Shown piece by piece: positions 1 to 64,000 of a stretch of 64,000 nucleotides of DNA (position 1 is the first letter of the stretch; each line of letters starts with the position of its first letter). The stretch is from Bacteroidota bacterium. GTDB taxonomy: Bacteria; Bacteroidota; Bacteroidia; Chitinophagales; Saprospiraceae. Where the stretch lies: NCBI GenBank assembly GCA_020160935.1, contig JAIUPL010000029.1:1-64000 (forward strand), in the 5' to 3' direction. The notes below the pieces were generated by a model. The model searched no databases. It saw only the letters and a program-made list of their open reading frames with translations, and was not told the origin of the DNA. The position numbers and the translations under genes are program-made.

Positions 1-640
1 CGTACATGTCCTCACTGAAGTAAACGTAGCGGCTGTCATTTCGGGCTATGGAGGGTTCGTTGACATCCTGCTGGTCGTTTTTGCGCTTGGTGAGTTGTAC
101 GCCTTCTCCTCCGCTGAGGTGGTACATCCACATTTCACCGGCTCCCAGCGAGCGGGTGTTGGTAAAGTGTTTTCTTGCAACTATGTATTCATTGTCGGCC
201 CATACAGCATTATTCAACAGCCTGAAACTTTCTTTTGTTACTTGTTTAGGCGCCGTACCATCGGCATTCATCACCCAAATATTATCGCCGCCGCCAGCAT
301 CCGAGGTGAAAAGGATTTTTTTGCCATCCGGTGAAAATCGCGGCTGAACCTCCCAGGCAATACCCGAACGCAGGCAGGTTGCACTTCCACCTTCCACTGG
401 CATGGTGTAAATATCTCCCAGTAAATCAAAAACGATTTTTCGGCCATCCGGCGATACATCCAGACACATCCAGGTGCCTTCCGATGCACTAAATTCGACA
501 TCCTTGTATGGTTGTCCGGTCGGGTTATTGACATCCCATTTGGGTTTTTCCTGGGCAAACAGGGCAATGCTTGACAAAAGGAAAAACAATGAAATACAGA
601 GGCGCCGTTTTGCTACCGAAAATTTAATTGATGGGTACAT
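1..640 (-). CDS. PD40 beta-propeller / amidohydrolase family protein, N-terminal part (cut by window edge)
   Basis: Translating the minus strand from the ATG at 640 gives 213 open codons running off the left edge. Residues 1-30 form a signal peptide ending LFAQ, so the protein is exported. After it come TolB/PD40-type propeller blades: DVSPDGRKIVFDLLGDIYTM near residues 61-80 and RFSPDGKKILFTSDAGG near 101-117, followed by a NIWVMNADG strand. This start closely resembles the large Bacteroidota proteins that join a PD40 propeller to a C-terminal amidohydrolase domain of roughly 1000 residues in total. The catalytic part would lie outside the window, so the hydrolase assignment is inference from family knowledge. 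The gene is divergent from the DUF2007 gene at 715. Confidence 0.8.
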   Translation of the reverse strand, partial: MYPSIKFSVAKRRLCISLFFLLSSIALFAQEKPKWDVNNPTGQPYKDVEFSASEGTWMCLDVSPDGRKIVFDLLGDIYTMPVEGGSATCLRSGIAWEVQPRFSPDGKKILFTSDAGGGDNIWVMNADGTAPKQVTKESFRLLNNAVWADNEYIVARKHFTNTRSLGAGEMWMYHLSGGEGVQLTKRKNDQQDVNEPSIARNDSRYVYFSEDMY

Positions 641-714
641 TTGACTGAAAAAAGGTTAATGTTCAATAAGGGGGCATAATTAAGGAGGATTTTGCAAACT
701 CGGGAAAAAGTCGG

Positions 715-1110
715 ATGTTTGGTAGCATTATGAATACCAATGACATATTAGACGATTTTGACTTCGATGGCAATGAGCATCCGCTTTGGGCGGAAGAGGG
801 TGAAGTCATTGCGCGCTTTTTTTCTCCGTTGGAGGCGGAGATGGCAGCGGCCCGTTTGCGGGCAGAAGGGATACACTGTTTTTTGGCTAACAATATTTCA
901 CAAACGGTACTTCCTCATCTGCAAATTGTGGCAAGGCTACACGTACACCCCATCGACGCTGCCCGGGCGAGAGAAATACTCCAGGAAGCAGTTATTGAAA
1001 CCGTTACACCGGGCCCAAAGACGGATGGCCGTATTGTTCTGTTCATTCTTTCTATCTTGATTGGTGTTATTCTCGCCATGTTGCTGGTCAGAGCCATGTG
1101 GGGGCAATGA
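715..1110 (+). CDS. DUF2007-type putative signal-transducing protein with C-terminal membrane anchor
   Basis: A 131-residue protein. The middle (about residues 28-95) has the DUF2007 pattern: an acidic start, EVIARFFSPLEAEMAAARL (two strands and a helix), then a HCFLANNIS stretch and a LHVHPIDAARAREIL helix, as in the small ferredoxin-like fold of this family. Residues 105-127 are a hydrophobic transmembrane helix, so it is probably a tail-anchored membrane protein with the domain in the cytoplasm. The function of the family is not established. A second in-frame ATG at 730 is an alternative start. The A-rich stretch just before 715 favours the longer form slightly. It converges with the gene ending at 1140. 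Confidence 0.7.
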   Translation: MFGSIMNTNDILDDFDFDGNEHPLWAEEGEVIARFFSPLEAEMAAARLRAEGIHCFLANNISQTVLPHLQIVARLHVHPIDAARAREILQEAVIETVTPGPKTDGRIVLFILSILIGVILAMLLVRAMWGQ

Positions 1111-1139
1111 CAACATCAGGGCATGTCAAAAAATACGCC

Positions 1140-2720
1140 CTAGTGATCGTACTTCGCCACTTCTATCGAAAGTGTAGTTTCTACAGGGCTCATACGTTTG
1201 TCTATCCAGGCCAGCAGTGGACCATATACTTTAAGCCGCGGGTTTTTCTGCAATTGATTTTTCAGTTTGGCGCGTTGTTCTATTGCTTTTCTCCGATATA
1301 ATTTATTGTCAGGAACAGAAGCGTATCGGATATTGAGTAAAAGGTTTGGCAAAAAACTGCTTTGGGTTGGCCGACGTTTATATTTCTTTATCAGGTTTTC
1401 GACGTACGAATAGATGGAAGACAAGCGCCCCGTTTCCAGCAAGCAGATCACCCGGGAAATTTCAGACATCAGATATACCATCGGGTTGGACTGGCTACGT
1501 GGGCTCGCTACAATCAGGTCGGCCCATACAAGCGCCCGCTCATAGTCTTCGGTAAAATAATACGCCTGCATGCAACTATACCGGATGACACTCATACGGG
1601 TATCTGTTATTAGATGCTGACGGGTTTTCAGGTTTTTCTCCAGGTTTTCATCCCGAATGTATTTACAGGCTTCTTTAAACTGATTGAAACTGATAAAATA
1701 CAGGAGTCTGAAATAACAGATCGTCCGGTATCGGTGTATCTCTTCCTTTTCAATGTACTTTTTTACAAATTCCGATTCCAGGATCTGGATACTTTCTTCC
1801 TTCTTTTGTTCCAGGCATTTGGTCAGATAGTTTTCCAGCACGCTCAGGTAATTCACCGGCTCTTCTTCGGCGATTACCTTGCCATCATGCAAGAGAAACT
1901 CCAGGTTTTGTTTCAGGTAAGTCAGCGTATCATCCAGATAGAACTTGTTCGAGTGTTTTTCTTTCACAAACGGTACCAATTCGCTACAATATTGCAACTG
2001 AACCAGTTTCCAGTAATGCAGCCTCGGGTTTGCTTTTTGCGTGAGGGTGTCTCTTGTAGAAATTGTTTTCTCCATCAATATTTCCGCTTCCTTTGAAACG
2101 GAATCGACTGCATTTCTGAGCGCAAGAAATAGTTGTTGGGATTCCAGGAAGGTGCTGTATGTTGCCTTTAGATTCGAAAGCGTTTCATCCAGTTCGGCCT
2201 GCATGGCCTCCATTTTCCAGGGAATATAATTCATCCGTGCGGCCACTCGGGCTTCCCAGGTTTGCAACTCAAGCAAATAGGCTGGGCGATCTATCATTTT
2301 TGCCAGTGCTTTGGCATGTTTGATCATGCGGTCGCACTCCGCGTACATATCGTGGTAAAAAAGATAATGGATATTCTGCAACGTTTGTAGCAATTCGATA
2401 TGTCTGCTGGCCGGACTATTATTTGCAGTACGCAATTGGTCCATGATGCGATCAAAGAGGTAAGTGGCCGTAGCGTACAGGTCGCTGTTGTGGGCAAACA
2501 TACCACTTTCCGATAGTGATCGGGGGAGATTCTGGATATCATTTCGATCAAGGATATAGGTATCAATAAATTCAAAAAGAATAATATACTTCTGCTTTTC
2601 CCCTTTTTTCAGGGCCCTGGCTTGCCTTTTCAGATTCGCTTTTTGCCCGGAACTCATGGATGCAATAAGCCTGTACAGGCTATGGGCAATGTGATTGTTC
2701 TTTTTTGAATTCTTGGCCAT
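1140..2720 (-). CDS. Unrecognised 526-residue helical-repeat protein
   Basis: I do not recognise a named family. The protein starts with a basic, Lys/Asn-rich segment (MAKNSKKNNH), followed by about 480 residues predicted to be almost entirely helical. Recurring patterns such as LLELQTWEARVAAR, YFRLLYFISFNQFKEACKYI and ALVWADLIVASP suggest TPR- or SEL1-like hairpins. There is no signal peptide or membrane segment, so it is probably a cytoplasmic scaffold. The frame is open to 2765, but the ATG at 2720 is preferred because a good -7 box lies at 2763-2770 and transcription would begin near 2756, downstream of 2765. It is divergent from the 143-residue gene at 2882. Function unknown. Confidence 0.75.
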   Translation of the reverse strand: MAKNSKKNNHIAHSLYRLIASMSSGQKANLKRQARALKKGEKQKYIILFEFIDTYILDRNDIQNLPRSLSESGMFAHNSDLYATATYLFDRIMDQLRTANNSPASRHIELLQTLQNIHYLFYHDMYAECDRMIKHAKALAKMIDRPAYLLELQTWEARVAARMNYIPWKMEAMQAELDETLSNLKATYSTFLESQQLFLALRNAVDSVSKEAEILMEKTISTRDTLTQKANPRLHYWKLVQLQYCSELVPFVKEKHSNKFYLDDTLTYLKQNLEFLLHDGKVIAEEEPVNYLSVLENYLTKCLEQKKEESIQILESEFVKKYIEKEEIHRYRTICYFRLLYFISFNQFKEACKYIRDENLEKNLKTRQHLITDTRMSVIRYSCMQAYYFTEDYERALVWADLIVASPRSQSNPMVYLMSEISRVICLLETGRLSSIYSYVENLIKKYKRRPTQSSFLPNLLLNIRYASVPDNKLYRRKAIEQRAKLKNQLQKNPRLKVYGPLLAWIDKRMSPVETTLSIEVAKYDH

Positions 2721-2762
2721 TTGTAATTTTTGTATGATAAATAATTGATAGTTAAGCAATTG

Positions 2763-2770
2763 CAAAAATA
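2763..2770 (-). promoter_or_regulatory. -7 promoter element for the gene 1140-2720
   Basis: On the minus strand the sequence is TATTTTTG, a perfect match to the Bacteroidota -7 consensus TAnnTTTG. Transcription would start near 2756, leaving a leader of about 35 bases before the ATG at 2720. No clear TTTG is seen 19-21 bases upstream. Confidence 0.45.
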
Positions 2771-2830
2771 AACTTTTTTCTAATTATTTATCTTATCGGA
2801 TGTATTGTCTGATTTTTTTCTGCGAAACAA

Positions 2831-2862
2831 TTTGCTTGCACAGCCCGCTAACACCATCTTTG
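2831..2862 (+). promoter_or_regulatory. Bacteroidota-type promoter for the gene at 2882
   Basis: TTTG at 2831-2834 (-33 box), a 20-base spacer, and CATCTTTG at 2855-2862 (-7 box, differing from TAnnTTTG only at its first base). The expected start is about 2869, giving a very short leader before the ATG at 2882. Confidence 0.55.
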
Positions 2863-2881
2863 CACAATAAAATTTAATGCT

Positions 2882-3313
2882 ATGTCCGTAAAAAAAAACG
2901 AGTATAGCACGCTTCATTCCATTACTCCCACCTACCTCAAGGTAACCCGCAGTGAATCCCAGTCAGATGTCATCATCATTGTTGATGTCATCAACAACAA
3001 CCAAAATGGAAATATTTACGAGGAGGCATCCGGAAGTGTTATTTGGTTAAAGTTCACAGCAAATAACCAATATGAAATTTTAAATTCCGAACCAAGCGGC
3101 AAAACGGCATTTTCTCCTTCGTATTCATCGATGGAAAACATGCAAATGCGTCTGAAAGGAGGAGAACTGTTTGTAATAGAATACAACGGCACCCCTCACG
3201 ACGATCAGAATGGCAGGGTAGCGGTGACAGGATTTGAGATACCAAGCGGATATGTTGCCTATGTAAAAATAGACACCCAAAATGACAAGATAATTGTCTA
3301 CTCAAGCAATTGA
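2882..3313 (+). CDS. Unrecognised small beta-rich protein
   Basis: A 143-residue protein of unknown family. It has no signal peptide, no hydrophobic helix and no cysteine. The composition (many Ser, Asn, Val, Ile, alternating patterns such as SDVIIIVDVINN and YVAYVKIDTQNDKIIVYSS) suggests an all-beta sandwich. It follows a good promoter and stands alone: the next gene begins 277 bases downstream, after a terminator at 3500-3527. A 7-bp hairpin (TCTCTGT at 3324-3330 paired with ACAGAGA at 3336-3342) lies just after its stop codon but has no T tract. I cannot suggest a function. Confidence 0.65.
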   Translation: MSVKKNEYSTLHSITPTYLKVTRSESQSDVIIIVDVINNNQNGNIYEEASGSVIWLKFTANNQYEILNSEPSGKTAFSPSYSSMENMQMRLKGGELFVIEYNGTPHDDQNGRVAVTGFEIPSGYVAYVKIDTQNDKIIVYSSN

Positions 3314-3499
3314 ACTTAAAATATCTCTGTATAACACAGAGAGCCGAATGGAAGCAAATAATCCAAGCAGCATGTTGTACAGGAAACAGGAGATACGCTT
3401 CATTTTTACTTATCAATTACCTGATTCCGATAACATCATCTCCAACTGACCGATTATTCGCTCTGTAATGGCTGATAAACCTCTAACCCCTTGGACATT

Positions 3500-3527
3500 A
3501 GCCACGCCATCCGGCGTGGCTTTTTTT
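3500..3527 (+). terminator. Rho-independent terminator
   Basis: Perfect 9-bp stem: AGCCACGCC (3500-3508), loop ATCC, GGCGTGGCT (3513-3521), running into a T tract up to 3527. It is 187 bases after the stop codon of the gene at 2882-3313, so that transcript either has a long 3' end or the terminator serves an unseen small RNA. I see no gene in 3314-3499. Confidence 0.7.
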
Positions 3528-3589
3528 ATGTCTGCCCTGTAACGAATCGCCAAACCAGCGTATAATTGCTTGTACAAATCAAAACAAAT

Positions 3590-4183
3590 ATGCTGACGAT
3601 TCAAATCAAACACTTTGCCTGCCTCCTCTTGTTTTTCGCCTCATCACTCGTTTCACAGGCACAAGTCAACAACGCTGCCCTGAAAGAAATTGCTGGTGTT
3701 GTATCTGATTCATTTGGCACCCCTGTTGCAACCGTAGAGGCTTTTATGAATGAAGCGCTCAAACTGGAACAGACCGATGGTGTGCCTGCCACTGTTTTTA
3801 TCGGGCTGGCCATCCTGGAATCGGCCGGCTTTAGTAGTTATTTGTACCAGAAAGCAAAAAATCCTTTCGGCATGAAAGCCACTGCGATATGGAAAGGAGA
3901 GAAGTTTATGATGTGGCATGAAGGCAAAATGACAGCATTCCGCCAGTATGAGACTCCAGGAGAAGCCGTGCGCGATTTCGCTAGTTTTTTGCGCAGCAGA
4001 AAATGGTTTGCAGATGCCTTGAAATGCCCTTCCGGAGACGCCGAATGTTTTCTTGAAGGCTTGTCGGCCAAACAAGGCAAAAAAAGTTGGCAGTACGAAC
4101 CCGGTTATGCCCGCGACCCGGAGTGGGCCAACAAAATCCGACGGGTAATAGCCAAATACAAATTACAGAATTTGAAAAAATAA
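3590..4183 (+). CDS. Secreted glucosaminidase-domain peptidoglycan hydrolase
   Basis: A 197-residue protein with a signal peptide (residues 1-25, ending VSQAQ) and one glucosaminidase (FlgJ/LytB-like) domain. The likely catalytic glutamate is E77 in GLAILESAG. The family signature continues with KAKNPFGMKA, FRQYETPGEAVRDFASFL and a C-terminal YARDPEWANKIRRVI helix. Such enzymes cleave the glycan strand of peptidoglycan in the periplasm. The frame is open from 3566, but the ATG at 3590 puts a short positively charged region directly before the hydrophobic core. A TATAATTG box at 3559-3566 could be the -7 element. It converges with the rhomboid gene only 16 bases away. Confidence 0.85.
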   Translation: MLTIQIKHFACLLLFFASSLVSQAQVNNAALKEIAGVVSDSFGTPVATVEAFMNEALKLEQTDGVPATVFIGLAILESAGFSSYLYQKAKNPFGMKATAIWKGEKFMMWHEGKMTAFRQYETPGEAVRDFASFLRSRKWFADALKCPSGDAECFLEGLSAKQGKKSWQYEPGYARDPEWANKIRRVIAKYKLQNLKK

Positions 4184-4201
4184 GTGCCTTGAAAGGCTAC
4201 T
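4175..4201 (-). terminator. Compact terminator between convergent genes
   Basis: A hairpin AGTGCCTT / AAGGCTACT at 4183-4201 (one bulge) is followed on the minus strand by TTATTTTTTC. It overlaps the stop codons of both convergent genes, so it would terminate the rhomboid transcript inside the 3' end of the glucosaminidase gene. Confidence 0.4.
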
Positions 4202-5006
4202 ACCACGTAGTGTTCTGGTTCCAGAATGGTGGCAAATAGCGGCGGTGATCCTGATCGCCTTCCCTATTGTTTTGTTCTTCTATCTGTCGCTGCAGGGCTT
4301 CTGCCTCGGCAAGCCTTTCCATTTTGGTTTTTTCAAAAATATCGCGCTGCAAAAAAAATTGTTTCTCCTGATTTCGTTCGTCGGCGAAGGGATCATCAGG
4401 CTTAACCTCTTCTTCTTCCAGTTCGCTTTTAAACCAAAAAGAAGTAAAAATACCTACAATACTCCCCAGCAAATGGCTTTCCCAGGAAATACCTTCCTGC
4501 TCTGGAAGTATGCCCATAAACATGCCGCTGTACAGAATCATAACAATGGCTGCCAACATGATAGAGCGCAGGCTGCGTCGGAAAATACCGTTCCAGAAAA
4601 TAAATGATACAAGCCCATACACGACGCCACTGGCTCCGATATGGGATACCGGACGGGCAAACAACCACACAGCCAAACCAGTAAGCAGGTATATCATCCA
4701 GAATGCCCGCATGGCTACTTTTTTGTAAAAGTAGAGCGTCATGGCACTCAGTACGAGCAAGGGAAAAGTATTGGATAGCAGGTGCTCCCAACTGCCATGC
4801 ACCAGCGGGCCGGTAAGAATACCCTGCAACCCCCATATCCTGCGCGACATGATTCCATACATGCCAGGATCGAACCCGTCTGACCACTGATACAATTGTA
4901 CCAGCCAGATTAGTGCCACCAGAAACAATGGAAACCGAATACTGTCGTAAAAATGTTTACGGGTCAGTTCCAGACTATCCGTTTCGCTATCAATTAAAGC
5001 ACTCAA
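4200..5006 (-). CDS. Rhomboid family intramembrane serine protease
   Basis: A 268-residue membrane protein with about six hydrophobic helices between residues 22 and 190. The catalytic serine is S126 in the GASGVVYG motif and its histidine partner is H178 in SHLLG. H75 and N79 in WEHLLSN fit the conserved loop that stabilises the oxyanion. Rhomboids cut transmembrane helices of client proteins in the inner membrane. The C-terminal 75 residues are a soluble, highly charged, Glu/Gln-rich tail (likely coiled coil) ending WNQNTTW. This extension is beyond the catalytic core. The upstream DUF5683 gene is 47 bases away on the same strand and is probably co-transcribed. Confidence 0.9.
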   Translation of the reverse strand: MSALIDSETDSLELTRKHFYDSIRFPLFLVALIWLVQLYQWSDGFDPGMYGIMSRRIWGLQGILTGPLVHGSWEHLLSNTFPLLVLSAMTLYFYKKVAMRAFWMIYLLTGLAVWLFARPVSHIGASGVVYGLVSFIFWNGIFRRSLRSIMLAAIVMILYSGMFMGILPEQEGISWESHLLGSIVGIFTSFWFKSELEEEEVKPDDPFADERNQEKQFFLQRDIFEKTKMERLAEAEALQRQIEEQNNREGDQDHRRYLPPFWNQNTTW

Positions 5007-5053
5007 TGGATTGCAATTTTGACAATAGTTACTTGAAATGCCAGTGTTAGATA

Positions 5054-5689
5054 CTACCGCCCGAGAGCAAGTTGTATGCCAACCCCAAACACGGGGCCTC
5101 CCATCGGCATTGTTTCTGCCTGGGGCTTGAGCCTTAAACTCAGGTCGTCGCTCACGTCAAAACGCTGCAAATGAGCATCCACAAAAGCATCGGCTGCCAC
5201 CAGCAAGTACACTAAACCCAAACCAAGGGATGTTTGTTCGACATACTTCCGCCATTGATTCCGGTATGCCTTCATAGAGGTCGCATCTATCTGATTATAA
5301 GGCGATTCTGTAGGATTGGTATTATCGTCGCCATCCACCAGCAAAATATAGTTATCGCGCAATTTGCGGTATTGCTTTACATTTTGAATCTCCAGCCAGG
5401 TCATACCACCGATGGCTCCATAAACAATGGGCAGTTTCCACCAGTGCCTGTTATAAGCCTGGCCTGCACCGGGAAGGGCCAGGGATAAAAACGCTGCCTT
5501 TCTTGGATTGGGATAATCCTTTGAAAAAAAGCGGCGGACAAATCCAGTACGGTGTGGTTTCTCCACGCTATCCACCAGAGCCAGATTGGTAGAATCGGGT
5601 AAAAGGACCTTGGTGGCTGCCGGCTCCTGTGCTTTCAGGCTACACCCAGACAATAACAAAAGCAGAAAAAAAACGATACGATGCTTCAT
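5054..5689 (-). CDS. DUF5683 family lipoprotein
   Basis: A 211-residue protein with a lipoprotein signal: a hydrophobic run followed by LSGC, so C16 would be lipidated. The middle holds the DUF5683 signature: NPRKAAFLSLALPGAGQAYN then a WWKLPIVYG segment, with two hydrophobic helices, and later YRNQWRKYVEQTSLGLGLVYLLVAADAFVDAHL. The family is widespread in Bacteroidota, is thought to sit in the envelope, and has no proven function. Its start codon is followed upstream by the heptamer repeat element at 5745-5932. It is probably the first gene of a two-gene unit with the rhomboid protease. Confidence 0.85.
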   Translation of the reverse strand: MKHRIVFFLLLLLSGCSLKAQEPAATKVLLPDSTNLALVDSVEKPHRTGFVRRFFSKDYPNPRKAAFLSLALPGAGQAYNRHWWKLPIVYGAIGGMTWLEIQNVKQYRKLRDNYILLVDGDDNTNPTESPYNQIDATSMKAYRNQWRKYVEQTSLGLGLVYLLVAADAFVDAHLQRFDVSDDLSLRLKPQAETMPMGGPVFGVGIQLALGR

Positions 5690-5744
5690 ATTGCAAAGGT
5701 AACGCCGGAGTGGTGTGTATCGTTGCGGTAGAGAGTAAATTTAC

Positions 5745-5932
5745 AAGGGGCAAAAGGCAAGGGGCAAGGGGCAAGGGGCAAAAGGCAAGAGGCAAGGGGC
5801 AAGAGGCAAGAGGCAAGGGGCAAGGGGCAAAAGGCAAGGGGCAAGGGGCAAAAGGCAAAAGACAGGAGGTAAATATACCTCTTGCCCCTTGCCTCTTGCC
5901 TTTTGCCTCTTGCCCCTTGCCCCTTGCCTCTT
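5745..5932. repeat. Palindromic heptamer-repeat element (locus A)
   Basis: The left arm has about 17 tandem 7-bp units of the type (A/G)(A/G)GGCAA from 5745. A short perfect hairpin, GAGGTA-AATA-TACCTC (5866-5881), marks the centre. The right arm has 7 units of the complementary type (TTGCCYY) to 5932. The arms can pair in many registers. The element ends 5 bases from the stop codon (5938-5940) of the minus-strand beta-barrel gene. On that gene's coding strand the G-rich arm (7 units) comes first. Open frames through it encode only low-complexity Gly/Lys/Gln or Pro/Leu/Cys and are not genes. Confidence 0.95.
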
Positions 5933-5937
5933 AAAAA

Positions 5938-6564
5938 CTAGTCTTCGTCATTCCGCCGATAATCCTTGTCCGTTTTACGTTTGTGAAAACGACCCCAGGA
6001 AAACCCAAACTTGAGGCTGGCTTGTCCATAAGCGCCCTCAATCTGGTCTGGCTGAATAGCGGCGATATCGATATCGTTTACGAAACGATAGCCGCCTTCG
6101 AGACCCAGGCGGAACCAGCGGAAAACATTGATTTCCACACCTGCTGAAGGTTGCATGACAAAGACACGGTCTTCGGCTCCGGCCAGGGTTACTTTGCCGC
6201 GGCCAAAGTCAAAATTGACCATCGGGTGAATAGCCTTGTAAGGCAGGAATGCATAACCCAGTTTAAAGGTGTTCCACTTGAAGTTAAAACGCTGGTTTTC
6301 AGTGCCTTGCCAGTTGAAGGCATCCGTTACGCGGTAATTCCCCCAACCAACGTTCAAGGATTTTCCGAATTCGAAGCCAAAAAAGCCTCCACGATTGAAC
6401 TCGTCAGAATTACCATAGGAGGTATATTGATGGTGATAACCTCCCCAGATTCCGGAAAAGCCCCAGCCGCGTTCACCAAGAACGGTTTCTTCCCGCTGGG
6501 CATAAGTAGAAACTGAAAAAAGAACTATAGAAAGGGCGATCAAAAACAACCTGTTGCGCTTCAT
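5938..6564 (-). CDS. Outer-membrane beta-barrel protein
   Basis: A 208-residue protein with a clear signal peptide (residues 1-22, ending STYAQ). The rest alternates polar and aromatic residues in strands such as GFSGIWGGYHHQYTSYG, GFFGFEFGKSLNVGWGNYRV, FRLGLEGGYRFV and GQASLKFGFSWGRF, typical of a small eight-strand outer-membrane barrel. The tail RKTDKDYRRNDED is charged. It is probably a porin-like or structural envelope protein; I cannot assign a ligand. A weak -7 box (TAACCTTG, 6624-6631 on the minus strand) precedes it. Its stop codon is followed after a few bases by the heptamer element. Confidence 0.75.
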   Translation of the reverse strand: MKRNRLFLIALSIVLFSVSTYAQREETVLGERGWGFSGIWGGYHHQYTSYGNSDEFNRGGFFGFEFGKSLNVGWGNYRVTDAFNWQGTENQRFNFKWNTFKLGYAFLPYKAIHPMVNFDFGRGKVTLAGAEDRVFVMQPSAGVEINVFRWFRLGLEGGYRFVNDIDIAAIQPDQIEGAYGQASLKFGFSWGRFHKRKTDKDYRRNDED

Positions 6565-6694
6565 AAGATGACTTTTTGATTTGTTTGTGAAGAAGTATTT
6601 CCAATCGACGCTGTAATACCCGGCAAGGTTACAGACGATTTGAAATGATTTTCACTTTTAACACATCTTAACTAAATCACCCGCCGAAACACTG

Positions 6695-6722
6695 GACTGT
6701 TGACTGAAAACGGTCGACTGTC
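6695..6722 (-). terminator. Hairpin directly after the T9SS gene 6723-7868
   Basis: A 12-bp stem (6695-6706 with 6711-6722, one mismatch and two G-T pairs on the + strand) around an AAAA loop, starting at the base after the stop codon. There is no T tract, so it may be a 3' stabilising hairpin rather than a true intrinsic terminator. Confidence 0.35.
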
Positions 6723-7868
6723 TTAAGGCTTCAATACCACCAGTCGTTTGGTTCCAATAATATTCCCTTTGCTGTCTACAAGACTGTAGAGGTATGTTCC
6801 TTTTCGGAAGTCTTCCAGTTCAAGTGTCATGGAACGATTGCCCGAGATGGCGTAGTTTTGTTTCCACACTACTTTACCGATGATATTGAAAATTTTCAGG
6901 GTGTATTCTTCTGAAGGAAGATTGGTGCAGTCAAAACGTACGCGTTCTACAGCAGGGTTCGGAAATGCCTGAATATTGGCTGCTCCAGGAGCATCCACTT
7001 CATTGTTGGCAACGATTGCATTATTTTTGAACTGTACGGATTGTACGCTCGACTGGTCATTGGACAGCGTTACTGCCGCTATTTCCTGGTGTTCGGTTCC
7101 ACTCAGAAAGTGATAGGAGACGATGGTATCTGTACCAATAAAATTGCCAATGGGCGTACCACCGCCACCTCCGCCGATTAAACCAGACAAGTCAAGCCAA
7201 CCCAGGAATGGCACTTTTACATCCATTCCTGAACTGATGTAGTCCGTTCTTTTGATACGCAAAACCTCATAATTGCCACCAGGAATTTGGCAATTTCCCC
7301 AGCCGTCCGTTAACTCGGTTCGATTGGTAGTCAGACGAATACGGAAAGAATCCGGAACAATCGGCAAGAACGACAACAAGGTGTCAGGTAATACATCCGA
7401 AGAGAAAGGAAGTGTCAGATTGAATTCCTGAGGATTGAGATCAAAAAAATTCAGAGGCACTTTCCGCTCAGTGATGGGTGGCGAATATTTTGCCAGCACC
7501 TGAATGCCAAAACTGTTGGCCGCCACACCAGCATACCCTAAACTTTGGAACTGCGTAGATGTAACATTGAGGTATGACTCCGCATTTGGAGTAATGGTAA
7601 CGAGTTCCGCGCCTGGGAAACTCATGGAATGGACGCCGGCACTGGCCGGTTGATAGATGACCTCATTTGTCTGATCGATCTGCAAACTGCTAAAGTCCCA
7701 CAACTGATTTCCGCCTGGAGGCGTAATCGCCTGGATATTAGTTGGATTCATATCGATTGCTATACGAAACGTATCGCCTGCAACAGGAAAGGTAGAGGCG
7801 GTAATGGTAATTTGGGCGGAAGAACTGATGCACAAGGCAGAGAATAGGGCCAGTAACATTCGTCTCAT
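6723..7868 (-). CDS. T9SS type A cargo protein
   Basis: A 381-residue secreted protein. The N-terminus MRRMLLALFSALCISSSAQ is a signal peptide. The open frame extends to 7925 without a better start. The body (about residues 20-295) is beta-rich and of unknown family, with repeated phrases about a value range (FPVAGDTFRIAIDM) and a glycine run near GLIGGGGGGTP. Residues 300-381 are a type A T9SS sorting domain: AFPNPAVERVRF, then YTLKIFNIIGKVV, LEDFRKGTYLYSLVD and a KRLVVLKP end. The protein should cross the outer membrane by T9SS and be cell-surface-attached or released. The substrate-binding role is unknown. Confidence 0.85.
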   Translation of the reverse strand: MRRMLLALFSALCISSSAQITITASTFPVAGDTFRIAIDMNPTNIQAITPPGGNQLWDFSSLQIDQTNEVIYQPASAGVHSMSFPGAELVTITPNAESYLNVTSTQFQSLGYAGVAANSFGIQVLAKYSPPITERKVPLNFFDLNPQEFNLTLPFSSDVLPDTLLSFLPIVPDSFRIRLTTNRTELTDGWGNCQIPGGNYEVLRIKRTDYISSGMDVKVPFLGWLDLSGLIGGGGGGTPIGNFIGTDTIVSYHFLSGTEHQEIAAVTLSNDQSSVQSVQFKNNAIVANNEVDAPGAANIQAFPNPAVERVRFDCTNLPSEEYTLKIFNIIGKVVWKQNYAISGNRSMTLELEDFRKGTYLYSLVDSKGNIIGTKRLVVLKP

Positions 7869-7942
7869 CGGATGGTTGTTAAATAAAAATGTGATTATCA
7901 GCAGTTGTTTAACCTTGTAAAACAACCATTTGTCAATGGCTT

Positions 7943-7950
7943 CAAAGGTA
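7943..7950 (-). promoter_or_regulatory. -7 promoter element for the T9SS gene 6723-7868
   Basis: TACCTTTG on the minus strand matches TAnnTTTG exactly. A TTTG lies upstream but with only 15 bases between, shorter than the usual 19-21. The expected transcript start near 7936 gives a leader of about 68 bases. Confidence 0.45.
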
Positions 7951-8065
7951 CGTCTGTTTTTGGTGCAAAAAACGATCGTGATGAAAATTGCCCGACAATA
8001 ACAAAAAAATTAAATTGTGGGTATTTGAAGCACTTTTGAGGTGCTGTGTTCAGGCCCTGCAAAAA

Positions 8066-9880
8066 CTAAAGTGCCTGCAAATCAACCAGTTTTCGATATA
8101 TCTGACCTTGTTGCATCAAACTTTCATGGGTTCCACGCTCGACAATACGCCCCTGATCCAGAACAATAATTTCATCGGCATCTTGTACGGTACTCAGGCG
8201 ATGCGCGATGACTAGAGCAGTTCTGTTTTGCAGCAATCGTTCCAGTGCGAACTGCACCAGTTGCTCAGACTCGGAATCGAGGGCAGAAGTTGCCTCATCC
8301 AGAATTAAAACCGGTGGATTTTTTAACAGAGCGCGTGCAATCGTCAGACGCTGCCTTTGTCCTCCACTAAGTTTGCCACCCCGGTCGCCGATATTGGCAT
8401 TGTAACCACCAGGCATCCGAACAATAAATTCATGGGCATTGGCCGCTTTGGCGGCGGCTTCGATGGCTTCATCGCTTACACCTTCCGTTCCAAATGCAAT
8501 ATTGTTGCGAACCGTATCATTGAACAATACGGCTTCCTGGCTTACAATGCCCATGAGTGCTCGAAGTTCGCGTGTGCGAACATCCCGAATGTCCTTGCCA
8601 TCAATCGTTATTTGCCCGCTGTTCACATCATAAAATCTTGGCAACAGGTCAGCGATGGTGCTTTTCCCGGCCCCGGACGCGCCCACAAGAGCCACTCTTT
8701 TGCCTTTGGGAATGCTCAGGCTGACCTCTTGCAAGGCGGGGCGCTCTGCATTCGGATATTGAAAAGAAACGTTTTTGAACTCGATCTTGTCCGAAAAGCC
8801 ATTGATTTCCAGGGCATTTGTCTTGTCGTGAATAACAAGGTCTGCCTCCAGAACAGCCTGTACGCGTTCAACCGCTCCCATACCTTTGCGGATACTGTAA
8901 ATAGCCGATGAAAACGCTTTTGCCGGGTCGATTACATTGAAAAATGCGTACAGAAATGTGATGAATGTTTCAGCGGACAGAGTACCTGAAAATACCTGCC
9001 GGGCGCCATACCACAATAATACAGACACCACACAGATACCGAGAAACTCCGATAAAGGCGAGGCTACATCGCGCCTGCGATAAATTCGGGTAAGCGAACG
9101 CGCATAGGCCTTGTTTTCAGTTGCAAAACGCTCGCGTTGGTAAGCCTCTGCATTGAATCCCTTGATGATTCGAAGACCGCCCAAAGTTTCTTCCACCAAT
9201 GAAACGATATATCCCAGGCGCGTTTGCGCCTCGCCCGACTGTTTGCGCAAACTACGCCCAATACCGCCGATGATCAAGGCTGTAAACACCAACAAACCGA
9301 ATACAAAAACAGTCAGAGAAGGAGAAATGTATACCATAAATGCCAGGCTGCCCAGAATGACAATTGGCTCACGCACAATGGCTTCCATTACGCCGACAAT
9401 GCTCCATTCGATTTCCTGAACATCAGAGGTAAAGCGACTCATCAAATCTCCTTTCCTTTCGTTTGAAAAAAAGGAAAGAGGCAATTCCAGCATTTTATTG
9501 ACCATTTTTTGCCTGAAATCGCGTACGATTCCATTTCTTACAGGAGCAAGAAAATACAAGGAAAGATAGCGAAACAGGTTTTTTCCAAAGAACACCAGAA
9601 TTAACATGGCACATACTACCAGCAACGCTTTTTCATGTCCCTGCTCGGCAATCAGCCTGTTAAAATACATTTTACTCTGTGCCTCGAAACCCGCAAATCC
9701 GTTTCCTTCCGGGAGGGTAGGGGACTGCTTGTCTGAAGTGTTTCTGTTGAACAGAATTTGCAAAAATGGTTGCAAAACCGGTATGCTGATCACCATAAAA
9801 ACCGACATCAGCAGGTTGCAGACGACCGCAAGGGTCAGCAGTTTTTTATAGGGTGCGTAATAACGTAGTAATTGAAACAT
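8066..9880 (-). CDS. ABC exporter, permease and ATPase fused (MsbA-type)
   Basis: A 604-residue half-transporter. Residues 1-330 hold six transmembrane helices of the type I exporter fold. The ATPase domain follows: Walker A GASGAGKST at 400-408, ABC signature LSGGQ at 504-508, Walker B VLILDEATS at about 524-532, and switch histidine H560 in AHRLS. The layout and the lack of a peptidase domain fit the MsbA/multidrug-lipid exporter group, which works as a homodimer to flip lipid A or drugs across the inner membrane. The exact substrate cannot be read from sequence. The gene lies 65 bases after hemF with its own likely promoter. Confidence 0.9.
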   Translation of the reverse strand: MFQLLRYYAPYKKLLTLAVVCNLLMSVFMVISIPVLQPFLQILFNRNTSDKQSPTLPEGNGFAGFEAQSKMYFNRLIAEQGHEKALLVVCAMLILVFFGKNLFRYLSLYFLAPVRNGIVRDFRQKMVNKMLELPLSFFSNERKGDLMSRFTSDVQEIEWSIVGVMEAIVREPIVILGSLAFMVYISPSLTVFVFGLLVFTALIIGGIGRSLRKQSGEAQTRLGYIVSLVEETLGGLRIIKGFNAEAYQRERFATENKAYARSLTRIYRRRDVASPLSEFLGICVVSVLLWYGARQVFSGTLSAETFITFLYAFFNVIDPAKAFSSAIYSIRKGMGAVERVQAVLEADLVIHDKTNALEINGFSDKIEFKNVSFQYPNAERPALQEVSLSIPKGKRVALVGASGAGKSTIADLLPRFYDVNSGQITIDGKDIRDVRTRELRALMGIVSQEAVLFNDTVRNNIAFGTEGVSDEAIEAAAKAANAHEFIVRMPGGYNANIGDRGGKLSGGQRQRLTIARALLKNPPVLILDEATSALDSESEQLVQFALERLLQNRTALVIAHRLSTVQDADEIIVLDQGRIVERGTHESLMQQGQIYRKLVDLQAL

Positions 9881-9905
9881 CGCAAGTCAGGTCGCAAAAG
9901 AACTG

Positions 9906-9934
9906 CAAAGGAAGAGTAATTTGAGGATATTCAA
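9906..9934 (-). promoter_or_regulatory. Possible promoter for the ABC exporter
   Basis: On the minus strand, TTG at 9934-9932, an 18-base spacer, then TTCCTTTG (9913-9906), one mismatch from TAnnTTTG. It lies in the 65-base gap after hemF. Confidence 0.4.
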
Positions 9935-9945
9935 TACCTGATCGT

Positions 9946-10842
9946 TCAAACCCAGTCTATACCTTTTTTTAGCAAGTCCAGGGTTTCTGCTTCCTTGCTT
10001 CCAGGTTCGGGTTTCCGATTGTACACCCAGGTGGCAACCGGGGGCATGCTCATCAGAATTGATTCTACGCGGCCATTGGTTTCAAGACCGAATTTGGTGC
10101 CCCGGTCCCATACCAGATTGAATTCTACATATCGGCCCCGGCGAAGCATCTGCCATTGTTTTTCCGGGTCGCCCCAGGCACGATGGCGCGCATTTTCGAG
10201 TAATTGGGTATAAACAGGTGCAAAAGTTTTCCCGACAGCATAGGTAAACTGGAAAATTTCTTCCTGATTCAGCCCCGTGTTTTCATCCAGGTAATCGAAA
10301 AAGATGCCACCAATTCCGCGTGTTTCCTGTCGGTGTTTGATAAAAAAATAATCGTCGGCGTTGGACTTGAATCTGGGGTAAAAATCACTGTGAAATCTAT
10401 CACAGGTGTTTTTTAATGACGCATGAAAAAAACGGGCGTCTTCCGGCACAACATAATGTGGGGTAAGATCGATACCACCACCAAACCACCAGCGTCCGTT
10501 TCCGGTTTCAAAATAACGCACGTTCATGTGAATAATCGGCGCCATGGGGCTGTGCGGGTGCAACACTATGGAAACGCCCGTGGCAAAGAATGTTGTTGGA
10601 GGCAGGTTCATGGCCTTGGCCGTCACATCCGGCAATGGCCCATGTACGGCGCTGAACATAACTCCTCCTTTTTCGATCGTGGCGCCTTCGAGTACCCTGC
10701 TGCGGCCGCCGCCGCCTTCCGGGCGTTGCCAGTTGTCTTCCAGAAAGCGGCCGCCGCCGTCTGCGGCTTCCAGTTGTTGGCAAATGTCGTCTTGCAGAAG
10801 GCGAAACTGTTCCGCAATATATTCTTTAGTAAGCATAGTCAT
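9946..10842 (-). CDS. hemF: Oxygen-dependent coproporphyrinogen III oxidase
   Basis: With the ATG at 10842 the protein has 298 residues, about the length of E. coli HemF (299). It decarboxylates two propionate groups of coproporphyrinogen III to give protoporphyrinogen IX in haem synthesis. Family signatures are present: GGGGRSRVLEGATIEKGGV, HMNVRYFETG with WWFGGGIDLTPHY, a KHRQETRGIGGIFFDYL block, RGRYVEFNLVWDRGTKFGL and a C-terminal SILMSMPPVATW. The start forms ATGA with the stop of the upstream NAPRTase-like gene (10839-10842), a sign of translational coupling. The frame remains open further upstream, but that start would overlap the neighbour more. Confidence 0.95.
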   Translation of the reverse strand: MTMLTKEYIAEQFRLLQDDICQQLEAADGGGRFLEDNWQRPEGGGGRSRVLEGATIEKGGVMFSAVHGPLPDVTAKAMNLPPTTFFATGVSIVLHPHSPMAPIIHMNVRYFETGNGRWWFGGGIDLTPHYVVPEDARFFHASLKNTCDRFHSDFYPRFKSNADDYFFIKHRQETRGIGGIFFDYLDENTGLNQEEIFQFTYAVGKTFAPVYTQLLENARHRAWGDPEKQWQMLRRGRYVEFNLVWDRGTKFGLETNGRVESILMSMPPVATWVYNRKPEPGSKEAETLDLLKKGIDWV

Positions 10843-11825
10843 AAAATGTCTGGCTGTGTGGCAGCCCACCCGAATGGATAATTATCAATTCCTGTTTCCC
10901 GGAAAAGATTGAATTGTTTGAAGGTTCGCTGGCGCAAATAAGCCAGGCGTTGTACCGGCAATGCAGGGTGCCCTTTTACAAGCACTGGTTGGTACAAATT
11001 CTGGAATCGGGTCATGTTTATTTCTTTTAATTGGCCGCCGGGCATCTCTTTCAGCCAAATGCGATTTTTACTGTCACTGGCCATTTCTTCATCTTTTCGA
11101 CTCAACCACAAGTCTGCCAAAGGCTGTTCTCCTTTGAAAAGACGCCGGATTTGTACCAATGGATCATCCATCTCTTTTTCAACATTACCGACACCTTCCT
11201 GTGGCAACATCGGACGGACGGGAAGGCGCATGTTTTCCAGTATTTCATCAGCAGAAGCGCCGCCAATGTAGGCTGCCCTGATATTCCAGCCCACTGGATT
11301 GGGTGGAAAAGCGGGCGGTGGCGGCGTATCTTCCTCGAGCAGGTTGTTTTGTTGCCAACGCAACCAGGCAGATTGTGTAGCCCTGTGCGTTTGTGCCCAT
11401 ACCAATACATTGAACGCAGACTCCATCAAGCGAATGTGTAAATCCGGGCCTTGTACTATGAGCAAAGGAGCGCCGGGCAAAAGCAGACTGCCTTCGGGAG
11501 GCATATTTACTTGCACCCTTAATTTTAATCGCTGAAGGTGATTCAAAAAACTCTCGCGAAACAGTGAGCGTCCTTGTGCATCCGTCACCTGCCCTAATTT
11601 GGTAATGACCTCGGGCGTGATCCTGAAAACCCGAATGTGTTCGGCCAATGAACTGGCTCCACAAGCAACGACAAAAGGAGTATCCGGAACATACTGAAGA
11701 TGTGCCACGCGCACTTGACGATATGCTCCACTTTCCCAGGATTGCTGTGCAGCAAACACTGGTTGCAGATCGGAAAGCCAATTGTGCGGAGCGTTGTGTT
11801 CTGATGTAAAGTTCGAATCGGGCAT
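10839..11825 (-). CDS. Nicotinate phosphoribosyltransferase-like protein lacking the catalytic core
   Basis: A 328-residue protein. Its first 165 residues follow the N-terminal domain of NAPRTase: VAHLQYVPDTPFVVACG, LFRESFLNHLQRLKL, then PPEGSLLLPGAPLLIVQGP and LMESAFNVLVWAQTHRATQ, equivalent to the EGT..F..EPLL.VEGP and LLE..LLN..NF.S..AT motifs. A remnant RAAYIGGASADE follows, but the segment that normally holds the phosphoribosyl-binding loop and the GT.AHS active-site histidine is replaced by RPMLPQEGVGN. The enzyme is therefore probably inactive as NAPRTase; a regulatory or structural role is possible. The start at 11825 lies 11 bases after the upstream gene and is preferred over one at 11921. 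It is coupled to hemF by ATGA. Confidence 0.65.
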   Translation of the reverse strand: MPDSNFTSEHNAPHNWLSDLQPVFAAQQSWESGAYRQVRVAHLQYVPDTPFVVACGASSLAEHIRVFRITPEVITKLGQVTDAQGRSLFRESFLNHLQRLKLRVQVNMPPEGSLLLPGAPLLIVQGPDLHIRLMESAFNVLVWAQTHRATQSAWLRWQQNNLLEEDTPPPPAFPPNPVGWNIRAAYIGGASADEILENMRLPVRPMLPQEGVGNVEKEMDDPLVQIRRLFKGEQPLADLWLSRKDEEMASDSKNRIWLKEMPGGQLKEINMTRFQNLYQPVLVKGHPALPVQRLAYLRQRTFKQFNLFRETGIDNYPFGWAATQPDIL

Positions 11826-11836
11826 ATGCAAGCGGC

Positions 11837-13015
11837 TCAACGCATCAACATGCTGTAACCGACTGCAAAGAAAAACATATTGCCATCCAATGCATGATTT
11901 GATTTGCCCAAATTCATCCACCTGTACCCAAATCGAACCCGAATGGCGCCATAGGAAGCATCCGAGAGGGGGCGGTCAAATACGTCACCGTCTTTGATGG
12001 TGTGCAATTTTACATCGAAGTTGACGGCTGCATCAAGCATACCACTAGTAAAACTGAAAGTGGGATACTCACTGACTGAATTGCCGTCTTCGTCTTCGGT
12101 GGTGCTGGGACGAATCAATGCAAGTCCAGCTCCAATCATGGGCGTACAGCGGAATTTGCGCTTGTTAATAATATCATACCCCACATCGAAGGATGGCGCA
12201 AAGAAACTCGATGATTCACCTTTTGGCCAGACATCATCGGGGTTGTTTTCGATATCACGCCCTAGTTTTTGCCCGGTTAGTGCCAGGCGAAGCATATAAT
12301 TCCAGCGCTGATGCCAGAGCCCCAGACCGAAATCGATACCATAACCGGGGCGCAGGGTGCGTTCCAGTTGGTCGCGCCAGTTACCTTGTGTCAGCAGGAA
12401 ATCCAGCGCAAAACCGTTTTTCCCCGGCCCTGTACTTTTCTTTTTTACATGCGGTTTGATGTAGGTGACATAGGTGTTGAATCGAGAGTCAGGATAGCGT
12501 TTTACAAACGCTTCCAGCCGGCCTGCCCATTCCTCCTCGTTGTGTTCCAGGCGAAGCAGGTATTCCAGCAGCAGCGTAGCAAATGCTTTTTCTTCCTCGT
12601 TGAGAAATGCTTTTTGAATATTTTGAAACTGATCGAATCTGCGCTCGTACAAGACATGATCCAGCCATTCAAAGAGGCTGTCGGCCTGAGGCTGGTTTTT
12701 GAGGTCGTCGATCGCGCGTTGTGTTTCATTAAATTGCGCCACTTCCTCAAAAAGGTTTCCGTATGATCCCGTCCAATAATACAGGAGCCATCGTTCGTCC
12801 CATACCAGTCCAGTGTATTCGAGGTTTTCCAGGTTGTGCAGAGAGTCCGTCCATAGCCCCACACTCACGAAATCTTCATCCAGAAATGCCTGGATAAGAT
12901 CTTTTCTGACTGCGTTTATCTGTTCTCCTCTGGAAGCAAACTTTATTTCTTCCGTTTGCGCAGCAAGCCGGAGTGTAAATATTGGAAGGCAAAGTGTAAA
13001 AAGAAGGTACTTCAT
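11837..13015 (-). CDS. Unrecognised secreted protein with C-terminal beta-barrel-like half
   Basis: A 392-residue protein starting MKYLLFTLCLPIF with a signal peptide ending LRLAAQ. Residues 25-215 are helical and charged (LIQAFLDEDF, LLEYLLRLEHNEEEWAGRL), like a small TPR-type domain. From about 225 onward it becomes beta-rich with alternating residues (NYMLRLALTGQKL, FSFTSGMLDAAVNFDVKLH, YGAIRVRFGYRW, NMFFFAVGYSML), which suggests an outer-membrane barrel with a periplasmic helical domain. The frame is open to 13228, but those residues lack signal character. It sits 43 bases after dapF and 11 bases before the NAPRTase-like gene, so the four genes probably form an operon. Function unknown. 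Confidence 0.7.
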   Translation of the reverse strand: MKYLLFTLCLPIFTLRLAAQTEEIKFASRGEQINAVRKDLIQAFLDEDFVSVGLWTDSLHNLENLEYTGLVWDERWLLYYWTGSYGNLFEEVAQFNETQRAIDDLKNQPQADSLFEWLDHVLYERRFDQFQNIQKAFLNEEEKAFATLLLEYLLRLEHNEEEWAGRLEAFVKRYPDSRFNTYVTYIKPHVKKKSTGPGKNGFALDFLLTQGNWRDQLERTLRPGYGIDFGLGLWHQRWNYMLRLALTGQKLGRDIENNPDDVWPKGESSSFFAPSFDVGYDIINKRKFRCTPMIGAGLALIRPSTTEDEDGNSVSEYPTFSFTSGMLDAAVNFDVKLHTIKDGDVFDRPLSDASYGAIRVRFGYRWMNLGKSNHALDGNMFFFAVGYSMLMR

Positions 13016-13058
13016 ATTACGGGATGGTGTATTTGTGTTAGAGCGCAACCTTGTAAAA

Positions 13059-13877
13059 TTAACGAACAGAACGCTTTTCAGGCCATTCTCCTTCAAAAAC
13101 CTGCTGGGCCGGACCGCAAAGCCAAATATCTGAAAAATGCCCGTTTCCATGTGCAGTGAAACGCACTGTGAGCCGCCCTCCTTTTGCAAAAACTGGTACT
13201 TCGACGACACCGGCCTGTTCAGGTGCATCTGCCATGCTCGATAACGCGGCTGCCGTTACGCCTGTTCCGCATGCCAGCGTCTCTTCTTCCACTCCTCGTT
13301 CGTAAGTGCGAATATGAAGGCCATCCGGGAATTTTTCCACGAGGTTCACATTGATGCCTGCTGCCTTGAACGTATCGGAATAGCGCACGGCGCGCCCTTC
13401 CGCTACCATATCTTTTTGATCCAGATGTTCCGTAAATTGTACGTAATGCGGCGACCCGGTATCGAGTACAAACGCATCGTGCTGTCGTTCGATGCTGTTT
13501 ACGTCTTTCATCTGCAGTTCAACCCATGCAGGCATATGTACATCCTCTGTCGCATTAATGACAGCATCATGAGGACCATCAATGGCAATAAAACGGCAGG
13601 TGTTTCCAGCCAGGCCCAAGTGATGGGCAAACGCGGCGATGCAACGACCGCCATTGCCGCACATGGTGCTCTCTCTGCCATCAGCATTGAAATACACCAT
13701 TTCAAAATCGTATCCCTCTTGTCGCTGGAGCAGGATCAACCCATCGGCGCCAATGCCAAACCGCCGGTCGCACATATGCTCAATCAGTTGGGTGTCAGAA
13801 CGGGTAATAGTCTGATTCATGCGTTGGTCCAGCATGATAAAGTCGTTTCCGGCGCCTTGATATTTCCAGAATTTCAT
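13059..13877 (-). CDS. dapF: Diaminopimelate epimerase
   Basis: A 272-residue enzyme converting LL- to meso-diaminopimelate for lysine and peptidoglycan synthesis in the cytoplasm. Both active-site cysteines are visible: C73 in TMCGNGGRCI and C203 in LACGTGVTAAAL. The N-terminus KFWKYQGAGNDF is the standard family start, and GIGADGLILL and NADGRES complete the first lobe. The length is normal. It appears to be the first gene of a minus-strand group running through the unknown secreted protein, the NAPRTase-like protein and hemF; gaps are 43, 11 and -4 bases. Confidence 0.97.
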   Translation of the reverse strand: MKFWKYQGAGNDFIMLDQRMNQTITRSDTQLIEHMCDRRFGIGADGLILLQRQEGYDFEMVYFNADGRESTMCGNGGRCIAAFAHHLGLAGNTCRFIAIDGPHDAVINATEDVHMPAWVELQMKDVNSIERQHDAFVLDTGSPHYVQFTEHLDQKDMVAEGRAVRYSDTFKAAGINVNLVEKFPDGLHIRTYERGVEEETLACGTGVTAAALSSMADAPEQAGVVEVPVFAKGGRLTVRFTAHGNGHFSDIWLCGPAQQVFEGEWPEKRSVR

Positions 13878-14145
13878 TTTGTTTGTAGTTTTGGCAAAAG
13901 TTTTGCCGGGTCAAAATTGCTGCGCTCCGAGCATGTTATGGGTTTTCATTTTCAAAAAACTTTGTTAAGAATAGTTAAGTATGGTCAGAAATGCCGCATG
14001 TGCTGAACTATTTGCGTTTGCTACTGTCCATTTTTTATATTCATAAACTGTTCTTAGTAATGCAAAAGGGCAAAAATGGTTTTAATCAATTTGCAGCAGG
14101 TTGAATTTTAGTACTCGGGACATCCCAATTTACAATGCATGTGCT

Positions 14146-15582
14146 ATGAGAAAATATTTGCCTCTTGCTATTGTCTGTGTAGCAAGTTCCATGTTATCAG
14201 TGTTGTTATACGCCCAGTTTTTCCAGCCCAGTCGCATCGTCTGGAATGGTGAAGACGGAGAAGCAAAGTATGCCGGACTGGTAGATAAATTGTTAAGTGC
14301 TCGCACGAACGGGCAATTTATCTCATCCGCTCCAACCAATTTTACCGAGTCGGCTACCATTGCCACGCCTGCGGTGGTAAATATCCGTGCATTGCTGGAA
14401 ACCGGCAACAGCATTTGGGGTGGGGGAGCACTCACCGGTTCGTCCGGCTCCGGAGTCATTATGTCCCCTGATGGTTACATCGTCACCAATCACCATGTGG
14501 TGGAAAGAAGCAACGACATCAAGGTAACGCTTTCGGATAAACGCACCTACAAAGCCAAACTGGTAGGCTCCGACCCGTCTACAGACATTGCTCTGCTGAA
14601 AATTCAGGAGACTCGCCTGCCGTTTCTCGTTTTTGGAAACAGCGATTCCATCCACGTAGGGGAGTGGGTACTGGCCGTTGGCAATCCTTTCAACCTGGAA
14701 AGTACAGTCACTGCAGGTATCGTAAGCGCCAAAGGACGCAATATCAATATTCTGGGCGGAGGCGCCAGTATCGAGTCATTTATTCAAACCGATGCTGCCG
14801 TGAACCCAGGCAACAGCGGTGGCGCACTGGTAAATACAGCCGGCGAACTGGTAGGAATAAATACGGCAATCATAACAGAATCAGGGAGTTACGAGGGCTA
14901 TTCCTTTGCTGTCCCATCCAATCTGGTGCAAAAAATCTTGCGCGATTTAAAGGAGTTCGGCAAAGTTCAACGCGCCTATCTTGGCGTGGGCATACAGGAC
15001 CTCGACAGTGAAACCTCCATGGACATTGGACTTCCAAACGCCGAGGGAGTGCTCGTAAACCGGATCGCCAAAGCAGGCGCGGCTTCGGATGCCGGCCTCG
15101 AAGAAGGAGACGTCATCATCGGTTTTAACGGGACGCCGGTGCGCAGCACTTCGGAATTACAGGAGCATGTCGGCCGTTACCGCCCCGGCGATCAGGTAGC
15201 GCTGGAATACTGGAGAAAAGGAAGAAAGAATCGCATTTCGCTCACCTTGAAAGATGGCAACAACAATGTTGTGGTCAGCAAAATACAGGGCAACGAACTG
15301 GAAGAGGAACTGGGCATGGCTGTGCGCGATCTAACAGCGGAGGAACGCCGAACGATCCGCATCAAGGGAGGCGCCATCGTGACCAGTATCCGCCGGGGAA
15401 GCATCGTTTTTGATACCAATATGCAACCCGGATTTGTCATCACCAGTGTCAACGGCGACCGTGTATCGAGTGCAGGAGAGGCTGTAGAAGCCATTAAAAA
15501 CGCTTACAACAGTCTTACACTGGATGGGTATTATGAAGGCGAGCCGGATTTATATTCTTACAGGTTTAGAAAAAATGAGTGA
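14146..15582 (+). CDS. HtrA/DegP-type periplasmic serine protease with two PDZ domains
   Basis: A 478-residue protein with an N-terminal membrane segment (residues 4-24, ending LLYAQ), probably a signal peptide. The trypsin-like domain has the full triad: H117 in NHHVV, D147 in STDIALL and S224 in NPGNSGGAL. PDZ1 (about 275-365) shows AYLGVGIQ and GLEEGDVIIGFNG. PDZ2 (about 385-470) is shorter: GMAVRDLTAEERR, then PGFVITSVNGDRV. It would degrade or refold damaged envelope proteins. The ATG at 14146 is used because the frame upstream begins only with TTG. TCAATTTG at 14087-14094 is a weak -7 candidate. It overlaps the next gene by 8 bases. Confidence 0.93.
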   Translation: MRKYLPLAIVCVASSMLSVLLYAQFFQPSRIVWNGEDGEAKYAGLVDKLLSARTNGQFISSAPTNFTESATIATPAVVNIRALLETGNSIWGGGALTGSSGSGVIMSPDGYIVTNHHVVERSNDIKVTLSDKRTYKAKLVGSDPSTDIALLKIQETRLPFLVFGNSDSIHVGEWVLAVGNPFNLESTVTAGIVSAKGRNINILGGGASIESFIQTDAAVNPGNSGGALVNTAGELVGINTAIITESGSYEGYSFAVPSNLVQKILRDLKEFGKVQRAYLGVGIQDLDSETSMDIGLPNAEGVLVNRIAKAGAASDAGLEEGDVIIGFNGTPVRSTSELQEHVGRYRPGDQVALEYWRKGRKNRISLTLKDGNNNVVVSKIQGNELEEELGMAVRDLTAEERRTIRIKGGAIVTSIRRGSIVFDTNMQPGFVITSVNGDRVSSAGEAVEAIKNAYNSLTLDGYYEGEPDLYSYRFRKNE

Positions 15583-16126
15583 TCCGGCTTTTCAACACAT
15601 CCATATTTTCGGAGCACCGGGAGCCGGTGTAACAACGCTGGGCAAAACGCTGGCCGCGCATCTAGGATACGCTCACTTTGATACCGATGATTACCACTGG
15701 TTTACGGAAGATGCACTTCCATACAAAAGGCGTCGGAATCCTGACCACAGGAGGCAATTGCTGACCCGCGACCTGGATGCGTCCGATCGCTGGGTGCTCA
15801 GCGGTTCTTTGTGTGGATGGGGGGATGTATTTATTCCTCGTTTCGATAAAGTCGTGTACTTGTGGTTACCTGCCGAATTGCGCACAAAACGAATCGCCGC
15901 ACGGGAAACACTGCGTTATGGCACTGCACGAATTACCGACGGCGGCGACTTACATGCCATTTTTGAAAAATTTCAGACCTGGGCAGCCGCCTATGATGAA
16001 ACGAGCGACAATATTCGTTCACGCAGCAAGGAACTGGAATGGCTTTCGGCGCTTCGTTGCCATACACAACGGATTGAAGCAGATTACACCGTGGAAAGAT
16101 TGGTGGAAATGGTGACAGGCTTGTAG
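15575..16126 (+). CDS. Adenylate-kinase-like P-loop protein without the Walker A lysine
   Basis: A 183-residue protein starting MSDPAFQHIHIFGAPGAGV. The nucleotide loop reads GAPGAGVTTLG, so the Walker A lysine is replaced by valine. This is the pattern of the FlaR/topology-modulation-like kinases, where G-A-x-G-S-G-T-T-T is usual, so it is a family trait and not necessarily a defect. Other features are HFDTDDYHW (substrate region), GSLCGWGD, VYLWLPAELRTKRIAARE (lid arginines) and a C-terminal helix. The start at 15575 overlaps the htrA stop (ATGAGTGA), so the two genes are translationally coupled. The true substrate is unknown. Confidence 0.75.
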   Translation: MSDPAFQHIHIFGAPGAGVTTLGKTLAAHLGYAHFDTDDYHWFTEDALPYKRRRNPDHRRQLLTRDLDASDRWVLSGSLCGWGDVFIPRFDKVVYLWLPAELRTKRIAARETLRYGTARITDGGDLHAIFEKFQTWAAAYDETSDNIRSRSKELEWLSALRCHTQRIEADYTVERLVEMVTGL

Positions 16127-16193
16127 AAAAAAATCCCCATACTTAGCCGGGCAGTATTTTTTGGGAACAGTGGTTCACCAATACTGATCAGGA

Positions 16194-16601
16194 ATGTTAT
16201 TACAGGAATTAAAAGGTTTTTTGATGCGCGGAAGTGTGGTAGAACTGGCTGTAGGGGTCATCATAGGTTCCGCATTTGGAAAGATCGTTACTGCACTAGT
16301 AGACAAGATATTAATGCCGTTGTTGGGAATATCTCTGGGCGGCGTCAATTTTGAAAGACTGACTTTCTATCTCTGGGGTGTGAATGTGGAATATGGTTCG
16401 TTTATTCAGGCCGTATTCGACTTTACCTTGATAGGAGTAGCCTTGTTCTTTTTACTTCGTTTGCTGGGGCGCCACCCTGGCATGAATGCTCCGGCACTTC
16501 CCACTCCTACGGAAACCCTGCTCACTGAAATACGCGATTTGCTGAAGGAAAAAACGACTGGAGTTATTCCGAACCAAGGCCCTGACCAAGATGCGGGATA
16601 A
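16194..16601 (+). CDS. mscL: Large-conductance mechanosensitive channel
   Basis: A 135-residue inner-membrane channel that opens under high membrane tension to release solutes during osmotic downshock. It shows the MscL pattern: an amphipathic start MLLQELKGFLMRGSVVELAVGVIIGSAFGKIV forming TM1 with the gate, a periplasmic loop, TM2 with AVFDFTLIGVALFFLLRLLG, and a C-terminal helix LLTEIRDLLKEK. The C-terminal tail is a little longer than usual and ends PDQDAG. It has no obvious partner; it converges with the next gene 20 bases away. Confidence 0.95.
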   Translation: MLLQELKGFLMRGSVVELAVGVIIGSAFGKIVTALVDKILMPLLGISLGGVNFERLTFYLWGVNVEYGSFIQAVFDFTLIGVALFFLLRLLGRHPGMNAPALPTPTETLLTEIRDLLKEKTTGVIPNQGPDQDAG

Positions 16602-16621
16602 CTCCAGTTTGAAAAATGAAG

Positions 16622-17869
16622 TTACTTATTCAGAACAACTCCATTTTTCACCTTGAATGCCGAAGCCCTGATTTTCAGCACATTAGCAAAAGGGTCGTCG
16701 TTCAACACTAGAAAACTGGCTTCATACCCTTCTTTAATTTTACCGATTTTGCGGCCCGGAAAAATGGCTGCGGGGGTATTCTCGCACAGGGCTCTGATCA
16801 GGTATGCGCCGTTTTGTTTCGCCAATGAATTCAGGTAGTTGATTTCGCCGCGAATGGTTCGTTGCGGATCGTCGGAAGCGATGACCAGGTTGGCGCCGCT
16901 TTCGAGCAAACGCGACAGCATTTTGCTCTGAAATTCTTTAACGGCAGGGCGGCTCACTGTCGATTGGGCATGCGAAAGCAGGGTAGCAATCGGCGTTCTT
17001 TTTTTGACCAGTTTTTTCAGATCGTCGTTGGATATTTCGAATCGTGCGGCGTTTCCAGTTCCATCCCAGTTGTGGCCGGGCAGATTCAAAAATCCGTCCA
17101 CCCCGATTTTAAGGCCAATGCGAACATCATCAGCCGTTTCAATGCGCGCCCAAACCCGTAAATTGGACTTGTGGGCTTTTTTCACCACTGCTTTGGCTAC
17201 GTCTTCCGAGAGTCCTTTACTTTCTTTGCCACCATTTACGGCGGCATCGAGCAGGTAAATAACAATCATATCCGGTTTTTGCGCTTCGATTTTTGGCCAG
17301 TTGGCGTTCAGGGCATTTTTGTTATCGACAAACCAGTAGGCATTTTCATTGAGTTTACGGCCTTTTTTGATGGCGTCGTATGATTTTGCCCAGTCTGCGG
17401 GGTTGGGTACATCCTGTGCAGGGCCTTCAAATTCCAAAAACGGTTCGCCATAGGAGCAGGTGATAGCGCCATTGGTAAAAATAGCATCCGGTGTATTGCT
17501 GTGATTAAAAGCGGGCTGTATATCCTTGCGGGATTCCTGGGTGTTATTCAAAACCTGTATGTAAAAAACGCCTTCATCCATATATTGCTTGATCATACTG
17601 GGCGCGGATTTTCCGCTAAAAAGACTGGAAGATGCCGCATCGCCCATGGGAGGAACCACCCAATTGCCGGTGAGGTCGATCACAGAGTCCACCTTGGCAG
17701 GTGCTTTTTGAGTAAGCAGGCCATTGACTACATACCAGGTGCCAGAAACGAATTCGACACCGGAATACCATTGACCATTGCGATATTCGTAGGTTTTTCC
17801 ATTGGTTTGAGTATGCGCCAAATGCGCAAACAGGCAAAAAACGAGCGTGGAGAAGAGTATCTTCTTCAT
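16622..17869 (-). CDS. Secreted amidohydrolase-fold protein lacking metal ligands
   Basis: A 415-residue protein with a signal peptide (MKKILFSTLVFCLFAHLAHT). The overall order follows the amidohydrolase family: an N-terminal beta part (SGTWYVVNGLLTQ, VIDLTGNWVVPP), a barrel, then a typical closing segment ENTPAAIFPGRKIGKIKEG with FLVLNDDPFANV and VFKVKNGVVL-like end. The usual HxH after the VLPG strand is missing: the segment reads VVPPMGDAASS. The place of the later metal His (VHAHT in relatives) reads RVWARIET. An Asp is retained in ASDDP. It is therefore probably not a metal-dependent hydrolase. The start at 17869 is chosen for the signal peptide. It converges with mscL. Confidence 0.7.
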   Translation of the reverse strand: MKKILFSTLVFCLFAHLAHTQTNGKTYEYRNGQWYSGVEFVSGTWYVVNGLLTQKAPAKVDSVIDLTGNWVVPPMGDAASSSLFSGKSAPSMIKQYMDEGVFYIQVLNNTQESRKDIQPAFNHSNTPDAIFTNGAITCSYGEPFLEFEGPAQDVPNPADWAKSYDAIKKGRKLNENAYWFVDNKNALNANWPKIEAQKPDMIVIYLLDAAVNGGKESKGLSEDVAKAVVKKAHKSNLRVWARIETADDVRIGLKIGVDGFLNLPGHNWDGTGNAARFEISNDDLKKLVKKRTPIATLLSHAQSTVSRPAVKEFQSKMLSRLLESGANLVIASDDPQRTIRGEINYLNSLAKQNGAYLIRALCENTPAAIFPGRKIGKIKEGYEASFLVLNDDPFANVLKIRASAFKVKNGVVLNK

Positions 17870-17985
17870 AAGGAAAGTTGATTCGCTGAAAGGGAAAGTG
17901 AGCAAAGTGGCCATGGGGTACAATTGCGCGGCAAAAGTAGCAGGACTGACGGGCTTACAGAGGGGTTTAACATCGTGTTTAGTAC

Positions 17986-18813
17986 TTATTTGCCTGGCTT
18001 TTTGGGTGTATTGGGATCTTCGTAGTCGATTTTTCCACCCCACATGCGCATTTGGCTGAGTATCCACTGTTGTCTGCGCCGTACCTCACTGGAAGGCTGA
18101 TCTGCCTTGTAAATCAAGGGATTGGGCAATACTGAAGCAAGTAGGGCCGCTTCCTGCCGATTGATATCGCGTGCACTTTTTTTGAAATAATACTGTGCTG
18201 CTGCCTCCGCTCCATAAATGCCGTCGCCAAATTCGATGACATTCAGATAGGTCGTCATAATGCGTTCCTTGCTCCAGGCGGTTTCAATCAGAAAGGTGAA
18301 ATAAACTTCCATGCCTTTACGTAGCCAGGAACGGCTCGGCCACAGGAATACGTTTTTCGCTGTTTGCTGGCTGATGGTGCTGGCGCCTCGTTTGCGTTTG
18401 TGCGTTTTGTTGTATTTGTATGCCTTTTCAATGGCTTCAAAATCGAAACCTTCATGTTCCAGAAAATCCTGGTCTTCGGCGCAAACAACGGCCAGTTGCA
18501 GGTGGGGCGACAGTTCATTAAGTGGTACCCAATAGTTATCCAGCCGAACATCCCGGTCTGATGCCCATGCCTGCTCCCAGGTTCGCTGAATCATCAGCGG
18601 CGTAATGGGTATCGGCAAAAAAGTGTACAGCAAGGTGAGGCCAATCGTGATACCGAAAAACCAAAGTGTAAGCCGAAAAATCAGGCGCCGGAAGTACTTC
18701 CCCCATTGCAAATTACCCATTTCGTCTTTCGGAATACCGCGATACCAACTGCGAAGGATACGTTTTATCAAGTTCAATGTCCCTGTTTTTACCGGCAAAA
18801 TTAACATGCACAT
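17986..18813 (-). CDS. mtgA: Monofunctional peptidoglycan glycosyltransferase
   Basis: A 275-residue membrane-anchored enzyme with one transmembrane helix (about 46-66) and a GT51 domain that polymerises lipid II into glycan strands. The five family motifs are visible: catalytic E113 in CAEDQDFLEHEGFD, GASTISQQTAKN, KGMEVYFTFLIET, WSKERIMTTYLN and EAALLASVLPNP. There is no transpeptidase domain, so it is the MtgA type, not a bifunctional penicillin-binding protein. The first ATG (18813) is kept; another in-frame ATG follows two codons later. It stands alone between the amidohydrolase-fold gene and the divergent MarR promoter. Confidence 0.93.
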   Translation of the reverse strand: MCMLILPVKTGTLNLIKRILRSWYRGIPKDEMGNLQWGKYFRRLIFRLTLWFFGITIGLTLLYTFLPIPITPLMIQRTWEQAWASDRDVRLDNYWVPLNELSPHLQLAVVCAEDQDFLEHEGFDFEAIEKAYKYNKTHKRKRGASTISQQTAKNVFLWPSRSWLRKGMEVYFTFLIETAWSKERIMTTYLNVIEFGDGIYGAEAAAQYYFKKSARDINRQEAALLASVLPNPLIYKADQPSSEVRRRQQWILSQMRMWGGKIDYEDPNTPKKPGK

Positions 18814-18882
18814 TCTTATTTTTCAGAACAGGAGCAACAAAGCCCAAATCATCCTTTACAAACGTGTGTTTTCCAATTATTT

Positions 18883-18913
18883 TTTGAAAACAAGGTTTAA
18901 AAAAATACTTTTG
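18883..18913 (+). promoter_or_regulatory. Near-consensus promoter of the MarR-esterase-GH20 unit
   Basis: TTTG at 18883-18886, a 19-base spacer and TACTTTTG at 18906-18913 match both boxes of the Bacteroidota promoter exactly. The transcript would begin near 18920, about 10 bases before the ATG at 18930. It is the best promoter seen in the window. Confidence 0.7.
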
Positions 18914-18929
18914 CCCAAATACACTGCCC

Positions 18930-19565
18930 ATGAAATACGAATTGTTGCAAGCACTAATTCCTTTACTGGAAGAATACGAACGCTCTTATCCCCAACAGCA
19001 ACAACTGCAGCATTTTGCGGTCTGGCTGGCGCGCCAAACGGCCTCTGAAGAACAGATCGGCCATAAAAACAGCCAGGATTCAGGAAATGAAGCCGCAACC
19101 ATTCAAACGAGAATCCTCTTTTTGAGCCGATATGCGCGTGCCTATGCTAAAAAAGCACTCGAACACTCGCCGCTTGGAAGCATAGACGAATATGCCTATC
19201 TCGAACTGGTGGCAAAAACAAACGGACTTACCAAAAGCGATCTCATTTATCGAAACCGGCATGAAAAGCCGACAGGCATGGAGATTATCCGACGTTTGCA
19301 GGCAAGTGGCCTGATTGAACAGACAGACGATCCTGATGACAAACGCAGCAAACAATTGCACCTTACAGAAACCGGCCGACAGACGCTGGAAGCGCATGCC
19401 GCCCAAATGGATCATGTTGCCTTCCTGCTTAGCGCCAACCTCAATGGGGCGGAAAAATTGCTGCTGCTGCAAATACTGGAAAAACTGGAAATCTTTCATC
19501 AGTTGTTGCAGGCAAAAGTAAAAGGTGGCGACTCTTCTGTTTTTGAACTCCCCAAACAGGAGTAA
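18930..19565 (+). CDS. MarR family transcriptional regulator
   Basis: A 211-residue protein. The centre has the winged helix of MarR: LSRYARAYAKKALEHSPLGSIDEYAYLELVAK, a recognition part SDLIYRNRHEKPTGMEIIRRLQASGLIEQ, the wing DDPDDKRSKQLHLTETGRQ, and a dimer helix near the end. The N-terminal 60 residues are a longer Gln-rich helical lead than in typical MarR proteins. It likely controls its own unit (esterase and hexosaminidase downstream at gaps of 24 and 63 bases) in response to a small ligand that cannot be read from sequence. Its promoter is at 18883-18913. Confidence 0.85.
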   Translation: MKYELLQALIPLLEEYERSYPQQQQLQHFAVWLARQTASEEQIGHKNSQDSGNEAATIQTRILFLSRYARAYAKKALEHSPLGSIDEYAYLELVAKTNGLTKSDLIYRNRHEKPTGMEIIRRLQASGLIEQTDDPDDKRSKQLHLTETGRQTLEAHAAQMDHVAFLLSANLNGAEKLLLLQILEKLEIFHQLLQAKVKGGDSSVFELPKQE

Positions 19566-19589
19566 TACGCTGAAAATCAATCAATAAAA

Positions 19590-20519
19590 ATGGAACGTGC
19601 AATGAGACTTTTTTTTCCGCTCCTGTTGCTTGCCTTTATGCAAACGCCTGGCATGGCGCAATTGCCCAGGGTTGCCTCCGGTACCATCCAACGACTGGAA
19701 CAATTTCCTTCCAGTCATATATCTGCCCGAAATATTGACATCTGGTTGCCGGATGGATACACACCTTCCAAAAAATATGCGGTGCTGTACATGCACGACG
19801 GGCAAATGCTGTTCGATTCCGCGGCCACCTGGAACGGGCAGGAGTGGGGCGTGGATGAAACAATGGGCACGCTGCTTCGGATGCATAAAATCACGAACTG
19901 CATCGTGGTGGGCATCTGGAACAACGGCGCCACAAGGCATTCCGATTATTTTCCGCAAAAACCTTTTGAGTTGCTACCCAAGTCCTTGCAAGACAGTCTG
20001 TTACACGAAAAAAGGAACGGCCAGAATCCACTTTTTCCCATTCCTGTCCGTTCTGATCTATACCTGAAGTTTCTGGTGACTGAACTCAAACCCTACATCG
20101 ATTCTCATTTTTCAACCCGAAAAGACCGTAAACATACCTTCGTGGCGGGTTCGAGTATGGGCGGCCTGATTTCTCTGTATGCTATTTGCGAATATCCGGA
20201 TGTATTTGGCGGGGCGGCTTGCCTGTCAACGCATTGGCCTGGCACATTCACGGTAGAAAACAATCCCGTTCCAGCGGCCTTCGAGCAATACGTAAATACC
20301 CATTTGCCTTCGCCTTCCCGGCATCGAATTTACTTTGACTATGGAACAGCGACACTCGATGCCTGGTACGAACCATTTCAGCGCAGGATCGATGCAGTCA
20401 TGAAACAACACAAATACAAAGGCCGACACTGGACAACCCGTAAATTCGAAGGTGCCGACCATTCCGAAAGAGCCTGGCGCACACGATTGGAGATTCCTTT
20501 CGTGTTTTTATTGAAATGA
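19590..20519 (+). CDS. Secreted alpha/beta-hydrolase esterase (esterase D-like)
   Basis: A 309-residue protein with a signal peptide ending GMAQ. The alpha/beta-hydrolase nucleophile is S189 in the AGSSMGGLISLYA elbow. The probable histidine is in ADHSERAWR near the end. YAVLYMHDGQMLFD and CIVVGIWNNG are the oxyanion-side strands typical of the putative esterase (Esterase_D/Fes-like) family, which removes acyl groups from sugars or siderophores. Its place between a MarR regulator and a hexosaminidase suggests it deacylates glycans, but that is inference. A second ATG at 19602 is a possible start. Confidence 0.85.
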   Translation: MERAMRLFFPLLLLAFMQTPGMAQLPRVASGTIQRLEQFPSSHISARNIDIWLPDGYTPSKKYAVLYMHDGQMLFDSAATWNGQEWGVDETMGTLLRMHKITNCIVVGIWNNGATRHSDYFPQKPFELLPKSLQDSLLHEKRNGQNPLFPIPVRSDLYLKFLVTELKPYIDSHFSTRKDRKHTFVAGSSMGGLISLYAICEYPDVFGGAACLSTHWPGTFTVENNPVPAAFEQYVNTHLPSPSRHRIYFDYGTATLDAWYEPFQRRIDAVMKQHKYKGRHWTTRKFEGADHSERAWRTRLEIPFVFLLK

Positions 20520-20582
20520 TTGGACGGAAAACTAATTTCGCCCTGCTATTGCCATTTTTCGCAAAACAAATCCTCCTTTTTC

Positions 20583-22481
20583 ATGCAGAAACTGTTCATT
20601 TTACTTGTTTTCGTGCTCACATCATCCTCGCTTTTCGCCCAAAACAATATTATTCCTCAGCCGGTATCGTTTGTTTACACCCGCAGCCAGCCTTTTAAAA
20701 TAAACGTTGGCACCACCATTGGCGGCAACAATGCCGAAGCGCAAAAAGCCGCCCGGCAGTTGGCCGATCAGATTTCTCGCGCCACTGGCTACCGTTTTAC
20801 CGTTCGTAAACAAGGCTCCATTCAACTCAACCTGAATGCCACTCCAAACCCGAAAATCGGCGACGAAGGGTACACGCTGAATGTAAGCAACACAAAAATC
20901 CAGATCAATGCCAACAAACCGGCAGGTTTGTTTTACGGGGTTCAAACCCTGTTGCAGTTGCTGCCACCCGAGATTGAAAGTGCAACGGCGGTGGCTGCCA
21001 AATGGAGCGTGCCAGCCTGTGAAATTATCGATTACCCTCGTTTCGGCTGGCGTGGTATGATGCTGGATGTAAGCCGCCATTTTTTCCCGAAAGAAGATGT
21101 AAAACGCTACATCGACCGGATGGCGCGCTACAAATACAATGTATTTCACTGGCACCTGACCGACGATGAAGGCTGGCGCATTGAAATCAAATCGTTGCCC
21201 AAACTCACACAAGTGGGTGCATGTCGTGTACAACGTTACGGGAAATGGGGCCTGCACGATGCTCCTAAAAAAACGGAAGCGCCGACGGACTGCGGTTTTT
21301 ATACCCAGGATGATATTCGTGAAATTGTAGCCTATGCTGCCGAACGCCACATCCAGATATTGCCTGAAATAGACGTGCCCGGCCACAATTCGGCCGCGGT
21401 GGCATCGTACCCGGAATTGTGTTGCACACAGGATTCCAGCATCATGGTCAGCCCGGGCCACCGATTTGCAGAGTGGTACGGTAACGGCCAGTTTAAAATG
21501 CTGGTAGACAATACATTGGATCCTTCCAGTGAAAAAGTGTACAGTTTCCTCGACAAGGTGTTTACCGAAGTGGCAGCCTTGTTTCCGTTTCCTTACATAC
21601 ACGCCGGCGGCGATGAGTGCTACCACGGATACTGGGAGCAAGACCCTGACTGTCAGGCGCTTATGCAAAAAGAAGGTTTGAAAACCACCCACGAATTGCA
21701 GAGTTATTTCACCAAAAGGGTAGAAAAAATTGTCAAATCCAAAGGCAAAAAACTGATCGGATGGGATGAAATTCTGGAAGGCGGTCTGGCCCCGGAAGCG
21801 GCCGTTATGAGTTGGCGCGGACTGGAAGGTGGTATCGAGGCTGCCAAGCAAGGCCATTACGTGGTGATGTCGCCCAATGATTATGTGTACATCGATTTGT
21901 TGCAGGGAGACCCTTTGGTTGAGCCGGACCAAACCAGTTATAAAAGTGTACGACTTCAAAAAGCATACACTTTCGAGCCTGTTCCGGAAGAAATAAACCC
22001 GACCTATATCCTGGGCGGGCAGGCCAACCTCTGGACGGAAAAAGTGCCCACCATTCGTCAAGCAGAATACATGACCTGGCCACGGGCGTGGGCAACTGCC
22101 GATATTTACTGGAGCCCGAAAGGCGAGAAAAACTGGGACAATTTCACGCGCCGCATGGAAAATCACATGCAACGCTTCGATGTTGGAGGTTTCAACTACG
22201 CGCGCAGTGCTTTTGATCCAATTGTAACTGGAAGTATGGTGGACGGGAAACTAATGGCCAATGTGACCACAGAAGTTAATGGCCTGGACATTTACTACAC
22301 CCTGGATGAAACCCTGCCCGATAAATACTCGCACAAGTACACGGGCCCGGTAGAAATCCCGGAAGGCAAAGCCGTTACGTTCAAAGTAGCCACCTACCAC
22401 AATGGGCAGCCATCGGGTAAAATGATTCCGATTTCAAGAGATGAACTGATGAAGCGGGTGGTGCCGGCTAAAGCGCCGTAG
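20583..22481 (+). CDS. Beta-N-acetylhexosaminidase, GH20
   Basis: A 632-residue secreted enzyme removing terminal GlcNAc or GalNAc from glycans. Residues 1-20 are the signal peptide (ending LFAQ). A GH20b-like N-terminal domain (about 22-150) precedes the barrel. Barrel motifs are FHWHLTDDEGWRIEIK at about 189-203, PEIDVPGHNSAA, and the catalytic pair D344-E345 in HAGGDECYHGYW. A small C-terminal beta domain (about 545-620, TEVNGLDIYYTLDETLPD) matches the chitobiase C-terminal module. The start at 20583 gives the signal peptide directly; the open frame runs further upstream and would overlap the esterase. It ends next to a strong palindromic terminator. Confidence 0.95.
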   Translation: MQKLFILLVFVLTSSSLFAQNNIIPQPVSFVYTRSQPFKINVGTTIGGNNAEAQKAARQLADQISRATGYRFTVRKQGSIQLNLNATPNPKIGDEGYTLNVSNTKIQINANKPAGLFYGVQTLLQLLPPEIESATAVAAKWSVPACEIIDYPRFGWRGMMLDVSRHFFPKEDVKRYIDRMARYKYNVFHWHLTDDEGWRIEIKSLPKLTQVGACRVQRYGKWGLHDAPKKTEAPTDCGFYTQDDIREIVAYAAERHIQILPEIDVPGHNSAAVASYPELCCTQDSSIMVSPGHRFAEWYGNGQFKMLVDNTLDPSSEKVYSFLDKVFTEVAALFPFPYIHAGGDECYHGYWEQDPDCQALMQKEGLKTTHELQSYFTKRVEKIVKSKGKKLIGWDEILEGGLAPEAAVMSWRGLEGGIEAAKQGHYVVMSPNDYVYIDLLQGDPLVEPDQTSYKSVRLQKAYTFEPVPEEINPTYILGGQANLWTEKVPTIRQAEYMTWPRAWATADIYWSPKGEKNWDNFTRRMENHMQRFDVGGFNYARSAFDPIVTGSMVDGKLMANVTTEVNGLDIYYTLDETLPDKYSHKYTGPVEIPEGKAVTFKVATYHNGQPSGKMIPISRDELMKRVVPAKAP

Positions 22482-22485
22482 ATTC

Positions 22486-22529
22486 CCGTAGGGTTATTTC
22501 CCGCAGATCTGCGGGAAATAACTCTACGG
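22486..22529. terminator. 44-bp palindromic bidirectional terminator
   Basis: An inverted repeat CCGTAG...CTACGG with arms of 22 bases centred on GCAGATCTGC (22503-22512) and only one non-Watson-Crick pair (G with T). It lies between the stop codons of two convergent genes (GH20 and the BNR protein) and is followed by TTTCTT on the + strand. Confidence 0.7.
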
Positions 22530-22533
22530 TTTC

Positions 22534-25296
22534 TTATGATTTTACCAACTTCCCAGCCTTTCGCCAGCCTTTTCCCTGAATATCGTAGATGTAAGTACCT
22601 GCTACAAGCGATCGCAAACTGACCTGTTCTGTCTGCTGCCGGAGTGTTACTTCCTGAACCACTTTGCCTTGTAAATCATACACCCTGCAAACGGCTCCAA
22701 GCGCCTGTACCCCTTCCGTTTCAATCGTTACCTGATCCACAAAAGGGTTGGGCCAGCACCTGACCTGCACCAATTGACGCGGATCGTTATTTCCTGTCAC
22801 CGGCAGAACGTTTTTGGAATATACGCCATTGGCATGTGTTCCCGCCACTACCAATCCGTCAGCCGGGCGACTCACCACCGATTCCACTACTACACGACCG
22901 ATCAGGTCCGGCGCTTCCAGCACCCATTGTGTTCCTGGTTGGCTGTTGGTATGTAAAATGAGCGTGTCGGCGCTGTATAATCCCATGCTCGTTCCACAGA
23001 AATATTTTCGTTTACCATCGGGTAAGGGGAGGATGGTCACAGAACGCACAGAAGGCCCGGTGCCGGTGCCACTCACGCTGCTTTCCAGATTTCCGGAAAC
23101 TTTTTGCCAACTCATACCCGCATCGATGGAATAGAACAGGCTGTAAATTCCATAATTGGAAAACGCTACCAGCACATGGTCTGCATTCAATGGATCCACG
23201 GCAATACTCGTAGTGTAGCCCGCACTCACAATTGCCGGATTGGTTAATGGCACCCAGTTAGGGCTTCCGGTATTTGCCTGATCTATACGATACAACTGCC
23301 TCCTGCTTGTACCCAGATACACCCTGTGCGTCGGATTGGATTCGGACACTGCAATGGCAGAGAATACATTGGCATTTCCACTGACACTTGCTACCAGGGT
23401 GTCCGGGAGTTGCATCCAACCCTGGGAAATGGAATCCCATGCGCCCGTCAAATCGATGCTGCCGAGTGCATTTTGGCGATAAAGCCGTCGATTTACAGGC
23501 AAGTACAATACGTTGGCATCATTGGGATCCAGTGCAAATGGATGGATAAACAAATAATCATTCTTATTGGGCCCGATCGGATCGATGCGCCGGAATGCTG
23601 AAATATTACCCTGAGCATCCATCACTACTTTAGCGATTCTGCCCTGTTGAATCGAAAGGATGTAAAAAGACTTTCCCGGAGCAATGGCGCCATAGGAACC
23701 ATCGCCGTTCACAGTTTGCCGCCAGGGCGCCTGTGGGTTTTCACTGTTTACAAAAAAATTGCCATTGTCCTGTAAACCAGTAATGATTGTGCTGTCGCCC
23801 GAAGCCTGCGGATCGATAATAATGGTGTAGCACTGGGTAGTGCGATATCCATTGTTGAGAGGTGTCCAGGTTACCTGTGCCGCATTGGCATCGTTGGTTC
23901 TGTGTACACCACCGTCGCTCGCACTGAGCAGTACGTTGGGATCAGAAGGCAAGAACAACATATCGTGCTGATCGGGGTGGTGATTTGGGTAAATTTCAAA
24001 AAATGGCAGGAAGGTGCCAGGCTTGTATCCACCTATATGCGTGGAATGGTCGGGTGTGGTGAAGCCATCGGTAGAACGGTAAATATTGGTGCCGCCAACA
24101 AATACATTATTGGTTCCAGGTTGCACTTTAACAACCAGATCATATCCACCCTGCGCAGCAAAGCGGTCGAACTCCGTACCAATAGCAGGCAGGTTTTCAG
24201 ACAGGTTTTGCCATTGTCCACCAGCGCCAGAGCCATCGCCGCTGATATAGGTATATTTCCACAGACTGGTCCAGTCTTCACTGTTGATGTACTCATTAAA
24301 GTGCCCGTAGCCCGGTGTGGAACCAAGGAAATACACTTCATTTTCGTTGTTCGGATTGATGCCGATTACAAAGCGATCAAATACGAATGGAAAGCCTGCG
24401 GCGGTATCCGGATTGATTCTTGTCCAGGGCATGCCAGTCTGAAAACGCCATATTCCACCGGCGCCTCCATCGCTGCTGGTCGTGGCATACACGGTTCCTG
24501 TAGAAGACACTGCCACATCGGTTGCATAAGAGTCGGCAGAATTGAGGGCCGTATTCCAGGAAATTCCCCCGTTGGTGCTTTTTAGAATAGCGCCATAAAC
24601 GGCAGCATACACTTCGTCTTCCACGGCAGCAGGATTGGTGGCTATGCGCCAGCACCCCTGCCATGAATCCGTAAAAGTTTCCAGATTGCCATTATCGGTA
24701 GCGCCCAGCGGCGCCCAGGTGAGGCCACCATCGGTGCTTTTGAACGCGCCATCCCCCAGATAGTAAGCGCCTGTAGCGCCCGCACTGTTGCCATATAATT
24801 CACCGGTAAGATAATACCAGGTATCGGTATGTCCTGGTCGTGTATCCTGCGCAATACTCACACAACTCTGGTGTGCATTCAGGGGCGTCCTGCGAGTCCA
24901 GGTGTTTCCGCCGTCTTCACTGAGCCAGATACCGCCGGAAACGCCACCGGCAAGAATCCTGTTTTCATTGGTTACATCGATGGCCAGTGCACGTGTGCGC
25001 CCTCCAACGTTCCAGGGGCCGCGCGATTCCCAATCAGGGCCAGAACGCTCGCTTGTAGCCATGGGTAGTCCCCGGGCAAATAGTCGTTCCTGCAAGGATA
25101 TACCTTTGGGAATTTCGCCAGTAGCCGGGTCAGCAAGGCGCATATGTTCCCATTCTTCCCTGAGTTCGCGATTTTCTTCCTCTTCACCACCAGGTATGTG
25201 CAAAAAAGCCTCAGGCTGTCTGACGCTATGGCTGATAAAAAACAGGCTGACAATCATGCTGGAGAGCATGATAAGGACGGGTAATGTGTTTTTCAT
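22534..25296 (-). CDS. BNR/Asp-box repeat T9SS type A cargo protein
   Basis: A 920-residue protein with a signal-anchor-like start (MKNTLPVLIMLSSMIVSLFFISHS). Several Asp-box blades of a sialidase/sortilin-type propeller are present: LSEDGGNTWTRR, KSTDGGLTWAPLG, KSTNGGISWNTAL and SIDAGMSWQKVSG. This protein class is often annotated as glycosyl hydrolase, but no catalytic residue can be assigned. Residues 845-920 form a type A sorting domain: RCWPNPFVDQVTIE, CRVYDLQGKVVQEV, LVAGTYIYDIQ and KLVKS. It should be exported by T9SS. It ends next to the palindromic terminator at 22486-22529. Confidence 0.85.
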   Translation of the reverse strand: MKNTLPVLIMLSSMIVSLFFISHSVRQPEAFLHIPGGEEEENRELREEWEHMRLADPATGEIPKGISLQERLFARGLPMATSERSGPDWESRGPWNVGGRTRALAIDVTNENRILAGGVSGGIWLSEDGGNTWTRRTPLNAHQSCVSIAQDTRPGHTDTWYYLTGELYGNSAGATGAYYLGDGAFKSTDGGLTWAPLGATDNGNLETFTDSWQGCWRIATNPAAVEDEVYAAVYGAILKSTNGGISWNTALNSADSYATDVAVSSTGTVYATTSSDGGAGGIWRFQTGMPWTRINPDTAAGFPFVFDRFVIGINPNNENEVYFLGSTPGYGHFNEYINSEDWTSLWKYTYISGDGSGAGGQWQNLSENLPAIGTEFDRFAAQGGYDLVVKVQPGTNNVFVGGTNIYRSTDGFTTPDHSTHIGGYKPGTFLPFFEIYPNHHPDQHDMLFLPSDPNVLLSASDGGVHRTNDANAAQVTWTPLNNGYRTTQCYTIIIDPQASGDSTIITGLQDNGNFFVNSENPQAPWRQTVNGDGSYGAIAPGKSFYILSIQQGRIAKVVMDAQGNISAFRRIDPIGPNKNDYLFIHPFALDPNDANVLYLPVNRRLYRQNALGSIDLTGAWDSISQGWMQLPDTLVASVSGNANVFSAIAVSESNPTHRVYLGTSRRQLYRIDQANTGSPNWVPLTNPAIVSAGYTTSIAVDPLNADHVLVAFSNYGIYSLFYSIDAGMSWQKVSGNLESSVSGTGTGPSVRSVTILPLPDGKRKYFCGTSMGLYSADTLILHTNSQPGTQWVLEAPDLIGRVVVESVVSRPADGLVVAGTHANGVYSKNVLPVTGNNDPRQLVQVRCWPNPFVDQVTIETEGVQALGAVCRVYDLQGKVVQEVTLRQQTEQVSLRSLVAGTYIYDIQGKGWRKAGKLVKS

Positions 25297-25489
25297 ACGC
25301 TTGATAATTTGGAGGCAAGATAACCAACATGGCTTTACACCAATACACCATTGTTACCTGGAAAAATTCCTTCAGAAAAAAATATTACAAACTATTTGTT
25401 GTTTTTAAAAAACAAAATGTTTTACTTTGTCTCGTCAATGAATTTGAAACCACACAACACATTGTTTACCACAAACATTTTTTGACTGT

Positions 25490-26311
25490 ATGGCACGTTT
25501 ACAACAGGTCCGAAGCCCTTACAATAGCAGCAGGGTGGCTACGACTGGTACGGCCGGGGAGGGGTGGACACAAGAACCCATTCTGTGGAAACTGGTCGTT
25601 ATTACTGCATTGGCATACCTCCTCTGGAGCGATAAAATTTCGATCGTACTGGGGCCGGTGAGCGATGCAAATGCATCGCATGTTACAGGAGCCGTGAAGG
25701 CATCCTTGTTTGGAGGAAGTGTTTTTACGGAGGAAGCGAATAAGAAAATGGAAGCCGTTTATGTAGAACTGAAACCGGGGAGTCTGGATAATACCACATT
25801 TGCCATCGATCCGGCATATGCAAAACGCAATGCTTTGGATAAAGAAGAAGTACGCACCCGAATGGAAAAATGCAGCGATTATATAGAGCGATTTGCACCT
25901 GTTGCCATGGCCGAAATGCGAAAATATGGCATGCCTGCGAGTATCATTCTGGCACAGGGGCTACTGGAGAGCAACGCGGGAGATAGCCGCTTGTCCAAAA
26001 ATGCCAATAACCATTTTGGTATCAAATGTTTTTCCAAAACCTGTAAAAAGGGACATTGCACCAATTTCTCCGATGATTCTCACAAGGATTTCTTCGTAAA
26101 ATATGGCAATGCCTGGAGTAGTTACCGGGCACATTCAGAAATGTTGAAAAAATCCAAACGATATCGGGCTTTGTTCGATCTGGATGCAACAGATTACAAG
26201 AACTGGGCAAAAGGACTGGAGAAGTCAGGATATGCAACGGATCGCATGTATGCCGAAAAACTTATGGCGCTGATCTACTCCCTGAATTTGCACCGCTTCG
26301 ATGGCGTGTAA
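25490..26311 (+). CDS. Membrane-anchored glucosaminidase-domain protein
   Basis: A 273-residue protein. Residues 32-48 (LWKLVVITALAYLLWSD) are a single transmembrane anchor after a positively charged start. The C-terminal glucosaminidase domain (about 130-268) has the catalytic glutamate E160 in AQGLLESNAG, then NNHFGIKC and YRAHSEMLKKSKRYRALF. C180, C185 and C190 lie in a short insertion. It is presumably an N-acetylglucosaminidase acting on peptidoglycan from the inner membrane. It resembles the secreted enzyme at 3590 in domain but not in anchor. Its stop codon is followed at once by the repeat element at 26317-26449. Confidence 0.85.
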   Translation: MARLQQVRSPYNSSRVATTGTAGEGWTQEPILWKLVVITALAYLLWSDKISIVLGPVSDANASHVTGAVKASLFGGSVFTEEANKKMEAVYVELKPGSLDNTTFAIDPAYAKRNALDKEEVRTRMEKCSDYIERFAPVAMAEMRKYGMPASIILAQGLLESNAGDSRLSKNANNHFGIKCFSKTCKKGHCTNFSDDSHKDFFVKYGNAWSSYRAHSEMLKKSKRYRALFDLDATDYKNWAKGLEKSGYATDRMYAEKLMALIYSLNLHRFDGV

Positions 26312-26316
26312 AAGGG

Positions 26317-26449
26317 GGAAGAGCAAGGGGCAAGAGACAAGGGGCAAGAGACAAGAGACAAGGGGCAAGAGACAAGGAGCGTTTGGCGTCATTAAGGAAC
26401 GAAAAATTTGGGATGACTCATCTTGATCCTTGTCTCTTGCTTCTTGCCC
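26317..26449. repeat. Palindromic heptamer-repeat element (locus B)
   Basis: Left arm 26317-26377 with 7-bp units alternating GGGGCAA and GAGACAA. Right arm 26428-26449 (CCTTGTCTCTTGCTTCTTGC and two more bases) is complementary to the left. The 50-base loop between them carries no repeat. It starts 5 bases after the stop codon of the glucosaminidase gene (26309-26311), with the G-rich arm first on that gene's strand, as at locus A. The unit family is the same as at locus A. Confidence 0.9.
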
Positions 26450-26469
26450 ATACAGATTTATTCCCAATC

Positions 26470-26518
26470 AAAAAGAAATGGGTTTATACCTGTACATGTT
26501 GTACTTGTATAAACCCAT
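26470..26518 (-). terminator. Terminator of the secG transcript
   Basis: A perfect 12-bp stem: ATGGGTTTATAC (26478-26489) with GTATAAACCCAT (26507-26518), and an inner GTAC/GTAC pairing in the loop. On the minus strand it is followed by TTCTTTTTG, so it stops transcripts leaving secG 23 bases upstream. Confidence 0.7.
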
Positions 26519-26541
26519 ATGCTTTTAAAGCAGGAAAGTGC

Positions 26542-26808
26542 TTATTGCGATTGGAGCGGGATTTCAGCGCCGGTTGCTGCGCCACTGCCAACACTCAGGG
26601 CTGCTACTACGCAGAGTACCAGAAGTACGCCACCCAGTATCCAGGTTGCTTTTTCAACAAAATCGGTAGAACGTGCGGCGCCGAACAGTTGCTGGGCCTG
26701 TCCACCGAAATTCGGGTCAATTCCGCCGCCTTTCGAATTCTGGATCAATATTACTGCGATCAAAAGAATACTCACGATGGCAATCAGTACCGCTAAGGTC
26801 GATAACAT
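26542..26808 (-). CDS. secG: Preprotein translocase subunit SecG
   Basis: An 88-residue inner-membrane protein that assists SecYE in protein export. It has two transmembrane helices (about 3-22 and 53-75) joined by a loop with the family hallmark: ILIQNSKGGGIDPNFGG, then QLFGAARSTDF. The C-terminal tail is short and lacks Lys. Upstream on the same strand lie a TPR-like gene and lptE, an order I recall from other Bacteroidota genomes. The gap to the gene before it is only 5 bases. Confidence 0.95.
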   Translation of the reverse strand: MLSTLAVLIAIVSILLIAVILIQNSKGGGIDPNFGGQAQQLFGAARSTDFVEKATWILGGVLLVLCVVAALSVGSGAATGAEIPLQSQ

Positions 26809-26813
26809 GTCGT

Positions 26814-27620
26814 CTAATTTTTAAGTTTTTCAATTTCGGCGGCAAAGTAAGCGCTTTTTTCGGGAAACGCCAAACATAAGCGCTCATACATTGCAAGGGC
26901 TTTTTCTTTATACCCTTGTTTGGCCAGAAGTCGGGCCAGCGTTTCTGAAATAACATCCTTGTTTTCAGAAACGCTGCGCTCTGCCAGTTGCTGTGCAATG
27001 CCTTTTTCAGGGGGTAGGGTAGAGGCTTTGGTAGGCTTGGGTGTCGGGGCCGGTTCTGGTGCAGGCGTCGATGGTTTCTGAAGATCGAGCACAGGTGGTT
27101 GAAACTGGCTTACCCACAGATCGAACGGCTCAAATACTTTTTTCACTGTTGGCGACGGAACAACAACGGCTTCAATGACGGGCTCCGGTTCAGGTGCCTG
27201 TTCCGGCTCGAGGCTCGATTCTGTTTCCACCAAAGGCGGTTCCGGCTGGATGCTTTGCTCCATTTTGGTTTCTACGGATATTGCCTGGCGCGGCACCGGG
27301 CTAAGCGCCTCCAGTTCCTGACGTACGGTTTCGATAGGCTTCAGTTCCAATACTTCTTCTTTTTGAAGCATTTTCTGTGGAACAATCGCTTTGGGGGCCA
27401 TGTACACAAACAATTGTGTACGGTCGAGGCTGTACATGGCAGCAGCATGAAGCGTTCGGGCGGCTTCCGGATGGTCAATTTTTTTCGCTTTCAGGGCCAG
27501 CAGGTAGCGTAGGTTGTGTGCATACGGATACGCCAATGCCAGGGTTTTCAACTCCTCATAGGAGATGTTGCCCAGCAAATCGGGGTCGTTCAGCATGCGA
27601 AAAAAGCGATCCTGCGTCAT
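26814..27620 (-). CDS. TPR-like protein of the lptE-secG neighbourhood
   Basis: A 268-residue protein with no signal peptide. The N-terminal half is helical (ISYEELKTLALAYPYAHNLRYLLALKAKKIDHPEAARTLHAAAMYS). The middle is a low-complexity Pro/Glu/Val linker (EPEQAPEPEPVIE, PAPEPAPTPKPTK). The last 45 residues form a TPR-like hairpin: ETLARLLAKQGYKEKALAMYERL. Proteins like this recur between lptE and secG in Bacteroidota, but no function is established. The ATG at 27620 is preferred; the frame is open to 27680 but starts there with TTG and would overlap lptE. Confidence 0.75.
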   Translation of the reverse strand: MTQDRFFRMLNDPDLLGNISYEELKTLALAYPYAHNLRYLLALKAKKIDHPEAARTLHAAAMYSLDRTQLFVYMAPKAIVPQKMLQKEEVLELKPIETVRQELEALSPVPRQAISVETKMEQSIQPEPPLVETESSLEPEQAPEPEPVIEAVVVPSPTVKKVFEPFDLWVSQFQPPVLDLQKPSTPAPEPAPTPKPTKASTLPPEKGIAQQLAERSVSENKDVISETLARLLAKQGYKEKALAMYERLCLAFPEKSAYFAAEIEKLKN

Positions 27621-27673
27621 AGAGGCAGCAAAAATAAGGCGTGCAGGTGTTTTTTGATAGGTTTCATAGAGAA

Positions 27674-28171
27674 TTACCAATCGTTAAATGCAGCATTGAA
27701 AATATCTTCCAACAACTGATCGCCGATTTGACGAACCAGTTGATCCTGTACGGCCAGCAAATCAGTGGAATTGGAAAATTCGGCAAAGTGGCTGAAATCT
27801 TTTTCCCCTGGCCAACTTTTTTTCTCGTCGTTGTTGTTGATAAATCCGATGCGCATTTTGATTTCCAGGCGGTTCAATGAAACCTGCTCTCCCGGCTTTG
27901 GCGCCACAGGCACCACCCTGAAATCGGTGATTTTACCCGTAAATTCCACGTCCGCATTGTCTGTAAGCAATTTCAAACGGGTTTCAGAGCGCACTTTATC
28001 TTTCAATCTTTCCCCGAAATCGAGCCCCAGGGTAGGGGGCGCGTTGGTGGCAATGGTTTCAAAGTTTCGAACATAAAAAGTATTTACTTCCGGCGGGATG
28101 GAAATCCCTTTGAATGAGTAACAACCACTCATCATCAAGACCAGTGCAGGAATCAGGAAGCGAAAAAGCAT
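27674..28171 (-). CDS. lptE: LptE-like lipopolysaccharide assembly lipoprotein
   Basis: A 165-residue lipoprotein. The signal peptide ends MSGC, with the lipidated cysteine at residue 17 of the ATG at 28171. Family features follow: YSFKGISIPPEVNTFYVRNFETIA, then LGLDFGERLKDKVRSETRLKLL, VEFTGKITDFRVVP and LEIKMRIGFIN, and a C-terminal helix QLVRQIGDQLLEDIFNAAFN. LptE helps LptD insert lipopolysaccharide at the outer leaflet. The frame is open to 28237, but that start adds residues without signal character and would enter the guaA gene. It lies 56 bases after guaA. Confidence 0.85.
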   Translation of the reverse strand: MLFRFLIPALVLMMSGCYSFKGISIPPEVNTFYVRNFETIATNAPPTLGLDFGERLKDKVRSETRLKLLTDNADVEFTGKITDFRVVPVAPKPGEQVSLNRLEIKMRIGFINNNDEKKSWPGEKDFSHFAEFSNSTDLLAVQDQLVRQIGDQLLEDIFNAAFNDW

Positions 28172-28227
28172 AATGTAGTTTTTACTGAAAACGAAGCAAA
28201 AGTTGCTTTTGATGCTTTCAAATGTAT

Positions 28228-29766
28228 TTACTCCCATTCGATGGTGGCCGGCGGTTTGGTAGAAATGTCGAATACCACCCGATTGACCCCTTTCACATGA
28301 TTGATAATTTCACTGCTCACTTCGGCCAAAAACTCGTGTGGCAAGCGGCTCCATTCTGCCGTCATGCCATCGGTGGAACTGACGGCACGTAGTGCAATTG
28401 TTTTTTCGTAAGTACGTTCATCGCCCATCACACCGACAGAATGTATGGGCAGCAAAATAGCGCCCGCCTGCCATACTTCCTCATACAAACCGTGTTCGCG
28501 CAGTTTGTTGATAAAAATGGCGTCGGCTTCCTGCAAAAGATGCACTTTATCAGGGGTGATGTCGCCCAGAATACGGATGCCAAGGCCCGGGCCCGGGAAG
28601 GGATGCCGGTTCAAAATCGCCGCTGGCACTTCCAGTTCCTTGCCCACCCGACGCACCTCGTCTTTAAACAGCATACGCAACGGCTCCACGATCTTCAATT
28701 TCAGTTTTTCCGGCAAACCTCCCACATTGTGGTGGCTTTTGATCGTCACAGAAGGGCCGTGTACGCTGATCGATTCTATCACATCCGGATAAATAGTGCC
28801 TTGACCGAGCCAGGCTGCTTCCGGGTGCGCGTTGGATTCTTCTTCAAAAATATCGATGAACAACTTGCCGATAATCTTGCGTTTTTTCTCAGGATCGGAT
28901 TCTCCGGCCAGCGCATCCCAGAATCGCTGCTGCGCATCGACGCCTTCAATATTGAGGCCCATTCCTTTGTAGGATTCCAGCACTTGTTCGAATTCCCCTT
29001 TTCGCAGCAGGCCATTATCCACGAAAAAACAAAACAACTGATTGCCAATGGCCCTGTGCAACAAAGTAGCGGCCACCGTAGAATCGACGCCTCCCGACAA
29101 TGCCATGATAACTTTTTCTTCTCCCACCTGCTCACGCAAATGCGCCACCGTTTCATCTACAAAATGAGCCGGCGTCCATTCGCTCACGCAACCGCAGATA
29201 TCCAGCACAAAGTTTTTCAGGATTTCAAAACCCTCCAGGCTATGGTACACTTCCGGGTGAAACTGTATGCCGTAAACAGGGTATTTAAAACGGTCGGATT
29301 TGGATCGGAAAGCAGCGTACGGAATGGTATCTGAATTGCCCAACACTTCAAAACCCTCGGGCAAGCGCAGGATCGTATCACTATGGCTCATCCATACTTG
29401 TGAACGTTTGGAAATACCCGCAAAAAACGGATCGGAAGGCGCATGGTGCTGGAGCATCACCTTGCCGTATTCCCGCTTTTCGGAACGCCCTACCTCTCCA
29501 CCGTAATAATCCGAAATAAGTTGTGCGCCGTAGCAAATACCCAGCACAGGTTTGTCGCCTGCAATCCGGTCGAGATCGATACGCAAGGCATCGGGCTGGC
29601 GAACGGAAAAGGGGCTGCCCGACAATATAACGCCCTGAATATCAGGCGTCAGTTCAGGAATTTTATGATAAGGAACAATTTCGCAGTAAACGTTCATTTC
29701 CCGTATTCTGCGGGCGATGAGTTGGGTAAATTGCGATCCGAAATCTAGAATAAGGATTTTTTGCAT
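28228..29766 (-). CDS. guaA: GMP synthase (glutamine-hydrolysing)
   Basis: A 512-residue enzyme converting XMP to GMP with ATP and glutamine. Residues 1-190 form the glutaminase: nucleophile C78 in GICYGAQL and histidine/glutamate in QFHPEVYH. The ATP-pyrophosphatase domain has the P-loop [13 protein letters not shown] (about 218-230). The dimerisation domain ends [18 protein letters not shown], the usual terminus. The start at 29766 ([12 protein letters not shown]) matches the family. Its promoter lies at 29837-29844, and cysM is transcribed divergently. It is followed by lptE, the TPR-like gene and secG on the same strand. Confidence 0.97.
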
Positions 29767-29836
29767 GAAATATGTATTTGTCTGCGCCGGATCAATCGGT
29801 TTCATCTCTTCATAAAACCATCATCCGTTGAAAACG

Positions 29837-29844
29837 CAAAGTTA
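29837..29844 (-). promoter_or_regulatory. -7 promoter element for guaA
   Basis: TAACTTTG on the minus strand matches TAnnTTTG exactly. The transcript would begin near 29830, giving a leader of about 64 bases. A weaker box for cysM (TATCTTTA, 29884-29891, + strand) lies in the same divergent region. Confidence 0.45.
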
Positions 29845-29924
29845 GATAAACCCGCGCTCCTAACACGCATTGCCTTCAATTTGTATCTTTACGCCCGTGG
29901 TTATAAGCCTCGGAAACAAGCAAC

Positions 29925-30809
29925 ATGGCAACGATCAGCGATATTATTGGCAATACCCCCCTGGTAGAAATTAAAAATGCTATCCATAAACCAGGCGTTC
30001 AGGTATTTGGAAAACTGGAAGGGCAAAACCCCGGAGGTTCTGTGAAAGACCGGGCTGCATACGGCATGATACAAGGCGCCATGGAGCGCGGAGAATTGAA
30101 ACCAGGCATGAAACTGGTAGAAGCCACCAGCGGCAATACCGGAATCGCATTGGCGATGATCGCGCGCATGTTTGGCGTCGATATCACGCTCATCATGCCG
30201 GACAATTCCACCGAAGAAAGGGTACAAACGATGGAAGCCTACGGCGCAGAGGTATTGCTGACACCTGCTGCACTTACCATCGAACACTCCAGGGAACTGG
30301 CAGAACAAATGGCCGAAACAGGTGAATATTTGTTGCTGAACCAGTTTGCCAACCCCGACAACTGGGGCGCACATTACCGCACGACCGGCCCGGAAATATG
30401 GCGCGATACCGCAGGAAAAATCACGCACTTCGTATCGTCGATGGGCACAACCGGTACCATCATGGGCGTTTCACGGTATTTAAAAGAACAAAACCCGCAA
30501 ATAGAAATTGTGGGTGTGCAACCCACTGATGGCTCCAACATACCGGGCATTCGCCGATGGTCGCCAGCCTATTTGCCCAGGATATTTGAACCGGAAAGGG
30601 TAGATCGCGTCATTGATGTTTCGCTGGACGAGGCAACCGCTATGATGCGCGATCTGGCGCGTAAGGATGCTGTTTTTGCAGGAGTAAGCAGTGGAGGCGC
30701 GGTTGCAGCCGCAGGAAAACTGATTCAAACACTGGAAGAAGGTATTGTAGTTTGTATCATCTGCGATCGGGGCGACAGGTATTTGTCATCAGGTGTTTTT
30801 GGAAAATAA
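29925..30809 (+). CDS. cysM: Cysteine synthase B (O-acetylserine sulfhydrylase)
   Basis: A 294-residue PLP enzyme making cysteine from O-acetylserine and sulfide or thiosulfate. K41 in NPGGSVKDRAA forms the internal aldimine; EATSGNTGIALAM holds the substrate loop; SSMGTTGTIMG binds the PLP phosphate; GVSSGGAVAAA is the ring-side serine. The IRRWSPAYLPRIF segment near residue 210 and the length fit CysM better than CysK. A TATCTTTA box precedes it. It is divergent from guaA and does not appear to be in an operon. Confidence 0.93.
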   Translation: MATISDIIGNTPLVEIKNAIHKPGVQVFGKLEGQNPGGSVKDRAAYGMIQGAMERGELKPGMKLVEATSGNTGIALAMIARMFGVDITLIMPDNSTEERVQTMEAYGAEVLLTPAALTIEHSRELAEQMAETGEYLLLNQFANPDNWGAHYRTTGPEIWRDTAGKITHFVSSMGTTGTIMGVSRYLKEQNPQIEIVGVQPTDGSNIPGIRRWSPAYLPRIFEPERVDRVIDVSLDEATAMMRDLARKDAVFAGVSSGGAVAAAGKLIQTLEEGIVVCIICDRGDRYLSSGVFGK

Positions 30810-30864
30810 AAATAGTAATTTCCAAAATCCTCCAAAATCCTGACTTCTTCTAAGTATGGGTTCG

Positions 30865-30872
30865 TACATTTG
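30865..30872 (+). promoter_or_regulatory. -7 promoter element of the giant adhesin gene
   Basis: TACATTTG matches TAnnTTTG exactly, 45 bases before the ATG at 30917. No clear -33 box at the usual distance. Confidence 0.45.
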
Positions 30873-30916
30873 CTTGCCCTCCCAGCAAATCACGTACAAT
30901 CAACTACTTCCAACCC

Positions 30917-33900
30917 ATGTATCGTCTTCTTGCAGGGTGCCTTTTTCTATTGCTTGGTTTTCAAACGAACACAGCCGTTGCACAATGTCCCATCACTGTT
31001 TCAGCGGGTGCTGATATTGTTCGATGCAGTTCTCCCGGTACAGCCCAACTTTCGGGCAGTATTACAGGCAACTACCTGAGTTTTTCGTGGTCGCCCACCG
31101 CAGGCATGACGGGTGCGAATACCCTGACTCCAACAGTAAATCCCACCACTACTACCAATTATATTTTAACGGCAACTGCGCTGGATGCGTCCACCAACTT
31201 GATTGCCAATGGTGATTTTGAATCCGGAACCGCAGGCTTTACAAGCGATTACCTCCTTAATCCCGGCGATTTATGGCCTGAGGGGGTGTATGATGTACTG
31301 ACCAACCCGAATGCTGCACACCCCAATTTCCCGGGCTGTACGGATCATACTACAGGTTCTGGAAATATGATGGCTGTAAATGGCTCCGGTACTGCCGGTG
31401 TGGACGTATGGTGTCAGACAGTGACGGTGTCACCCAACACGCAATACGTTTTTACGGCATGGGCAACTGCACTGGTACCCGCATCGCCTGCGCGACTTCA
31501 GTTTTCCATCAATGGCACAACAATCGGCTCCATTTTCAACCTTTCCAGTACTACCTGCAACTGGCAAAATTTTTATGCGGTATGGAATAGCGGCGCATCC
31601 ACTTCTGCCACGATTTGCATTGTGAACCAGAATACGGCGCCCAGCGGGAACGACTTTGCGCTGGATGACATCGTCTTTTCTCCAACCTGCAGGGTGTCTG
31701 ATACGGTCAGGGTGGAAGTGATCAATCTGAAAGCAATGGCTGCTGCTGCGATTGTCACCTTGCCTTGCCAGGGAGCCTCCGCAACACTAAGCGGAACAGG
31801 ATCGAGTGTAGGCCCCGGAATAATGTACCAGTGGACAACCCCGGATGGTAACATTGTCAGCGGCGCCAATACGCTCAATCCTGTTGTCAACAGTCCGGGC
31901 TCCTATACACTTCGGGTGTGGTATGAAACAGCAAGCGGCGTTATTTGCGAAAAATTTACAACGGTCAACGTTTTTTATAATACAAACCCTCTAACAGCCA
32001 TCATCGTTCCCCCGCAACAATTGGGTTGTGGTGCAGCCACTGTTACATTGGTGGGCAATGCAACACCCAGTGTTGTAAACGTACAATATCAGTGGTCACT
32101 GGTCACTACCGGACATATTGTGGGGAGTACCACCAACAAAAATTGTGTTGTCAACCAGCCCGGACTATATCAGTTAATAGTCACCAATACCGTTACTGGT
32201 TGCACTTCTACAGCACAAATGCCTGTTACGGCCGATTCGGCGCTCCCGGTAGCCAATGCTTCTTCAGACACCATTAATTGTATTCAATCAACCGCGGTAT
32301 TGTCGGGCGCCGGCTCAAGCGTAGGTCCAGGAATTACCTATGCCTGGACTACACCAAACGGTTCGATTGTGTCATCCCCGAATAGTATCAGTTCGGAGGC
32401 AGGCACGCCTGGCACCTATATTCTTGCAGTTACCAATCTGGCAAACGGATGTGTCGTAAAAGATACTGTAGTGGTTATATCAAATAAGGTGTTGCCTTAT
32501 GCATCGATCGATGTTCCACCAGCCATAGATTGCGACTCCGACACAGTACCCCTGTTTGTGCATCTGTCGCCACCACCTTTTGTATTACTGGTCTGGACGG
32601 CTTCCAATGGAGGGCATATCGCATCCGGGGAATACACGCCCATGCCACAGGTGACCTCTCCTGGCACATATGTGCTGTACACGACCGACCCGATCAATGG
32701 TTGTGTAAGCGTGGACTCCACCACTGTTATTACCAACTTTACACCGCCGCTTGCGGCCACCTTACCCCCCGATTCGCTCACTTGCCAGCAAACATCCGTT
32801 ATTCTCTCCGGCACAGGTTCTTCAACAGGTTTTAATTACGGGTATCAGTGGGAAGCCGCTCCTGGCGGGCATATTGTTCAAAATGATCAAACCCTTAATC
32901 CTGAGGTCAATGCACCCGGTTTGTACACACTCACGGTACTGAATTACCTCAATGGTTGTACCGCTACAGCCGATGTACTGGTCATGGCCGACACCAATGC
33001 AGTTACGGCGGTGGCCAACGTGACTGATACCCTGGATTGTTCTACGCTTTCCACTTTGCTAAATTCAGATGGATCCTCCACCGGCGCGAATTTTACGTAT
33101 GTATGGACAACTACTGGCGGTAATTTCCTCCAGGGCGCTGATACGCCAACGCCCCTGGTATCTGCCCCGGGTGTATATGAACTTACCATGACCAATACTG
33201 GAAATGGCTGTTCCGCAACCAGTTCTGTCACCGTTTTACAAGATATCGAAGCGCCACAGGTGCAAATTGCTCCTGTCAATGAACTTACCTGCGCTATTCC
33301 AACCCAAACCGTAACATCCAGCCCGCTTCAGCCCTCCACAACCTACTCATACACATGGTCGAGCGCAAGCGGCAATGGTATTTCTTCGCCCGTTCATGCG
33401 CCTTCGATCACTGTCAATGCGGCTGGTACATATCAGTTGCTGGTTTCAGACAGCAGGAATGGCTGCACGGCAGTTTTTGACGCCAATGTGTCGCAGGAGG
33501 CTGGTGTACCTGTTGTAAATGCACTTTCAACAGGGCCCTTGACTTGTACGCAAACTACCCGTGCCTTGAGTTCTACAGGGTCCTCCGTCGGCAATGAGTA
33601 TATATATTCCTGGACAGCACTCGATGGTGGCCATATCAGCATGGGCGAAACAACCGCATCGCCTGTTGTAGATGAGCCCGGACAATACATGCTGCAGATC
33701 CTCAACCAGGATAACGGTTGTATTGGCTTTGACACGGTTGCAGTTATTGAAAATATACAGGCTCCCGCGGTGGAAGCAGGTCCAGGGGGTGAACTTACCT
33801 GTGCAAACACACTCATTGACCTGATAGGCAACGAAAATCTGCCGGCGGCGAACAGAATGTTTCAGTGGTCTACCGTAGATGGTCATTTTGCCGTTTCTCC

Positions 33901-36900
33901 CAACGGAGCAACAAGCATTTGCGATGAGCCCGGTGTATATTATTTCCAGGTAGTCGATACTGATAATGGCTGCACGTCTCTGGATTCGCTTCTTGTCACA
34001 CAAAATAAGCAGGCGCCTGCCGTCAATGTTGCTCCTCCATTCCCGCTGACTTGCGCTGTAACTACTGTAAATCTCCATGTAACAGCATCTGGCAGCACGG
34101 CAATGACACCCTTGTTTTTGTGGCATACTTCCGGCGGAAACATTGTTTCAGGCGATTCAACAGCACAACCGCTAATCAGTGCTCCAGGTCAATACGGGCT
34201 TACCGTCACTGATCCTGCCAATGGTTGTACCACAACAGGAGGCGCAATCGTTTTTCAAAACACCACGCCACCGCCCATCGATATTTTACCTGCCAGTGTT
34301 ATCACCTGTTCCAGCCCAAGCCAGTCATTGCAAGGGCAAAACACTGCAAGCGGTGGCAGTTTTTCTTATTCCTGGATGGCTTCCGGCGGCGGTCATATCA
34401 GCACCGGCGACACCACACTTACCCCATTGATTGACGCTCCAGGCATGTACCATATGCTGGCCACCAATCTTGTTAATGGGTGCCATGCAACGGACTCCGT
34501 CCAGGTTCAGTCAAATACCACTTTGCCTGTAGTGGATGCAGGCATGCCGGATACCCTGACCTGCCTTTCCAACTCTTTGACAATCAATGGTGTTGCCAGT
34601 GGACAAGCAATACTAACGTACCAGTGGTCAGTTGGAAATGCCGGACATATTCAATCCGGAAACAATACGCCAAACCCGGTCATTGATCTGCCAGGCATAT
34701 ATATTCTTTCCGTTGTTGATCAGGCAAATGGTTGTTTGGCCAAAGATTCCGTACAAATTTTTCAGGATGCCAATATACCGATGGCAGAGGCGGGCCAAAG
34801 TGCATTGCTCACTTGTCAGACTACCCAAACCGTTTTGCAGGGTAGCGCCAGTACCGGCAGCCAATACTCCTATCAATGGTCTACCACTGATGGCTCCATT
34901 TTTAGCGGCGCTACCACCTTGCAACCCACAGTAATTGCGCCGGGTATGTACATTTTGGCTGTAAAAGACAATTCTAATGGCTGCCAGCGCAGGGATTCCG
35001 TTCAGGTAAATGAAAACCTGACACAACCTGCATTGACCATTGCCACACCCGGTCTACTCACTTGTACAAGTGTGCAGGTACAGTTGTCGGCCCAAACACC
35101 CATTTCTGGTGGCACGTTCGCATGGACTACCCCGGATGGCAATTTCCTTTCCGGAAATACATCGGCTACTCCTGTTGTAAATATGCCGGGTACCTACATT
35201 ACAACGCTTACCGATCCTTTCAACGGGTGTTCCAGCATCGACTCAACGACGGTGGGAAGCAATACTCAAACACCCGTGTTATCCATTCAAACGCCGCCGA
35301 TACTTACCTGCGCTTTCCCGACAAGAACACTGAATGGAATAGTAAGTCAGCCCACAGGCAACTTTGCAGTACACTGGACTACAACAGGTGGAACAATTGA
35401 TAATGGAATAAACACCCTGCAACCCGTTGTTTCCAATCCGGGCACCTATCAAATGAATGTACTGGATCAAACCAATGGGTGCAATGCATTTGTAAGCGTA
35501 CTTGTTACTGAAAACATGACGCCTCCGGCAGCAGTAGCGACAGCCTCCATGCCGATCACCTGCGACAACCCGGTTATTACACTTAGTTCAGCCGGCTCTG
35601 CTTCCGGTTCCCAGATCACGTATTTGTGGGCCGGACCCGACATTGATAATGGCGCGACAACAGCCAGTCCGCAAGTATCCGGAGCCGGCAATTATACGAT
35701 TACGGTTACCGACTTGAGCAATGGATGTACTGCTATGGCAACTACACTTGTAAGTGCCAACACCACGCCACCTACTATTGTCCTTGCGCAGCCTGATTTG
35801 TTGACCTGCACAAGACAACAGGTGTCTATTCAAACAACTGGTTCCAGCCAGGGAGCCAGTTATCAGGCATCCTGGAGTACGACTTCCAACGGACATTTTG
35901 TGTCGGGGCAAAACTCCTGGACACCCATCATTGACGAACCTGCAACTTATACATTTACCCTGGAAAATATTGCAAATGGCTGTATATCAACACAATCGGT
36001 GGTAGTATCGGAAAACACCACCATTCCTGGTGCCGCTGTAGCACCTGCGCCGCCGCTTCATTGCAACCGCACACAGATTTCATTGGCGGGTTCCAGCAAT
36101 GTTGCGAACGCCGCTTTCTCATGGAATACGGTCGACGGTGTGATTGCTTCCGGATCTGGTAGTGCCGCGCCGGTAGTTGTTGCGCCAGGCACTTATCGGG
36201 TTACCGTTACCAATCCCTTGAATGGCTGTACTGCTATTGCTCAAACCACCGTAAGCGAAGTACAAGCGCCTGATTTTCTGCCCGTTGTGTTCCAGCCTGA
36301 TTGCCATTTGCCTACAGGAGCCATCGATTTTGGCCCTGTGACAGGCGGTTTAGCGCCCTATCGTTTTTCGCTGGATGGCGGCCAGAATTACGCTTCCGCC
36401 AATTCTTTCGAAGCCTTGTCCCCGGGTGTATACGAATTGATCGTTCAGGATGATTACGGGTGTACCGCCGTGGAAACCCGCGAAATCATAGCGCCTTTCC
36501 AGCCCAGCGTTGCACTCGAAGCCTTGAATGTACTCTTACTGGGCGATTCAGTATCACTGCAACCTGTTTTGAACCTTCCAGCGAATAATATTGCTTCCTG
36601 GGAGTGGTCGCCTTCGACCGGGCTGTCGTGTGCAGATTGCCCCGAGCCTTTTGCCCGGCCGCTGTCAAACACTGCTTACACACTGATTATCAAAGACTTG
36701 AACGGATGTGTCGCCCAGGCCAGTACTTTGCTTCGTGTCAACACCAACCGCGTTTTATTCCCGCCCAATGTCATTTCACCGGATGGCGACGGTAAAAACG
36801 ACTTTTTCAACCTGTTTGGCAAAGGCGTGCAGGATGTGCGCTGGCTACGCATTTACGATCGCTGGGGCAACCAGTTGTATGATGTAGAGCATCTGCCAAT

Positions 36901-37039
36901 CAATGATGAAATGCAAGGCTGGAACGGCTCTTTCAGAGGGCAAGCCGTCAATCCGGGCGTGTTCGTTTGGCAGGCCCAGGTCACGTTTATCGATGGAGTG
37001 ACCGAATTGTTCTCGGGAGACGTGACAGTGGTGCGATGA
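30917..37039 (+). CDS. Giant SprB-like surface adhesin with 18 Ig-like repeats and type B T9SS domain
   Basis: A 2040-residue protein with a signal peptide (residues 1-23). An Ig-like unit is followed by a carbohydrate-binding-like domain starting NLIANGDFESGTAGF (about 95-255). Then come 18 diverged repeats of 80-90 residues (about 275-1780), each opening with (L/I)(T/D)C and closing with NGC, so one disulfide per repeat is possible. One SprB-like repeat follows (GAIDFGPVTGGLAPYRFSLDGG), then an Ig-like segment and a C-terminal type B sorting domain with NVISPDGDGKNDFF and IYDRWGNQLYD (about 1950-2040). SprB-type proteins are T9SS-delivered cell-surface adhesins used in gliding. The gene is intact, with no frameshift seen. 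Confidence 0.9.
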   Translation: MYRLLAGCLFLLLGFQTNTAVAQCPITVSAGADIVRCSSPGTAQLSGSITGNYLSFSWSPTAGMTGANTLTPTVNPTTTTNYILTATALDASTNLIANGDFESGTAGFTSDYLLNPGDLWPEGVYDVLTNPNAAHPNFPGCTDHTTGSGNMMAVNGSGTAGVDVWCQTVTVSPNTQYVFTAWATALVPASPARLQFSINGTTIGSIFNLSSTTCNWQNFYAVWNSGASTSATICIVNQNTAPSGNDFALDDIVFSPTCRVSDTVRVEVINLKAMAAAAIVTLPCQGASATLSGTGSSVGPGIMYQWTTPDGNIVSGANTLNPVVNSPGSYTLRVWYETASGVICEKFTTVNVFYNTNPLTAIIVPPQQLGCGAATVTLVGNATPSVVNVQYQWSLVTTGHIVGSTTNKNCVVNQPGLYQLIVTNTVTGCTSTAQMPVTADSALPVANASSDTINCIQSTAVLSGAGSSVGPGITYAWTTPNGSIVSSPNSISSEAGTPGTYILAVTNLANGCVVKDTVVVISNKVLPYASIDVPPAIDCDSDTVPLFVHLSPPPFVLLVWTASNGGHIASGEYTPMPQVTSPGTYVLYTTDPINGCVSVDSTTVITNFTPPLAATLPPDSLTCQQTSVILSGTGSSTGFNYGYQWEAAPGGHIVQNDQTLNPEVNAPGLYTLTVLNYLNGCTATADVLVMADTNAVTAVANVTDTLDCSTLSTLLNSDGSSTGANFTYVWTTTGGNFLQGADTPTPLVSAPGVYELTMTNTGNGCSATSSVTVLQDIEAPQVQIAPVNELTCAIPTQTVTSSPLQPSTTYSYTWSSASGNGISSPVHAPSITVNAAGTYQLLVSDSRNGCTAVFDANVSQEAGVPVVNALSTGPLTCTQTTRALSSTGSSVGNEYIYSWTALDGGHISMGETTASPVVDEPGQYMLQILNQDNGCIGFDTVAVIENIQAPAVEAGPGGELTCANTLIDLIGNENLPAANRMFQWSTVDGHFAVSPNGATSICDEPGVYYFQVVDTDNGCTSLDSLLVTQNKQAPAVNVAPPFPLTCAVTTVNLHVTASGSTAMTPLFLWHTSGGNIVSGDSTAQPLISAPGQYGLTVTDPANGCTTTGGAIVFQNTTPPPIDILPASVITCSSPSQSLQGQNTASGGSFSYSWMASGGGHISTGDTTLTPLIDAPGMYHMLATNLVNGCHATDSVQVQSNTTLPVVDAGMPDTLTCLSNSLTINGVASGQAILTYQWSVGNAGHIQSGNNTPNPVIDLPGIYILSVVDQANGCLAKDSVQIFQDANIPMAEAGQSALLTCQTTQTVLQGSASTGSQYSYQWSTTDGSIFSGATTLQPTVIAPGMYILAVKDNSNGCQRRDSVQVNENLTQPALTIATPGLLTCTSVQVQLSAQTPISGGTFAWTTPDGNFLSGNTSATPVVNMPGTYITTLTDPFNGCSSIDSTTVGSNTQTPVLSIQTPPILTCAFPTRTLNGIVSQPTGNFAVHWTTTGGTIDNGINTLQPVVSNPGTYQMNVLDQTNGCNAFVSVLVTENMTPPAAVATASMPITCDNPVITLSSAGSASGSQITYLWAGPDIDNGATTASPQVSGAGNYTITVTDLSNGCTAMATTLVSANTTPPTIVLAQPDLLTCTRQQVSIQTTGSSQGASYQASWSTTSNGHFVSGQNSWTPIIDEPATYTFTLENIANGCISTQSVVVSENTTIPGAAVAPAPPLHCNRTQISLAGSSNVANAAFSWNTVDGVIASGSGSAAPVVVAPGTYRVTVTNPLNGCTAIAQTTVSEVQAPDFLPVVFQPDCHLPTGAIDFGPVTGGLAPYRFSLDGGQNYASANSFEALSPGVYELIVQDDYGCTAVETREIIAPFQPSVALEALNVLLLGDSVSLQPVLNLPANNIASWEWSPSTGLSCADCPEPFARPLSNTAYTLIIKDLNGCVAQASTLLRVNTNRVLFPPNVISPDGDGKNDFFNLFGKGVQDVRWLRIYDRWGNQLYDVEHLPINDEMQGWNGSFRGQAVNPGVFVWQAQVTFIDGVTELFSGDVTVVR
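31740..36260 (+). repeat. 18 tandem protein-level repeats in the adhesin
   Basis: Each unit spans about 240-270 bases and reads, in outline, LTC...LSG.GSS.G..Y.W.T..G.I.SG...P.V..PG.Y.L.V....NGC...D...V..N...P. The units differ considerably at the DNA level, so they are old duplications. Unit starts by their first Cys context: LPC, LGC, INC, IDC, LTC, LDC, then mostly LTC or ITC, and LHC last. Confidence 0.85.
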
Positions 37040-37136
37040 AGACACAAAAATCTGGCACTAAAATCAATGCGAACGCCTTTATTTTAAGACCTTCGCCCGA
37101 CAGCCATCGATGCTGTTCAACTAAATCAATACAAGC

Positions 37137-38045
37137 ATGCCCAAAAAGAGTGGAACCGGCATCATCATCGGTCGATTTCAGGTTTTTGAACTGAATAAAG
37201 TACACACCAGGCTTATTTCTTCAGTGTTACAGAAACATGCAAAAGTGGTATTGTTTCTGGGCTCAAACCCTGCTCCCGGCCTTCACAATCCGCTGGACTA
37301 TGAATTGCGTCGCCTGTTATTTGAAGAGAAATACAACGATAAAATACGGATCGAGGAAATGCCTGATTTACCGGATGACCGTATCTGGAGTCAGGAACTG
37401 GATCGTCGCATACTGGAAGTGCGACCGGAGGGGAATGTGACTCTTTACGGAACCCAGGATAATTTTATTGATCGGTATTCCGGAAATTATGCCACAGTAG
37501 CGCTGGAAGCCAATGAAGACGATTTTCCGGAAGAGCCTGAATTATCGGCAATCGGCAACCTGAAAGACTTCCTTGCAGGTATGATTTATGCCAATATTCG
37601 CCGCTTTCCAACGGTTTATCCAACGGTTGATATCGCTGTATTTCGCCGAGAGTACACACAGGTATTGCTGGCACGCAAATCCAATGAAACGCGATACCGT
37701 TTTCCGGGCGGATTTACAGACCCCGGCGACCCCAGTTATGAAGATGCAGTTTTGCGCGAACTGGGTGAGGAATGCGGTGAATTCACAATTGATGAACTTA
37801 CCTACCTGGGCTCTACCAAAATCGACGACTGGCGATACTACGATGCCTTTGACAGCATCATGACGCATCTGTATGCTTGTACGCTCATCGAAGGTAAACC
37901 TTCGCCCAGCGATGATATTGCAGAGGTACAATGGTTTGATGTCGAACGACTTACAGAAGATGTATTTGTCTCCGAGCATCGACCTTTGTTTGCGATATTA
38001 ATGGAATACCTTCAGGAAATGGGTGAAGAAGAAGATGATGATTAA
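37137..38045 (+). CDS. NMNAT-like / Nudix hydrolase fusion with degenerate nucleotidyltransferase motif
   Basis: A 302-residue cytoplasmic protein. Residues 5-130 follow the cytidylyltransferase-like fold of NadM-type NMN adenylyltransferases (GIIIGRFQVF, LFLGSNPAPG), but the HxGH active-site motif reads NKVH. Residues 160-290 are a Nudix domain with the box GGFTDPGD...REL.EECG (about 190-213); the conserved Glu after the first Gly is Asp. In related bifunctional proteins the first domain makes or handles NAD and the second cleaves ADP-ribose-type substrates. Here the first domain may be inactive. It ends EEEDDD and is followed 15 bases later by the DUF1080 gene. Confidence 0.8.
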   Translation: MPKKSGTGIIIGRFQVFELNKVHTRLISSVLQKHAKVVLFLGSNPAPGLHNPLDYELRRLLFEEKYNDKIRIEEMPDLPDDRIWSQELDRRILEVRPEGNVTLYGTQDNFIDRYSGNYATVALEANEDDFPEEPELSAIGNLKDFLAGMIYANIRRFPTVYPTVDIAVFRREYTQVLLARKSNETRYRFPGGFTDPGDPSYEDAVLRELGEECGEFTIDELTYLGSTKIDDWRYYDAFDSIMTHLYACTLIEGKPSPSDDIAEVQWFDVERLTEDVFVSEHRPLFAILMEYLQEMGEEEDDD

Positions 38046-38060
38046 CATTTTCTCCTTCCC

Positions 38061-39998
38061 ATGAAACGGCCATTACAAGGCAGGAAACTTCGTATTTTCA
38101 AATTTTTCGATATGCTTTTATCCCATCGCATCCTCCAAATGCCGGTATTTCTGTTGCTCATCCTGGGTGTTGCAACGGTACGGGCGCAGGAAACACTTCC
38201 CTTGAACGACCTGGGCTTCTGGAAAGCCGGAGAAGGTAAAAACTGGCGCGTTGCTTCTGATGCCACAGTGGATCTAAATCGCCACGACCGCATGAATGAG
38301 GCCGCCGGTACGGGCGTGCTGGTGAATATTCCCGACGACAAAAACAGGTCTAATCTCTTGTCTGTCAATGAATACGGAGATGTGGATGTCTCTTTTGATT
38401 TTATGATGGCCGTGCATTCCAATTCGGGTTTTTACCTGCAAGGACGTTATGAGGTGCAATTAATGGATAGTTGGGGTGTACAAAAACCGACTTTCGCAGA
38501 TTGTGGAGGCATTTTTGCCCGCAGGCGCTGGAACCCACAGGAACAATTGTTCGACGGCGTTCCTCCGCGTGTCAATGCCTGCCTGGCTCCCGGGCTTTGG
38601 CAACACATGGAAATCAGTTTTCAGGCGCCCCGCTTCGATGCATCCGGAAAAAAAACAGAAAATGCCAAACTGCTAAAAGTGGTGCTGAATGGCGCTGTAT
38701 TGCATGAAAACCTCGAATTGACAGGCCCGACCGGCGGCCCGATTTCCGAGCAGGAGGCTGCCACCGGCCCGTTTATGATTCAGGGCGATCACGGCCCGGT
38801 AGCATTTCGCAATTTCCAGATAAAATCCAAGCAAGGCGCACAAGTTACCGGCGGACCGTTTTCCTACCAGGTGATTTATGGCGCCTTCCGCAACGTCTCG
38901 GAATTTGCCGGTAAAAAAGCCGACCTGGAAGGTAAAACACCACAACTTACCTGGGAAGTAGCAAAAAAAGAAGACGAATACGCCATCATCTTTAAAGGAA
39001 ATATTGCTGTTCCGGAGGCCGGGAAATACCGCATTACACTCCAAAATTCTGGCCGCGCTTTGCTGTCGATCAATGGCAATGAAGTGTTTCCTTTCAAATG
39101 GACGTTTACAACGGATCAACGCAGTGCAGAAGTCGATTTGCCTGCTGGCACTGCTGCGCTTGAACTTACTGTTGCCAAAATGGATGGTTGGATGTCGCCA
39201 TACATCGGCCTATGGGTCGAAGGGCCGGGCTCGCGCCCTGCTTCGCTGCACTCTTTTAGTTCTACGCTCGCGCAAACCCCCTCAGATCCGATCGGCCTGA
39301 AAGCCGACAAACCCGTTGTGTTCCGATCGTTTATGGATGTGACGCTGCCGCGTTTTCCGAATGCAACAGAATACCAAAACAAGCCAAATTTTTTCCCTGA
39401 AACCGGGAAGAAACGAATCGTGCATGCCGTACAGGTCGGCGACCCGACACATCTACATTACACATTCGACCTCGACAACGGGGCAGTAGCGCAGGTCTGG
39501 AAAGGTGGCTTTTTGAATACTTCACCTATGTGGGACAACAGGGGCGATGGCTCTTCCCAGCCACAAGGCGCCGTGCTGGCTCTTGACGATGTTTCAATGA
39601 TTGTATCCAAAGCAAATATGTTCGAATGGAAGCCGTCCATTACAGAGCCGATCGAACAATACCGCCCGCATGGTTATGATCTGGATGATAAAGGAACGCC
39701 CGTGTTTCGTTATCAACGCCTGGGTATGGAGGTGGAAGATCACCTGGAAGTTGCCGACGGTAAAACCCTGTCGAGAAACCTGAAAATTGCCAATATTCCC
39801 TCCGATAATGATTTTATATGCCGCATTGCTTTCGGCAGCAAAATTGACCGCGTTGAAAACAACACCTGGGCGATCGACGGCAAACGATACTATATTCAGT
39901 TGGAGGAAGGCGCACAGCCGCAGGTTGCCCGTTCCGGAGATTTGTCTGTCCTTTATGTGCCCGTTTCGTCCGGTGTTTCATACCGCCTGATGTGGTAA
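38061..39998 (+). CDS. Secreted DUF1080 (3-keto-disaccharide hydrolase) protein with PA14-like domain
   Basis: A 645-residue protein. The signal-like hydrophobic core is MPVFLLLILGVATVRAQ (about 27-43). Residues 50-250 resemble DUF1080: GFYLQGRYEVQLMDSWG, GIFARRRWN, WQHMEISFQAPRFD and a closing PVAFRNFQIKSK. Residues 275-410 look like PA14 (AGKYRITLQNSGRALLSINGNEV). The last 220 residues are an unassigned beta-rich segment. DUF1080 enzymes act on keto-disaccharides. An in-frame ATG at 38112 would give a more typical signal peptide. The next gene begins 37 bases later and encodes a propeller-cytochrome protein, so the pair may degrade sugars together. Confidence 0.8.
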   Translation: MKRPLQGRKLRIFKFFDMLLSHRILQMPVFLLLILGVATVRAQETLPLNDLGFWKAGEGKNWRVASDATVDLNRHDRMNEAAGTGVLVNIPDDKNRSNLLSVNEYGDVDVSFDFMMAVHSNSGFYLQGRYEVQLMDSWGVQKPTFADCGGIFARRRWNPQEQLFDGVPPRVNACLAPGLWQHMEISFQAPRFDASGKKTENAKLLKVVLNGAVLHENLELTGPTGGPISEQEAATGPFMIQGDHGPVAFRNFQIKSKQGAQVTGGPFSYQVIYGAFRNVSEFAGKKADLEGKTPQLTWEVAKKEDEYAIIFKGNIAVPEAGKYRITLQNSGRALLSINGNEVFPFKWTFTTDQRSAEVDLPAGTAALELTVAKMDGWMSPYIGLWVEGPGSRPASLHSFSSTLAQTPSDPIGLKADKPVVFRSFMDVTLPRFPNATEYQNKPNFFPETGKKRIVHAVQVGDPTHLHYTFDLDNGAVAQVWKGGFLNTSPMWDNRGDGSSQPQGAVLALDDVSMIVSKANMFEWKPSITEPIEQYRPHGYDLDDKGTPVFRYQRLGMEVEDHLEVADGKTLSRNLKIANIPSDNDFICRIAFGSKIDRVENNTWAIDGKRYYIQLEEGAQPQVARSGDLSVLYVPVSSGVSYRLMW

Positions 39999-40035
39999 TT
40001 TCTTTTCCATGTTCAAATCCAGTTTCATACATTTT

Positions 40036-42003
40036 ATGAAATATTCTCTTTTCACACTGGTTTGTTTATTTGCCCTGCAAACGTTGATGGCGCAACCAAT
40101 ACTGCCAACGGAAGACACCTACTTTAAAATCATCAAGGTGCCCATTCCGGAAGGTGTTATTCTGGAAGCGGGTGGCGTTTGCACCATGCCCAACGGCAGC
40201 ATCGCCGTCAGCACCCGCCGGGGCGAAGTCTGGATCATTGAAAATCCGGCATCCGTGCATCCAAATTACCGCCTGTTTGCTTCTGGTCTGCATGAAATAC
40301 TTGGTCTGGCCTGCAAAAACGGCGAGTTGTATTGCGCACAGCGTGGCGAATTGACCAAACTTGTCGACCGCAACGGCGATGGAGAAGCCGACCGCTATGA
40401 AACAGTATATGCGTGGCCTATTTCGGGCCACTACCATGAATACAGTTTTGGCCCGAAACTGGCCGCCGATGGCTCCTTTTGGGTCACCGGAAATGTCAGT
40501 TTTGGCAGTTCCGACTGGTGGGCGGGCAAGTCAATAGTGCCGTGGCGCGGCTGGACCATGAAAATAAGCGAAGATGGCCACATGGAGCCATTTGCAGCAG
40601 GTATGCGTTCCCCATGCGGAATCGGTTCGGTAGACGGCGAGTTTTTCTACGGCGACAACCAGGGCGACTGGATGGGCTCCGGGTTTGTGAGCCATATCGA
40701 ACGCGGTGATTTTGCAGGGCACCCGGCCTCTCTTGCATGGGCTGATCGACCAGAATCGCCTGTAAAAATGCGTAAAGAGTTGGTTTACAAGCAAATAGAC
40801 CCGCGCGATGATCCCAACGTAAAACCCGAATACATCAAAGACGAGCCCGTGACGACTATTTATGACATGGAGCATCGGATGTATCCCGATAAACAAGTTA
40901 AAGCGCCTGCTGTATGGTTGCCCCACGGTATTCTGGGTGTTTCTACGTCCGAAATCATAAGCGATGAAACCGGTGGCGCTTTTGGCCCCTTTGCAGGCCA
41001 GTTGCTGGTAGGCGATCAGGGTATGTCAAAAATTGCCAGGGTTTTTCTGGAAAAAGTAAAAGGCGAATACCAGGGTGCATCCTTTGATTTTCGGAGCGGG
41101 TTCCGTTCAGGCGTGCTTCGCATGAGTTGGGGCGCCGATCATACCCTGTATGTAGGTGGTACCAACCGGGGCTGGGGGAGCACAGGCAAGGAAGCCTACG
41201 CACTCGAACGCCTGGTGTGGACGGGACAATTGCCATTTGAAATGAAGGCTGTTCGGGCTATGCCGGACGGCTTCGAAATCGAATTTACCCAACCTGTCGA
41301 CAAGGCAAGCGCCGAAAAGACAACGAATTATACCGTGACCAGTTACTCTTACAAATACCATCCTGTCTACGGCAGTCCTATCGTAGGATTTGAGGAAAAC
41401 GCTGTACGGGGCGCCAAACTCAGCGCAGACGGCATGAAAGTCCGCATCGTTATAGACGGATTGAGAGCAGGGTATATTCACGACATCAAACCGGAAGGCG
41501 TTCGCTCCGCGGCAGAAAAACTTCCCTTGCTACATGGAGCGGCCTATTATACGCTGAATGCTATTCCGGAAGGCCCCAAGGCAGATTTCCCACTGACAGC
41601 GGCTCCGTCCAAACCCAAAAACAAAGCCGTTGTAAACGACCCGGGCGCCGCTGCAAACTCGCCCGACAAGCAAATGAAAGAGGCACGACCATCTACTGAG
41701 GGAGAAGCGAAAAAAGCACAGAAATCAGCCGCTCCCAAGCAACAGGTGGTTACGGAAAAAGAAGCGCTCGCCTTGCTCACCAAACACACCTGCACCGCCT
41801 GCCACAAAATCAGTGAAAGATCCGTCGGACCCGCCTATACAGAAGTTGCCAAAAGGAAATACACCACAGCACAAATTGTGTCGCTGGTGCACAGCCCCAA
41901 ACCCGAGCACTGGCCCGATTACACGCCCATGGCGCCGATGGCACATGTTCCGAAAAAGGACATCGAAAAAATAGCCATCTGGATCAATTCGCTCCGAAAA
42001 TAA
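40036..42003 (+). CDS. Secreted beta-propeller protein with C-terminal cytochrome c domain
   Basis: A 655-residue protein with a signal peptide (MKYSLFTLVCLFALQTLMAQ). Residues 30-430 form a six-blade propeller of the PQQ sugar dehydrogenase/membrane-bound dehydrogenase type, with EVWIIENPA, AQRGELTKLVDRNGDGEADRY and GMRSPCGIGSVDGEFF. An Ig-like part follows, then an Ala/Lys/Pro-rich linker (about 540-570). The last 80 residues are a class I cytochrome c: CTACH at 586-590 and an axial Met in TPMAPM. This order matches the oxidoreductase partners of DUF1080 proteins in Bacteroidota. The ATG at 40036 is preferred to one at 40009 because it starts the signal peptide. Confidence 0.85.
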   Translation: MKYSLFTLVCLFALQTLMAQPILPTEDTYFKIIKVPIPEGVILEAGGVCTMPNGSIAVSTRRGEVWIIENPASVHPNYRLFASGLHEILGLACKNGELYCAQRGELTKLVDRNGDGEADRYETVYAWPISGHYHEYSFGPKLAADGSFWVTGNVSFGSSDWWAGKSIVPWRGWTMKISEDGHMEPFAAGMRSPCGIGSVDGEFFYGDNQGDWMGSGFVSHIERGDFAGHPASLAWADRPESPVKMRKELVYKQIDPRDDPNVKPEYIKDEPVTTIYDMEHRMYPDKQVKAPAVWLPHGILGVSTSEIISDETGGAFGPFAGQLLVGDQGMSKIARVFLEKVKGEYQGASFDFRSGFRSGVLRMSWGADHTLYVGGTNRGWGSTGKEAYALERLVWTGQLPFEMKAVRAMPDGFEIEFTQPVDKASAEKTTNYTVTSYSYKYHPVYGSPIVGFEENAVRGAKLSADGMKVRIVIDGLRAGYIHDIKPEGVRSAAEKLPLLHGAAYYTLNAIPEGPKADFPLTAAPSKPKNKAVVNDPGAAANSPDKQMKEARPSTEGEAKKAQKSAAPKQQVVTEKEALALLTKHTCTACHKISERSVGPAYTEVAKRKYTTAQIVSLVHSPKPEHWPDYTPMAPMAHVPKKDIEKIAIWINSLRK

Positions 42004-42032
42004 AAAAGTAGCCCCGGCACGTTTGCCGGGGC
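42003..42032 (-). terminator. Terminator of the FG-GAP gene (minus strand)
   Basis: An 8-bp GC stem, GCCCCGGC (42011-42018) with GCCGGGGC (42025-42032), loop ACGTTT. On the minus strand it is followed by TACTTTTTTA. It serves the gene 42107-43852. Confidence 0.65.
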
Positions 42033-42057
42033 GTTCACCATACCAAACTTTCTGTGA

Positions 42058-42094
42058 AGTGTGGCCATGCCTGAGTGGTGTGGCTACACTTTTT
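42058..42094 (+). terminator. Terminator of the propeller-cytochrome transcript
   Basis: AGTGTGGCCA (42058-42067) pairs with TGGCTACACT (42081-42090) with one G-T pair, followed by TTTT to 42094. With the neighbouring minus-strand hairpin it separates the two convergent units. Confidence 0.6.
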
Positions 42095-42106
42095 AATAAC
42101 AGATAA

Positions 42107-43852
42107 TCAATGCTTTATGATTGATTTTGAGGCAGTTTGCCCTGTCGAAAAACGAATTTGAAGCAAGTACAATCCGGGCGGGACGGTTTCTGACAATTTG
42201 ATTTCATACTTGCCTTCCTGAAATGGATGTATCGCTGCTTCCATCATTTTGCCCTGCATATCCTGTATGGTAATTTTTTGCACGTCTGGATGCGTATTTG
42301 CAAGTTCAACTTGAAAAACACTCATTCCAGGATTAGGCGAAACCCTGATTTCCGGTATTTCTGTCATCGGGTCATGAGTAGCGGACACCTCTTCAGGTGG
42401 TCCGCCTTCGGTGATTCGATAGATTCGATCAGCAGCCAGCGCGCCGAAAAACTGTGTAAGACCAGAGGGCCAGGAAATTTCAACAGAATCGATATTTAAA
42501 GCATCTTTCAGGCCGAAATGCTGGCGTAAATCGCTTTGTGTCTGAAATGAATTATGGGCCAATACTTCCCTGAGTTGCCAAACGGACTGACCATTAAGCG
42601 TCGATTTTACCCGGATTCTGGCGCCGATGGCAGAACGGTTACTGTTTACACCGTTGAGTTTAAATGCGATCCAGTGCCGACCAGCAGCCAGGTTGTCGTT
42701 GCGAAACAGGGCCCGCCCGCCCAACGGCCCGTTGGTGGCCATGTCGAGGTCGCCGTCGTTGTCGTAATCTGCCAGACCGATACCACAAACCGTGGTGTCG
42801 GCACTACCTGCCAGTTGGGCAGCCAGAAAGCCGCCGTTTCCATTGTTTCTGTACAAAGTAATATTAGGCGTACCATCAGTAGCAATCAGAACATCGAGAT
42901 CCCCATCGTTGTCTACATCGCCCCATACATTTGAGAGATAAGCATTGGCACTTTGTGTAAATGGCATGGATGTGGGAGTGAGCGTCCCGCTTTCATTTTT
43001 CCAGAACCTGGAAACAACGCCAACGTAATTGGTTAGAAATCCATCCATATCTCCGTCGTTGTCATAATCGATAAAATTGTATACCTGGCCGTTCTCCATC
43101 AGGTTGAAAGGGGCATCCGTCAGGCGCTGCAAGGAAAAAGTACCTGTTTCTTTCAAGAGGTTTTTATACCGATAATCAGGCCCCAATCCATTGCCCGGGC
43201 CTGCGCCGATAAAAAGGTCCAGGTCGCCGTCCAGGTCGTAATCTGTCCAGGTCGGGACGGTGTACGGGTCGTTCATATCCGTAAATTCATAATCGCTTTG
43301 TGCGGTAAAAACGCCTGGACTGGTTTGGAGATAAAATTTGCAGGGAAATGGGCCAGTAGCATGAAACCCTTCCGCGTGCACGAACAGCAAATCGAGCCAG
43401 CCGTTGTTGTCTACATCCGCAAGTGCACAATCCCAGGCAGCAAATCCAGTTAGTTCAGGTACATCGGCCGTTGATACCATAAATGAAGCATTACCATTGT
43501 TGAGGTGCATGGCCGAACTGCTGCTGGCTGTGATACAATCGATTGCCCCGTCGTTGTTTATGTCGCCCCAACTGGAACCGGCAGCGCCCTGGCCGCCCTG
43601 TGCGCCCGCCACGCTCACGAGTTGTGTGAATTGCCCGTTGCCATCATTGTGAAACAAAAATCGCTGGCTCATGAACAAATCAGGCAGGTTGTCGTCGTCC
43701 AGGTCTATCCAGGCAAGACCCTTGTAGGGCGCAGGCGTATTGGAAAAGGTAACAACGGGATTGGACGTATCCGTGATTCGGGAAAAAACGGGCTGTTGAG
43801 CCTGCACATCAACACAAAGGAGGATTTGCAGCAAAGGGAGAAGTCGTTTCAT
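42107..43852 (-). CDS. FG-GAP/VCBS repeat protein with ASPIC domain and T9SS type A domain
   Basis: A 581-residue secreted protein (signal peptide 1-19, ending VQAQ). Residues 40-385 hold FG-GAP-type blades with calcium-binding loops: DLDDDNLPDLFM, DINNDGAIDC, DVDNNGWLDLLF, DYDLDGDLDLFI, DYDNDGDMDGFL, DVDNDGDLDVLI and DYDNDGDLDMAT. An ASPIC/UnbV-type domain follows (about 395-475, with GARIRVK and VEISWPSGL). The last 75 residues are a type A sorting domain (RVSPNPGMSVFQVELA, TIQDMQGKMM, VPPGLYLLQI). It is a surface or released protein whose ligand cannot be read from sequence. Confidence 0.88.
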   Translation of the reverse strand: MKRLLPLLQILLCVDVQAQQPVFSRITDTSNPVVTFSNTPAPYKGLAWIDLDDDNLPDLFMSQRFLFHNDGNGQFTQLVSVAGAQGGQGAAGSSWGDINNDGAIDCITASSSSAMHLNNGNASFMVSTADVPELTGFAAWDCALADVDNNGWLDLLFVHAEGFHATGPFPCKFYLQTSPGVFTAQSDYEFTDMNDPYTVPTWTDYDLDGDLDLFIGAGPGNGLGPDYRYKNLLKETGTFSLQRLTDAPFNLMENGQVYNFIDYDNDGDMDGFLTNYVGVVSRFWKNESGTLTPTSMPFTQSANAYLSNVWGDVDNDGDLDVLIATDGTPNITLYRNNGNGGFLAAQLAGSADTTVCGIGLADYDNDGDLDMATNGPLGGRALFRNDNLAAGRHWIAFKLNGVNSNRSAIGARIRVKSTLNGQSVWQLREVLAHNSFQTQSDLRQHFGLKDALNIDSVEISWPSGLTQFFGALAADRIYRITEGGPPEEVSATHDPMTEIPEIRVSPNPGMSVFQVELANTHPDVQKITIQDMQGKMMEAAIHPFQEGKYEIKLSETVPPGLYLLQIRFSTGQTASKSIIKH

Positions 43853-43977
43853 GTGTTGCTATTTGTTTGCGAGAAAATAAATGCAAACTATCCCCCGAAG
43901 TAGCAAAAAACAGGTAAATCCGATAAACCTTACCATTAATGATCCGACGCAACCATGTATTTGAATCCAACAGGCGG

Positions 43978-43985
43978 TATTTTTG
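43978..43985 (+). promoter_or_regulatory. -7 promoter element for the AraC-type regulator
   Basis: TATTTTTG matches TAnnTTTG exactly; the transcript would begin about 20 bases before the ATG at 44011. A TTTG at 43960-43963 is only 14 bases upstream, closer than usual. Confidence 0.4.
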
Positions 43986-44010
43986 ACCTGAATAAAATTG
44001 CTATGAAAAC

Positions 44011-45159
44011 ATGCAGGAACCATCCTTCAGTGCCTGGACCGTCGTTTTTATAATCAGCGCAGCACAAGGCTTGCTGCTGGCACTGGTATTCGGCTTTTCC
44101 CGATACAAACCCAATCGTTTGCTGGCGGTTATTTTGCTGCTATTTGCGCTCACTATGACCGAATACGTGTTGTTCTGGACGGGGTATATGAAAAAATTTA
44201 TCCATTGGAGCAATATCAGCCTGGCATTCCCATTCCTGTTTGGCCCATTGTTGTGGTGGTATTTCCGTCTGGTATTCGAACAAAAACGTTTTCAAATCAA
44301 TTGGGGCTGGCACCTGATTCCCTTTCTGATCTGTGCAGGCATATACATGCCATATTACTTGCTCCCCGGCTGGGTAAAATTAAATGTCATTTCCGGTGCG
44401 GCTTTTTCCCCGGTACCGCATTGGCAAAGCCTTGTAAGCATTTGGGGAAGCATTTTTCATTTGATTTCCTACACGACCTGGAATTATATTTACCTGAAAC
44501 GCCAACCCCATGTAGGGCAAAGCAAAGGCTGGGCATATTGGCTCAATACTTTTTTGCTGGGATATGCCCTGGCATATGCCAGTTACTATATCCTGATCAG
44601 GTTTGATTTTTTTAACCAGAACTGGGATTACCACATTTCTCTAGCCATGACGCTGTTTATTTACCTGATCGCAGTGGCAGGCTATATTCGCCCGGCTATT
44701 TTTCAAGGCTATAAAATATCGGAAACCACACCGGTTGCCAAGTACCGTAACTCAGGATTGACAGACGCCGCCATTCAATCCCTTTTTGGCAGGCTTGCCG
44801 AAGTGATGAAAACAGAGCAATTGTATCGAAACCCGGACCTTAACCTGGATATGCTGTCGCATCATCTGAATGCCTCCAAGCACCATGTCTCACAGGTGAT
44901 CAACGCCTGCACGGATGGCACCTTTTTCGATTATATAAATGGATTGAGAATTGAGGAAGCCCAAAAACTGTTGGCGGAGCACAGCAGAAGTGCCCTGAAT
45001 GTGATAGAAGTTGCCTATGCGGTTGGCTTCAACAACAAGGTATCATTCAATACGGCATTCAAGAAAGCAACAGGAATAACGCCCACTGTATTCAGGCAAC
45101 AACATGCCAGCACGGATCATGCTGTGCAGGCGCCTGGAAAATCCAGCCAGGGAAGTTAG
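44011..45159 (+). CDS. Membrane-embedded AraC family transcriptional regulator
   Basis: A 382-residue protein with about seven hydrophobic helices in residues 8-240 and an AraC-type DNA-binding domain at about 270-365. The latter has two helix-turn-helix units: NLDMLSHHLNASKHHVSQVINA and NVIEVAYAVGFNNKVSFNTAFKKATGITPTVFR. This architecture is common in Bacteroidota and presumably senses a membrane-level signal. Its target is unknown; it faces the GT2 gene (convergent) and no transporter or enzyme cluster adjoins it. The tail after residue 365 is not conserved. Confidence 0.88.
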   Translation: MQEPSFSAWTVVFIISAAQGLLLALVFGFSRYKPNRLLAVILLLFALTMTEYVLFWTGYMKKFIHWSNISLAFPFLFGPLLWWYFRLVFEQKRFQINWGWHLIPFLICAGIYMPYYLLPGWVKLNVISGAAFSPVPHWQSLVSIWGSIFHLISYTTWNYIYLKRQPHVGQSKGWAYWLNTFLLGYALAYASYYILIRFDFFNQNWDYHISLAMTLFIYLIAVAGYIRPAIFQGYKISETTPVAKYRNSGLTDAAIQSLFGRLAEVMKTEQLYRNPDLNLDMLSHHLNASKHHVSQVINACTDGTFFDYINGLRIEEAQKLLAEHSRSALNVIEVAYAVGFNNKVSFNTAFKKATGITPTVFRQQHASTDHAVQAPGKSSQGS

Positions 45160-45175
45160 GGAGTGTCTGATAAAC

Positions 45176-45946
45176 TCAATATCGTGGTTTCCCTTGTCTT
45201 TTAAGTCGGTGCCAGGCTGCACGAAACACAATCATAGCATGTGCCAGCAGGGTGGGGAAAAGGCCGAAATGGTTGCGCATCACCGCGAATCTATCTTTCA
45301 GGCTTTGGCGGTGCCGTTGTTTGGAAAGCCCGCCCATTAGATAATCGGTCAGAATAATGCCCGTATTTACATTTTCACGGCTTTTTTTCAGGATATGGAT
45401 GCACCAGTCATAATCAGCGCACATATTTTTTTGCATGTAAAGCGGCGCCAATTCCCGACGGGCAATGAAAGACTGGTGTACCACCAGCATACCGCCCAGA
45501 TAACTTTTCCATTGCAGGTGTTCAGGCAGGCTGCGTGTACTGAGTTCGCTCATAGTACCTGCCGGCTCCCGCAGGTCGTTTACCAGCATGGTTTCTCCGT
45601 AAAGTACGTCAGTGCGATCAGTAATGCATGCAGCCACTTTTTCAGCCGTATCAGATGCATGCAGGTGATCCCCGGCATTCAGAAACCAGACGAAATCGCC
45701 AGTTGCGAGCGCAAGGCCTTTGTTCATGGCATCATACAGGCCTTTGTCGGGCTCTGAAATCCAGCGCACCCTTGCACTGTGCGCTTCGGCCGCACGAATA
45801 ATATCCAGGGATTTGTCTTTAGACGCGCCATCCACAAGGATGTATTCGATATGCGGATATGTTTGCTGCAAAACACTCTCGATAGTGCCTTCCAGCAGGG
45901 AGCCGCCATTGTAAACAACTGTAATGATGGAAAAAACGGGTTTCAT
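45176..45946 (-). CDS. Glycosyltransferase family 2
   Basis: A 256-residue cytoplasmic, GT-A fold glycosyltransferase. The start PVFSIITVVYNGGSLLEGTIESVLQQ is the family opening, followed by YILVDGASKDKS and GLYDAMNKGLALATGDFVWFLNAGD, where the NAGD stands at the DXD metal-binding position. CADYDWCIHILKKS is typical of the acceptor side. The C-terminal residues HRLKRQGKPRY are basic. It most likely transfers a sugar to a surface polysaccharide or lipid; neither donor nor acceptor can be read. It is separated from the TPR gene by a long hairpin. Confidence 0.88.
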   Translation of the reverse strand: MKPVFSIITVVYNGGSLLEGTIESVLQQTYPHIEYILVDGASKDKSLDIIRAAEAHSARVRWISEPDKGLYDAMNKGLALATGDFVWFLNAGDHLHASDTAEKVAACITDRTDVLYGETMLVNDLREPAGTMSELSTRSLPEHLQWKSYLGGMLVVHQSFIARRELAPLYMQKNMCADYDWCIHILKKSRENVNTGIILTDYLMGGLSKQRHRQSLKDRFAVMRNHFGLFPTLLAHAMIVFRAAWHRLKRQGKPRY

Positions 45947-45976
45947 ACCTGCTTTATCATGGTTGTATCAAACTAC

Positions 45977-46019
45977 AGAGGCACAAACGACAGCCATCCC
46001 GGCTGTTGCTTGTGCCTCT
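45977..46019. terminator. Two-tier intergenic hairpin
   Basis: The outer stem is AGAGGCACAA (45977-45986) with TTGTGCCTCT (46010-46019), 10 bp. The inner stem is ACAGCC (45990-45995) with GGCTGT (46001-46006). No T tract follows on either strand. It sits 22 bases after the stop of the TPR gene and before the GT2 start, both on the minus strand. Confidence 0.5.
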
Positions 46020-46040
46020 ATCAATTAACCAAAAAAATTC

Positions 46041-47360
46041 CTATTTTTTGAAATAAGAGGAAGCGTTTTTGCCGCCACCTTTTACAACTTCCAGGCGTTT
46101 TTTGAACTCAAGCGACAGTTCATCTTCCTTACGAGCGTAGATTTCGTTGAGTGCGATCAGGGTGTTGACATCGTTGGGGTTGATCGTTTCTGCTTTCTGG
46201 AAAAATGGCAAAGCCTGATCGAACAGTCCCATTACTTCGTCGCGCAGCGCTTTCATTTTTTTCAAACCAGCAGAAGAAAAATCGTCCGGCATGGAGTTGA
46301 TTTCCTGCGTGCGTACGGCTGCCTTGTTGTAATACAAAGCGCCGAGCGAGTAGATGGCATCTACGTTTTGGGGGTCTTTGCTGCTGGCCTGTTCGTAGTA
46401 ACTCTTGGCTTCGTTAAAGTATTCCGTCGCTTTCGCGTCGTTTTTATCCTTGATCATGGCCTGGTACAGGTTGTCGTACACGTTGCCCAGCGTAACATAC
46501 AGCGCGATGTTGTTAGGCTCCTGTTTGATAGCCTGTTTCAGTCGATCGGTCAACACATCCAGTTTGCCTTTTTTCAGGTAGGAGTTGATTTCGGCAAAAA
46601 GCAGACCGGAATCTTCCGGGAATTTTTGGCGACCTTCTGCCAGGACTTTTTCAGCGCCGGCTTCATCACCCAATTCCATTTTGCAGTTGTAAAGGGGTTC
46701 GAAGGCTTTGGCGGAGTCCAGTTTTACCAGTTCTTCGAGGTACGGAACAGCGTCTGCGCAACGTTTGGCCATAGAAGCAATCATGGCGGTGAAGTACTTC
46801 TGGTCATTCAGGATGGCAGGTTCTTCCAGAACGCTTTTGCCTTTGCCCTCCGCAATGATGAAATGGGCTTTAAGAGATGCCTCATAAGAGAGATAGGCTT
46901 TGTCGTACTGTTTGTCGGCATATTTGGCGCCGCCAATATTAATCAGAGAACCTTGAACATTCTGGATGCCTTTGAGCGCATCTGCTTTTTCGTATTTTTT
47001 TGCAGTAGGCATTTCGTAGGCCTTTTTATAGGCTTCAAATGCCTGGAGCGCATCATTATCGCCTGTATAAGGCGCCTGCGGGTTCAGAACTTGTGCTGCA
47101 ATATCGCTGTCGAGTCGGCGGTTGTAAATATCACCTCTTGTAAGCCAGGCGCCTGCATCGCTTTGTACTTCAGGCGATTGCATTGCCTGATCGATTTTCT
47201 GAATCGCCTCTGCCAGTTTGGCTTTGTTACCCGTCGGATCCTGGTTATAGGTGATCAAGGCTTTGCCGGCCTGTTTGGCGAGTTTTGGACCGTCTTCCTG
47301 TGCCTGTGCGGCAACGGTTATCAACAAGAAGCCCAGAAGGGCGAAAAGGACTTTTTTCAT
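46041..47360 (-). CDS. Periplasmic TPR-repeat protein
   Basis: A 439-residue protein with a clear signal peptide (MKKVLFALLGFLLITVAAQAQ). The rest is built from TPR-like helical hairpins: ALQAFEAYKKAYEMP, YADKQYDKAYLSYEASLKAHF, NIALYVTLGNVYDNLYQAMI, AKSYYEQASSKDPQNVDAIYSLGALYYNKA and ALPFFQKAETINPNDVNTLIALNEIYARK. It ends KNASSYFKK. It is likely a scaffold for other periplasmic or outer-membrane proteins; partners are not evident. It follows gyrA by 94 bases on the same strand. Confidence 0.85.
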   Translation of the reverse strand: MKKVLFALLGFLLITVAAQAQEDGPKLAKQAGKALITYNQDPTGNKAKLAEAIQKIDQAMQSPEVQSDAGAWLTRGDIYNRRLDSDIAAQVLNPQAPYTGDNDALQAFEAYKKAYEMPTAKKYEKADALKGIQNVQGSLINIGGAKYADKQYDKAYLSYEASLKAHFIIAEGKGKSVLEEPAILNDQKYFTAMIASMAKRCADAVPYLEELVKLDSAKAFEPLYNCKMELGDEAGAEKVLAEGRQKFPEDSGLLFAEINSYLKKGKLDVLTDRLKQAIKQEPNNIALYVTLGNVYDNLYQAMIKDKNDAKATEYFNEAKSYYEQASSKDPQNVDAIYSLGALYYNKAAVRTQEINSMPDDFSSAGLKKMKALRDEVMGLFDQALPFFQKAETINPNDVNTLIALNEIYARKEDELSLEFKKRLEVVKGGGKNASSYFKK

Positions 47361-47454
47361 GGTCTGTTCGAAAAATTGTAATGTTTGTTGAAAATCGTAT
47401 TCGAGACGCGATTTTCAGAAAAAGGTTGCTAATACATGGTTAATGCCATCAAAA

Positions 47455-49950
47455 CTACTCTTCCGACGATGTGTTTTCACCATCAGAAGGGATGTTTTCT
47501 TCTTCCGCAGAACTTACCACCGTCACGTCTGCAATGTTGTCATTGTCTTCCAGTCGAATCAGTTTCACACCCTGGGTAGCGCGGCCCATCACACGGAGTT
47601 CATCCGTAGAAGTGCGAATGGTAATGCCGGAAGTCGTGGTAATCATCAGGTCATTGTTGTCTGTAACGGTCTTGATTGCCACCAGATGGCCTGTTTTTTC
47701 AGTGATATTCATGGTTTTTACACCTTTACCACCGCGGCTTTGCGTACGGTAATCTTCCAGTGCAGATCGCTTGCCCATGCCTTTTTCAGAAACGACCAGA
47801 ATACTGGTGCTGGTATCTGCCGGGTCTACACATACCATACCTACCACAGCATCGCCTCCCTCATCGTCTACACGGATACCACGAACTCCAGCAGCCGTAC
47901 GACCCATCGAGCGTACATCGTCTTCATTGAAACGAATGGCTTTGCCGCTTTGTACAGCCAGGATGATCTCGTTTTTGCCGTTTGTCAGTTTCGCTTCAAT
48001 CAGGGAGTCTCCTTCATTGATACCAATGGCATTGATACCACCCTGACGCGGGCGAGAGTATTCCTCCAAAAGGGTCTTTTTTATTTGCCCCAGTCGGGTA
48101 CAGAAAACGATGTAATGGTTGTTGATGAATTCTTCGTCCTGAAGGTTGCGTACGATAATATAAGCACGCACTTTATCCTCTTTCGGAATATTCAACAGGT
48201 TTTGAATGACGCGGCCGGCAGTGGCTTTGGCACCTTCCGGAATTTCGTACACCTTGAGCCAGAAACAACGCCCGCTTTCTGTAAAGAGCAGCAGGGTATT
48301 GTGGTTGGTGGCGGTGAACATGTGTTCCACAAAATCTTCATCGCGGGTACGAACGCCCTGCGCGCCACGCCCGCCACGGCCCTGAGCGCGGTATTCGCTG
48401 ATCGGGGTGCGTTTGATATAACCAGCGTGGCTGATCGTGATAACAACTTCTTCATCCTCAATCAGGTCTTCAATGCTGATATCGGCTTCATTGATTTCGA
48501 TGCTGGTCTGGCGCTTATCGCCAAAGCGGTCGTTGATTTCAGCGGTTTCGTTTTTAACGATGTCGCGCTGCAAACCCTCGTCGGCCAGAATAGCGCGGAG
48601 TTCCTCGATTTTTTTCATCAACTCCTCGTACTCCAGTTTCACCTTGTCGCGCTCCAGTCCGGTGAGTTGTTGCAGGCGCATGGCAAGAATGGCCTTGGCC
48701 TGTATTTCGCTGAGCCCGAATTTGGACATCAAACCCTCGCGCGCTTCTTCAGCATCTTTCGACGCACGGATCAATTTGATCACTTCATCGAGGTGATCGA
48801 GTGCGATGAGCAGGCCTTCCAGGATATGGGCGCGTTCTTCTGCCTTGCGAAGTTCGTAGCGCGTGCGGCGAACAACCACCTCGATGCGGAATTTGATAAA
48901 TTCTTCAATGAGGTCCTTCAGGTTGAGTTGGCGCGGGCGGCCGTTCACCAGGGCGATGTTGTTGATACCATAACTGGTTTGCAACGGCGTCAATTTAAAC
49001 AACTGGCTGAGAATCACATTGGCAGCAGCATCGCGTTTGATCTCTATGACCACGCGAACACCTTCGCGGTTGGATTCGTCGCGCACATCGCTGATGCCGA
49101 GTACCCTTTTTTCGTTGACGAGTTCGGCGATTTTTGTGATCAGGATGGCCTTGTTTACCTGATACGGAATCTCCGTCACGATGATGGCTTCGCGTCCTTT
49201 ATCATCCGTTTCAATTTCCGTTTTGGCACGCACCACACAACGGCCGCGGCCTGTCCGGAAACCTTCTTTTACACCAGAAAGGCCATAAATAATACCTCCT
49301 GTAGGGAAATCCGGGGCTTTTACATACTCCATCAGTTCCTCAACATCGATATCCGGTTTGTCGACAGTGGCAATAATGGCTGCGCACACTTCGCTCAAAT
49401 TGTGCGGCATCATATTGGTAGCCATGCCGACAGCAATACCCGAAGCGCCGTTTACCAGCAGATTGGGGATTTTGGAAGGCATTACGGAGGGTTCTTCGAG
49501 GGAGTCGTCGAAGTTCAATTGAAAATCGACGGTTTCCTTTTCAATATCGCCTACAATTTCATCAGAAATACGGCGCAGACGAGCCTCCGTATAACGCATG
49601 GCCGCCGGGGAGTCGCCGTCCATACTGCCGAAGTTACCCTGGCCATCTACCAATGGATAGCGCAGGCTCCAGTCCTGTGCCATACGCACCATGGCATCGT
49701 ACACAGATCCGTCGCCGTGCGGGTGGTATTTACCCAGCACCTCGCCCACGATACGGGCCGATTTTTTATAGGGTTTGTTGTAACCCAGCCCCAGTTCGAG
49801 CATACCGTACAAAACGCGACGGTGTACCGGCTTAAGGCCATCACGTACATCGGGCAGGGCGCGGCTGACAATCACCGACATCGAATAGTCGATGTAAGCG
49901 GTTTTTAGTTCTTCTTCAATGTTGATGGGGAGAATCCTCGATTCTTGCAT
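47455..49950 (-). CDS. gyrA: DNA gyrase subunit A
   Basis: An 831-residue type II topoisomerase subunit. The active-site tyrosine is Y120 in AMRYTEARL; the quinolone region reads [19 protein letters not shown] (75-93), with Gly (G81) where E. coli has Ser83, while D85 matches Asp87. The C-terminal domain is the wrapping propeller with a GyrA box QSRGGKG near residue 735, which marks it as gyrase and not topoisomerase IV. The tail is acidic and ends [10 protein letters not shown]. It is probably the first gene of a unit with the TPR protein. A weak -7 box (TACCTTCG, 50073-50066, minus strand) precedes it. Confidence 0.97.
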
Positions 49951-50230
49951 ACGCTTCGCTAAACAGTGGCTTTTTTAGTATTAGGAACAATGTCGGGCAA
50001 CAGGTTGCGCCGGATTTAAAAGCAAGCAAGCGGGTATTCTGCTTTTTTCGCTTTTAAAATGCGCGCGAAGGTACGAAAAATTAACCGTTTTTAACTGTGG
50101 AAGCGGCTTTCTTTTAAACTTTATTGGAATGGTAACACTGCGCTAACCACCCTTAACGAAGGCGACCCACACCTTTGTGCCATCAGTTTTAAAGCACTGA
50201 CAATCAACTGTTTAAACAACATTAACAAAT

Positions 50231-50980
50231 ATGAAATCCTCCAATCAATTTCTGTTGATCGCCTTGATAACCCTTTTTGTAAACAACCTGCTTTCGGCCC
50301 AGGTGGCCGTCGGTCTGAAAGGCGGCGCCAATTTTGGCAATGTGTATATGACAAAAACGCTGGATAACCTGGCGCCCGACTTCAAATCGGCTACCGGTGC
50401 CCTGGCCGGTGGGGTAGTGGAGGCCAATTTTGGCAAGTATTTCGCAGTCCAGTCCGAGTTGAACTGGGTGCAGAAAGGTTTTCGTTTTAGCGAAGATATC
50501 AACGTCCCGATCGGCAAACTGGACATTCCGGCTGGTGTGGAAGCCACTATTCGGACCAACTACCTGGAACTCCCCTTATTGGCAAAAGCCAAAATCGGAA
50601 ACGATGTAGTACAGGCCTATGCCGTACTCGGCCCTTCTTTCGGCTATGCGATGAATGGGAAACTCATTACTCGCACACGTTTTTTCTTTGAATTCGATCC
50701 AATTCGTACTAATTTGAACTTTGACGACCTCGATTACAATCGTTTCGAAGTATCTGCCGTGGGCGGCGTGGGTATGCAGGTGAATTTCAACGGGGGTAAA
50801 TGGTTTGCCGACGCCCGATACACGCAGGGCTTGACACAATTGTACAACTTTCCCGTTGTAAATGAGCAAATTAAGAATCGCGGTATTGCACTGAGCACCG
50901 GTGTTATGATCAATTTAGTTGATGCGCCAGCCAAAAAGAAAGCGCCGGTTCGTCGGGCTGCTGTGGCGCGCAGGTGGTAA
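50231..50980 (+). CDS. PorT-like outer-membrane beta-barrel protein
   Basis: A 249-residue protein with a signal peptide (residues 1-23, ending LLSAQ). The body has strands typical of outer-membrane barrels of the PorT/OMP_b-brl_2 type: VAVGLKGGANFGNVYM, VEANFGKYFAVQSELNWVQKGF, YLELPLLAKAKIG and GGVGMQVNFNGGKWFADARYTQGL. The C-terminus is basic (KKKAPVRRAAVARRW), unusual for a barrel whose last strand normally ends in an aromatic. A CACCTTTG box at 50170-50177 may be its -7 element. The gene is divergent from gyrA and is followed at once by the palindrome at 50981. Confidence 0.85.
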   Translation: MKSSNQFLLIALITLFVNNLLSAQVAVGLKGGANFGNVYMTKTLDNLAPDFKSATGALAGGVVEANFGKYFAVQSELNWVQKGFRFSEDINVPIGKLDIPAGVEATIRTNYLELPLLAKAKIGNDVVQAYAVLGPSFGYAMNGKLITRTRFFFEFDPIRTNLNFDDLDYNRFEVSAVGGVGMQVNFNGGKWFADARYTQGLTQLYNFPVVNEQIKNRGIALSTGVMINLVDAPAKKKAPVRRAAVARRW

Positions 50981-51268
50981 CACGGATCACACGGATAAAG
51001 CGAATTTACACTGATTTTGTGGCCTGTCGGCCATTTGTTGCTGATTTTTAACGGGTTAAATCATTCGCCTTCGGCGAATGGAACAAGCGCTAGGCTAAGG
51101 AAAACAGGAAAGAGAAATTGGGCTCATAATTGTTTGTTTTTCGATAAGTGAAGCCCATTTGATCTGTCTCACACGCCGAAGGCGTGGCGTTGATCCGTTA
51201 AAAATCAGCAATAAGTGGCCGGCAGGCCACAAAATCAGCGTAAATTCGCTTTATCCGTGTAATCCGTG
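50981..51268. repeat. Long imperfect palindrome (74-bp arms) after an outer-membrane gene (locus F)
   Basis: Left arm 50981-51054 pairs with right arm 51195-51268 with five transition mismatches. Each arm has its own small hairpin: TGGCC-TGTC-GGCCA (51020-51033) and GTGGCC-GGCA-GGCCAC (51215-51230). The 140-base loop adds CATTCGCC-TTC-GGCGAATG (51062-51080) and CACGCC-GAA-GGCGTG (51172-51186). It starts at the base after the TAA of the gene ending at 50980. The intergenic stretch 50981-51393 holds this element and, from 51269 to 51393, the leader of the next gene, in which I see no further feature. Confidence 0.9.
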
Positions 51269-51393
51269 TCCCCTCACTCTACGAAGGGTGTAGCCGAACC
51301 AATGCTTTTCCCAAAAAAATTATTGCAAAACAGATATCGAAAATCGAATTTTGGATTTGTACATAGTCTTTCCTTTGTGCCAAAATTTACTGC

Positions 51394-53040
51394 ATGCACA
51401 GACTTGCCCTTTTGTTTGTTTTTTTTCCAATTGTATTGTTTGCACAAACTCCCAAACTGAAAAAGTACTGGGTGGAATTTACGGATAAGAACAATTCGCC
51501 TTATTGCACGTGCCAACCTGCTGAATTTCTTTCCGCCCGTTCCATCGAACGCAGGGCCAAAGCCGGCATTGAAGTAGTGGAGAACGACCTTCCTCCCAAT
51601 CCGGAATACCTGAAAGCGCTGCAATACAAAGGCGCACAAATTCATACGGTATCGCGCTGGATGAACGCTGCGGCCATTATCAGCGACTCCAGTACCGCTG
51701 TAGCCATTCGCCAACTGCCATTTGTATCGAATGTTCAATACCTCGGGCCGCACCTCAAATACCGCAATCCTATCAATCGACCACAAAAAAAACGGCGCCC
51801 ATTGGCGGCTTCTCCTAAAATTGAAGGCAAAAGCACCTATTGGGGCTACGCGGCGCTTCAAAATAACTTACTCGGTGTACCGGTATTGCACATGGCCGGT
51901 ATCAAGGGCGAAGGGATTTATGTTGCTGTGATGGATGGGGGCTTTACCAATGTGGATACCTTGCCGTTTTTTGATAGCCTGGCTGTAAACAACCGCCTTT
52001 TTTCAGCCCATGATTTTGTAGAACATGACGAGGCAGTGTTTGAAGCCGCCCAGCATGGCACTTCGGTTTTGTCGGTCATGGGAGCCTACACCCCTGATTA
52101 TTTTGTGGGTACTGCACCGGAGGCCACTTATTTCCTCCTGAAAACGGAAGATACTGGTGGGGAATACCCGGTAGAAGAAAGCAACTGGATAGCAGGCGCC
52201 GAATGGGCCGACAGTGCAGGAGTGGACATTATCAATGCCTCATTGGGGTACACCGCTTTCAATGATTCCACGCTGGGCCACTGGATTTGGCAACTCGATG
52301 GTCGTACGGCTATTGGTTCGAAAGGCGCTGCTATTGCTGCTACCAAAGGTATGATTATCTGCAACAGCGCCGGTAATGAGGGCGATGGCCCATGGAAGTA
52401 TATTGGCGTACCGGCAGATGCCCCGGGCATCATTTCCGTGGGTTCGGTGCAACACAATGCCCGAAAATCGGCGTTCAGTTCTTTTGGGCCTACCCGCGAC
52501 GGCCGCATCAAGCCCGATTTGTCGGCACCAGGCGATGAAGTGGTAACTGCCGGAAATGTGGGTACCCAACTGGGCGTTTCCAGCGGTACATCCCTGGCGT
52601 CTCCCATGCTGGCCGGCAGTATTGCAGCGCTCTGGAGTGCCTATCCGGAAAAAACGGCGGCGGAAATTCTGGATGCCGTCTTTGCCTCTGCCGATCAATA
52701 TACCAGCCCCGACAACAAACGTGGCTACGGATTGCCGGATATGACGGCAGCATGGTTCAGCCTCGGACAATTTGTAAATAATCGCTATATCTTTGCCTAT
52801 AACCGGACAAAAGGCACACTCCGTATCCTGCTTCCCGATGTAAATGTGCCTTCAGACGCTACTTTTGTGCTTCGAAATGTTTTTGGTGAGCAAATTCAGG
52901 TTACTCAGCCTATGTTTTCTCCCAACGAAATATCCATATTGACCTTTCAAAACCTCGAACATCTGCCTCCTGGCTCCTATTTCGTAGATGTAATTTACAA
53001 AGATGGGAAGATTAGTGTGCCTGTGGGGGTTTGGAAATAA
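51394..53040 (+). CDS. Subtilisin-family serine protease, T9SS cargo
   Basis: A 548-residue secreted protease (signal peptide 1-18, ending VLFAQ). Residues 20-125 resemble an inhibitor-like propeptide. The catalytic triad is D181 in VAVMDGGF, H221 in QHGTSVLSVMG and S400 in SGTSLASPMLAG, with oxyanion N327 in CNSAGNEGDG. The last 75 residues (about 472-548, RILLPDVNV, VLRNVFGEQIQVTQ, LPPGSYFVDVIYKDGKIS) are a type A T9SS sorting domain. It should be delivered to the surface or released, where it degrades proteins. A TTCCTTTG box lies near 51370. Its stop codon abuts the decamer repeat at 53041. Confidence 0.9.
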   Translation: MHRLALLFVFFPIVLFAQTPKLKKYWVEFTDKNNSPYCTCQPAEFLSARSIERRAKAGIEVVENDLPPNPEYLKALQYKGAQIHTVSRWMNAAAIISDSSTAVAIRQLPFVSNVQYLGPHLKYRNPINRPQKKRRPLAASPKIEGKSTYWGYAALQNNLLGVPVLHMAGIKGEGIYVAVMDGGFTNVDTLPFFDSLAVNNRLFSAHDFVEHDEAVFEAAQHGTSVLSVMGAYTPDYFVGTAPEATYFLLKTEDTGGEYPVEESNWIAGAEWADSAGVDIINASLGYTAFNDSTLGHWIWQLDGRTAIGSKGAAIAATKGMIICNSAGNEGDGPWKYIGVPADAPGIISVGSVQHNARKSAFSSFGPTRDGRIKPDLSAPGDEVVTAGNVGTQLGVSSGTSLASPMLAGSIAALWSAYPEKTAAEILDAVFASADQYTSPDNKRGYGLPDMTAAWFSLGQFVNNRYIFAYNRTKGTLRILLPDVNVPSDATFVLRNVFGEQIQVTQPMFSPNEISILTFQNLEHLPPGSYFVDVIYKDGKISVPVGVWK

Positions 53041-53226
53041 GGGTTGATATTTTGGGTTGATGAAGGTTGATAAAGGTTGATGAGGGTTGATATTTATCGG
53101 CTCGGTATGCAGCAATCTGTCCCTATTTGGGAATGCTGAATATCAACCCTCATCAACCTTTATCAACCTTCATCAACTCTAAAAATCAACCCTCATCAAC
53201 TCTAAAAATCAACCCTCATCAACCCC
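53041..53226. repeat. Palindromic decamer-repeat element with conserved core (locus D)
   Basis: Left arm 53041-53093: five GGTTGAT units about 10 bp apart. Core 53096-53138: ATCGGCTCGGTATG, CAATCTGTCC and AATGCT are shared with locus E. Right arm 53139-53226: eight ATCAAC units, with a 23-bp stretch present twice in tandem. It begins at the base after the stop codon (53038-53040) of the protease gene. Peptides containing NPHQPLSTF read from it are not genes. Confidence 0.92.
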
Positions 53227-53262
53227 TTCTTTTAATCCCGCGCTTCCCAACGCTCCGCGCAC

Positions 53263-55431
53263 ATGAATCGAATCTTACTTTTACTCGTTGTTGCCCTCTT
53301 ATGCCATACTTTTATCTCAAATGCCCAGGTAATTACGATTGAATCGGCGCGCGCATTGCCCGCTGGGTCGTTTGTTACCGTACGTGGAATCGTCACAAAC
53401 GGGCTAGAATTGGGGAAAATACGTTACCTACAGGATGCCACAGCAGGCATAGCGGCCTATCCGGGTAGTGGCTCCATGCCAGGCTTTGAAAGCAACGTGT
53501 TGCTGGGCGACAGCATCGAAGTAAGCGGCACAACGACGAATTTCCAGGGTTTGCTGGAAATTACCCCCATCACGTCCTACACCGTTATTTCCTCCGGAAA
53601 CGCAGTTCCTGCACCTCAACCGGTATCCATTACCGATCTTTCCAATGACCTGGAGGGTAAACTGGTGCGACTGCCGTGTGTAACTTTTGATGCATCCGGT
53701 GGCTCGTTCAATAGTAGCGGATCATATCCGTTTACTGATACGGACGGGCATACTGCTGAAATTTATTTGCGCAGCAATCATCCGCTACTGGGATTGCCCA
53801 TCCCGGAAAATCCGGTTCAACTGGTGGCCATTGTTTCAGATTTCTTTGGTTATCAGTTGCTTCCGCGTTTTGAAACAGATTTCCAGGAAGCGCCATGTTT
53901 TTATTTTTCCAGTAATCCGGATCAATCCAATATTCAAACGAATGGCTTCACACTATACTGGAGCACCAACCTCAATTCCACCTTTAAACTGAGATATGGC
54001 ACGAGCCCGGATCCCAATCTGGAGGTAACAATTCCAGGTTCCGGCATTTCTTCATCTTACACGTTCTCCAACCTCGAACCAGGCAGAATTTACTGGGCAC
54101 AGGTGGAGGCTACGCACAATGGCGAAAAAATCTATTCTCCAATCATGCCATTTGCGACCCGCTCTTTGTCGACCGGGCAGATAAAAGTATATTTCAACCA
54201 CCCGATCAATGAATCCGTAGCTGGCGGACTTATTCCCGACGGACAAAGTGCCACTGCCGCGGTCAACGAAACCATTGCCCGTATCAATTCTGCCCAGCAA
54301 ACCATCGATGTGGCGATGTACAACAACAGCCGCAGTGATATTACCAACGCATTGATTGCCGCAGTCAACCGGGGCGTTCAAGTGCGGTATGTAGCCGCAG
54401 AAGAAACGGAAAATTATGCCCTCGAACAGCAAATCAACTTTCCGGTAGTATATGGCAATACCTATGCCCTGATGCACAACAAGTTTATGATTATCGATGC
54501 CGACCTGAGTGCCCAGGCGTGGCTGATGGGCGGCTCCATGAACTGGACCAACGTTAATATTCAAAATGACTACAACAACACCTTGTTTATTCAGGATCAA
54601 TCAATTGCACGAGGTTACCGAATCGAGTTTGAAGAAATGTGGGGCAGTTCCAACGCAACCCCGGATCTGGTTAACAGCCGCTTTGGCAGTGAAAAAAGAA
54701 ACAATACGCCACACCGATATATCATAGGCGACATCCCTGTAGAGTCGTGGTTTTCACCTTCTGATCAAACTACCAGCCACATAACGGAAGCACTGGAAAC
54801 GGCCGATTCGGAAATTCTGTTCGGCTTGCTGACATTTACCAAAAACGATCAGGCAGATGCCATTATCGACCGTTTTCTGGCAGGGGCGTCCGTACGTGGA
54901 CTGATTGAAAACACGGGCGACGTAGGCTCCGAATTTGGGTACCTGACCGGATATGGCATGGATGTACAGCGCCACGTATTCCCGGGTACCATGCACCACA
55001 AATACGGTATTATCGATGCCAATGACCCTGCTTCCGAGCCTGTGCTGGTAACGGGTTCTCACAACTGGACTTTTGCTGCAGAAACGGAAAACGACGAGAA
55101 TACCCTCGTGATCCACGATGCCAACCTTGCACTGCTCTACAAAGCAGAGTTTGAACAACGCTGGCAGGAAAATATTACTGACATCCCGACTGTTTCACAA
55201 GCACCGGCTGTGACCCTTGCACCGAATCCTGTTTCAGATGCCATTTGCCTAAAACATGAGGATATTGGCATCATACGAGTTATAGACGTATGGGGAAGAA
55301 GGCTGATAGAACAGCAAGCCGCCAATACGGGTAATACCCAATTGGATGTCAAATTCTTGCCCGCTGGCAACTACTTCGTCTTGTTTCAAACAGATCATGG
55401 CTACACCCGACTTTCATTTCAAAAGATGTAG
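53263..55431 (+). CDS. Secreted phospholipase-D-like protein with OB-type, FnIII and T9SS domains
   Basis: A 722-residue protein (signal peptide 1-23, ending NAQ). Residues 25-205 have an OB-fold-like pattern (GSFVTVRGIVTNG, LLGDSIEVSGT) seen in secreted nucleases and DNA-binding proteins. Residues 215-300 are FnIII-like (FTLYWSTNLNSTFKLRYG). Two HKD half-sites follow: HNKFMIID (about 406-413) and HHKYGIID (about 574-581), each followed by GSMNW or GSHNW. Residues 640-722 form a type A sorting domain. HKD enzymes hydrolyse phosphodiesters, so DNA or lipid is a likely substrate, but I cannot decide which. It overlaps the next gene by 35 bases. Confidence 0.88.
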   Translation: MNRILLLLVVALLCHTFISNAQVITIESARALPAGSFVTVRGIVTNGLELGKIRYLQDATAGIAAYPGSGSMPGFESNVLLGDSIEVSGTTTNFQGLLEITPITSYTVISSGNAVPAPQPVSITDLSNDLEGKLVRLPCVTFDASGGSFNSSGSYPFTDTDGHTAEIYLRSNHPLLGLPIPENPVQLVAIVSDFFGYQLLPRFETDFQEAPCFYFSSNPDQSNIQTNGFTLYWSTNLNSTFKLRYGTSPDPNLEVTIPGSGISSSYTFSNLEPGRIYWAQVEATHNGEKIYSPIMPFATRSLSTGQIKVYFNHPINESVAGGLIPDGQSATAAVNETIARINSAQQTIDVAMYNNSRSDITNALIAAVNRGVQVRYVAAEETENYALEQQINFPVVYGNTYALMHNKFMIIDADLSAQAWLMGGSMNWTNVNIQNDYNNTLFIQDQSIARGYRIEFEEMWGSSNATPDLVNSRFGSEKRNNTPHRYIIGDIPVESWFSPSDQTTSHITEALETADSEILFGLLTFTKNDQADAIIDRFLAGASVRGLIENTGDVGSEFGYLTGYGMDVQRHVFPGTMHHKYGIIDANDPASEPVLVTGSHNWTFAAETENDENTLVIHDANLALLYKAEFEQRWQENITDIPTVSQAPAVTLAPNPVSDAICLKHEDIGIIRVIDVWGRRLIEQQAANTGNTQLDVKFLPAGNYFVLFQTDHGYTRLSFQKM

Positions 55432-56119
55432 CATTCAGCAGCAAGGCGCCGCACACCCGGTTGGCACGGATGCGATTTTGTTGGGCGCCTGGACGAATAT
55501 CGGCAAGGCTTTGCGCATTCTCGACATCGGAACAGGTACGGGCGTTGTTGCACTGATGCTGGCACAACGAACTGAAAATCACGAGCATGTACAGATCGAT
55601 GCGGTTGAAATACACCAGGGCTCAGCAGCCTGCGCTGCCCGGAATTTTGCTGCTTCTCCCTGGAATAAACGATTGCATGTGGTGGAATTATCGATTCAGG
55701 AATTTGCGCAACAAACGGACCTGCAGTATGATCTGATCGTCAGTAACCCGCCCTATTTTTCTGAAACGACCAAAGCCCCCGATCCTACACGGCGACTGGG
55801 GCGTCATATTGAGTCGTTGCCACCGCAGGATATGTTGCGCGCAGTTCGAAAATTACTTGCGCCTAATGGCCGTTTTTCGGTCATTTTACCTGTAAAAGAA
55901 GGCTGGAAATGGTGTGAATTGGCCGTTCCGCTCGGCTTGTGCTGGACACGTATCACAGAAGTGTATGGCCGAAAAGAAAAACCTGCCGAACGCTTAATAA
56001 TTGAATTCCAACGCAATCCTTATTTGTTTCAACGCGATTCTCTCGTAGTTTACGATCAAGGACAAGAATATAGCGAAGCGTATGGTGCGCTGACGAGGGA
56101 ATTTTATTTGAGGGGTTGA
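55397..56119 (+). CDS. trmN6: tRNA1(Val) adenine-37 N6-methyltransferase-like protein
   Basis: A 240-residue SAM-dependent methyltransferase. The glycine loop is LDIGTGTGVVALMLAQR and the amino-methylating active site is NPPYF in DLIVSNPPYFSE. The N-terminus FHFKRCSIQQQGAAHPVGTDAILLGAW matches the YfiC/TrmN6 family that methylates A37 of tRNA-Val. The ATG at 55397 lies inside the preceding gene (35-base overlap). The C-terminus ends EFYLRG, and its TGA is the first GGTTGA unit of the repeat element at 56113, so the end of the gene is set by the repeat. Confidence 0.85.
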   Translation: MATPDFHFKRCSIQQQGAAHPVGTDAILLGAWTNIGKALRILDIGTGTGVVALMLAQRTENHEHVQIDAVEIHQGSAACAARNFAASPWNKRLHVVELSIQEFAQQTDLQYDLIVSNPPYFSETTKAPDPTRRLGRHIESLPPQDMLRAVRKLLAPNGRFSVILPVKEGWKWCELAVPLGLCWTRITEVYGRKEKPAERLIIEFQRNPYLFQRDSLVVYDQGQEYSEAYGALTREFYLRG

Positions 56120-56260
56120 TAAAGGTTGATGAGGGTTGATAAAGGTTGATAATCATCGGCTCGGTATGGAACAATCTGTCCTTATTCTGAAATGCTAAAT
56201 ATCAACCCTCATCAACCTTTATCAACCCTCATCAACTTTTATCAACCTTTATCAACCTTT
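56113..56260. repeat. Palindromic decamer-repeat element between convergent genes (locus E)
   Basis: Left arm 56113-56152: four GGTTGAT units. Core 56155-56198: ATCGGCTCGGTATG, CAATCTGTCC and AATGCT as at locus D, with about nine differences over 75 bases. Right arm 56199-56260: six ATCAAC units. The stop codon of the upstream methyltransferase (56117-56119) and that of galE on the other strand (56252-56254) are both TGA inside GGTTGAT units. Confidence 0.92.
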
Positions 56261-57259
56261 CACCTGCCATCTCCACGCATCCACCAGTGCCTGATCCATG
56301 CTGCGTGTTGCCTTCCATCCAAGTACTTTTTCCGATTTTTCTACACCGGCATATACCGCAGTCACATCGCCGGAACGGCGCGGGCCTATAGAATAATTCA
56401 GGGAGACGCCTGTGACACGTTCGAAACTTTTGATAAGTTCCATAACGCTTACGCCCTGGCCCGTACCAATATTAAAAATATCATAATAACTGGACGCTGT
56501 AGTTTTCATCAGGTGTGAAAGTGCTGCTACATGTGCCTCCGCCAAATCGAGCACATGGATGTAGTCGCGGATGCAGGTACCATCCGGGGTAGGGTAGTCG
56601 TCGCCGAAAACAGTCAGGGATGTACGAAGGCCGGCAGCCGTCTGGGTAATGAATGGCACGAGGTTGTTTGGTACGCCTCTCGGCAATTCGCCGATAGCAG
56701 CAGATGGGTGCGCTCCAATGGGGTTGAAATACCGCAAAGCAATGATTTTCAAAGGAATACCTGCCGAAACCGTGTCATGCAGAATTTCTTCACCAATCTG
56801 TTTTGTATTTCCATACACAGAAAATGCCGGTTTTACAGGTGTTTTTTCCGTAACCGGCAATGCATCCGGTTCGCCGTACACTGTGCAGGAAGATGAAAAG
56901 ATGAGATGGGGAATATGGCACTCTTGCATGGTTTTGAGTAGTACGATGAGCGCGCCCACATTGTTGTCATAGTATTCCAGGGGTTTTTGCATCGATTCAC
57001 CCACCGCCTTGAACGCAGCGAAGTGAATGATCCCCTGAATTTTTTCATCCCTGAAAATCCGTCGCAAGGTCTCCGGGTTATGGCAATTTTCAGTGTAAGT
57101 GACAGGCCTGAAACCCAGGATACTTTCCAGGCCGTCGATAACACCGGCTTCAGAATTGGAAAAATCATCCAGAATAATGGGCGTAAATCCCGCTTCTGCC
57201 AATGCAACAACTGTATGAGAGCCAATGAAGCCGGCTCCCCCCGTGACGAGTATGTTCAT
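56252..57259 (-). CDS. galE: UDP-glucose 4-epimerase
   Basis: A 335-residue extended SDR enzyme interconverting UDP-glucose and UDP-galactose. The NAD loop is GGAGFIGSH (7-15). The catalytic residues are S126-T127 in SSSCTVYG and Y151-K155 in YGNTK. ALRYFNPIGAHPSAAIGE and DGTCIRDYIHVLDLAEAH are family signatures. It supplies galactose for surface glycans. The C-terminus WQVKG ends with a stop from the repeat at 56113-56260. It lies 5 bases after the coiled-coil membrane gene on the same strand. Confidence 0.96.
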   Translation of the reverse strand: MNILVTGGAGFIGSHTVVALAEAGFTPIILDDFSNSEAGVIDGLESILGFRPVTYTENCHNPETLRRIFRDEKIQGIIHFAAFKAVGESMQKPLEYYDNNVGALIVLLKTMQECHIPHLIFSSSCTVYGEPDALPVTEKTPVKPAFSVYGNTKQIGEEILHDTVSAGIPLKIIALRYFNPIGAHPSAAIGELPRGVPNNLVPFITQTAAGLRTSLTVFGDDYPTPDGTCIRDYIHVLDLAEAHVAALSHLMKTTASSYYDIFNIGTGQGVSVMELIKSFERVTGVSLNYSIGPRRSGDVTAVYAGVEKSEKVLGWKATRSMDQALVDAWRWQVKG

Positions 57260-57264
57260 GAAGA

Positions 57265-58251
57265 TTAATCGAATAGTTTCGTGTAGTCATTTTCATCCCG
57301 CAGGATTTCCTTGGGCGGGGTATTCAGGTCAAGCGGTTTTTCTGCGCCCGACTTTTTATTTTTTCCTGGTTCTGACAACAGGGGGCTTTGTTGTTCCCAT
57401 TGCTCCAGCAAACGGAGGCCGTCTTCTTCAAATACGCCGTTTTGAAGGTCGATGGAGGCCATCAGGTTTTTGCTGGTATCCATAAAGCGCTCCATTTCGC
57501 CTACTTTCTGCCCTACATCATCGGCCAGTGCTTCCAAGGCCTGGTCGTAGAGGGCACGCTGGTCGGGGTCGCCGCTCAGGATACTCATAGCAGAACGAAT
57601 TGCACTATGGCTGGCAGCAATGGCTTTGTACTCCTGTTCTTTCAGATTGACTTGGTCTTTGGTATCTTCCAGAACTAGTTCTGAGTTTTCGTACATTTTA
57701 GTCAGCACCCGATACAACACTTCCATACGCTTGTAGAGCACATCATACTTTTCGTTGGCGTCCTGCAAGCGCCCCGCTTTGCGCGCCGACAAGGCCATGT
57801 TTTTATCGTCGTTCTGTTTTTTAGCCCGCTCTGCGATGGTCATGTTTTTCTGGATCTCTGCATTGTTGCCATCCATGATCCCTTTTAATTGTCGCATCTG
57901 GCCGCGCAAGGCACCTATTTGCTTACTCATCGAACGCAGGTTGTCTTCCAGGTCTTCAATGTATGATTTCAAAATCGAAATCGGATCGATTTTTACAAAT
58001 AACCCCGTGATAGCCCGCATGACCGACTTATACATATACCAAACCAGGTTGCGCATTTTCGGGTCCAGCACCATATAAATAATCGCTGCCAGTGCCGCCA
58101 ACATTCCCGCGAGGTACAAGGTGTTTTGCGCCAGCACAATTAACGTTGGCAGCAATGCACTCAACAGCACACCGCCTCCAATAACAGCAGCAGCCAGAAA
58201 CAACAAGCCGGTAATCCCTTCCGGGCGTTGCCAAAATGATTTTTGCTCCAT
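57265..58251 (-). CDS. PspA-like coiled-coil protein with N-terminal membrane segments
   Basis: A 328-residue protein. Two hydrophobic helices (about 13-33 and 38-61) follow MEQKSFWQRPEG. From residue 85 to 290 it is a long heptad-rich helix (SYIEDLEDNLRSMSKQIGALRGQMRQLK, ILSGDPDQRALYDQALEALADDVG), like PspA/IM30 proteins attached to the membrane. The C-terminal tail is charged and ends DENDYTKLFD. The frame stays open beyond 58251 through the heptamer repeat, but that part is repeat-encoded (LLTTHYSPLTTH) and the ATG at 58251 is preferred. It is probably co-transcribed with the smaller coiled-coil gene upstream and with galE. Function unknown; a membrane stress role is a guess. Confidence 0.72.
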   Translation of the reverse strand: MEQKSFWQRPEGITGLLFLAAAVIGGGVLLSALLPTLIVLAQNTLYLAGMLAALAAIIYMVLDPKMRNLVWYMYKSVMRAITGLFVKIDPISILKSYIEDLEDNLRSMSKQIGALRGQMRQLKGIMDGNNAEIQKNMTIAERAKKQNDDKNMALSARKAGRLQDANEKYDVLYKRMEVLYRVLTKMYENSELVLEDTKDQVNLKEQEYKAIAASHSAIRSAMSILSGDPDQRALYDQALEALADDVGQKVGEMERFMDTSKNLMASIDLQNGVFEEDGLRLLEQWEQQSPLLSEPGKNKKSGAEKPLDLNTPPKEILRDENDYTKLFD

Positions 58252-58257
58252 GTGTGA

Positions 58258-58392
58258 TAGTGAGTGGTGAGTGGTGAGTGGTGAGTAGTGAGTAGTGAGT
58301 GGTGAGTAGTGAGTGGTGAGTAGTGAGTAGTGAGCAGGGGCACTCACTACTCACTACTCACTACTCACCACTCACTACTCACCACTCACTAC
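58258..58392. repeat. Palindromic heptamer-repeat element between two coiled-coil genes (locus C)
   Basis: Left arm 58258-58334: eleven GTGAGT(A/G) heptamers. Right arm 58341-58392: seven ACTCAC(T/C) heptamers. The 6-base centre is AGGGGC. The stop codon (TAG, 58391-58389 on the minus strand) of the upstream gene lies in the first unit of the element, so the repeat sets the end of the protein. The other end lies 6 bases from the start of the next gene on the same strand. Unit length is 7, as at loci A and B, but the sequence is unrelated. Confidence 0.95.
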
Positions 58393-58934
58393 AAATATTT
58401 ATGCATGTTTTCCACGTCCTTGTCCATTTGCAGGAGCATGGCCTGGTGGGTGAATTCGAATGAAGTTCTCGCTTTTTGAAGTTTTTCTGTTTCTGCTTTT
58501 ACAGATGATTCCGCTTGTTCGATCTGGGTCAGATAACCGGCGATTTCATCCTGCAAGCGGGTGATTTCGGCTTTGTGGCGTTCAATTTGGTCGCGCAGGC
58601 GCTTGATATCAGCCTGTTTCCCATTGACTTTTACTTCGTTCTGGTTTTCAAGTGCCTCGTCAAAACGTTCTTTTTCCTTGCCTACGAGATTGCGGTAGTA
58701 GCCTGCCGTTTCGATCAGTTTTTCCTTTGTAACCCCCAGTGTTGCGGCCGTGGTAAACGCGCTTTTGTAAGCAACGGCTTCATCGAGTTGCATGGCGAGC
58801 AGGTTGAATACAGCCCGTTTGAATTCAAAATAATCAAAACCTGGCAGGTTGTTTTTTTCCAGAGCGGAGGTCAAAAACTCCAGGCTGCGGTCATCGAGCC
58901 CTTCGGCAGCAAACAACGACTTGGTAGTTGTCAT
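58389..58934 (-). CDS. Unrecognised coiled-coil protein
   Basis: A 181-residue cytoplasmic protein. The first 75 residues are helical with a compact pattern (SLEFLTSALEKNNLPGFDYFEFKRAV). Residues 85-170 form a long coiled coil (IKRLRDQIERHKAEITRLQDEIAGYLTQIEQAE). There is no signal peptide or membrane helix. It ends NMHKYL with a stop codon given by the repeat element. It lies upstream of the PspA-like gene, so the two proteins may act together at the membrane; this is inference. I do not recognise the family. Confidence 0.7.
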   Translation of the reverse strand: MTTTKSLFAAEGLDDRSLEFLTSALEKNNLPGFDYFEFKRAVFNLLAMQLDEAVAYKSAFTTAATLGVTKEKLIETAGYYRNLVGKEKERFDEALENQNEVKVNGKQADIKRLRDQIERHKAEITRLQDEIAGYLTQIEQAESSVKAETEKLQKARTSFEFTHQAMLLQMDKDVENMHKYL

Positions 58935-59106
58935 ATTCTTTCGTTTGTAATGTGAGTTGTCCCTGTGAAATTTGGAGGTGCGAAGAAGCGGTAATTTTGC
59001 AGTTCCCGCTCGAAAAAGCGACGAACGGGCAAATTTACCGGAATAGTGGATTGTTTATGCGTTTCAAATTTTGTTTTTCAGGTTGTGGAATTCAAATCGC
59101 CCAGAA

Positions 59107-59139
59107 TTTGCATAAATGGATAAAATTCACGTTAATTTG
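59107..59139 (+). promoter_or_regulatory. Promoter of the TIR-like gene
   Basis: TTTG at 59107-59110, a 21-base spacer and TTAATTTG (59132-59139), one mismatch from TAnnTTTG. The start would be about 14 bases before the ATG at 59160. Confidence 0.5.
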
Positions 59140-59159
59140 TATTCCAAAACCCTCGGAGC

Positions 59160-59996
59160 ATGACCCCTGTAAAAATAAATCTGTTTATTTCCTGCGACCG
59201 ATCTGACCAGCCATACCTGCAAACACTGCTTTCCTGGCTGTATCCGATGCGCGACGAAGTAAACCTGTGGTATGAAAAACCGCCACCCGAACCACCGCCG
59301 CTGCCGCTGCCCTGGCAAATTCTTCTTTTCTGGTACTCGCCGCCCAATAACCGTTCCGAATACTACCGTCGGCTACAAAAACAAAAGGAGCGGGCGCACA
59401 TCTACCTGTTCATGACCAGTTACAAATCCCTGAACAATATGAATATTCAGGGTGATATTTCATTGGCAGTAAATCGCCGCATTGCAACCGGCGACGAACT
59501 GAATCCACTCATTTTTCCTGTACTGCTTACTCCTTCCAACTGGAAAGAACAATCCGGCCTCGCAGGATTCAAACCACTGGGAACGAATAAAACACTGTCG
59601 GAAAACAAACCCGTGGAAGAAGGTTTTTTGCAACTGACCAACCAACTGGCCAAATACATCCATGCGCTGCAGCGGCGACTGGGTGAGGAAAAATATTTCC
59701 ACTCCAGACTTGTAGCCGCAGATGCGGGAACAGGTTTGACTGCCGAACGGGCACATCCTTACCTCGGAGACGACGACGAGGCGATGAAAATGCCTGAAAT
59801 GAAGGAAGTGTACCTGCCCGAATGGCTCGGCTGGGCAATTATTGCCCTGATCGCCATCCTTACCTACAGAGGACTACAACCGCCGCTACCACTCAGGCCC
59901 AAATACTATCGTTCCGCTTCCGAACGCCCTGTGGAATACAAGCGGGAATATCCCCTGGCTCCTTCTGAAGAGCCTATGATTTTTACAGAAGAATAG
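59160..59996 (+). CDS. Membrane-anchored TIR-like protein
   Basis: A 278-residue protein. Residues 4-175 follow the order of bacterial TIR domains: strand one KINLFISCDRSDQ, helix YLQTLLSWL, a second strand, AHIYLFMTSYKSL (strand with the S-Y/F-S loop), then SLAVNRRI and IFPVLLTPSNW, the region with conserved Pro and Trp. A proline-rich insert (PPPEPPPLPLP, about 43-53) is unusual. The place of the catalytic Glu of NAD-cleaving TIR domains reads GDISLAV, with Asp. A single transmembrane helix (about 222-238) follows an acidic linker, so the TIR-like domain lies before the membrane helix and the tail after it. Identity is inferred from pattern, not from a search. Confidence 0.6.
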   Translation: MTPVKINLFISCDRSDQPYLQTLLSWLYPMRDEVNLWYEKPPPEPPPLPLPWQILLFWYSPPNNRSEYYRRLQKQKERAHIYLFMTSYKSLNNMNIQGDISLAVNRRIATGDELNPLIFPVLLTPSNWKEQSGLAGFKPLGTNKTLSENKPVEEGFLQLTNQLAKYIHALQRRLGEEKYFHSRLVAADAGTGLTAERAHPYLGDDDEAMKMPEMKEVYLPEWLGWAIIALIAILTYRGLQPPLPLRPKYYRSASERPVEYKREYPLAPSEEPMIFTEE

Positions 59997-60003
59997 TAAA
60001 CCG

Positions 60004-61044
60004 TCACTGTCCGCTTCGCAAATTGACACGTATGCCATTGGCTTGCGGGTCTGCAAACATGTTCATACGTGTTTGTATGACCAGCCGATCTTCGTTGCCC
60101 AGAACAGACAAGTTTGATTTTGATATTTCATCTAACTCCGCCAAAATTTTCTCTTCATTTTGCCAATAACCAATGTCTTTTCCCGCTATGTCATCCAGCA
60201 CCTGGTTTTTAATTCGGGTCAATTCCGCTTGAAAAGCCTGCATTGCCGGCCCTTTTTCTTCCAATAATCGCAATACCTGCAAGTGTTTTCCGCTTCCCAA
60301 CTGACTTACGGAAGTTCGATCGTCCAATTGGAATTTCCAGACAGGAAAGAATGATTCGATATGGTCGTATGGAAAAATGGAAGCGCACATTTCAAAAAAC
60401 AGGTCATCCTGAGGGCCTGAAGTGTTTTTTGCCTTTTGCAACAACTGACCATAATCCGCAAAAAGGTAGGGACTGATGCGGCCTGGCACGTTTTGAGCGA
60501 TGTAGCCGGGCAAAAGGTCTCTCAACCAGTTGTAATTCAAGGCTGTAGCATACTCGCTGGGTTCTGCCCGTTGAGAAAGGAGTCCCATAAAAGTGTCCCG
60601 CAAAACAACACTTTCCAAATACCAGGATGCCAGTTGCACATCCGATTGGATATCGGAGGACGCAGGAATCCAGGTGTTGTATCGTTGAGCCAGGTCGGCG
60701 CCGAAATAACAGACCAGGCGTTTGCTGCGCAACCAGTTGGCATGATCTACACTGGCGGGTTTCAACAAGGCTGCCATTACCCAACCTTGTCCGGCGTCGG
60801 ATTGCACTTTTATCCAGGGCGATTGCAATGAAGTGCCGTTCCATTCTATGACGCTCTCGAAAGGCCCCACAGTGCCCATGTCTTCTATAAGGTCGCCTTT
60901 TTTTAATACCTGCAATTTGTTGCTGTTGAGTCCGGCTGCACTATACAGCGTGATTTGGTCTGCTATGACTTTCAGGCCGACGCCTTCATCATTATTACAG
61001 AAACAGAACAACAGTGAAATGCCTAAAAAAATGAGCGGTCGCAT
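60004..61044 (-). CDS. Lipoprotein with bacterial SH3 domain
   Basis: A 346-residue protein with a short signal (MRPLIFLGISLLFCFCNN) and a lipidated Cys at 14 or 16. Residues 22-95 resemble a bacterial SH3 domain: GLKVIADQITLYSAAG, then LQVLKKGDLIEDMG, and GQGWVMAALL. The remaining 250 residues are of unknown fold with a compact helical pattern. SH3 domains of this type often bind cell-wall or protein ligands in the periplasm. It converges with the TIR-like gene 7 bases away and is divergent from the gene at 61106. Function unknown. Confidence 0.75.
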   Translation of the reverse strand: MRPLIFLGISLLFCFCNNDEGVGLKVIADQITLYSAAGLNSNKLQVLKKGDLIEDMGTVGPFESVIEWNGTSLQSPWIKVQSDAGQGWVMAALLKPASVDHANWLRSKRLVCYFGADLAQRYNTWIPASSDIQSDVQLASWYLESVVLRDTFMGLLSQRAEPSEYATALNYNWLRDLLPGYIAQNVPGRISPYLFADYGQLLQKAKNTSGPQDDLFFEMCASIFPYDHIESFFPVWKFQLDDRTSVSQLGSGKHLQVLRLLEEKGPAMQAFQAELTRIKNQVLDDIAGKDIGYWQNEEKILAELDEISKSNLSVLGNEDRLVIQTRMNMFADPQANGIRVNLRSGQ

Positions 61045-61105
61045 GGTGCAAAACTCTTGAAAATAAACAAATGCCGTACCTTCCCGATACGAAACAAATC
61101 AATCT

Positions 61106-63730
61106 ATGTTCCGAGCGCTTTTATTGTTGATTATCACCGGTTTATTTCACAACTCCGAGCTCCGAAGCCAAATTCTGGACAACTTTTCGGATGGTGATTT
61201 CAGCCAGAACCCGGCCTGGTCGGGCGATGCGAATGCTTTTATAGTGAATACATCGGGTGAATTACAACTGAATGCTCCTGCAGCAGGCACTTCGATGCTT
61301 TCTGTACAGGGAAACATCCCCGACAGTGCCATTTGGGATCTTGATTTCCGCATGGTATTCGCACCTTCCAGCCAGAATTATCTGCGTATTTATCTACTAT
61401 GTGATCAGGCCAATTTTGCCACTTGTAATGGATATTTTCTGGAAATGGGCGAAACCGGCAGCCAGGATGCCATCCGCATGTACAGGCAGGACGCGGGCGT
61501 CAAAACCTTGCTTGCTATCGGGCAGGCGGCTTTGGTTGCGAGCAACCCCAATCTGCATTTGAAAATGGTACGCAGCGTCAGCGGCCAGTGGACACTGGAA
61601 GCCGCTCAACCTTCCGGCGCCTTGCAACCGCAATTTACCTTTACAGATGCCACATATGGCGGTGGCCTGGATCGTTTTTTCGGTTTTCAATGTGTTTATA
61701 CGTCCAGTAACACCGGCAATTTTCATTTCGACAATATTTCCATCGTTCCGGATTTGCCAGACACAACTCCGCCACAGTTATCGAACGTATCAGTTATTAA
61801 TGCCAACCAGATTTTACTTGTTTTTAATGAAGACCTGAATCCTTCTACTGCCAATGACCCCAGCCATTACCAAATATCGGGTGGGGTAGGGCAGCCCTTT
61901 TCCGCTGTTTTACAAGGCGACAACAAAACGGTTGTACTAACGCTTTCCGCACCGCTTGCAACAGGTGCATATACCCTTACAGTAAGCGCCATAGAGGACC
62001 TGGCAGGAAATGAATCATCTGTACAATCGCGTGACTTTCAATACATTAATGTTGAACCTGCAGATGTATTTGACATTATTGTGAACGAAATCATGGCAGA
62101 CCCCTCACCAAGTTCGGGGCTTCCTGAGGTGGAATGGCTGGAAATATTGAATAGATCGTCAAAAATAATCGACCTGAGCACTTTGCGTATTTCAGATAAT
62201 GGTAGTGCTCCTCAGTCATTGCCGGCGACATTGCTGTATCCGGGTCGCTTTGCTGTGCTGACCCCGGTGTCAAGCGTAGCCACGATGTTGCCGGTTTCAT
62301 CCGATACCGTACTTGGGATTACGCTGAGTTCTACTGCTTTAAATAACGAAGGTGATGTGTTGACGCTGAGTACTGGCGCAGGACTTGTAGTCGATCGTGT
62401 ATCCTACACTTCCGAATGGCACACAGAGGACGGTAAAGACGAAGGCGGATGGAGTCTGGAACGAATCAACCCGGAACTCCCATGTCTGGGGCAGGATAAC
62501 TGGCGTTCGTGTCCTTCGTTACCCGGTGGTACTCCGGGCAAAAAAAATGCAGCGTATGACGACGCACCTGACACCAAACAGCCACACGCCTTGTTTGCCA
62601 TACCCGAAAGCAGCACCGAAATAATACTGACTTTCACGGAAGGTCTGGATTACACAACAGCCCTTCAACCTGAACGGTATCAATTAACGCCTGCACGTCA
62701 GATTGCTTCTATTCAGCCCGCTACAGAACGCTTGCAATTACGTCTGTTGCTAACCGAGCCCTTGCAAGCGGCTACCGTATACATCGTTTCCTTCCAGAAT
62801 ACATTGCTTGATTGTAAAGGGAATGCCCTGGTGACTACGGATACTATTTTGACAGGTTTGCCGGAAAAGCCTGATTTTCAAGACATTGTTATTAATGAAA
62901 TCCTGTTCAATCCGCCAACCGGCGGTTCACGGTATGTAGAGTTGCTGAATCGTAGCAATAAAATTTTTAGGTGGTCAGAATTTTTTGTAGCCAATTTCAA
63001 CAACACGGCAGACACCGAACCACTAACCACTATGCAACTGTCGCTCCCCGGAAAATACCATGTGTTTACTTCAGATCGCAATTTTGTACTGAACAATTAT
63101 CAAAATATCCATCCTCGCGATGTTATTCGGCAAAACCTGCCTTCACTGGCCGACGATGTAGACAATTTTACTCTGTATTGGGCAAAAAACGGGGAAACCA
63201 TTACCATCGATTCGCTCGACTATACAGATGACTGGCACAACGCCCTGTTTTCCAGCAGTGACAAGGATGGCGTAGCACTGGAACGCATAAGGGTGTCAGA
63301 ACCGACTAACCTTCGATCCAACTGGACCTCTGCTTCACCCTTGCTGACCGGCGCGCCAGGAACACCGACGTTGCCCAATTCCCAGCGACTGGGCAATGTT
63401 CCGGACAATGCAGATGACCTGCTCCAATTGATATCCGATCGAATTTCGCCGGACGATGACGGGTATGAGGATTTTGCTGAATTGCAATACCGGCTTCCGG
63501 AAGAAGGCTATGAGGCCAACTTTACCATCTTTGACGCGGGAGGAATGCCTGTCCGAAAAATTGTCAAATATCAGTTGATTGGCACGGAAGGTACTGTGCG
63601 TTGGGATGGAGAATCTGATGAAGGCACACGGGTTCGTCCCGGCATCTATATACTTTTTGTAGAGTTGTTCAATGCGAACGGGGAAGTAAAAAACTTCAAA
63701 CGGACGATTTCGGTAGTACGCCGATTTTAA
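61106..63730 (+). CDS. Secreted protein with lamin-tail domains and T9SS-like C-terminal domain
   Basis: An 874-residue protein (signal peptide 1-22, ending LRSQ). Residues 25-210 are a jelly-roll (LDNFSDGDF, FHFDNISIVPD). Ig-like domains with bacterial-surface character follow (about 215-310 and 480-590). Two lamin-tail-type domains open with DIIVNEIMADPSP (about 325) and DIVINEILFNPPTGGSRYVELLNRS (about 594). The last 95 residues (SPDDDGYEDFAELQYRL, FTIFDAGGMPVRKIV, RPGIYILFVELFN) look like the C-terminal Ig-like sorting domain of T9SS-type proteins. Lamin-tail domains are often found in secreted nucleases or adhesins; no active site is seen. Confidence 0.82.
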   Translation: MFRALLLLIITGLFHNSELRSQILDNFSDGDFSQNPAWSGDANAFIVNTSGELQLNAPAAGTSMLSVQGNIPDSAIWDLDFRMVFAPSSQNYLRIYLLCDQANFATCNGYFLEMGETGSQDAIRMYRQDAGVKTLLAIGQAALVASNPNLHLKMVRSVSGQWTLEAAQPSGALQPQFTFTDATYGGGLDRFFGFQCVYTSSNTGNFHFDNISIVPDLPDTTPPQLSNVSVINANQILLVFNEDLNPSTANDPSHYQISGGVGQPFSAVLQGDNKTVVLTLSAPLATGAYTLTVSAIEDLAGNESSVQSRDFQYINVEPADVFDIIVNEIMADPSPSSGLPEVEWLEILNRSSKIIDLSTLRISDNGSAPQSLPATLLYPGRFAVLTPVSSVATMLPVSSDTVLGITLSSTALNNEGDVLTLSTGAGLVVDRVSYTSEWHTEDGKDEGGWSLERINPELPCLGQDNWRSCPSLPGGTPGKKNAAYDDAPDTKQPHALFAIPESSTEIILTFTEGLDYTTALQPERYQLTPARQIASIQPATERLQLRLLLTEPLQAATVYIVSFQNTLLDCKGNALVTTDTILTGLPEKPDFQDIVINEILFNPPTGGSRYVELLNRSNKIFRWSEFFVANFNNTADTEPLTTMQLSLPGKYHVFTSDRNFVLNNYQNIHPRDVIRQNLPSLADDVDNFTLYWAKNGETITIDSLDYTDDWHNALFSSSDKDGVALERIRVSEPTNLRSNWTSASPLLTGAPGTPTLPNSQRLGNVPDNADDLLQLISDRISPDDDGYEDFAELQYRLPEEGYEANFTIFDAGGMPVRKIVKYQLIGTEGTVRWDGESDEGTRVRPGIYILFVELFNANGEVKNFKRTISVVRRF

Positions 63731-63760
63731 TTCTGTTCGTATGTTTCGGACTTCTAAAGT

Positions 63761-63785
63761 GTATGTTGCCTGAAAAACATACTTT
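63761..63785 (+). terminator. Possible weak terminator after the lamin-tail gene
   Basis: A 7-bp stem, GTATGTT (63761-63767) with AACATAC (63776-63782), followed by TTT then AAAATTT. It is close to the start of the next gene and could also be a leader hairpin. Confidence 0.35.
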
Positions 63786-63800
63786 AAAATTTAATCGACT

Positions 63801-64000
63801 ATGTTCCAACATCCTATTTTCCGCCTTTTTCTCCTCTTAACCATTCTTCCATACGGCTTGATTGCGCAAAACAGCGCGCCGCTCGAAAGCGAATTATTGT
63901 CATTCAAAGCCACTGGAACCGCCGAAAACAACCGGGCAGTTTTGCACGTCCAAATCTTTGAAGCCGGTGTAGGAGGGCCTATCCTTGGAGCGACCGTATT
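63801..64000 (+). CDS. Start of a secreted protein (cut by window edge)
   Basis: Translation from 63801 gives 66 codons running off the right edge. The start MFQHPIFRLFLLLTILPYGLIAQ is a clear signal peptide. The next part (LESELLSFKATGTAE, AVLHVQIFEAGVGGPILGATV) ends like a carboxypeptidase-regulatory type beta-sandwich, but too little is visible to assign a family. It begins 70 bases after the previous gene on the same strand. Confidence 0.65.
   Translation, partial: MFQHPIFRLFLLLTILPYGLIAQNSAPLESELLSFKATGTAENNRAVLHVQIFEAGVGGPILGATV

Follow-up and report, generated by a model that had tools for sequence, protein, structure and literature searches.

Gene-end sites outlive the tandem-armed hairpins that occupy them in a Saprospiraceae genome

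A 64,000-nucleotide stretch of a Saprospiraceae genome (contig JAIUPL010000029.1, positions 1 to 64,000; hereafter the window) raises the question of what the long intergenic hairpins are that begin at its stop codons. The initial annotation listed five such hairpins, with arms of complementary tandem units, and offered two readings: a slippable 3'-end structure for termination or mRNA stability, or a mobile repeat selecting the same landing site. All five are real and far beyond chance. TRF detected arrays at 5/5 places, and fold z-scores against dinucleotide shuffles were, in window order, -11.5, -5.9, -14.9, -9.0, and -12.2, with 0/200 shuffles folding as well in each case. The first hairpin (5744..5932) has CAAGGGG/CAAGAGG/CAAAAGG units, 15.4 + 7.9 units of 7 by TRF, and its array ends 5 bp from the minus-strand stop (5938-5940) of the gene at 5938-6564. 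The second (26312..26446), built of CAAGAGAC/CAAGGGGC, lies directly 3' of the TAA of gene 25490-26311; TRF called about 8 units at 26312-26376; the centre of this hairpin is long, and its right arm, which reaches 26446, is imperfect and was not called by TRF. GTTGATRARG units of 10 bp form two hairpins, one (53041..53226; TRF array 53055-53225) directly 3' of the TAA of gene 51394-53040 and the other (56113..56260, the same span by TRF) between convergent genes, its first unit containing the TGA stop (56117-56119) of gene 55346-56119. Both are members of a single dispersed family whose centres, about 49 bp long, are related, a correction to the initial annotation. The GTGAGTR hairpin (58254..58392) has 11.7 + 7.3 units of 7, and its last unit contains the TAG stop (58389-58391) of the minus-strand gene 58389-58934. 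A start at or within about 5 bases of a stop, as had been claimed, is found at all five places. The list was incomplete, however, as it overlooked a sixth, imperfect element with ACGGATT-type arms (50981..51269), directly 3' of the TAA (50978-50980) of gene 50231-50980. None of the six is assigned a strand, and the window gave no Rfam 15 match above the gathering score.

The class and its recurrence were correctly recognized. In 1,237,891 of the 5,836,501 bp of the genome, we counted 125 tandem-armed hairpins, or about 100 per Mb (roughly 600 sites are expected in all), and none after the same sample was shuffled in 3-base blocks; the sample consists of large contigs with prior hits, at a density that is perhaps slightly high, and the detector used for it misses the 26312 and 50981 elements. 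The same density was found in MAG-362, a Saprospiraceae MAG with about 85% identical DNA, and in two congeners; four 20-kb pieces (from G007, G009, G021, and G026) held no element, a length too short to call those genomes element-free. Elements have a median length of 155 bp (range 71-440) and units of 7 bp, also of 8-10 bp and longer. GGG runs are absent from many of the units listed for our sample, and GTAG occurs within the paired core stem of AGTCCT, GTGAGA, and a few other elements. G outnumbers C in the left arm of 105/125 elements, in line with the proposed rule that the G-rich arm comes first on the coding strand, but the rule is an automatic consequence of palindromy, because any inverted repeat whose left arm is G-rich presents such an arm first on either strand.

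Chance was rejected on the empty block-shuffled sample, on the fold z-scores, and on 0/1200 shuffled gaps called by a k-mer detector, which had replaced an RNA-fold detector that missed clear elements. We also rejected an assembly artefact, given four genomes with equal density but different sequences, and simple in-situ slippage from unique sequence, because the families are dispersed (dispersal counts are lower bounds, each pass having scored 40 of 75-122 first-look candidates). The AGTCCT core may be carried by species other than MAG-362, which is among the matches listed. Spread by phage was rejected, as the AGTCCT core pattern had no match in viral contigs. The GTGAGTR unit occurs there in 36 stretches; of seven inspected, three have the unit as an inverted pair spanning no more than 270 bp, with a G+C of 65-70%, and two of these are nearly the same element; this unit is therefore not confined to the group.

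The stop-codon bias seen in the window holds across this part of the genome. In non-divergent gaps, 94/106 elements lie 10 bp or less from a stop or overlap it; placing them at random within those gaps gives 67.4 +/- 2.5. Elements in same-direction gaps are at a median of 0 bp from the stop, and 36 of the 44 convergent elements are within 25 bp of both stops. The stop lies inside the array at 76 of 150 facing gene ends, and 0-10 bp ahead of the array at 52 more. By gap type, 44 elements occur in 175 convergent gaps and 16 in 172 divergent gaps. These counts drop 3 of the 125 elements (two in called genes, one without a flanking gene) and use a simple dicodon scorer as gene caller, with some gene boundaries possibly off. 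Flushness with the stop is in part due to tiny gaps and to stop codons supplied by the units themselves. In 6/11 named families (GTTGAT, GTGAGAG, GTGAGTR, AGTCCT, GTTGAG, and GATGAAT), the average number of frames with a stop is 2.4-3.0 in inward-reading arms and 0-0.9 in outward-reading ones. Such a supply fails in 5/11: stops are few inward in CAAGGGG and GTTTTG, as many outward as inward in GAGTTAT, and more frequent outward in GTTATT and CAGTC.

Between species, the sites outlive their occupants: many are kept while the hairpin family changes. Among 196 gaps orthologous with MAG-362 (flanks 87.6% identical), 42 are occupied in both genomes, 7 in ours only, 3 in the MAG only, and 144 in neither, where independence would give about 11 shared. 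The MAG stretches were chosen through 16 element-bearing genes, so sites occupied in our genome are somewhat over-represented; loci found by pattern were excluded from the 196. At the 42 shared sites, 27 occupants are of the same family, 4 have a common family plus an added one, and 11 have been swapped for an unrelated family. With G006 and G016, which are less closely related, presence is shared weakly (Fisher p = 0.022 for the two pooled, 0.26 and 0.037 for each alone). Between AGTCCT cores, orthology brings no greater likeness (70.3% identity for 11 orthologous pairs and 70.3% for 219 non-orthologous comparisons, p = 0.87); this comparison dropped 29 of the 83 pairs called hairpin or element in both genomes, which had no assigned family. 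Orthologous cores of GTTTTG and GTTATY, by contrast, look inherited (0.74 vs 0.52 and 0.73 vs 0.58, three pairs each).

Within the window, the gap of the 26312 element holds a GTTTAT-unit hairpin in G006 and G016, and no member of the 26312 family in MAG-362. The 50981 element was not found in MAG-362, where the gap is 168 bp vs 455 bp. At the 53041 site, G016 has no element and reads TAA directly followed by CCTTCTTTTAATC, and a shorter hairpin of this family is present in MAG-362. At the 56113 site, the G016 gap is -2 bp, without an element; the family found here also occupies the site in MAG-362, with another palindrome inserted in its centre. The 58254 site is occupied by GTGAGTTGTGAAT in G016, GATGAAT in MAG-362, and GTTTGATG in G006. 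Conversely, our gap at 57259-57264 is 5 bp long and empty, and G006 and G016 each have a hairpin of GTGTTT-type units there.

Comparison between genomes shows that some occupants are hairpins set in the middle of a hairpin of another family, whose units remain outside. One family lies inside another in 7 gaps of our sample. In MAG-362, hairpins of the AGGATT family sit inside GTTGAT or GTGAGA units; judged by eye, 4 of 14 have mirrored junctions, at C51:178796, C21:57473, C31:127659, and, less exactly, C51:281914, and at least three others (C144:129374, C50:1538, and L238:6848) show no mirroring beyond the element. Pairing is maintained as sequences change: among 24 AGTCCT cores, the one family for which covariation was counted, 83 cells are altered on both sides (25.9 in shuffles) and 12 on one side only. 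Over all families, mismatches in same-direction gaps show no wobble excess (140 G-U vs 120 A-C, p = 0.24; one further element, over 320 bp, was dropped).

We consider it probable that the elements are dispersed, non-coding, REP/MITE-like palindromic repeats with tandem-unit arms that replace one another at long-lived gene-end stations. Comparison shows many families built on one plan, at sites that persist across species as their occupants change. The palindrome may be made and repaired at the DNA level, one arm being copied from the other through fold-back or template switching; the arms would lengthen and shorten by slippage, and a new element could replace an old one by inserting into the hairpin centre or converting it. 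Position at stop codons would reflect compact junctions, loss of insertions that harm the start of the next gene, and the stops in the inward-reading units of many families, and any effect as terminator or mRNA stabilizer would be secondary. Of the two initial readings, the mobile repeat fits better, given the dispersal, cores 98% alike, and differences in presence and family between relatives; the slippable terminator fits less well. As for the same landing site, sharing is indeed far above chance, but some new hairpins lie at the centres of old ones, and flushness comes partly from tiny gaps and unit-borne stops. A bolder version, which we put forward tentatively and rather doubt, is hairpin-for-hairpin exchange: each family would land on the tips of hairpins already in place, among them native terminators, and competing palindromes would overwrite the 3'-end station from the centre outwards while strand switching at replication perfected them, which would make them self-perpetuating hairpin parasites at the DNA level with no enzyme of their own.

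It is unlikely, in our view, that the elements are instead functional RNA structures, either bidirectional terminators or mRNA stabilizers, whose hairpin is kept at the 3' end by selection for RNA pairing while its sequence is free to change. Such selection would agree with the preference for convergent over divergent junctions, the contact with stops, and the persistence of sites despite sequence change. It would also fit the clpP-clpX junction (identified by Pfam), where our genome and MAG-362 have an element and G006 and G016 a short hairpin followed by a T-run. However, over the 125 elements as a set no U-tract extends past about 3 nt (the fraction of T behind the arm runs 0.27, 0.46, 0.39, 0.33, then 0.21-0.34), on which an intrinsic terminator of stem plus U-tract was rejected, and the missing G-U excess led us to reject RNA-level selection judged by that measure; together, these two results make DNA-level copying a better explanation of the palindromes than RNA selection. 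Moreover, 16/122 elements lie in divergent gaps and presence differs at 10/52 occupied sites.

Still less likely is a dedicated transposase, such as a RAYT/IS200-like Y1 enzyme, that moves the elements and targets stop codons or hairpins directly. Near-identical copies in dispersed families, such as the MAG-362 AGTCCT cores 98% alike on different contigs, are what it would produce, and a Y1 gene (G000:C42) is preceded by tandem units and a long hairpin. Hairpins related to that one occur in nine copies at eight places in our sample, each place adjoining a CTCTCAC array, and in MAG-362 one sits in the centre of a GTGAGA element; a 378-bp MAG insertion at the 56113 site is flanked by 12-bp direct repeats. 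Yet the hairpin linked to Y1 is unlike those of the dispersed families, and no target duplication is visible at 53041 relative to the G016 gap. No moving enzyme was identified. Our genome has 2 Y1 transposase matches and ten relatives have 0-6 each, equally few in element-rich and other genomes, with no link to copy number. Hot-spot insertion alone, in which elements are lost and independently re-inserted in the few tolerated base pairs and different families meet at one site by coincidence, seems very improbable. Some element-free gaps are indeed tiny, such as our 5 bp at 57259-57264, but with 7 sites occupied in our genome only and 3 in the MAG only among the 196 gaps, about 0.1 coincident independent gains are expected vs 11 swaps, and some new occupants are flanked by units of another family.

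Among known systems, cyanobacterial SDR elements and STRR heptamers, as generally described, offer a likeness: small structured mobile repeats of 21-27 nt within tandem heptamers, nested and with compensatory changes. Our full-text literature search, with most subscription journals outside its reach, found no paper on such elements in Saprospiraceae. The earlier statement that no named element fits was nevertheless too strong, as inverted heptamer arrays near stops are known in Xanthomonas, and REPs abutting and supplying stops elsewhere. According to the available text of PMC4692102, Xanthomonas (GGGAATC) and Nostoc (GGGGAYT) have intergenic G-rich tandem 7-mers nearer the upstream ORF, with convergent pairs able to form stem-loops in 70 and 75 cases in two Xanthomonas species. 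They share with our elements the 7-bp tandem units near a stop and the G-rich coding strand; as covered there, they have one unit type per genome and are studied as G-quadruplexes, whereas here there are many families, and that portion does not describe the conserved palindromic cores, nesting, and in-place swaps seen here. REPs and REPINs, in the parts of PMC3733652 and PMC3116915 at hand, are dispersed palindromes, and most convergent REPs have both 3' ends <20 bp away; the TAG stop is often provided by the end of a GTAG-REP, and REPIN clusters arise by insertion into or next to REPINs. Our elements share the location at 3' ends in convergent and unidirectional gaps. They differ in length (median 155 bp, range 71-440, vs 20-40 bp), in tandem arms, in the many families in one genome, and in having GTAG in the paired core stem rather than in an unpaired GTAG/CGTC end tag. 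In REP systems the RAYT gene has the same repeat beside it; of our 2 Y1 matches, the one inspected has a different hairpin with tandem units upstream. As to the terminal inverted repeats with target-site duplication that mark MITEs, 12-bp direct repeats surround one nested MAG insertion, and the 53041 element shows no duplication relative to the G016 gap. The accessible text of PMC4679880 describes intergenic tandem TAACTGA heptamers, also in five Bacteroidetes, with a close relative's gap sometimes shorter and without obvious repeats; those are direct repeats, which in the Beggiatoaceae genome examined there lie for the most part immediately 5' of start codons, unlike the inverted arms, mostly at stops, seen here. 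Template switching in replication can yield a perfect stem, and changes paired across it, in a single step (PMC8794818, as excerpted), studied there in RNA genes and not in dispersed repeats.

From a biological perspective, what matters most is how such pairing is read. Compensatory changes in a stem are usually taken as proof of a functional RNA. In the AGTCCT family, paired change is strong, and over all families the G-U asymmetry expected from RNA selection is missing, in sequences that replace one another. If our reading is right, it would be a warning against calling covarying intergenic hairpins RNA genes, and these genomes would provide natural replicates in the hundreds on which the copying of palindromes at the DNA level could be measured. 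The persistence of sites together with the turnover of occupants separates the need for a hairpin at a place from the need for one particular hairpin, and kept sites with swapped hairpins are unusually clear material on how repeats spread and how palindromes are maintained.

The five places in the window (5745-5932, 26317-26449, 53041-53226, 56113-56260, and 58258-58392) are real tandem-armed hairpins, as the initial annotation had proposed. They fold far better than shuffled sequence, none has an Rfam match, and all five touch a stop codon: two begin right behind a TAA, two carry the stop within a repeat unit, and the fifth comes to within 5 bp of one. A sixth palindrome, built of ACGGATT-type units at 50981-51269, also begins immediately behind a TAA; no counterpart was found in MAG-362 (Saprospiraceae bacterium isolate new MAG-362), which is about 85% identical to the genome of the window over 16 long alignments. 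The two GTTGAT elements of the window share a related centre of about 49 bp and have at least about 40 relatives elsewhere in the genome, while the CAAGRGG and GTGAGTR elements have at least dozens each. The proposal that the G-rich arm comes first on the coding strand needs correction: the left arm contains more G than C in 105 of 125 elements, but because these elements are palindromic, this holds by necessity for both strands.

These 125 elements, about 101 per Mb, were found by a detector that looks for a tandem array with its complementary units repeated close by, applied to a sample of 1,237,891 bp from a genome of 5,836,501 bp (contigs C21 and C43, the window contig, and most of C51 and C31). 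A block-shuffled copy of this sample gave 0 elements, confirming the suspected recurrence beyond chance. With the same detector, MAG-362 (527 kb) showed 100.5 elements per Mb, and the more distant congeners G006 (194 kb) and G016 (123 kb) showed 108 and 106 per Mb, respectively; one 20-kb piece from each of four other relatives, a length insufficient for judgement, contained none. The elements belong to at least a dozen unit families: GTTGATRARG, CAAGRGG, GTGAGTR, AGTCCTR, GAGTTAT, GTGAGAG, GTTATY, GTTTTGG, GATGAAT, GTTGAGG, AGGATT, and ACGGATT. Among 40 genomes searched on both strands, the GTGAGTR pattern matched 379 times in the genome of the window, 326 in G006, 11 in G010, 5 in G016, 2 in G026, and once each in G025 and G035, with no match in the other 33. 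The reversed control pattern, GAGTGRTGAGTGRTGAGTG, was itself common (G008, 174; G024, 59; own genome, 53; G005, 51; G020, 27; G006, 23), and its frequency in G008, G024, G005, and G020 suggests further unit families in the genus. Inverted tandem arrays of the GTGAGTR heptamer also occur in viral contigs of 65-70% G+C (L343, L345, and L350; 7 of 36 stretches inspected), whose genomes are quite unlike that of the window; L343 and L345 have an almost identical element in common.

The claimed bias towards stop codons was borne out across the sample. Of the 122 intergenic elements, 44 occupy convergent, 62 same-direction, and 16 divergent gaps, against 175, 610, and 172 such gaps overall. In same-direction gaps, the median distance was 0 bp to the upstream stop and 23 bp to the downstream start, and 52 of the 62 elements lay closer to the stop; for 36 of the 44 elements in convergent gaps, both stops were within 25 bp. 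Random placement inside the same gaps accounts for part of this bias but not all of it, as 94 of 106 elements lay within 10 bp of a stop against 67.4 ± 2.5 expected. The bias arises in part because the units themselves supply stop codons. For 76 of 150 genes facing an element, the stop fell inside the array. Six of 11 named families have stops in nearly all frames of the inward-read arm and few in the outward-read arm; the other five lack this asymmetry. Among 138 genes ending at elements, the repeat-encoded C-terminal tails LSPES and SYEL recurred in four and three, respectively. Much of the remaining bias may reflect selection against harm to the start of the next gene.

Sites persist while their occupants change. 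In 196 orthologous gaps compared with MAG-362, leaving out loci found through the AGTCCT pattern, an assigned family was present in both genomes in 42 (about 11 by chance), in the own genome only in 7, in MAG-362 only in 3, and in neither in 144. Given these 7 and 3 sites, about 0.1 coincident independent gains are expected. The shared sites held the same family in 27 cases, a common family with another added in 4, and different families in 11. Flanks of orthologous sites are about 87% identical, whereas the AGTCCT cores of 11 orthologous pairs are no more alike (70.3%) than in 219 non-orthologous comparisons (70.3%; p = 0.87). Over all families (36 pairs), the values were 0.671 and 0.656 (p = 0.24), with orthologous GTTTTG and GTTATY cores, which look inherited, as exceptions. 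Cores 98% alike lie on separate MAG-362 contigs and were therefore recently copied there; the closest pair among 24 cores in the own sample reached 89%. The clearest turnover is at 58254, occupied by GTGAGTR in the window, GTGAGTTGTGAAT in G016, GATGAAT in MAG-362, and GTTTGATG in G006. At the clpP-clpX junction (by Pfam; C43:105716-105984), the own genome and MAG-362 have an AGTCCT element, which may have taken a terminator's place, and G006 and G016 a short hairpin with a T-run behind it. Short non-tandem hairpins (C43:315467, C21:50424, and C31:1105) are likewise present, absent, or different at orthologous MAG-362 gene ends.

Sites are weakly shared with the more distant congeners. Of 98 non-divergent syntenic gap pairs with G006 and G016, 22 were occupied in both genomes, 16 in the own only, 20 in the relative only, and 40 in neither (pooled p = 0.022; G006 alone, 0.26; G016 alone, 0.037). 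Two window sites are empty in G016: its sequence at 53041 is TAA|CCTTCTTTTAATC, and its gap at 56113 measures -2 bp.

The families have palindromic cores and a characteristic inter-arm spacing. In 24 AGTCCT cores, 17 of 29 stem pairs had changed on both sides with pairing kept (83 doubly changed cells, where shuffles gave 25.9 ± 4.0, and 12 singly changed). Selection on RNA would predict an excess of G-U over A-C mismatches in the transcribed orientation. No clear excess appeared in 61 same-direction elements (140 against 120; p = 0.24), nor any in 44 convergent (81 against 97) or 16 divergent ones (36 against 43), and no U-tract was seen after the arm. We infer that template switching, described in one study as making and repairing perfect stems in a single event (PMC8794818), fits the kept pairing better, and would be the maker and repairer of these stems.

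Elements also nest. One family lay inside another in 7 gaps of the own sample, four being GTTGAG within GTTATY. Of 14 AGGATT hairpins in MAG-362 stretches, judged by eye, 4 are surrounded by GTTGAT or GTGAGA units and have mirrored junctions (1 inexact), at least 3 (C144:129374, C50:1538, and L238:6848) show no mirroring beyond the element, and the rest mirror only a few bases or are ambiguous. In the MAG-362 ortholog of window 56119-56251 (G040 C58), a 378-bp palindrome lies in the GTTGAT hairpin centre between 12-bp direct repeats, GCTCGGGGTCAG, a footprint resembling that of transposition. Y1 transposase matches number 3 in G006, 2 each in the own genome, MAG-362, and G016, and 0-6 across seven further relatives. 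A Y1-associated hairpin type occurs in the own sample as 9 copies at 8 places (C21 and C51), every one adjoining a CTCTCAC array. In MAG-362, a GTGAGA element has one Y1-type hairpin at its centre, and upstream of an intact Y1 gene on own contig C42 (L137, ~1195-1380), tandem ACATACGAATAC units precede a long GGGCGTTGCCCT...AGGGC hairpin.

Parts of this plan have precedents. Xanthomonas is reported to have inverted heptamer arrays near stop codons, and Nostoc similar repeats (PMC4692102). REPs that adjoin stop codons and supply them have also been described (PMC3733652). As far as our searches show, what is new is the number of tandem-armed families built on one plan, the in-place turnover of their occupants, and the evidence that pairing is maintained at the DNA level.
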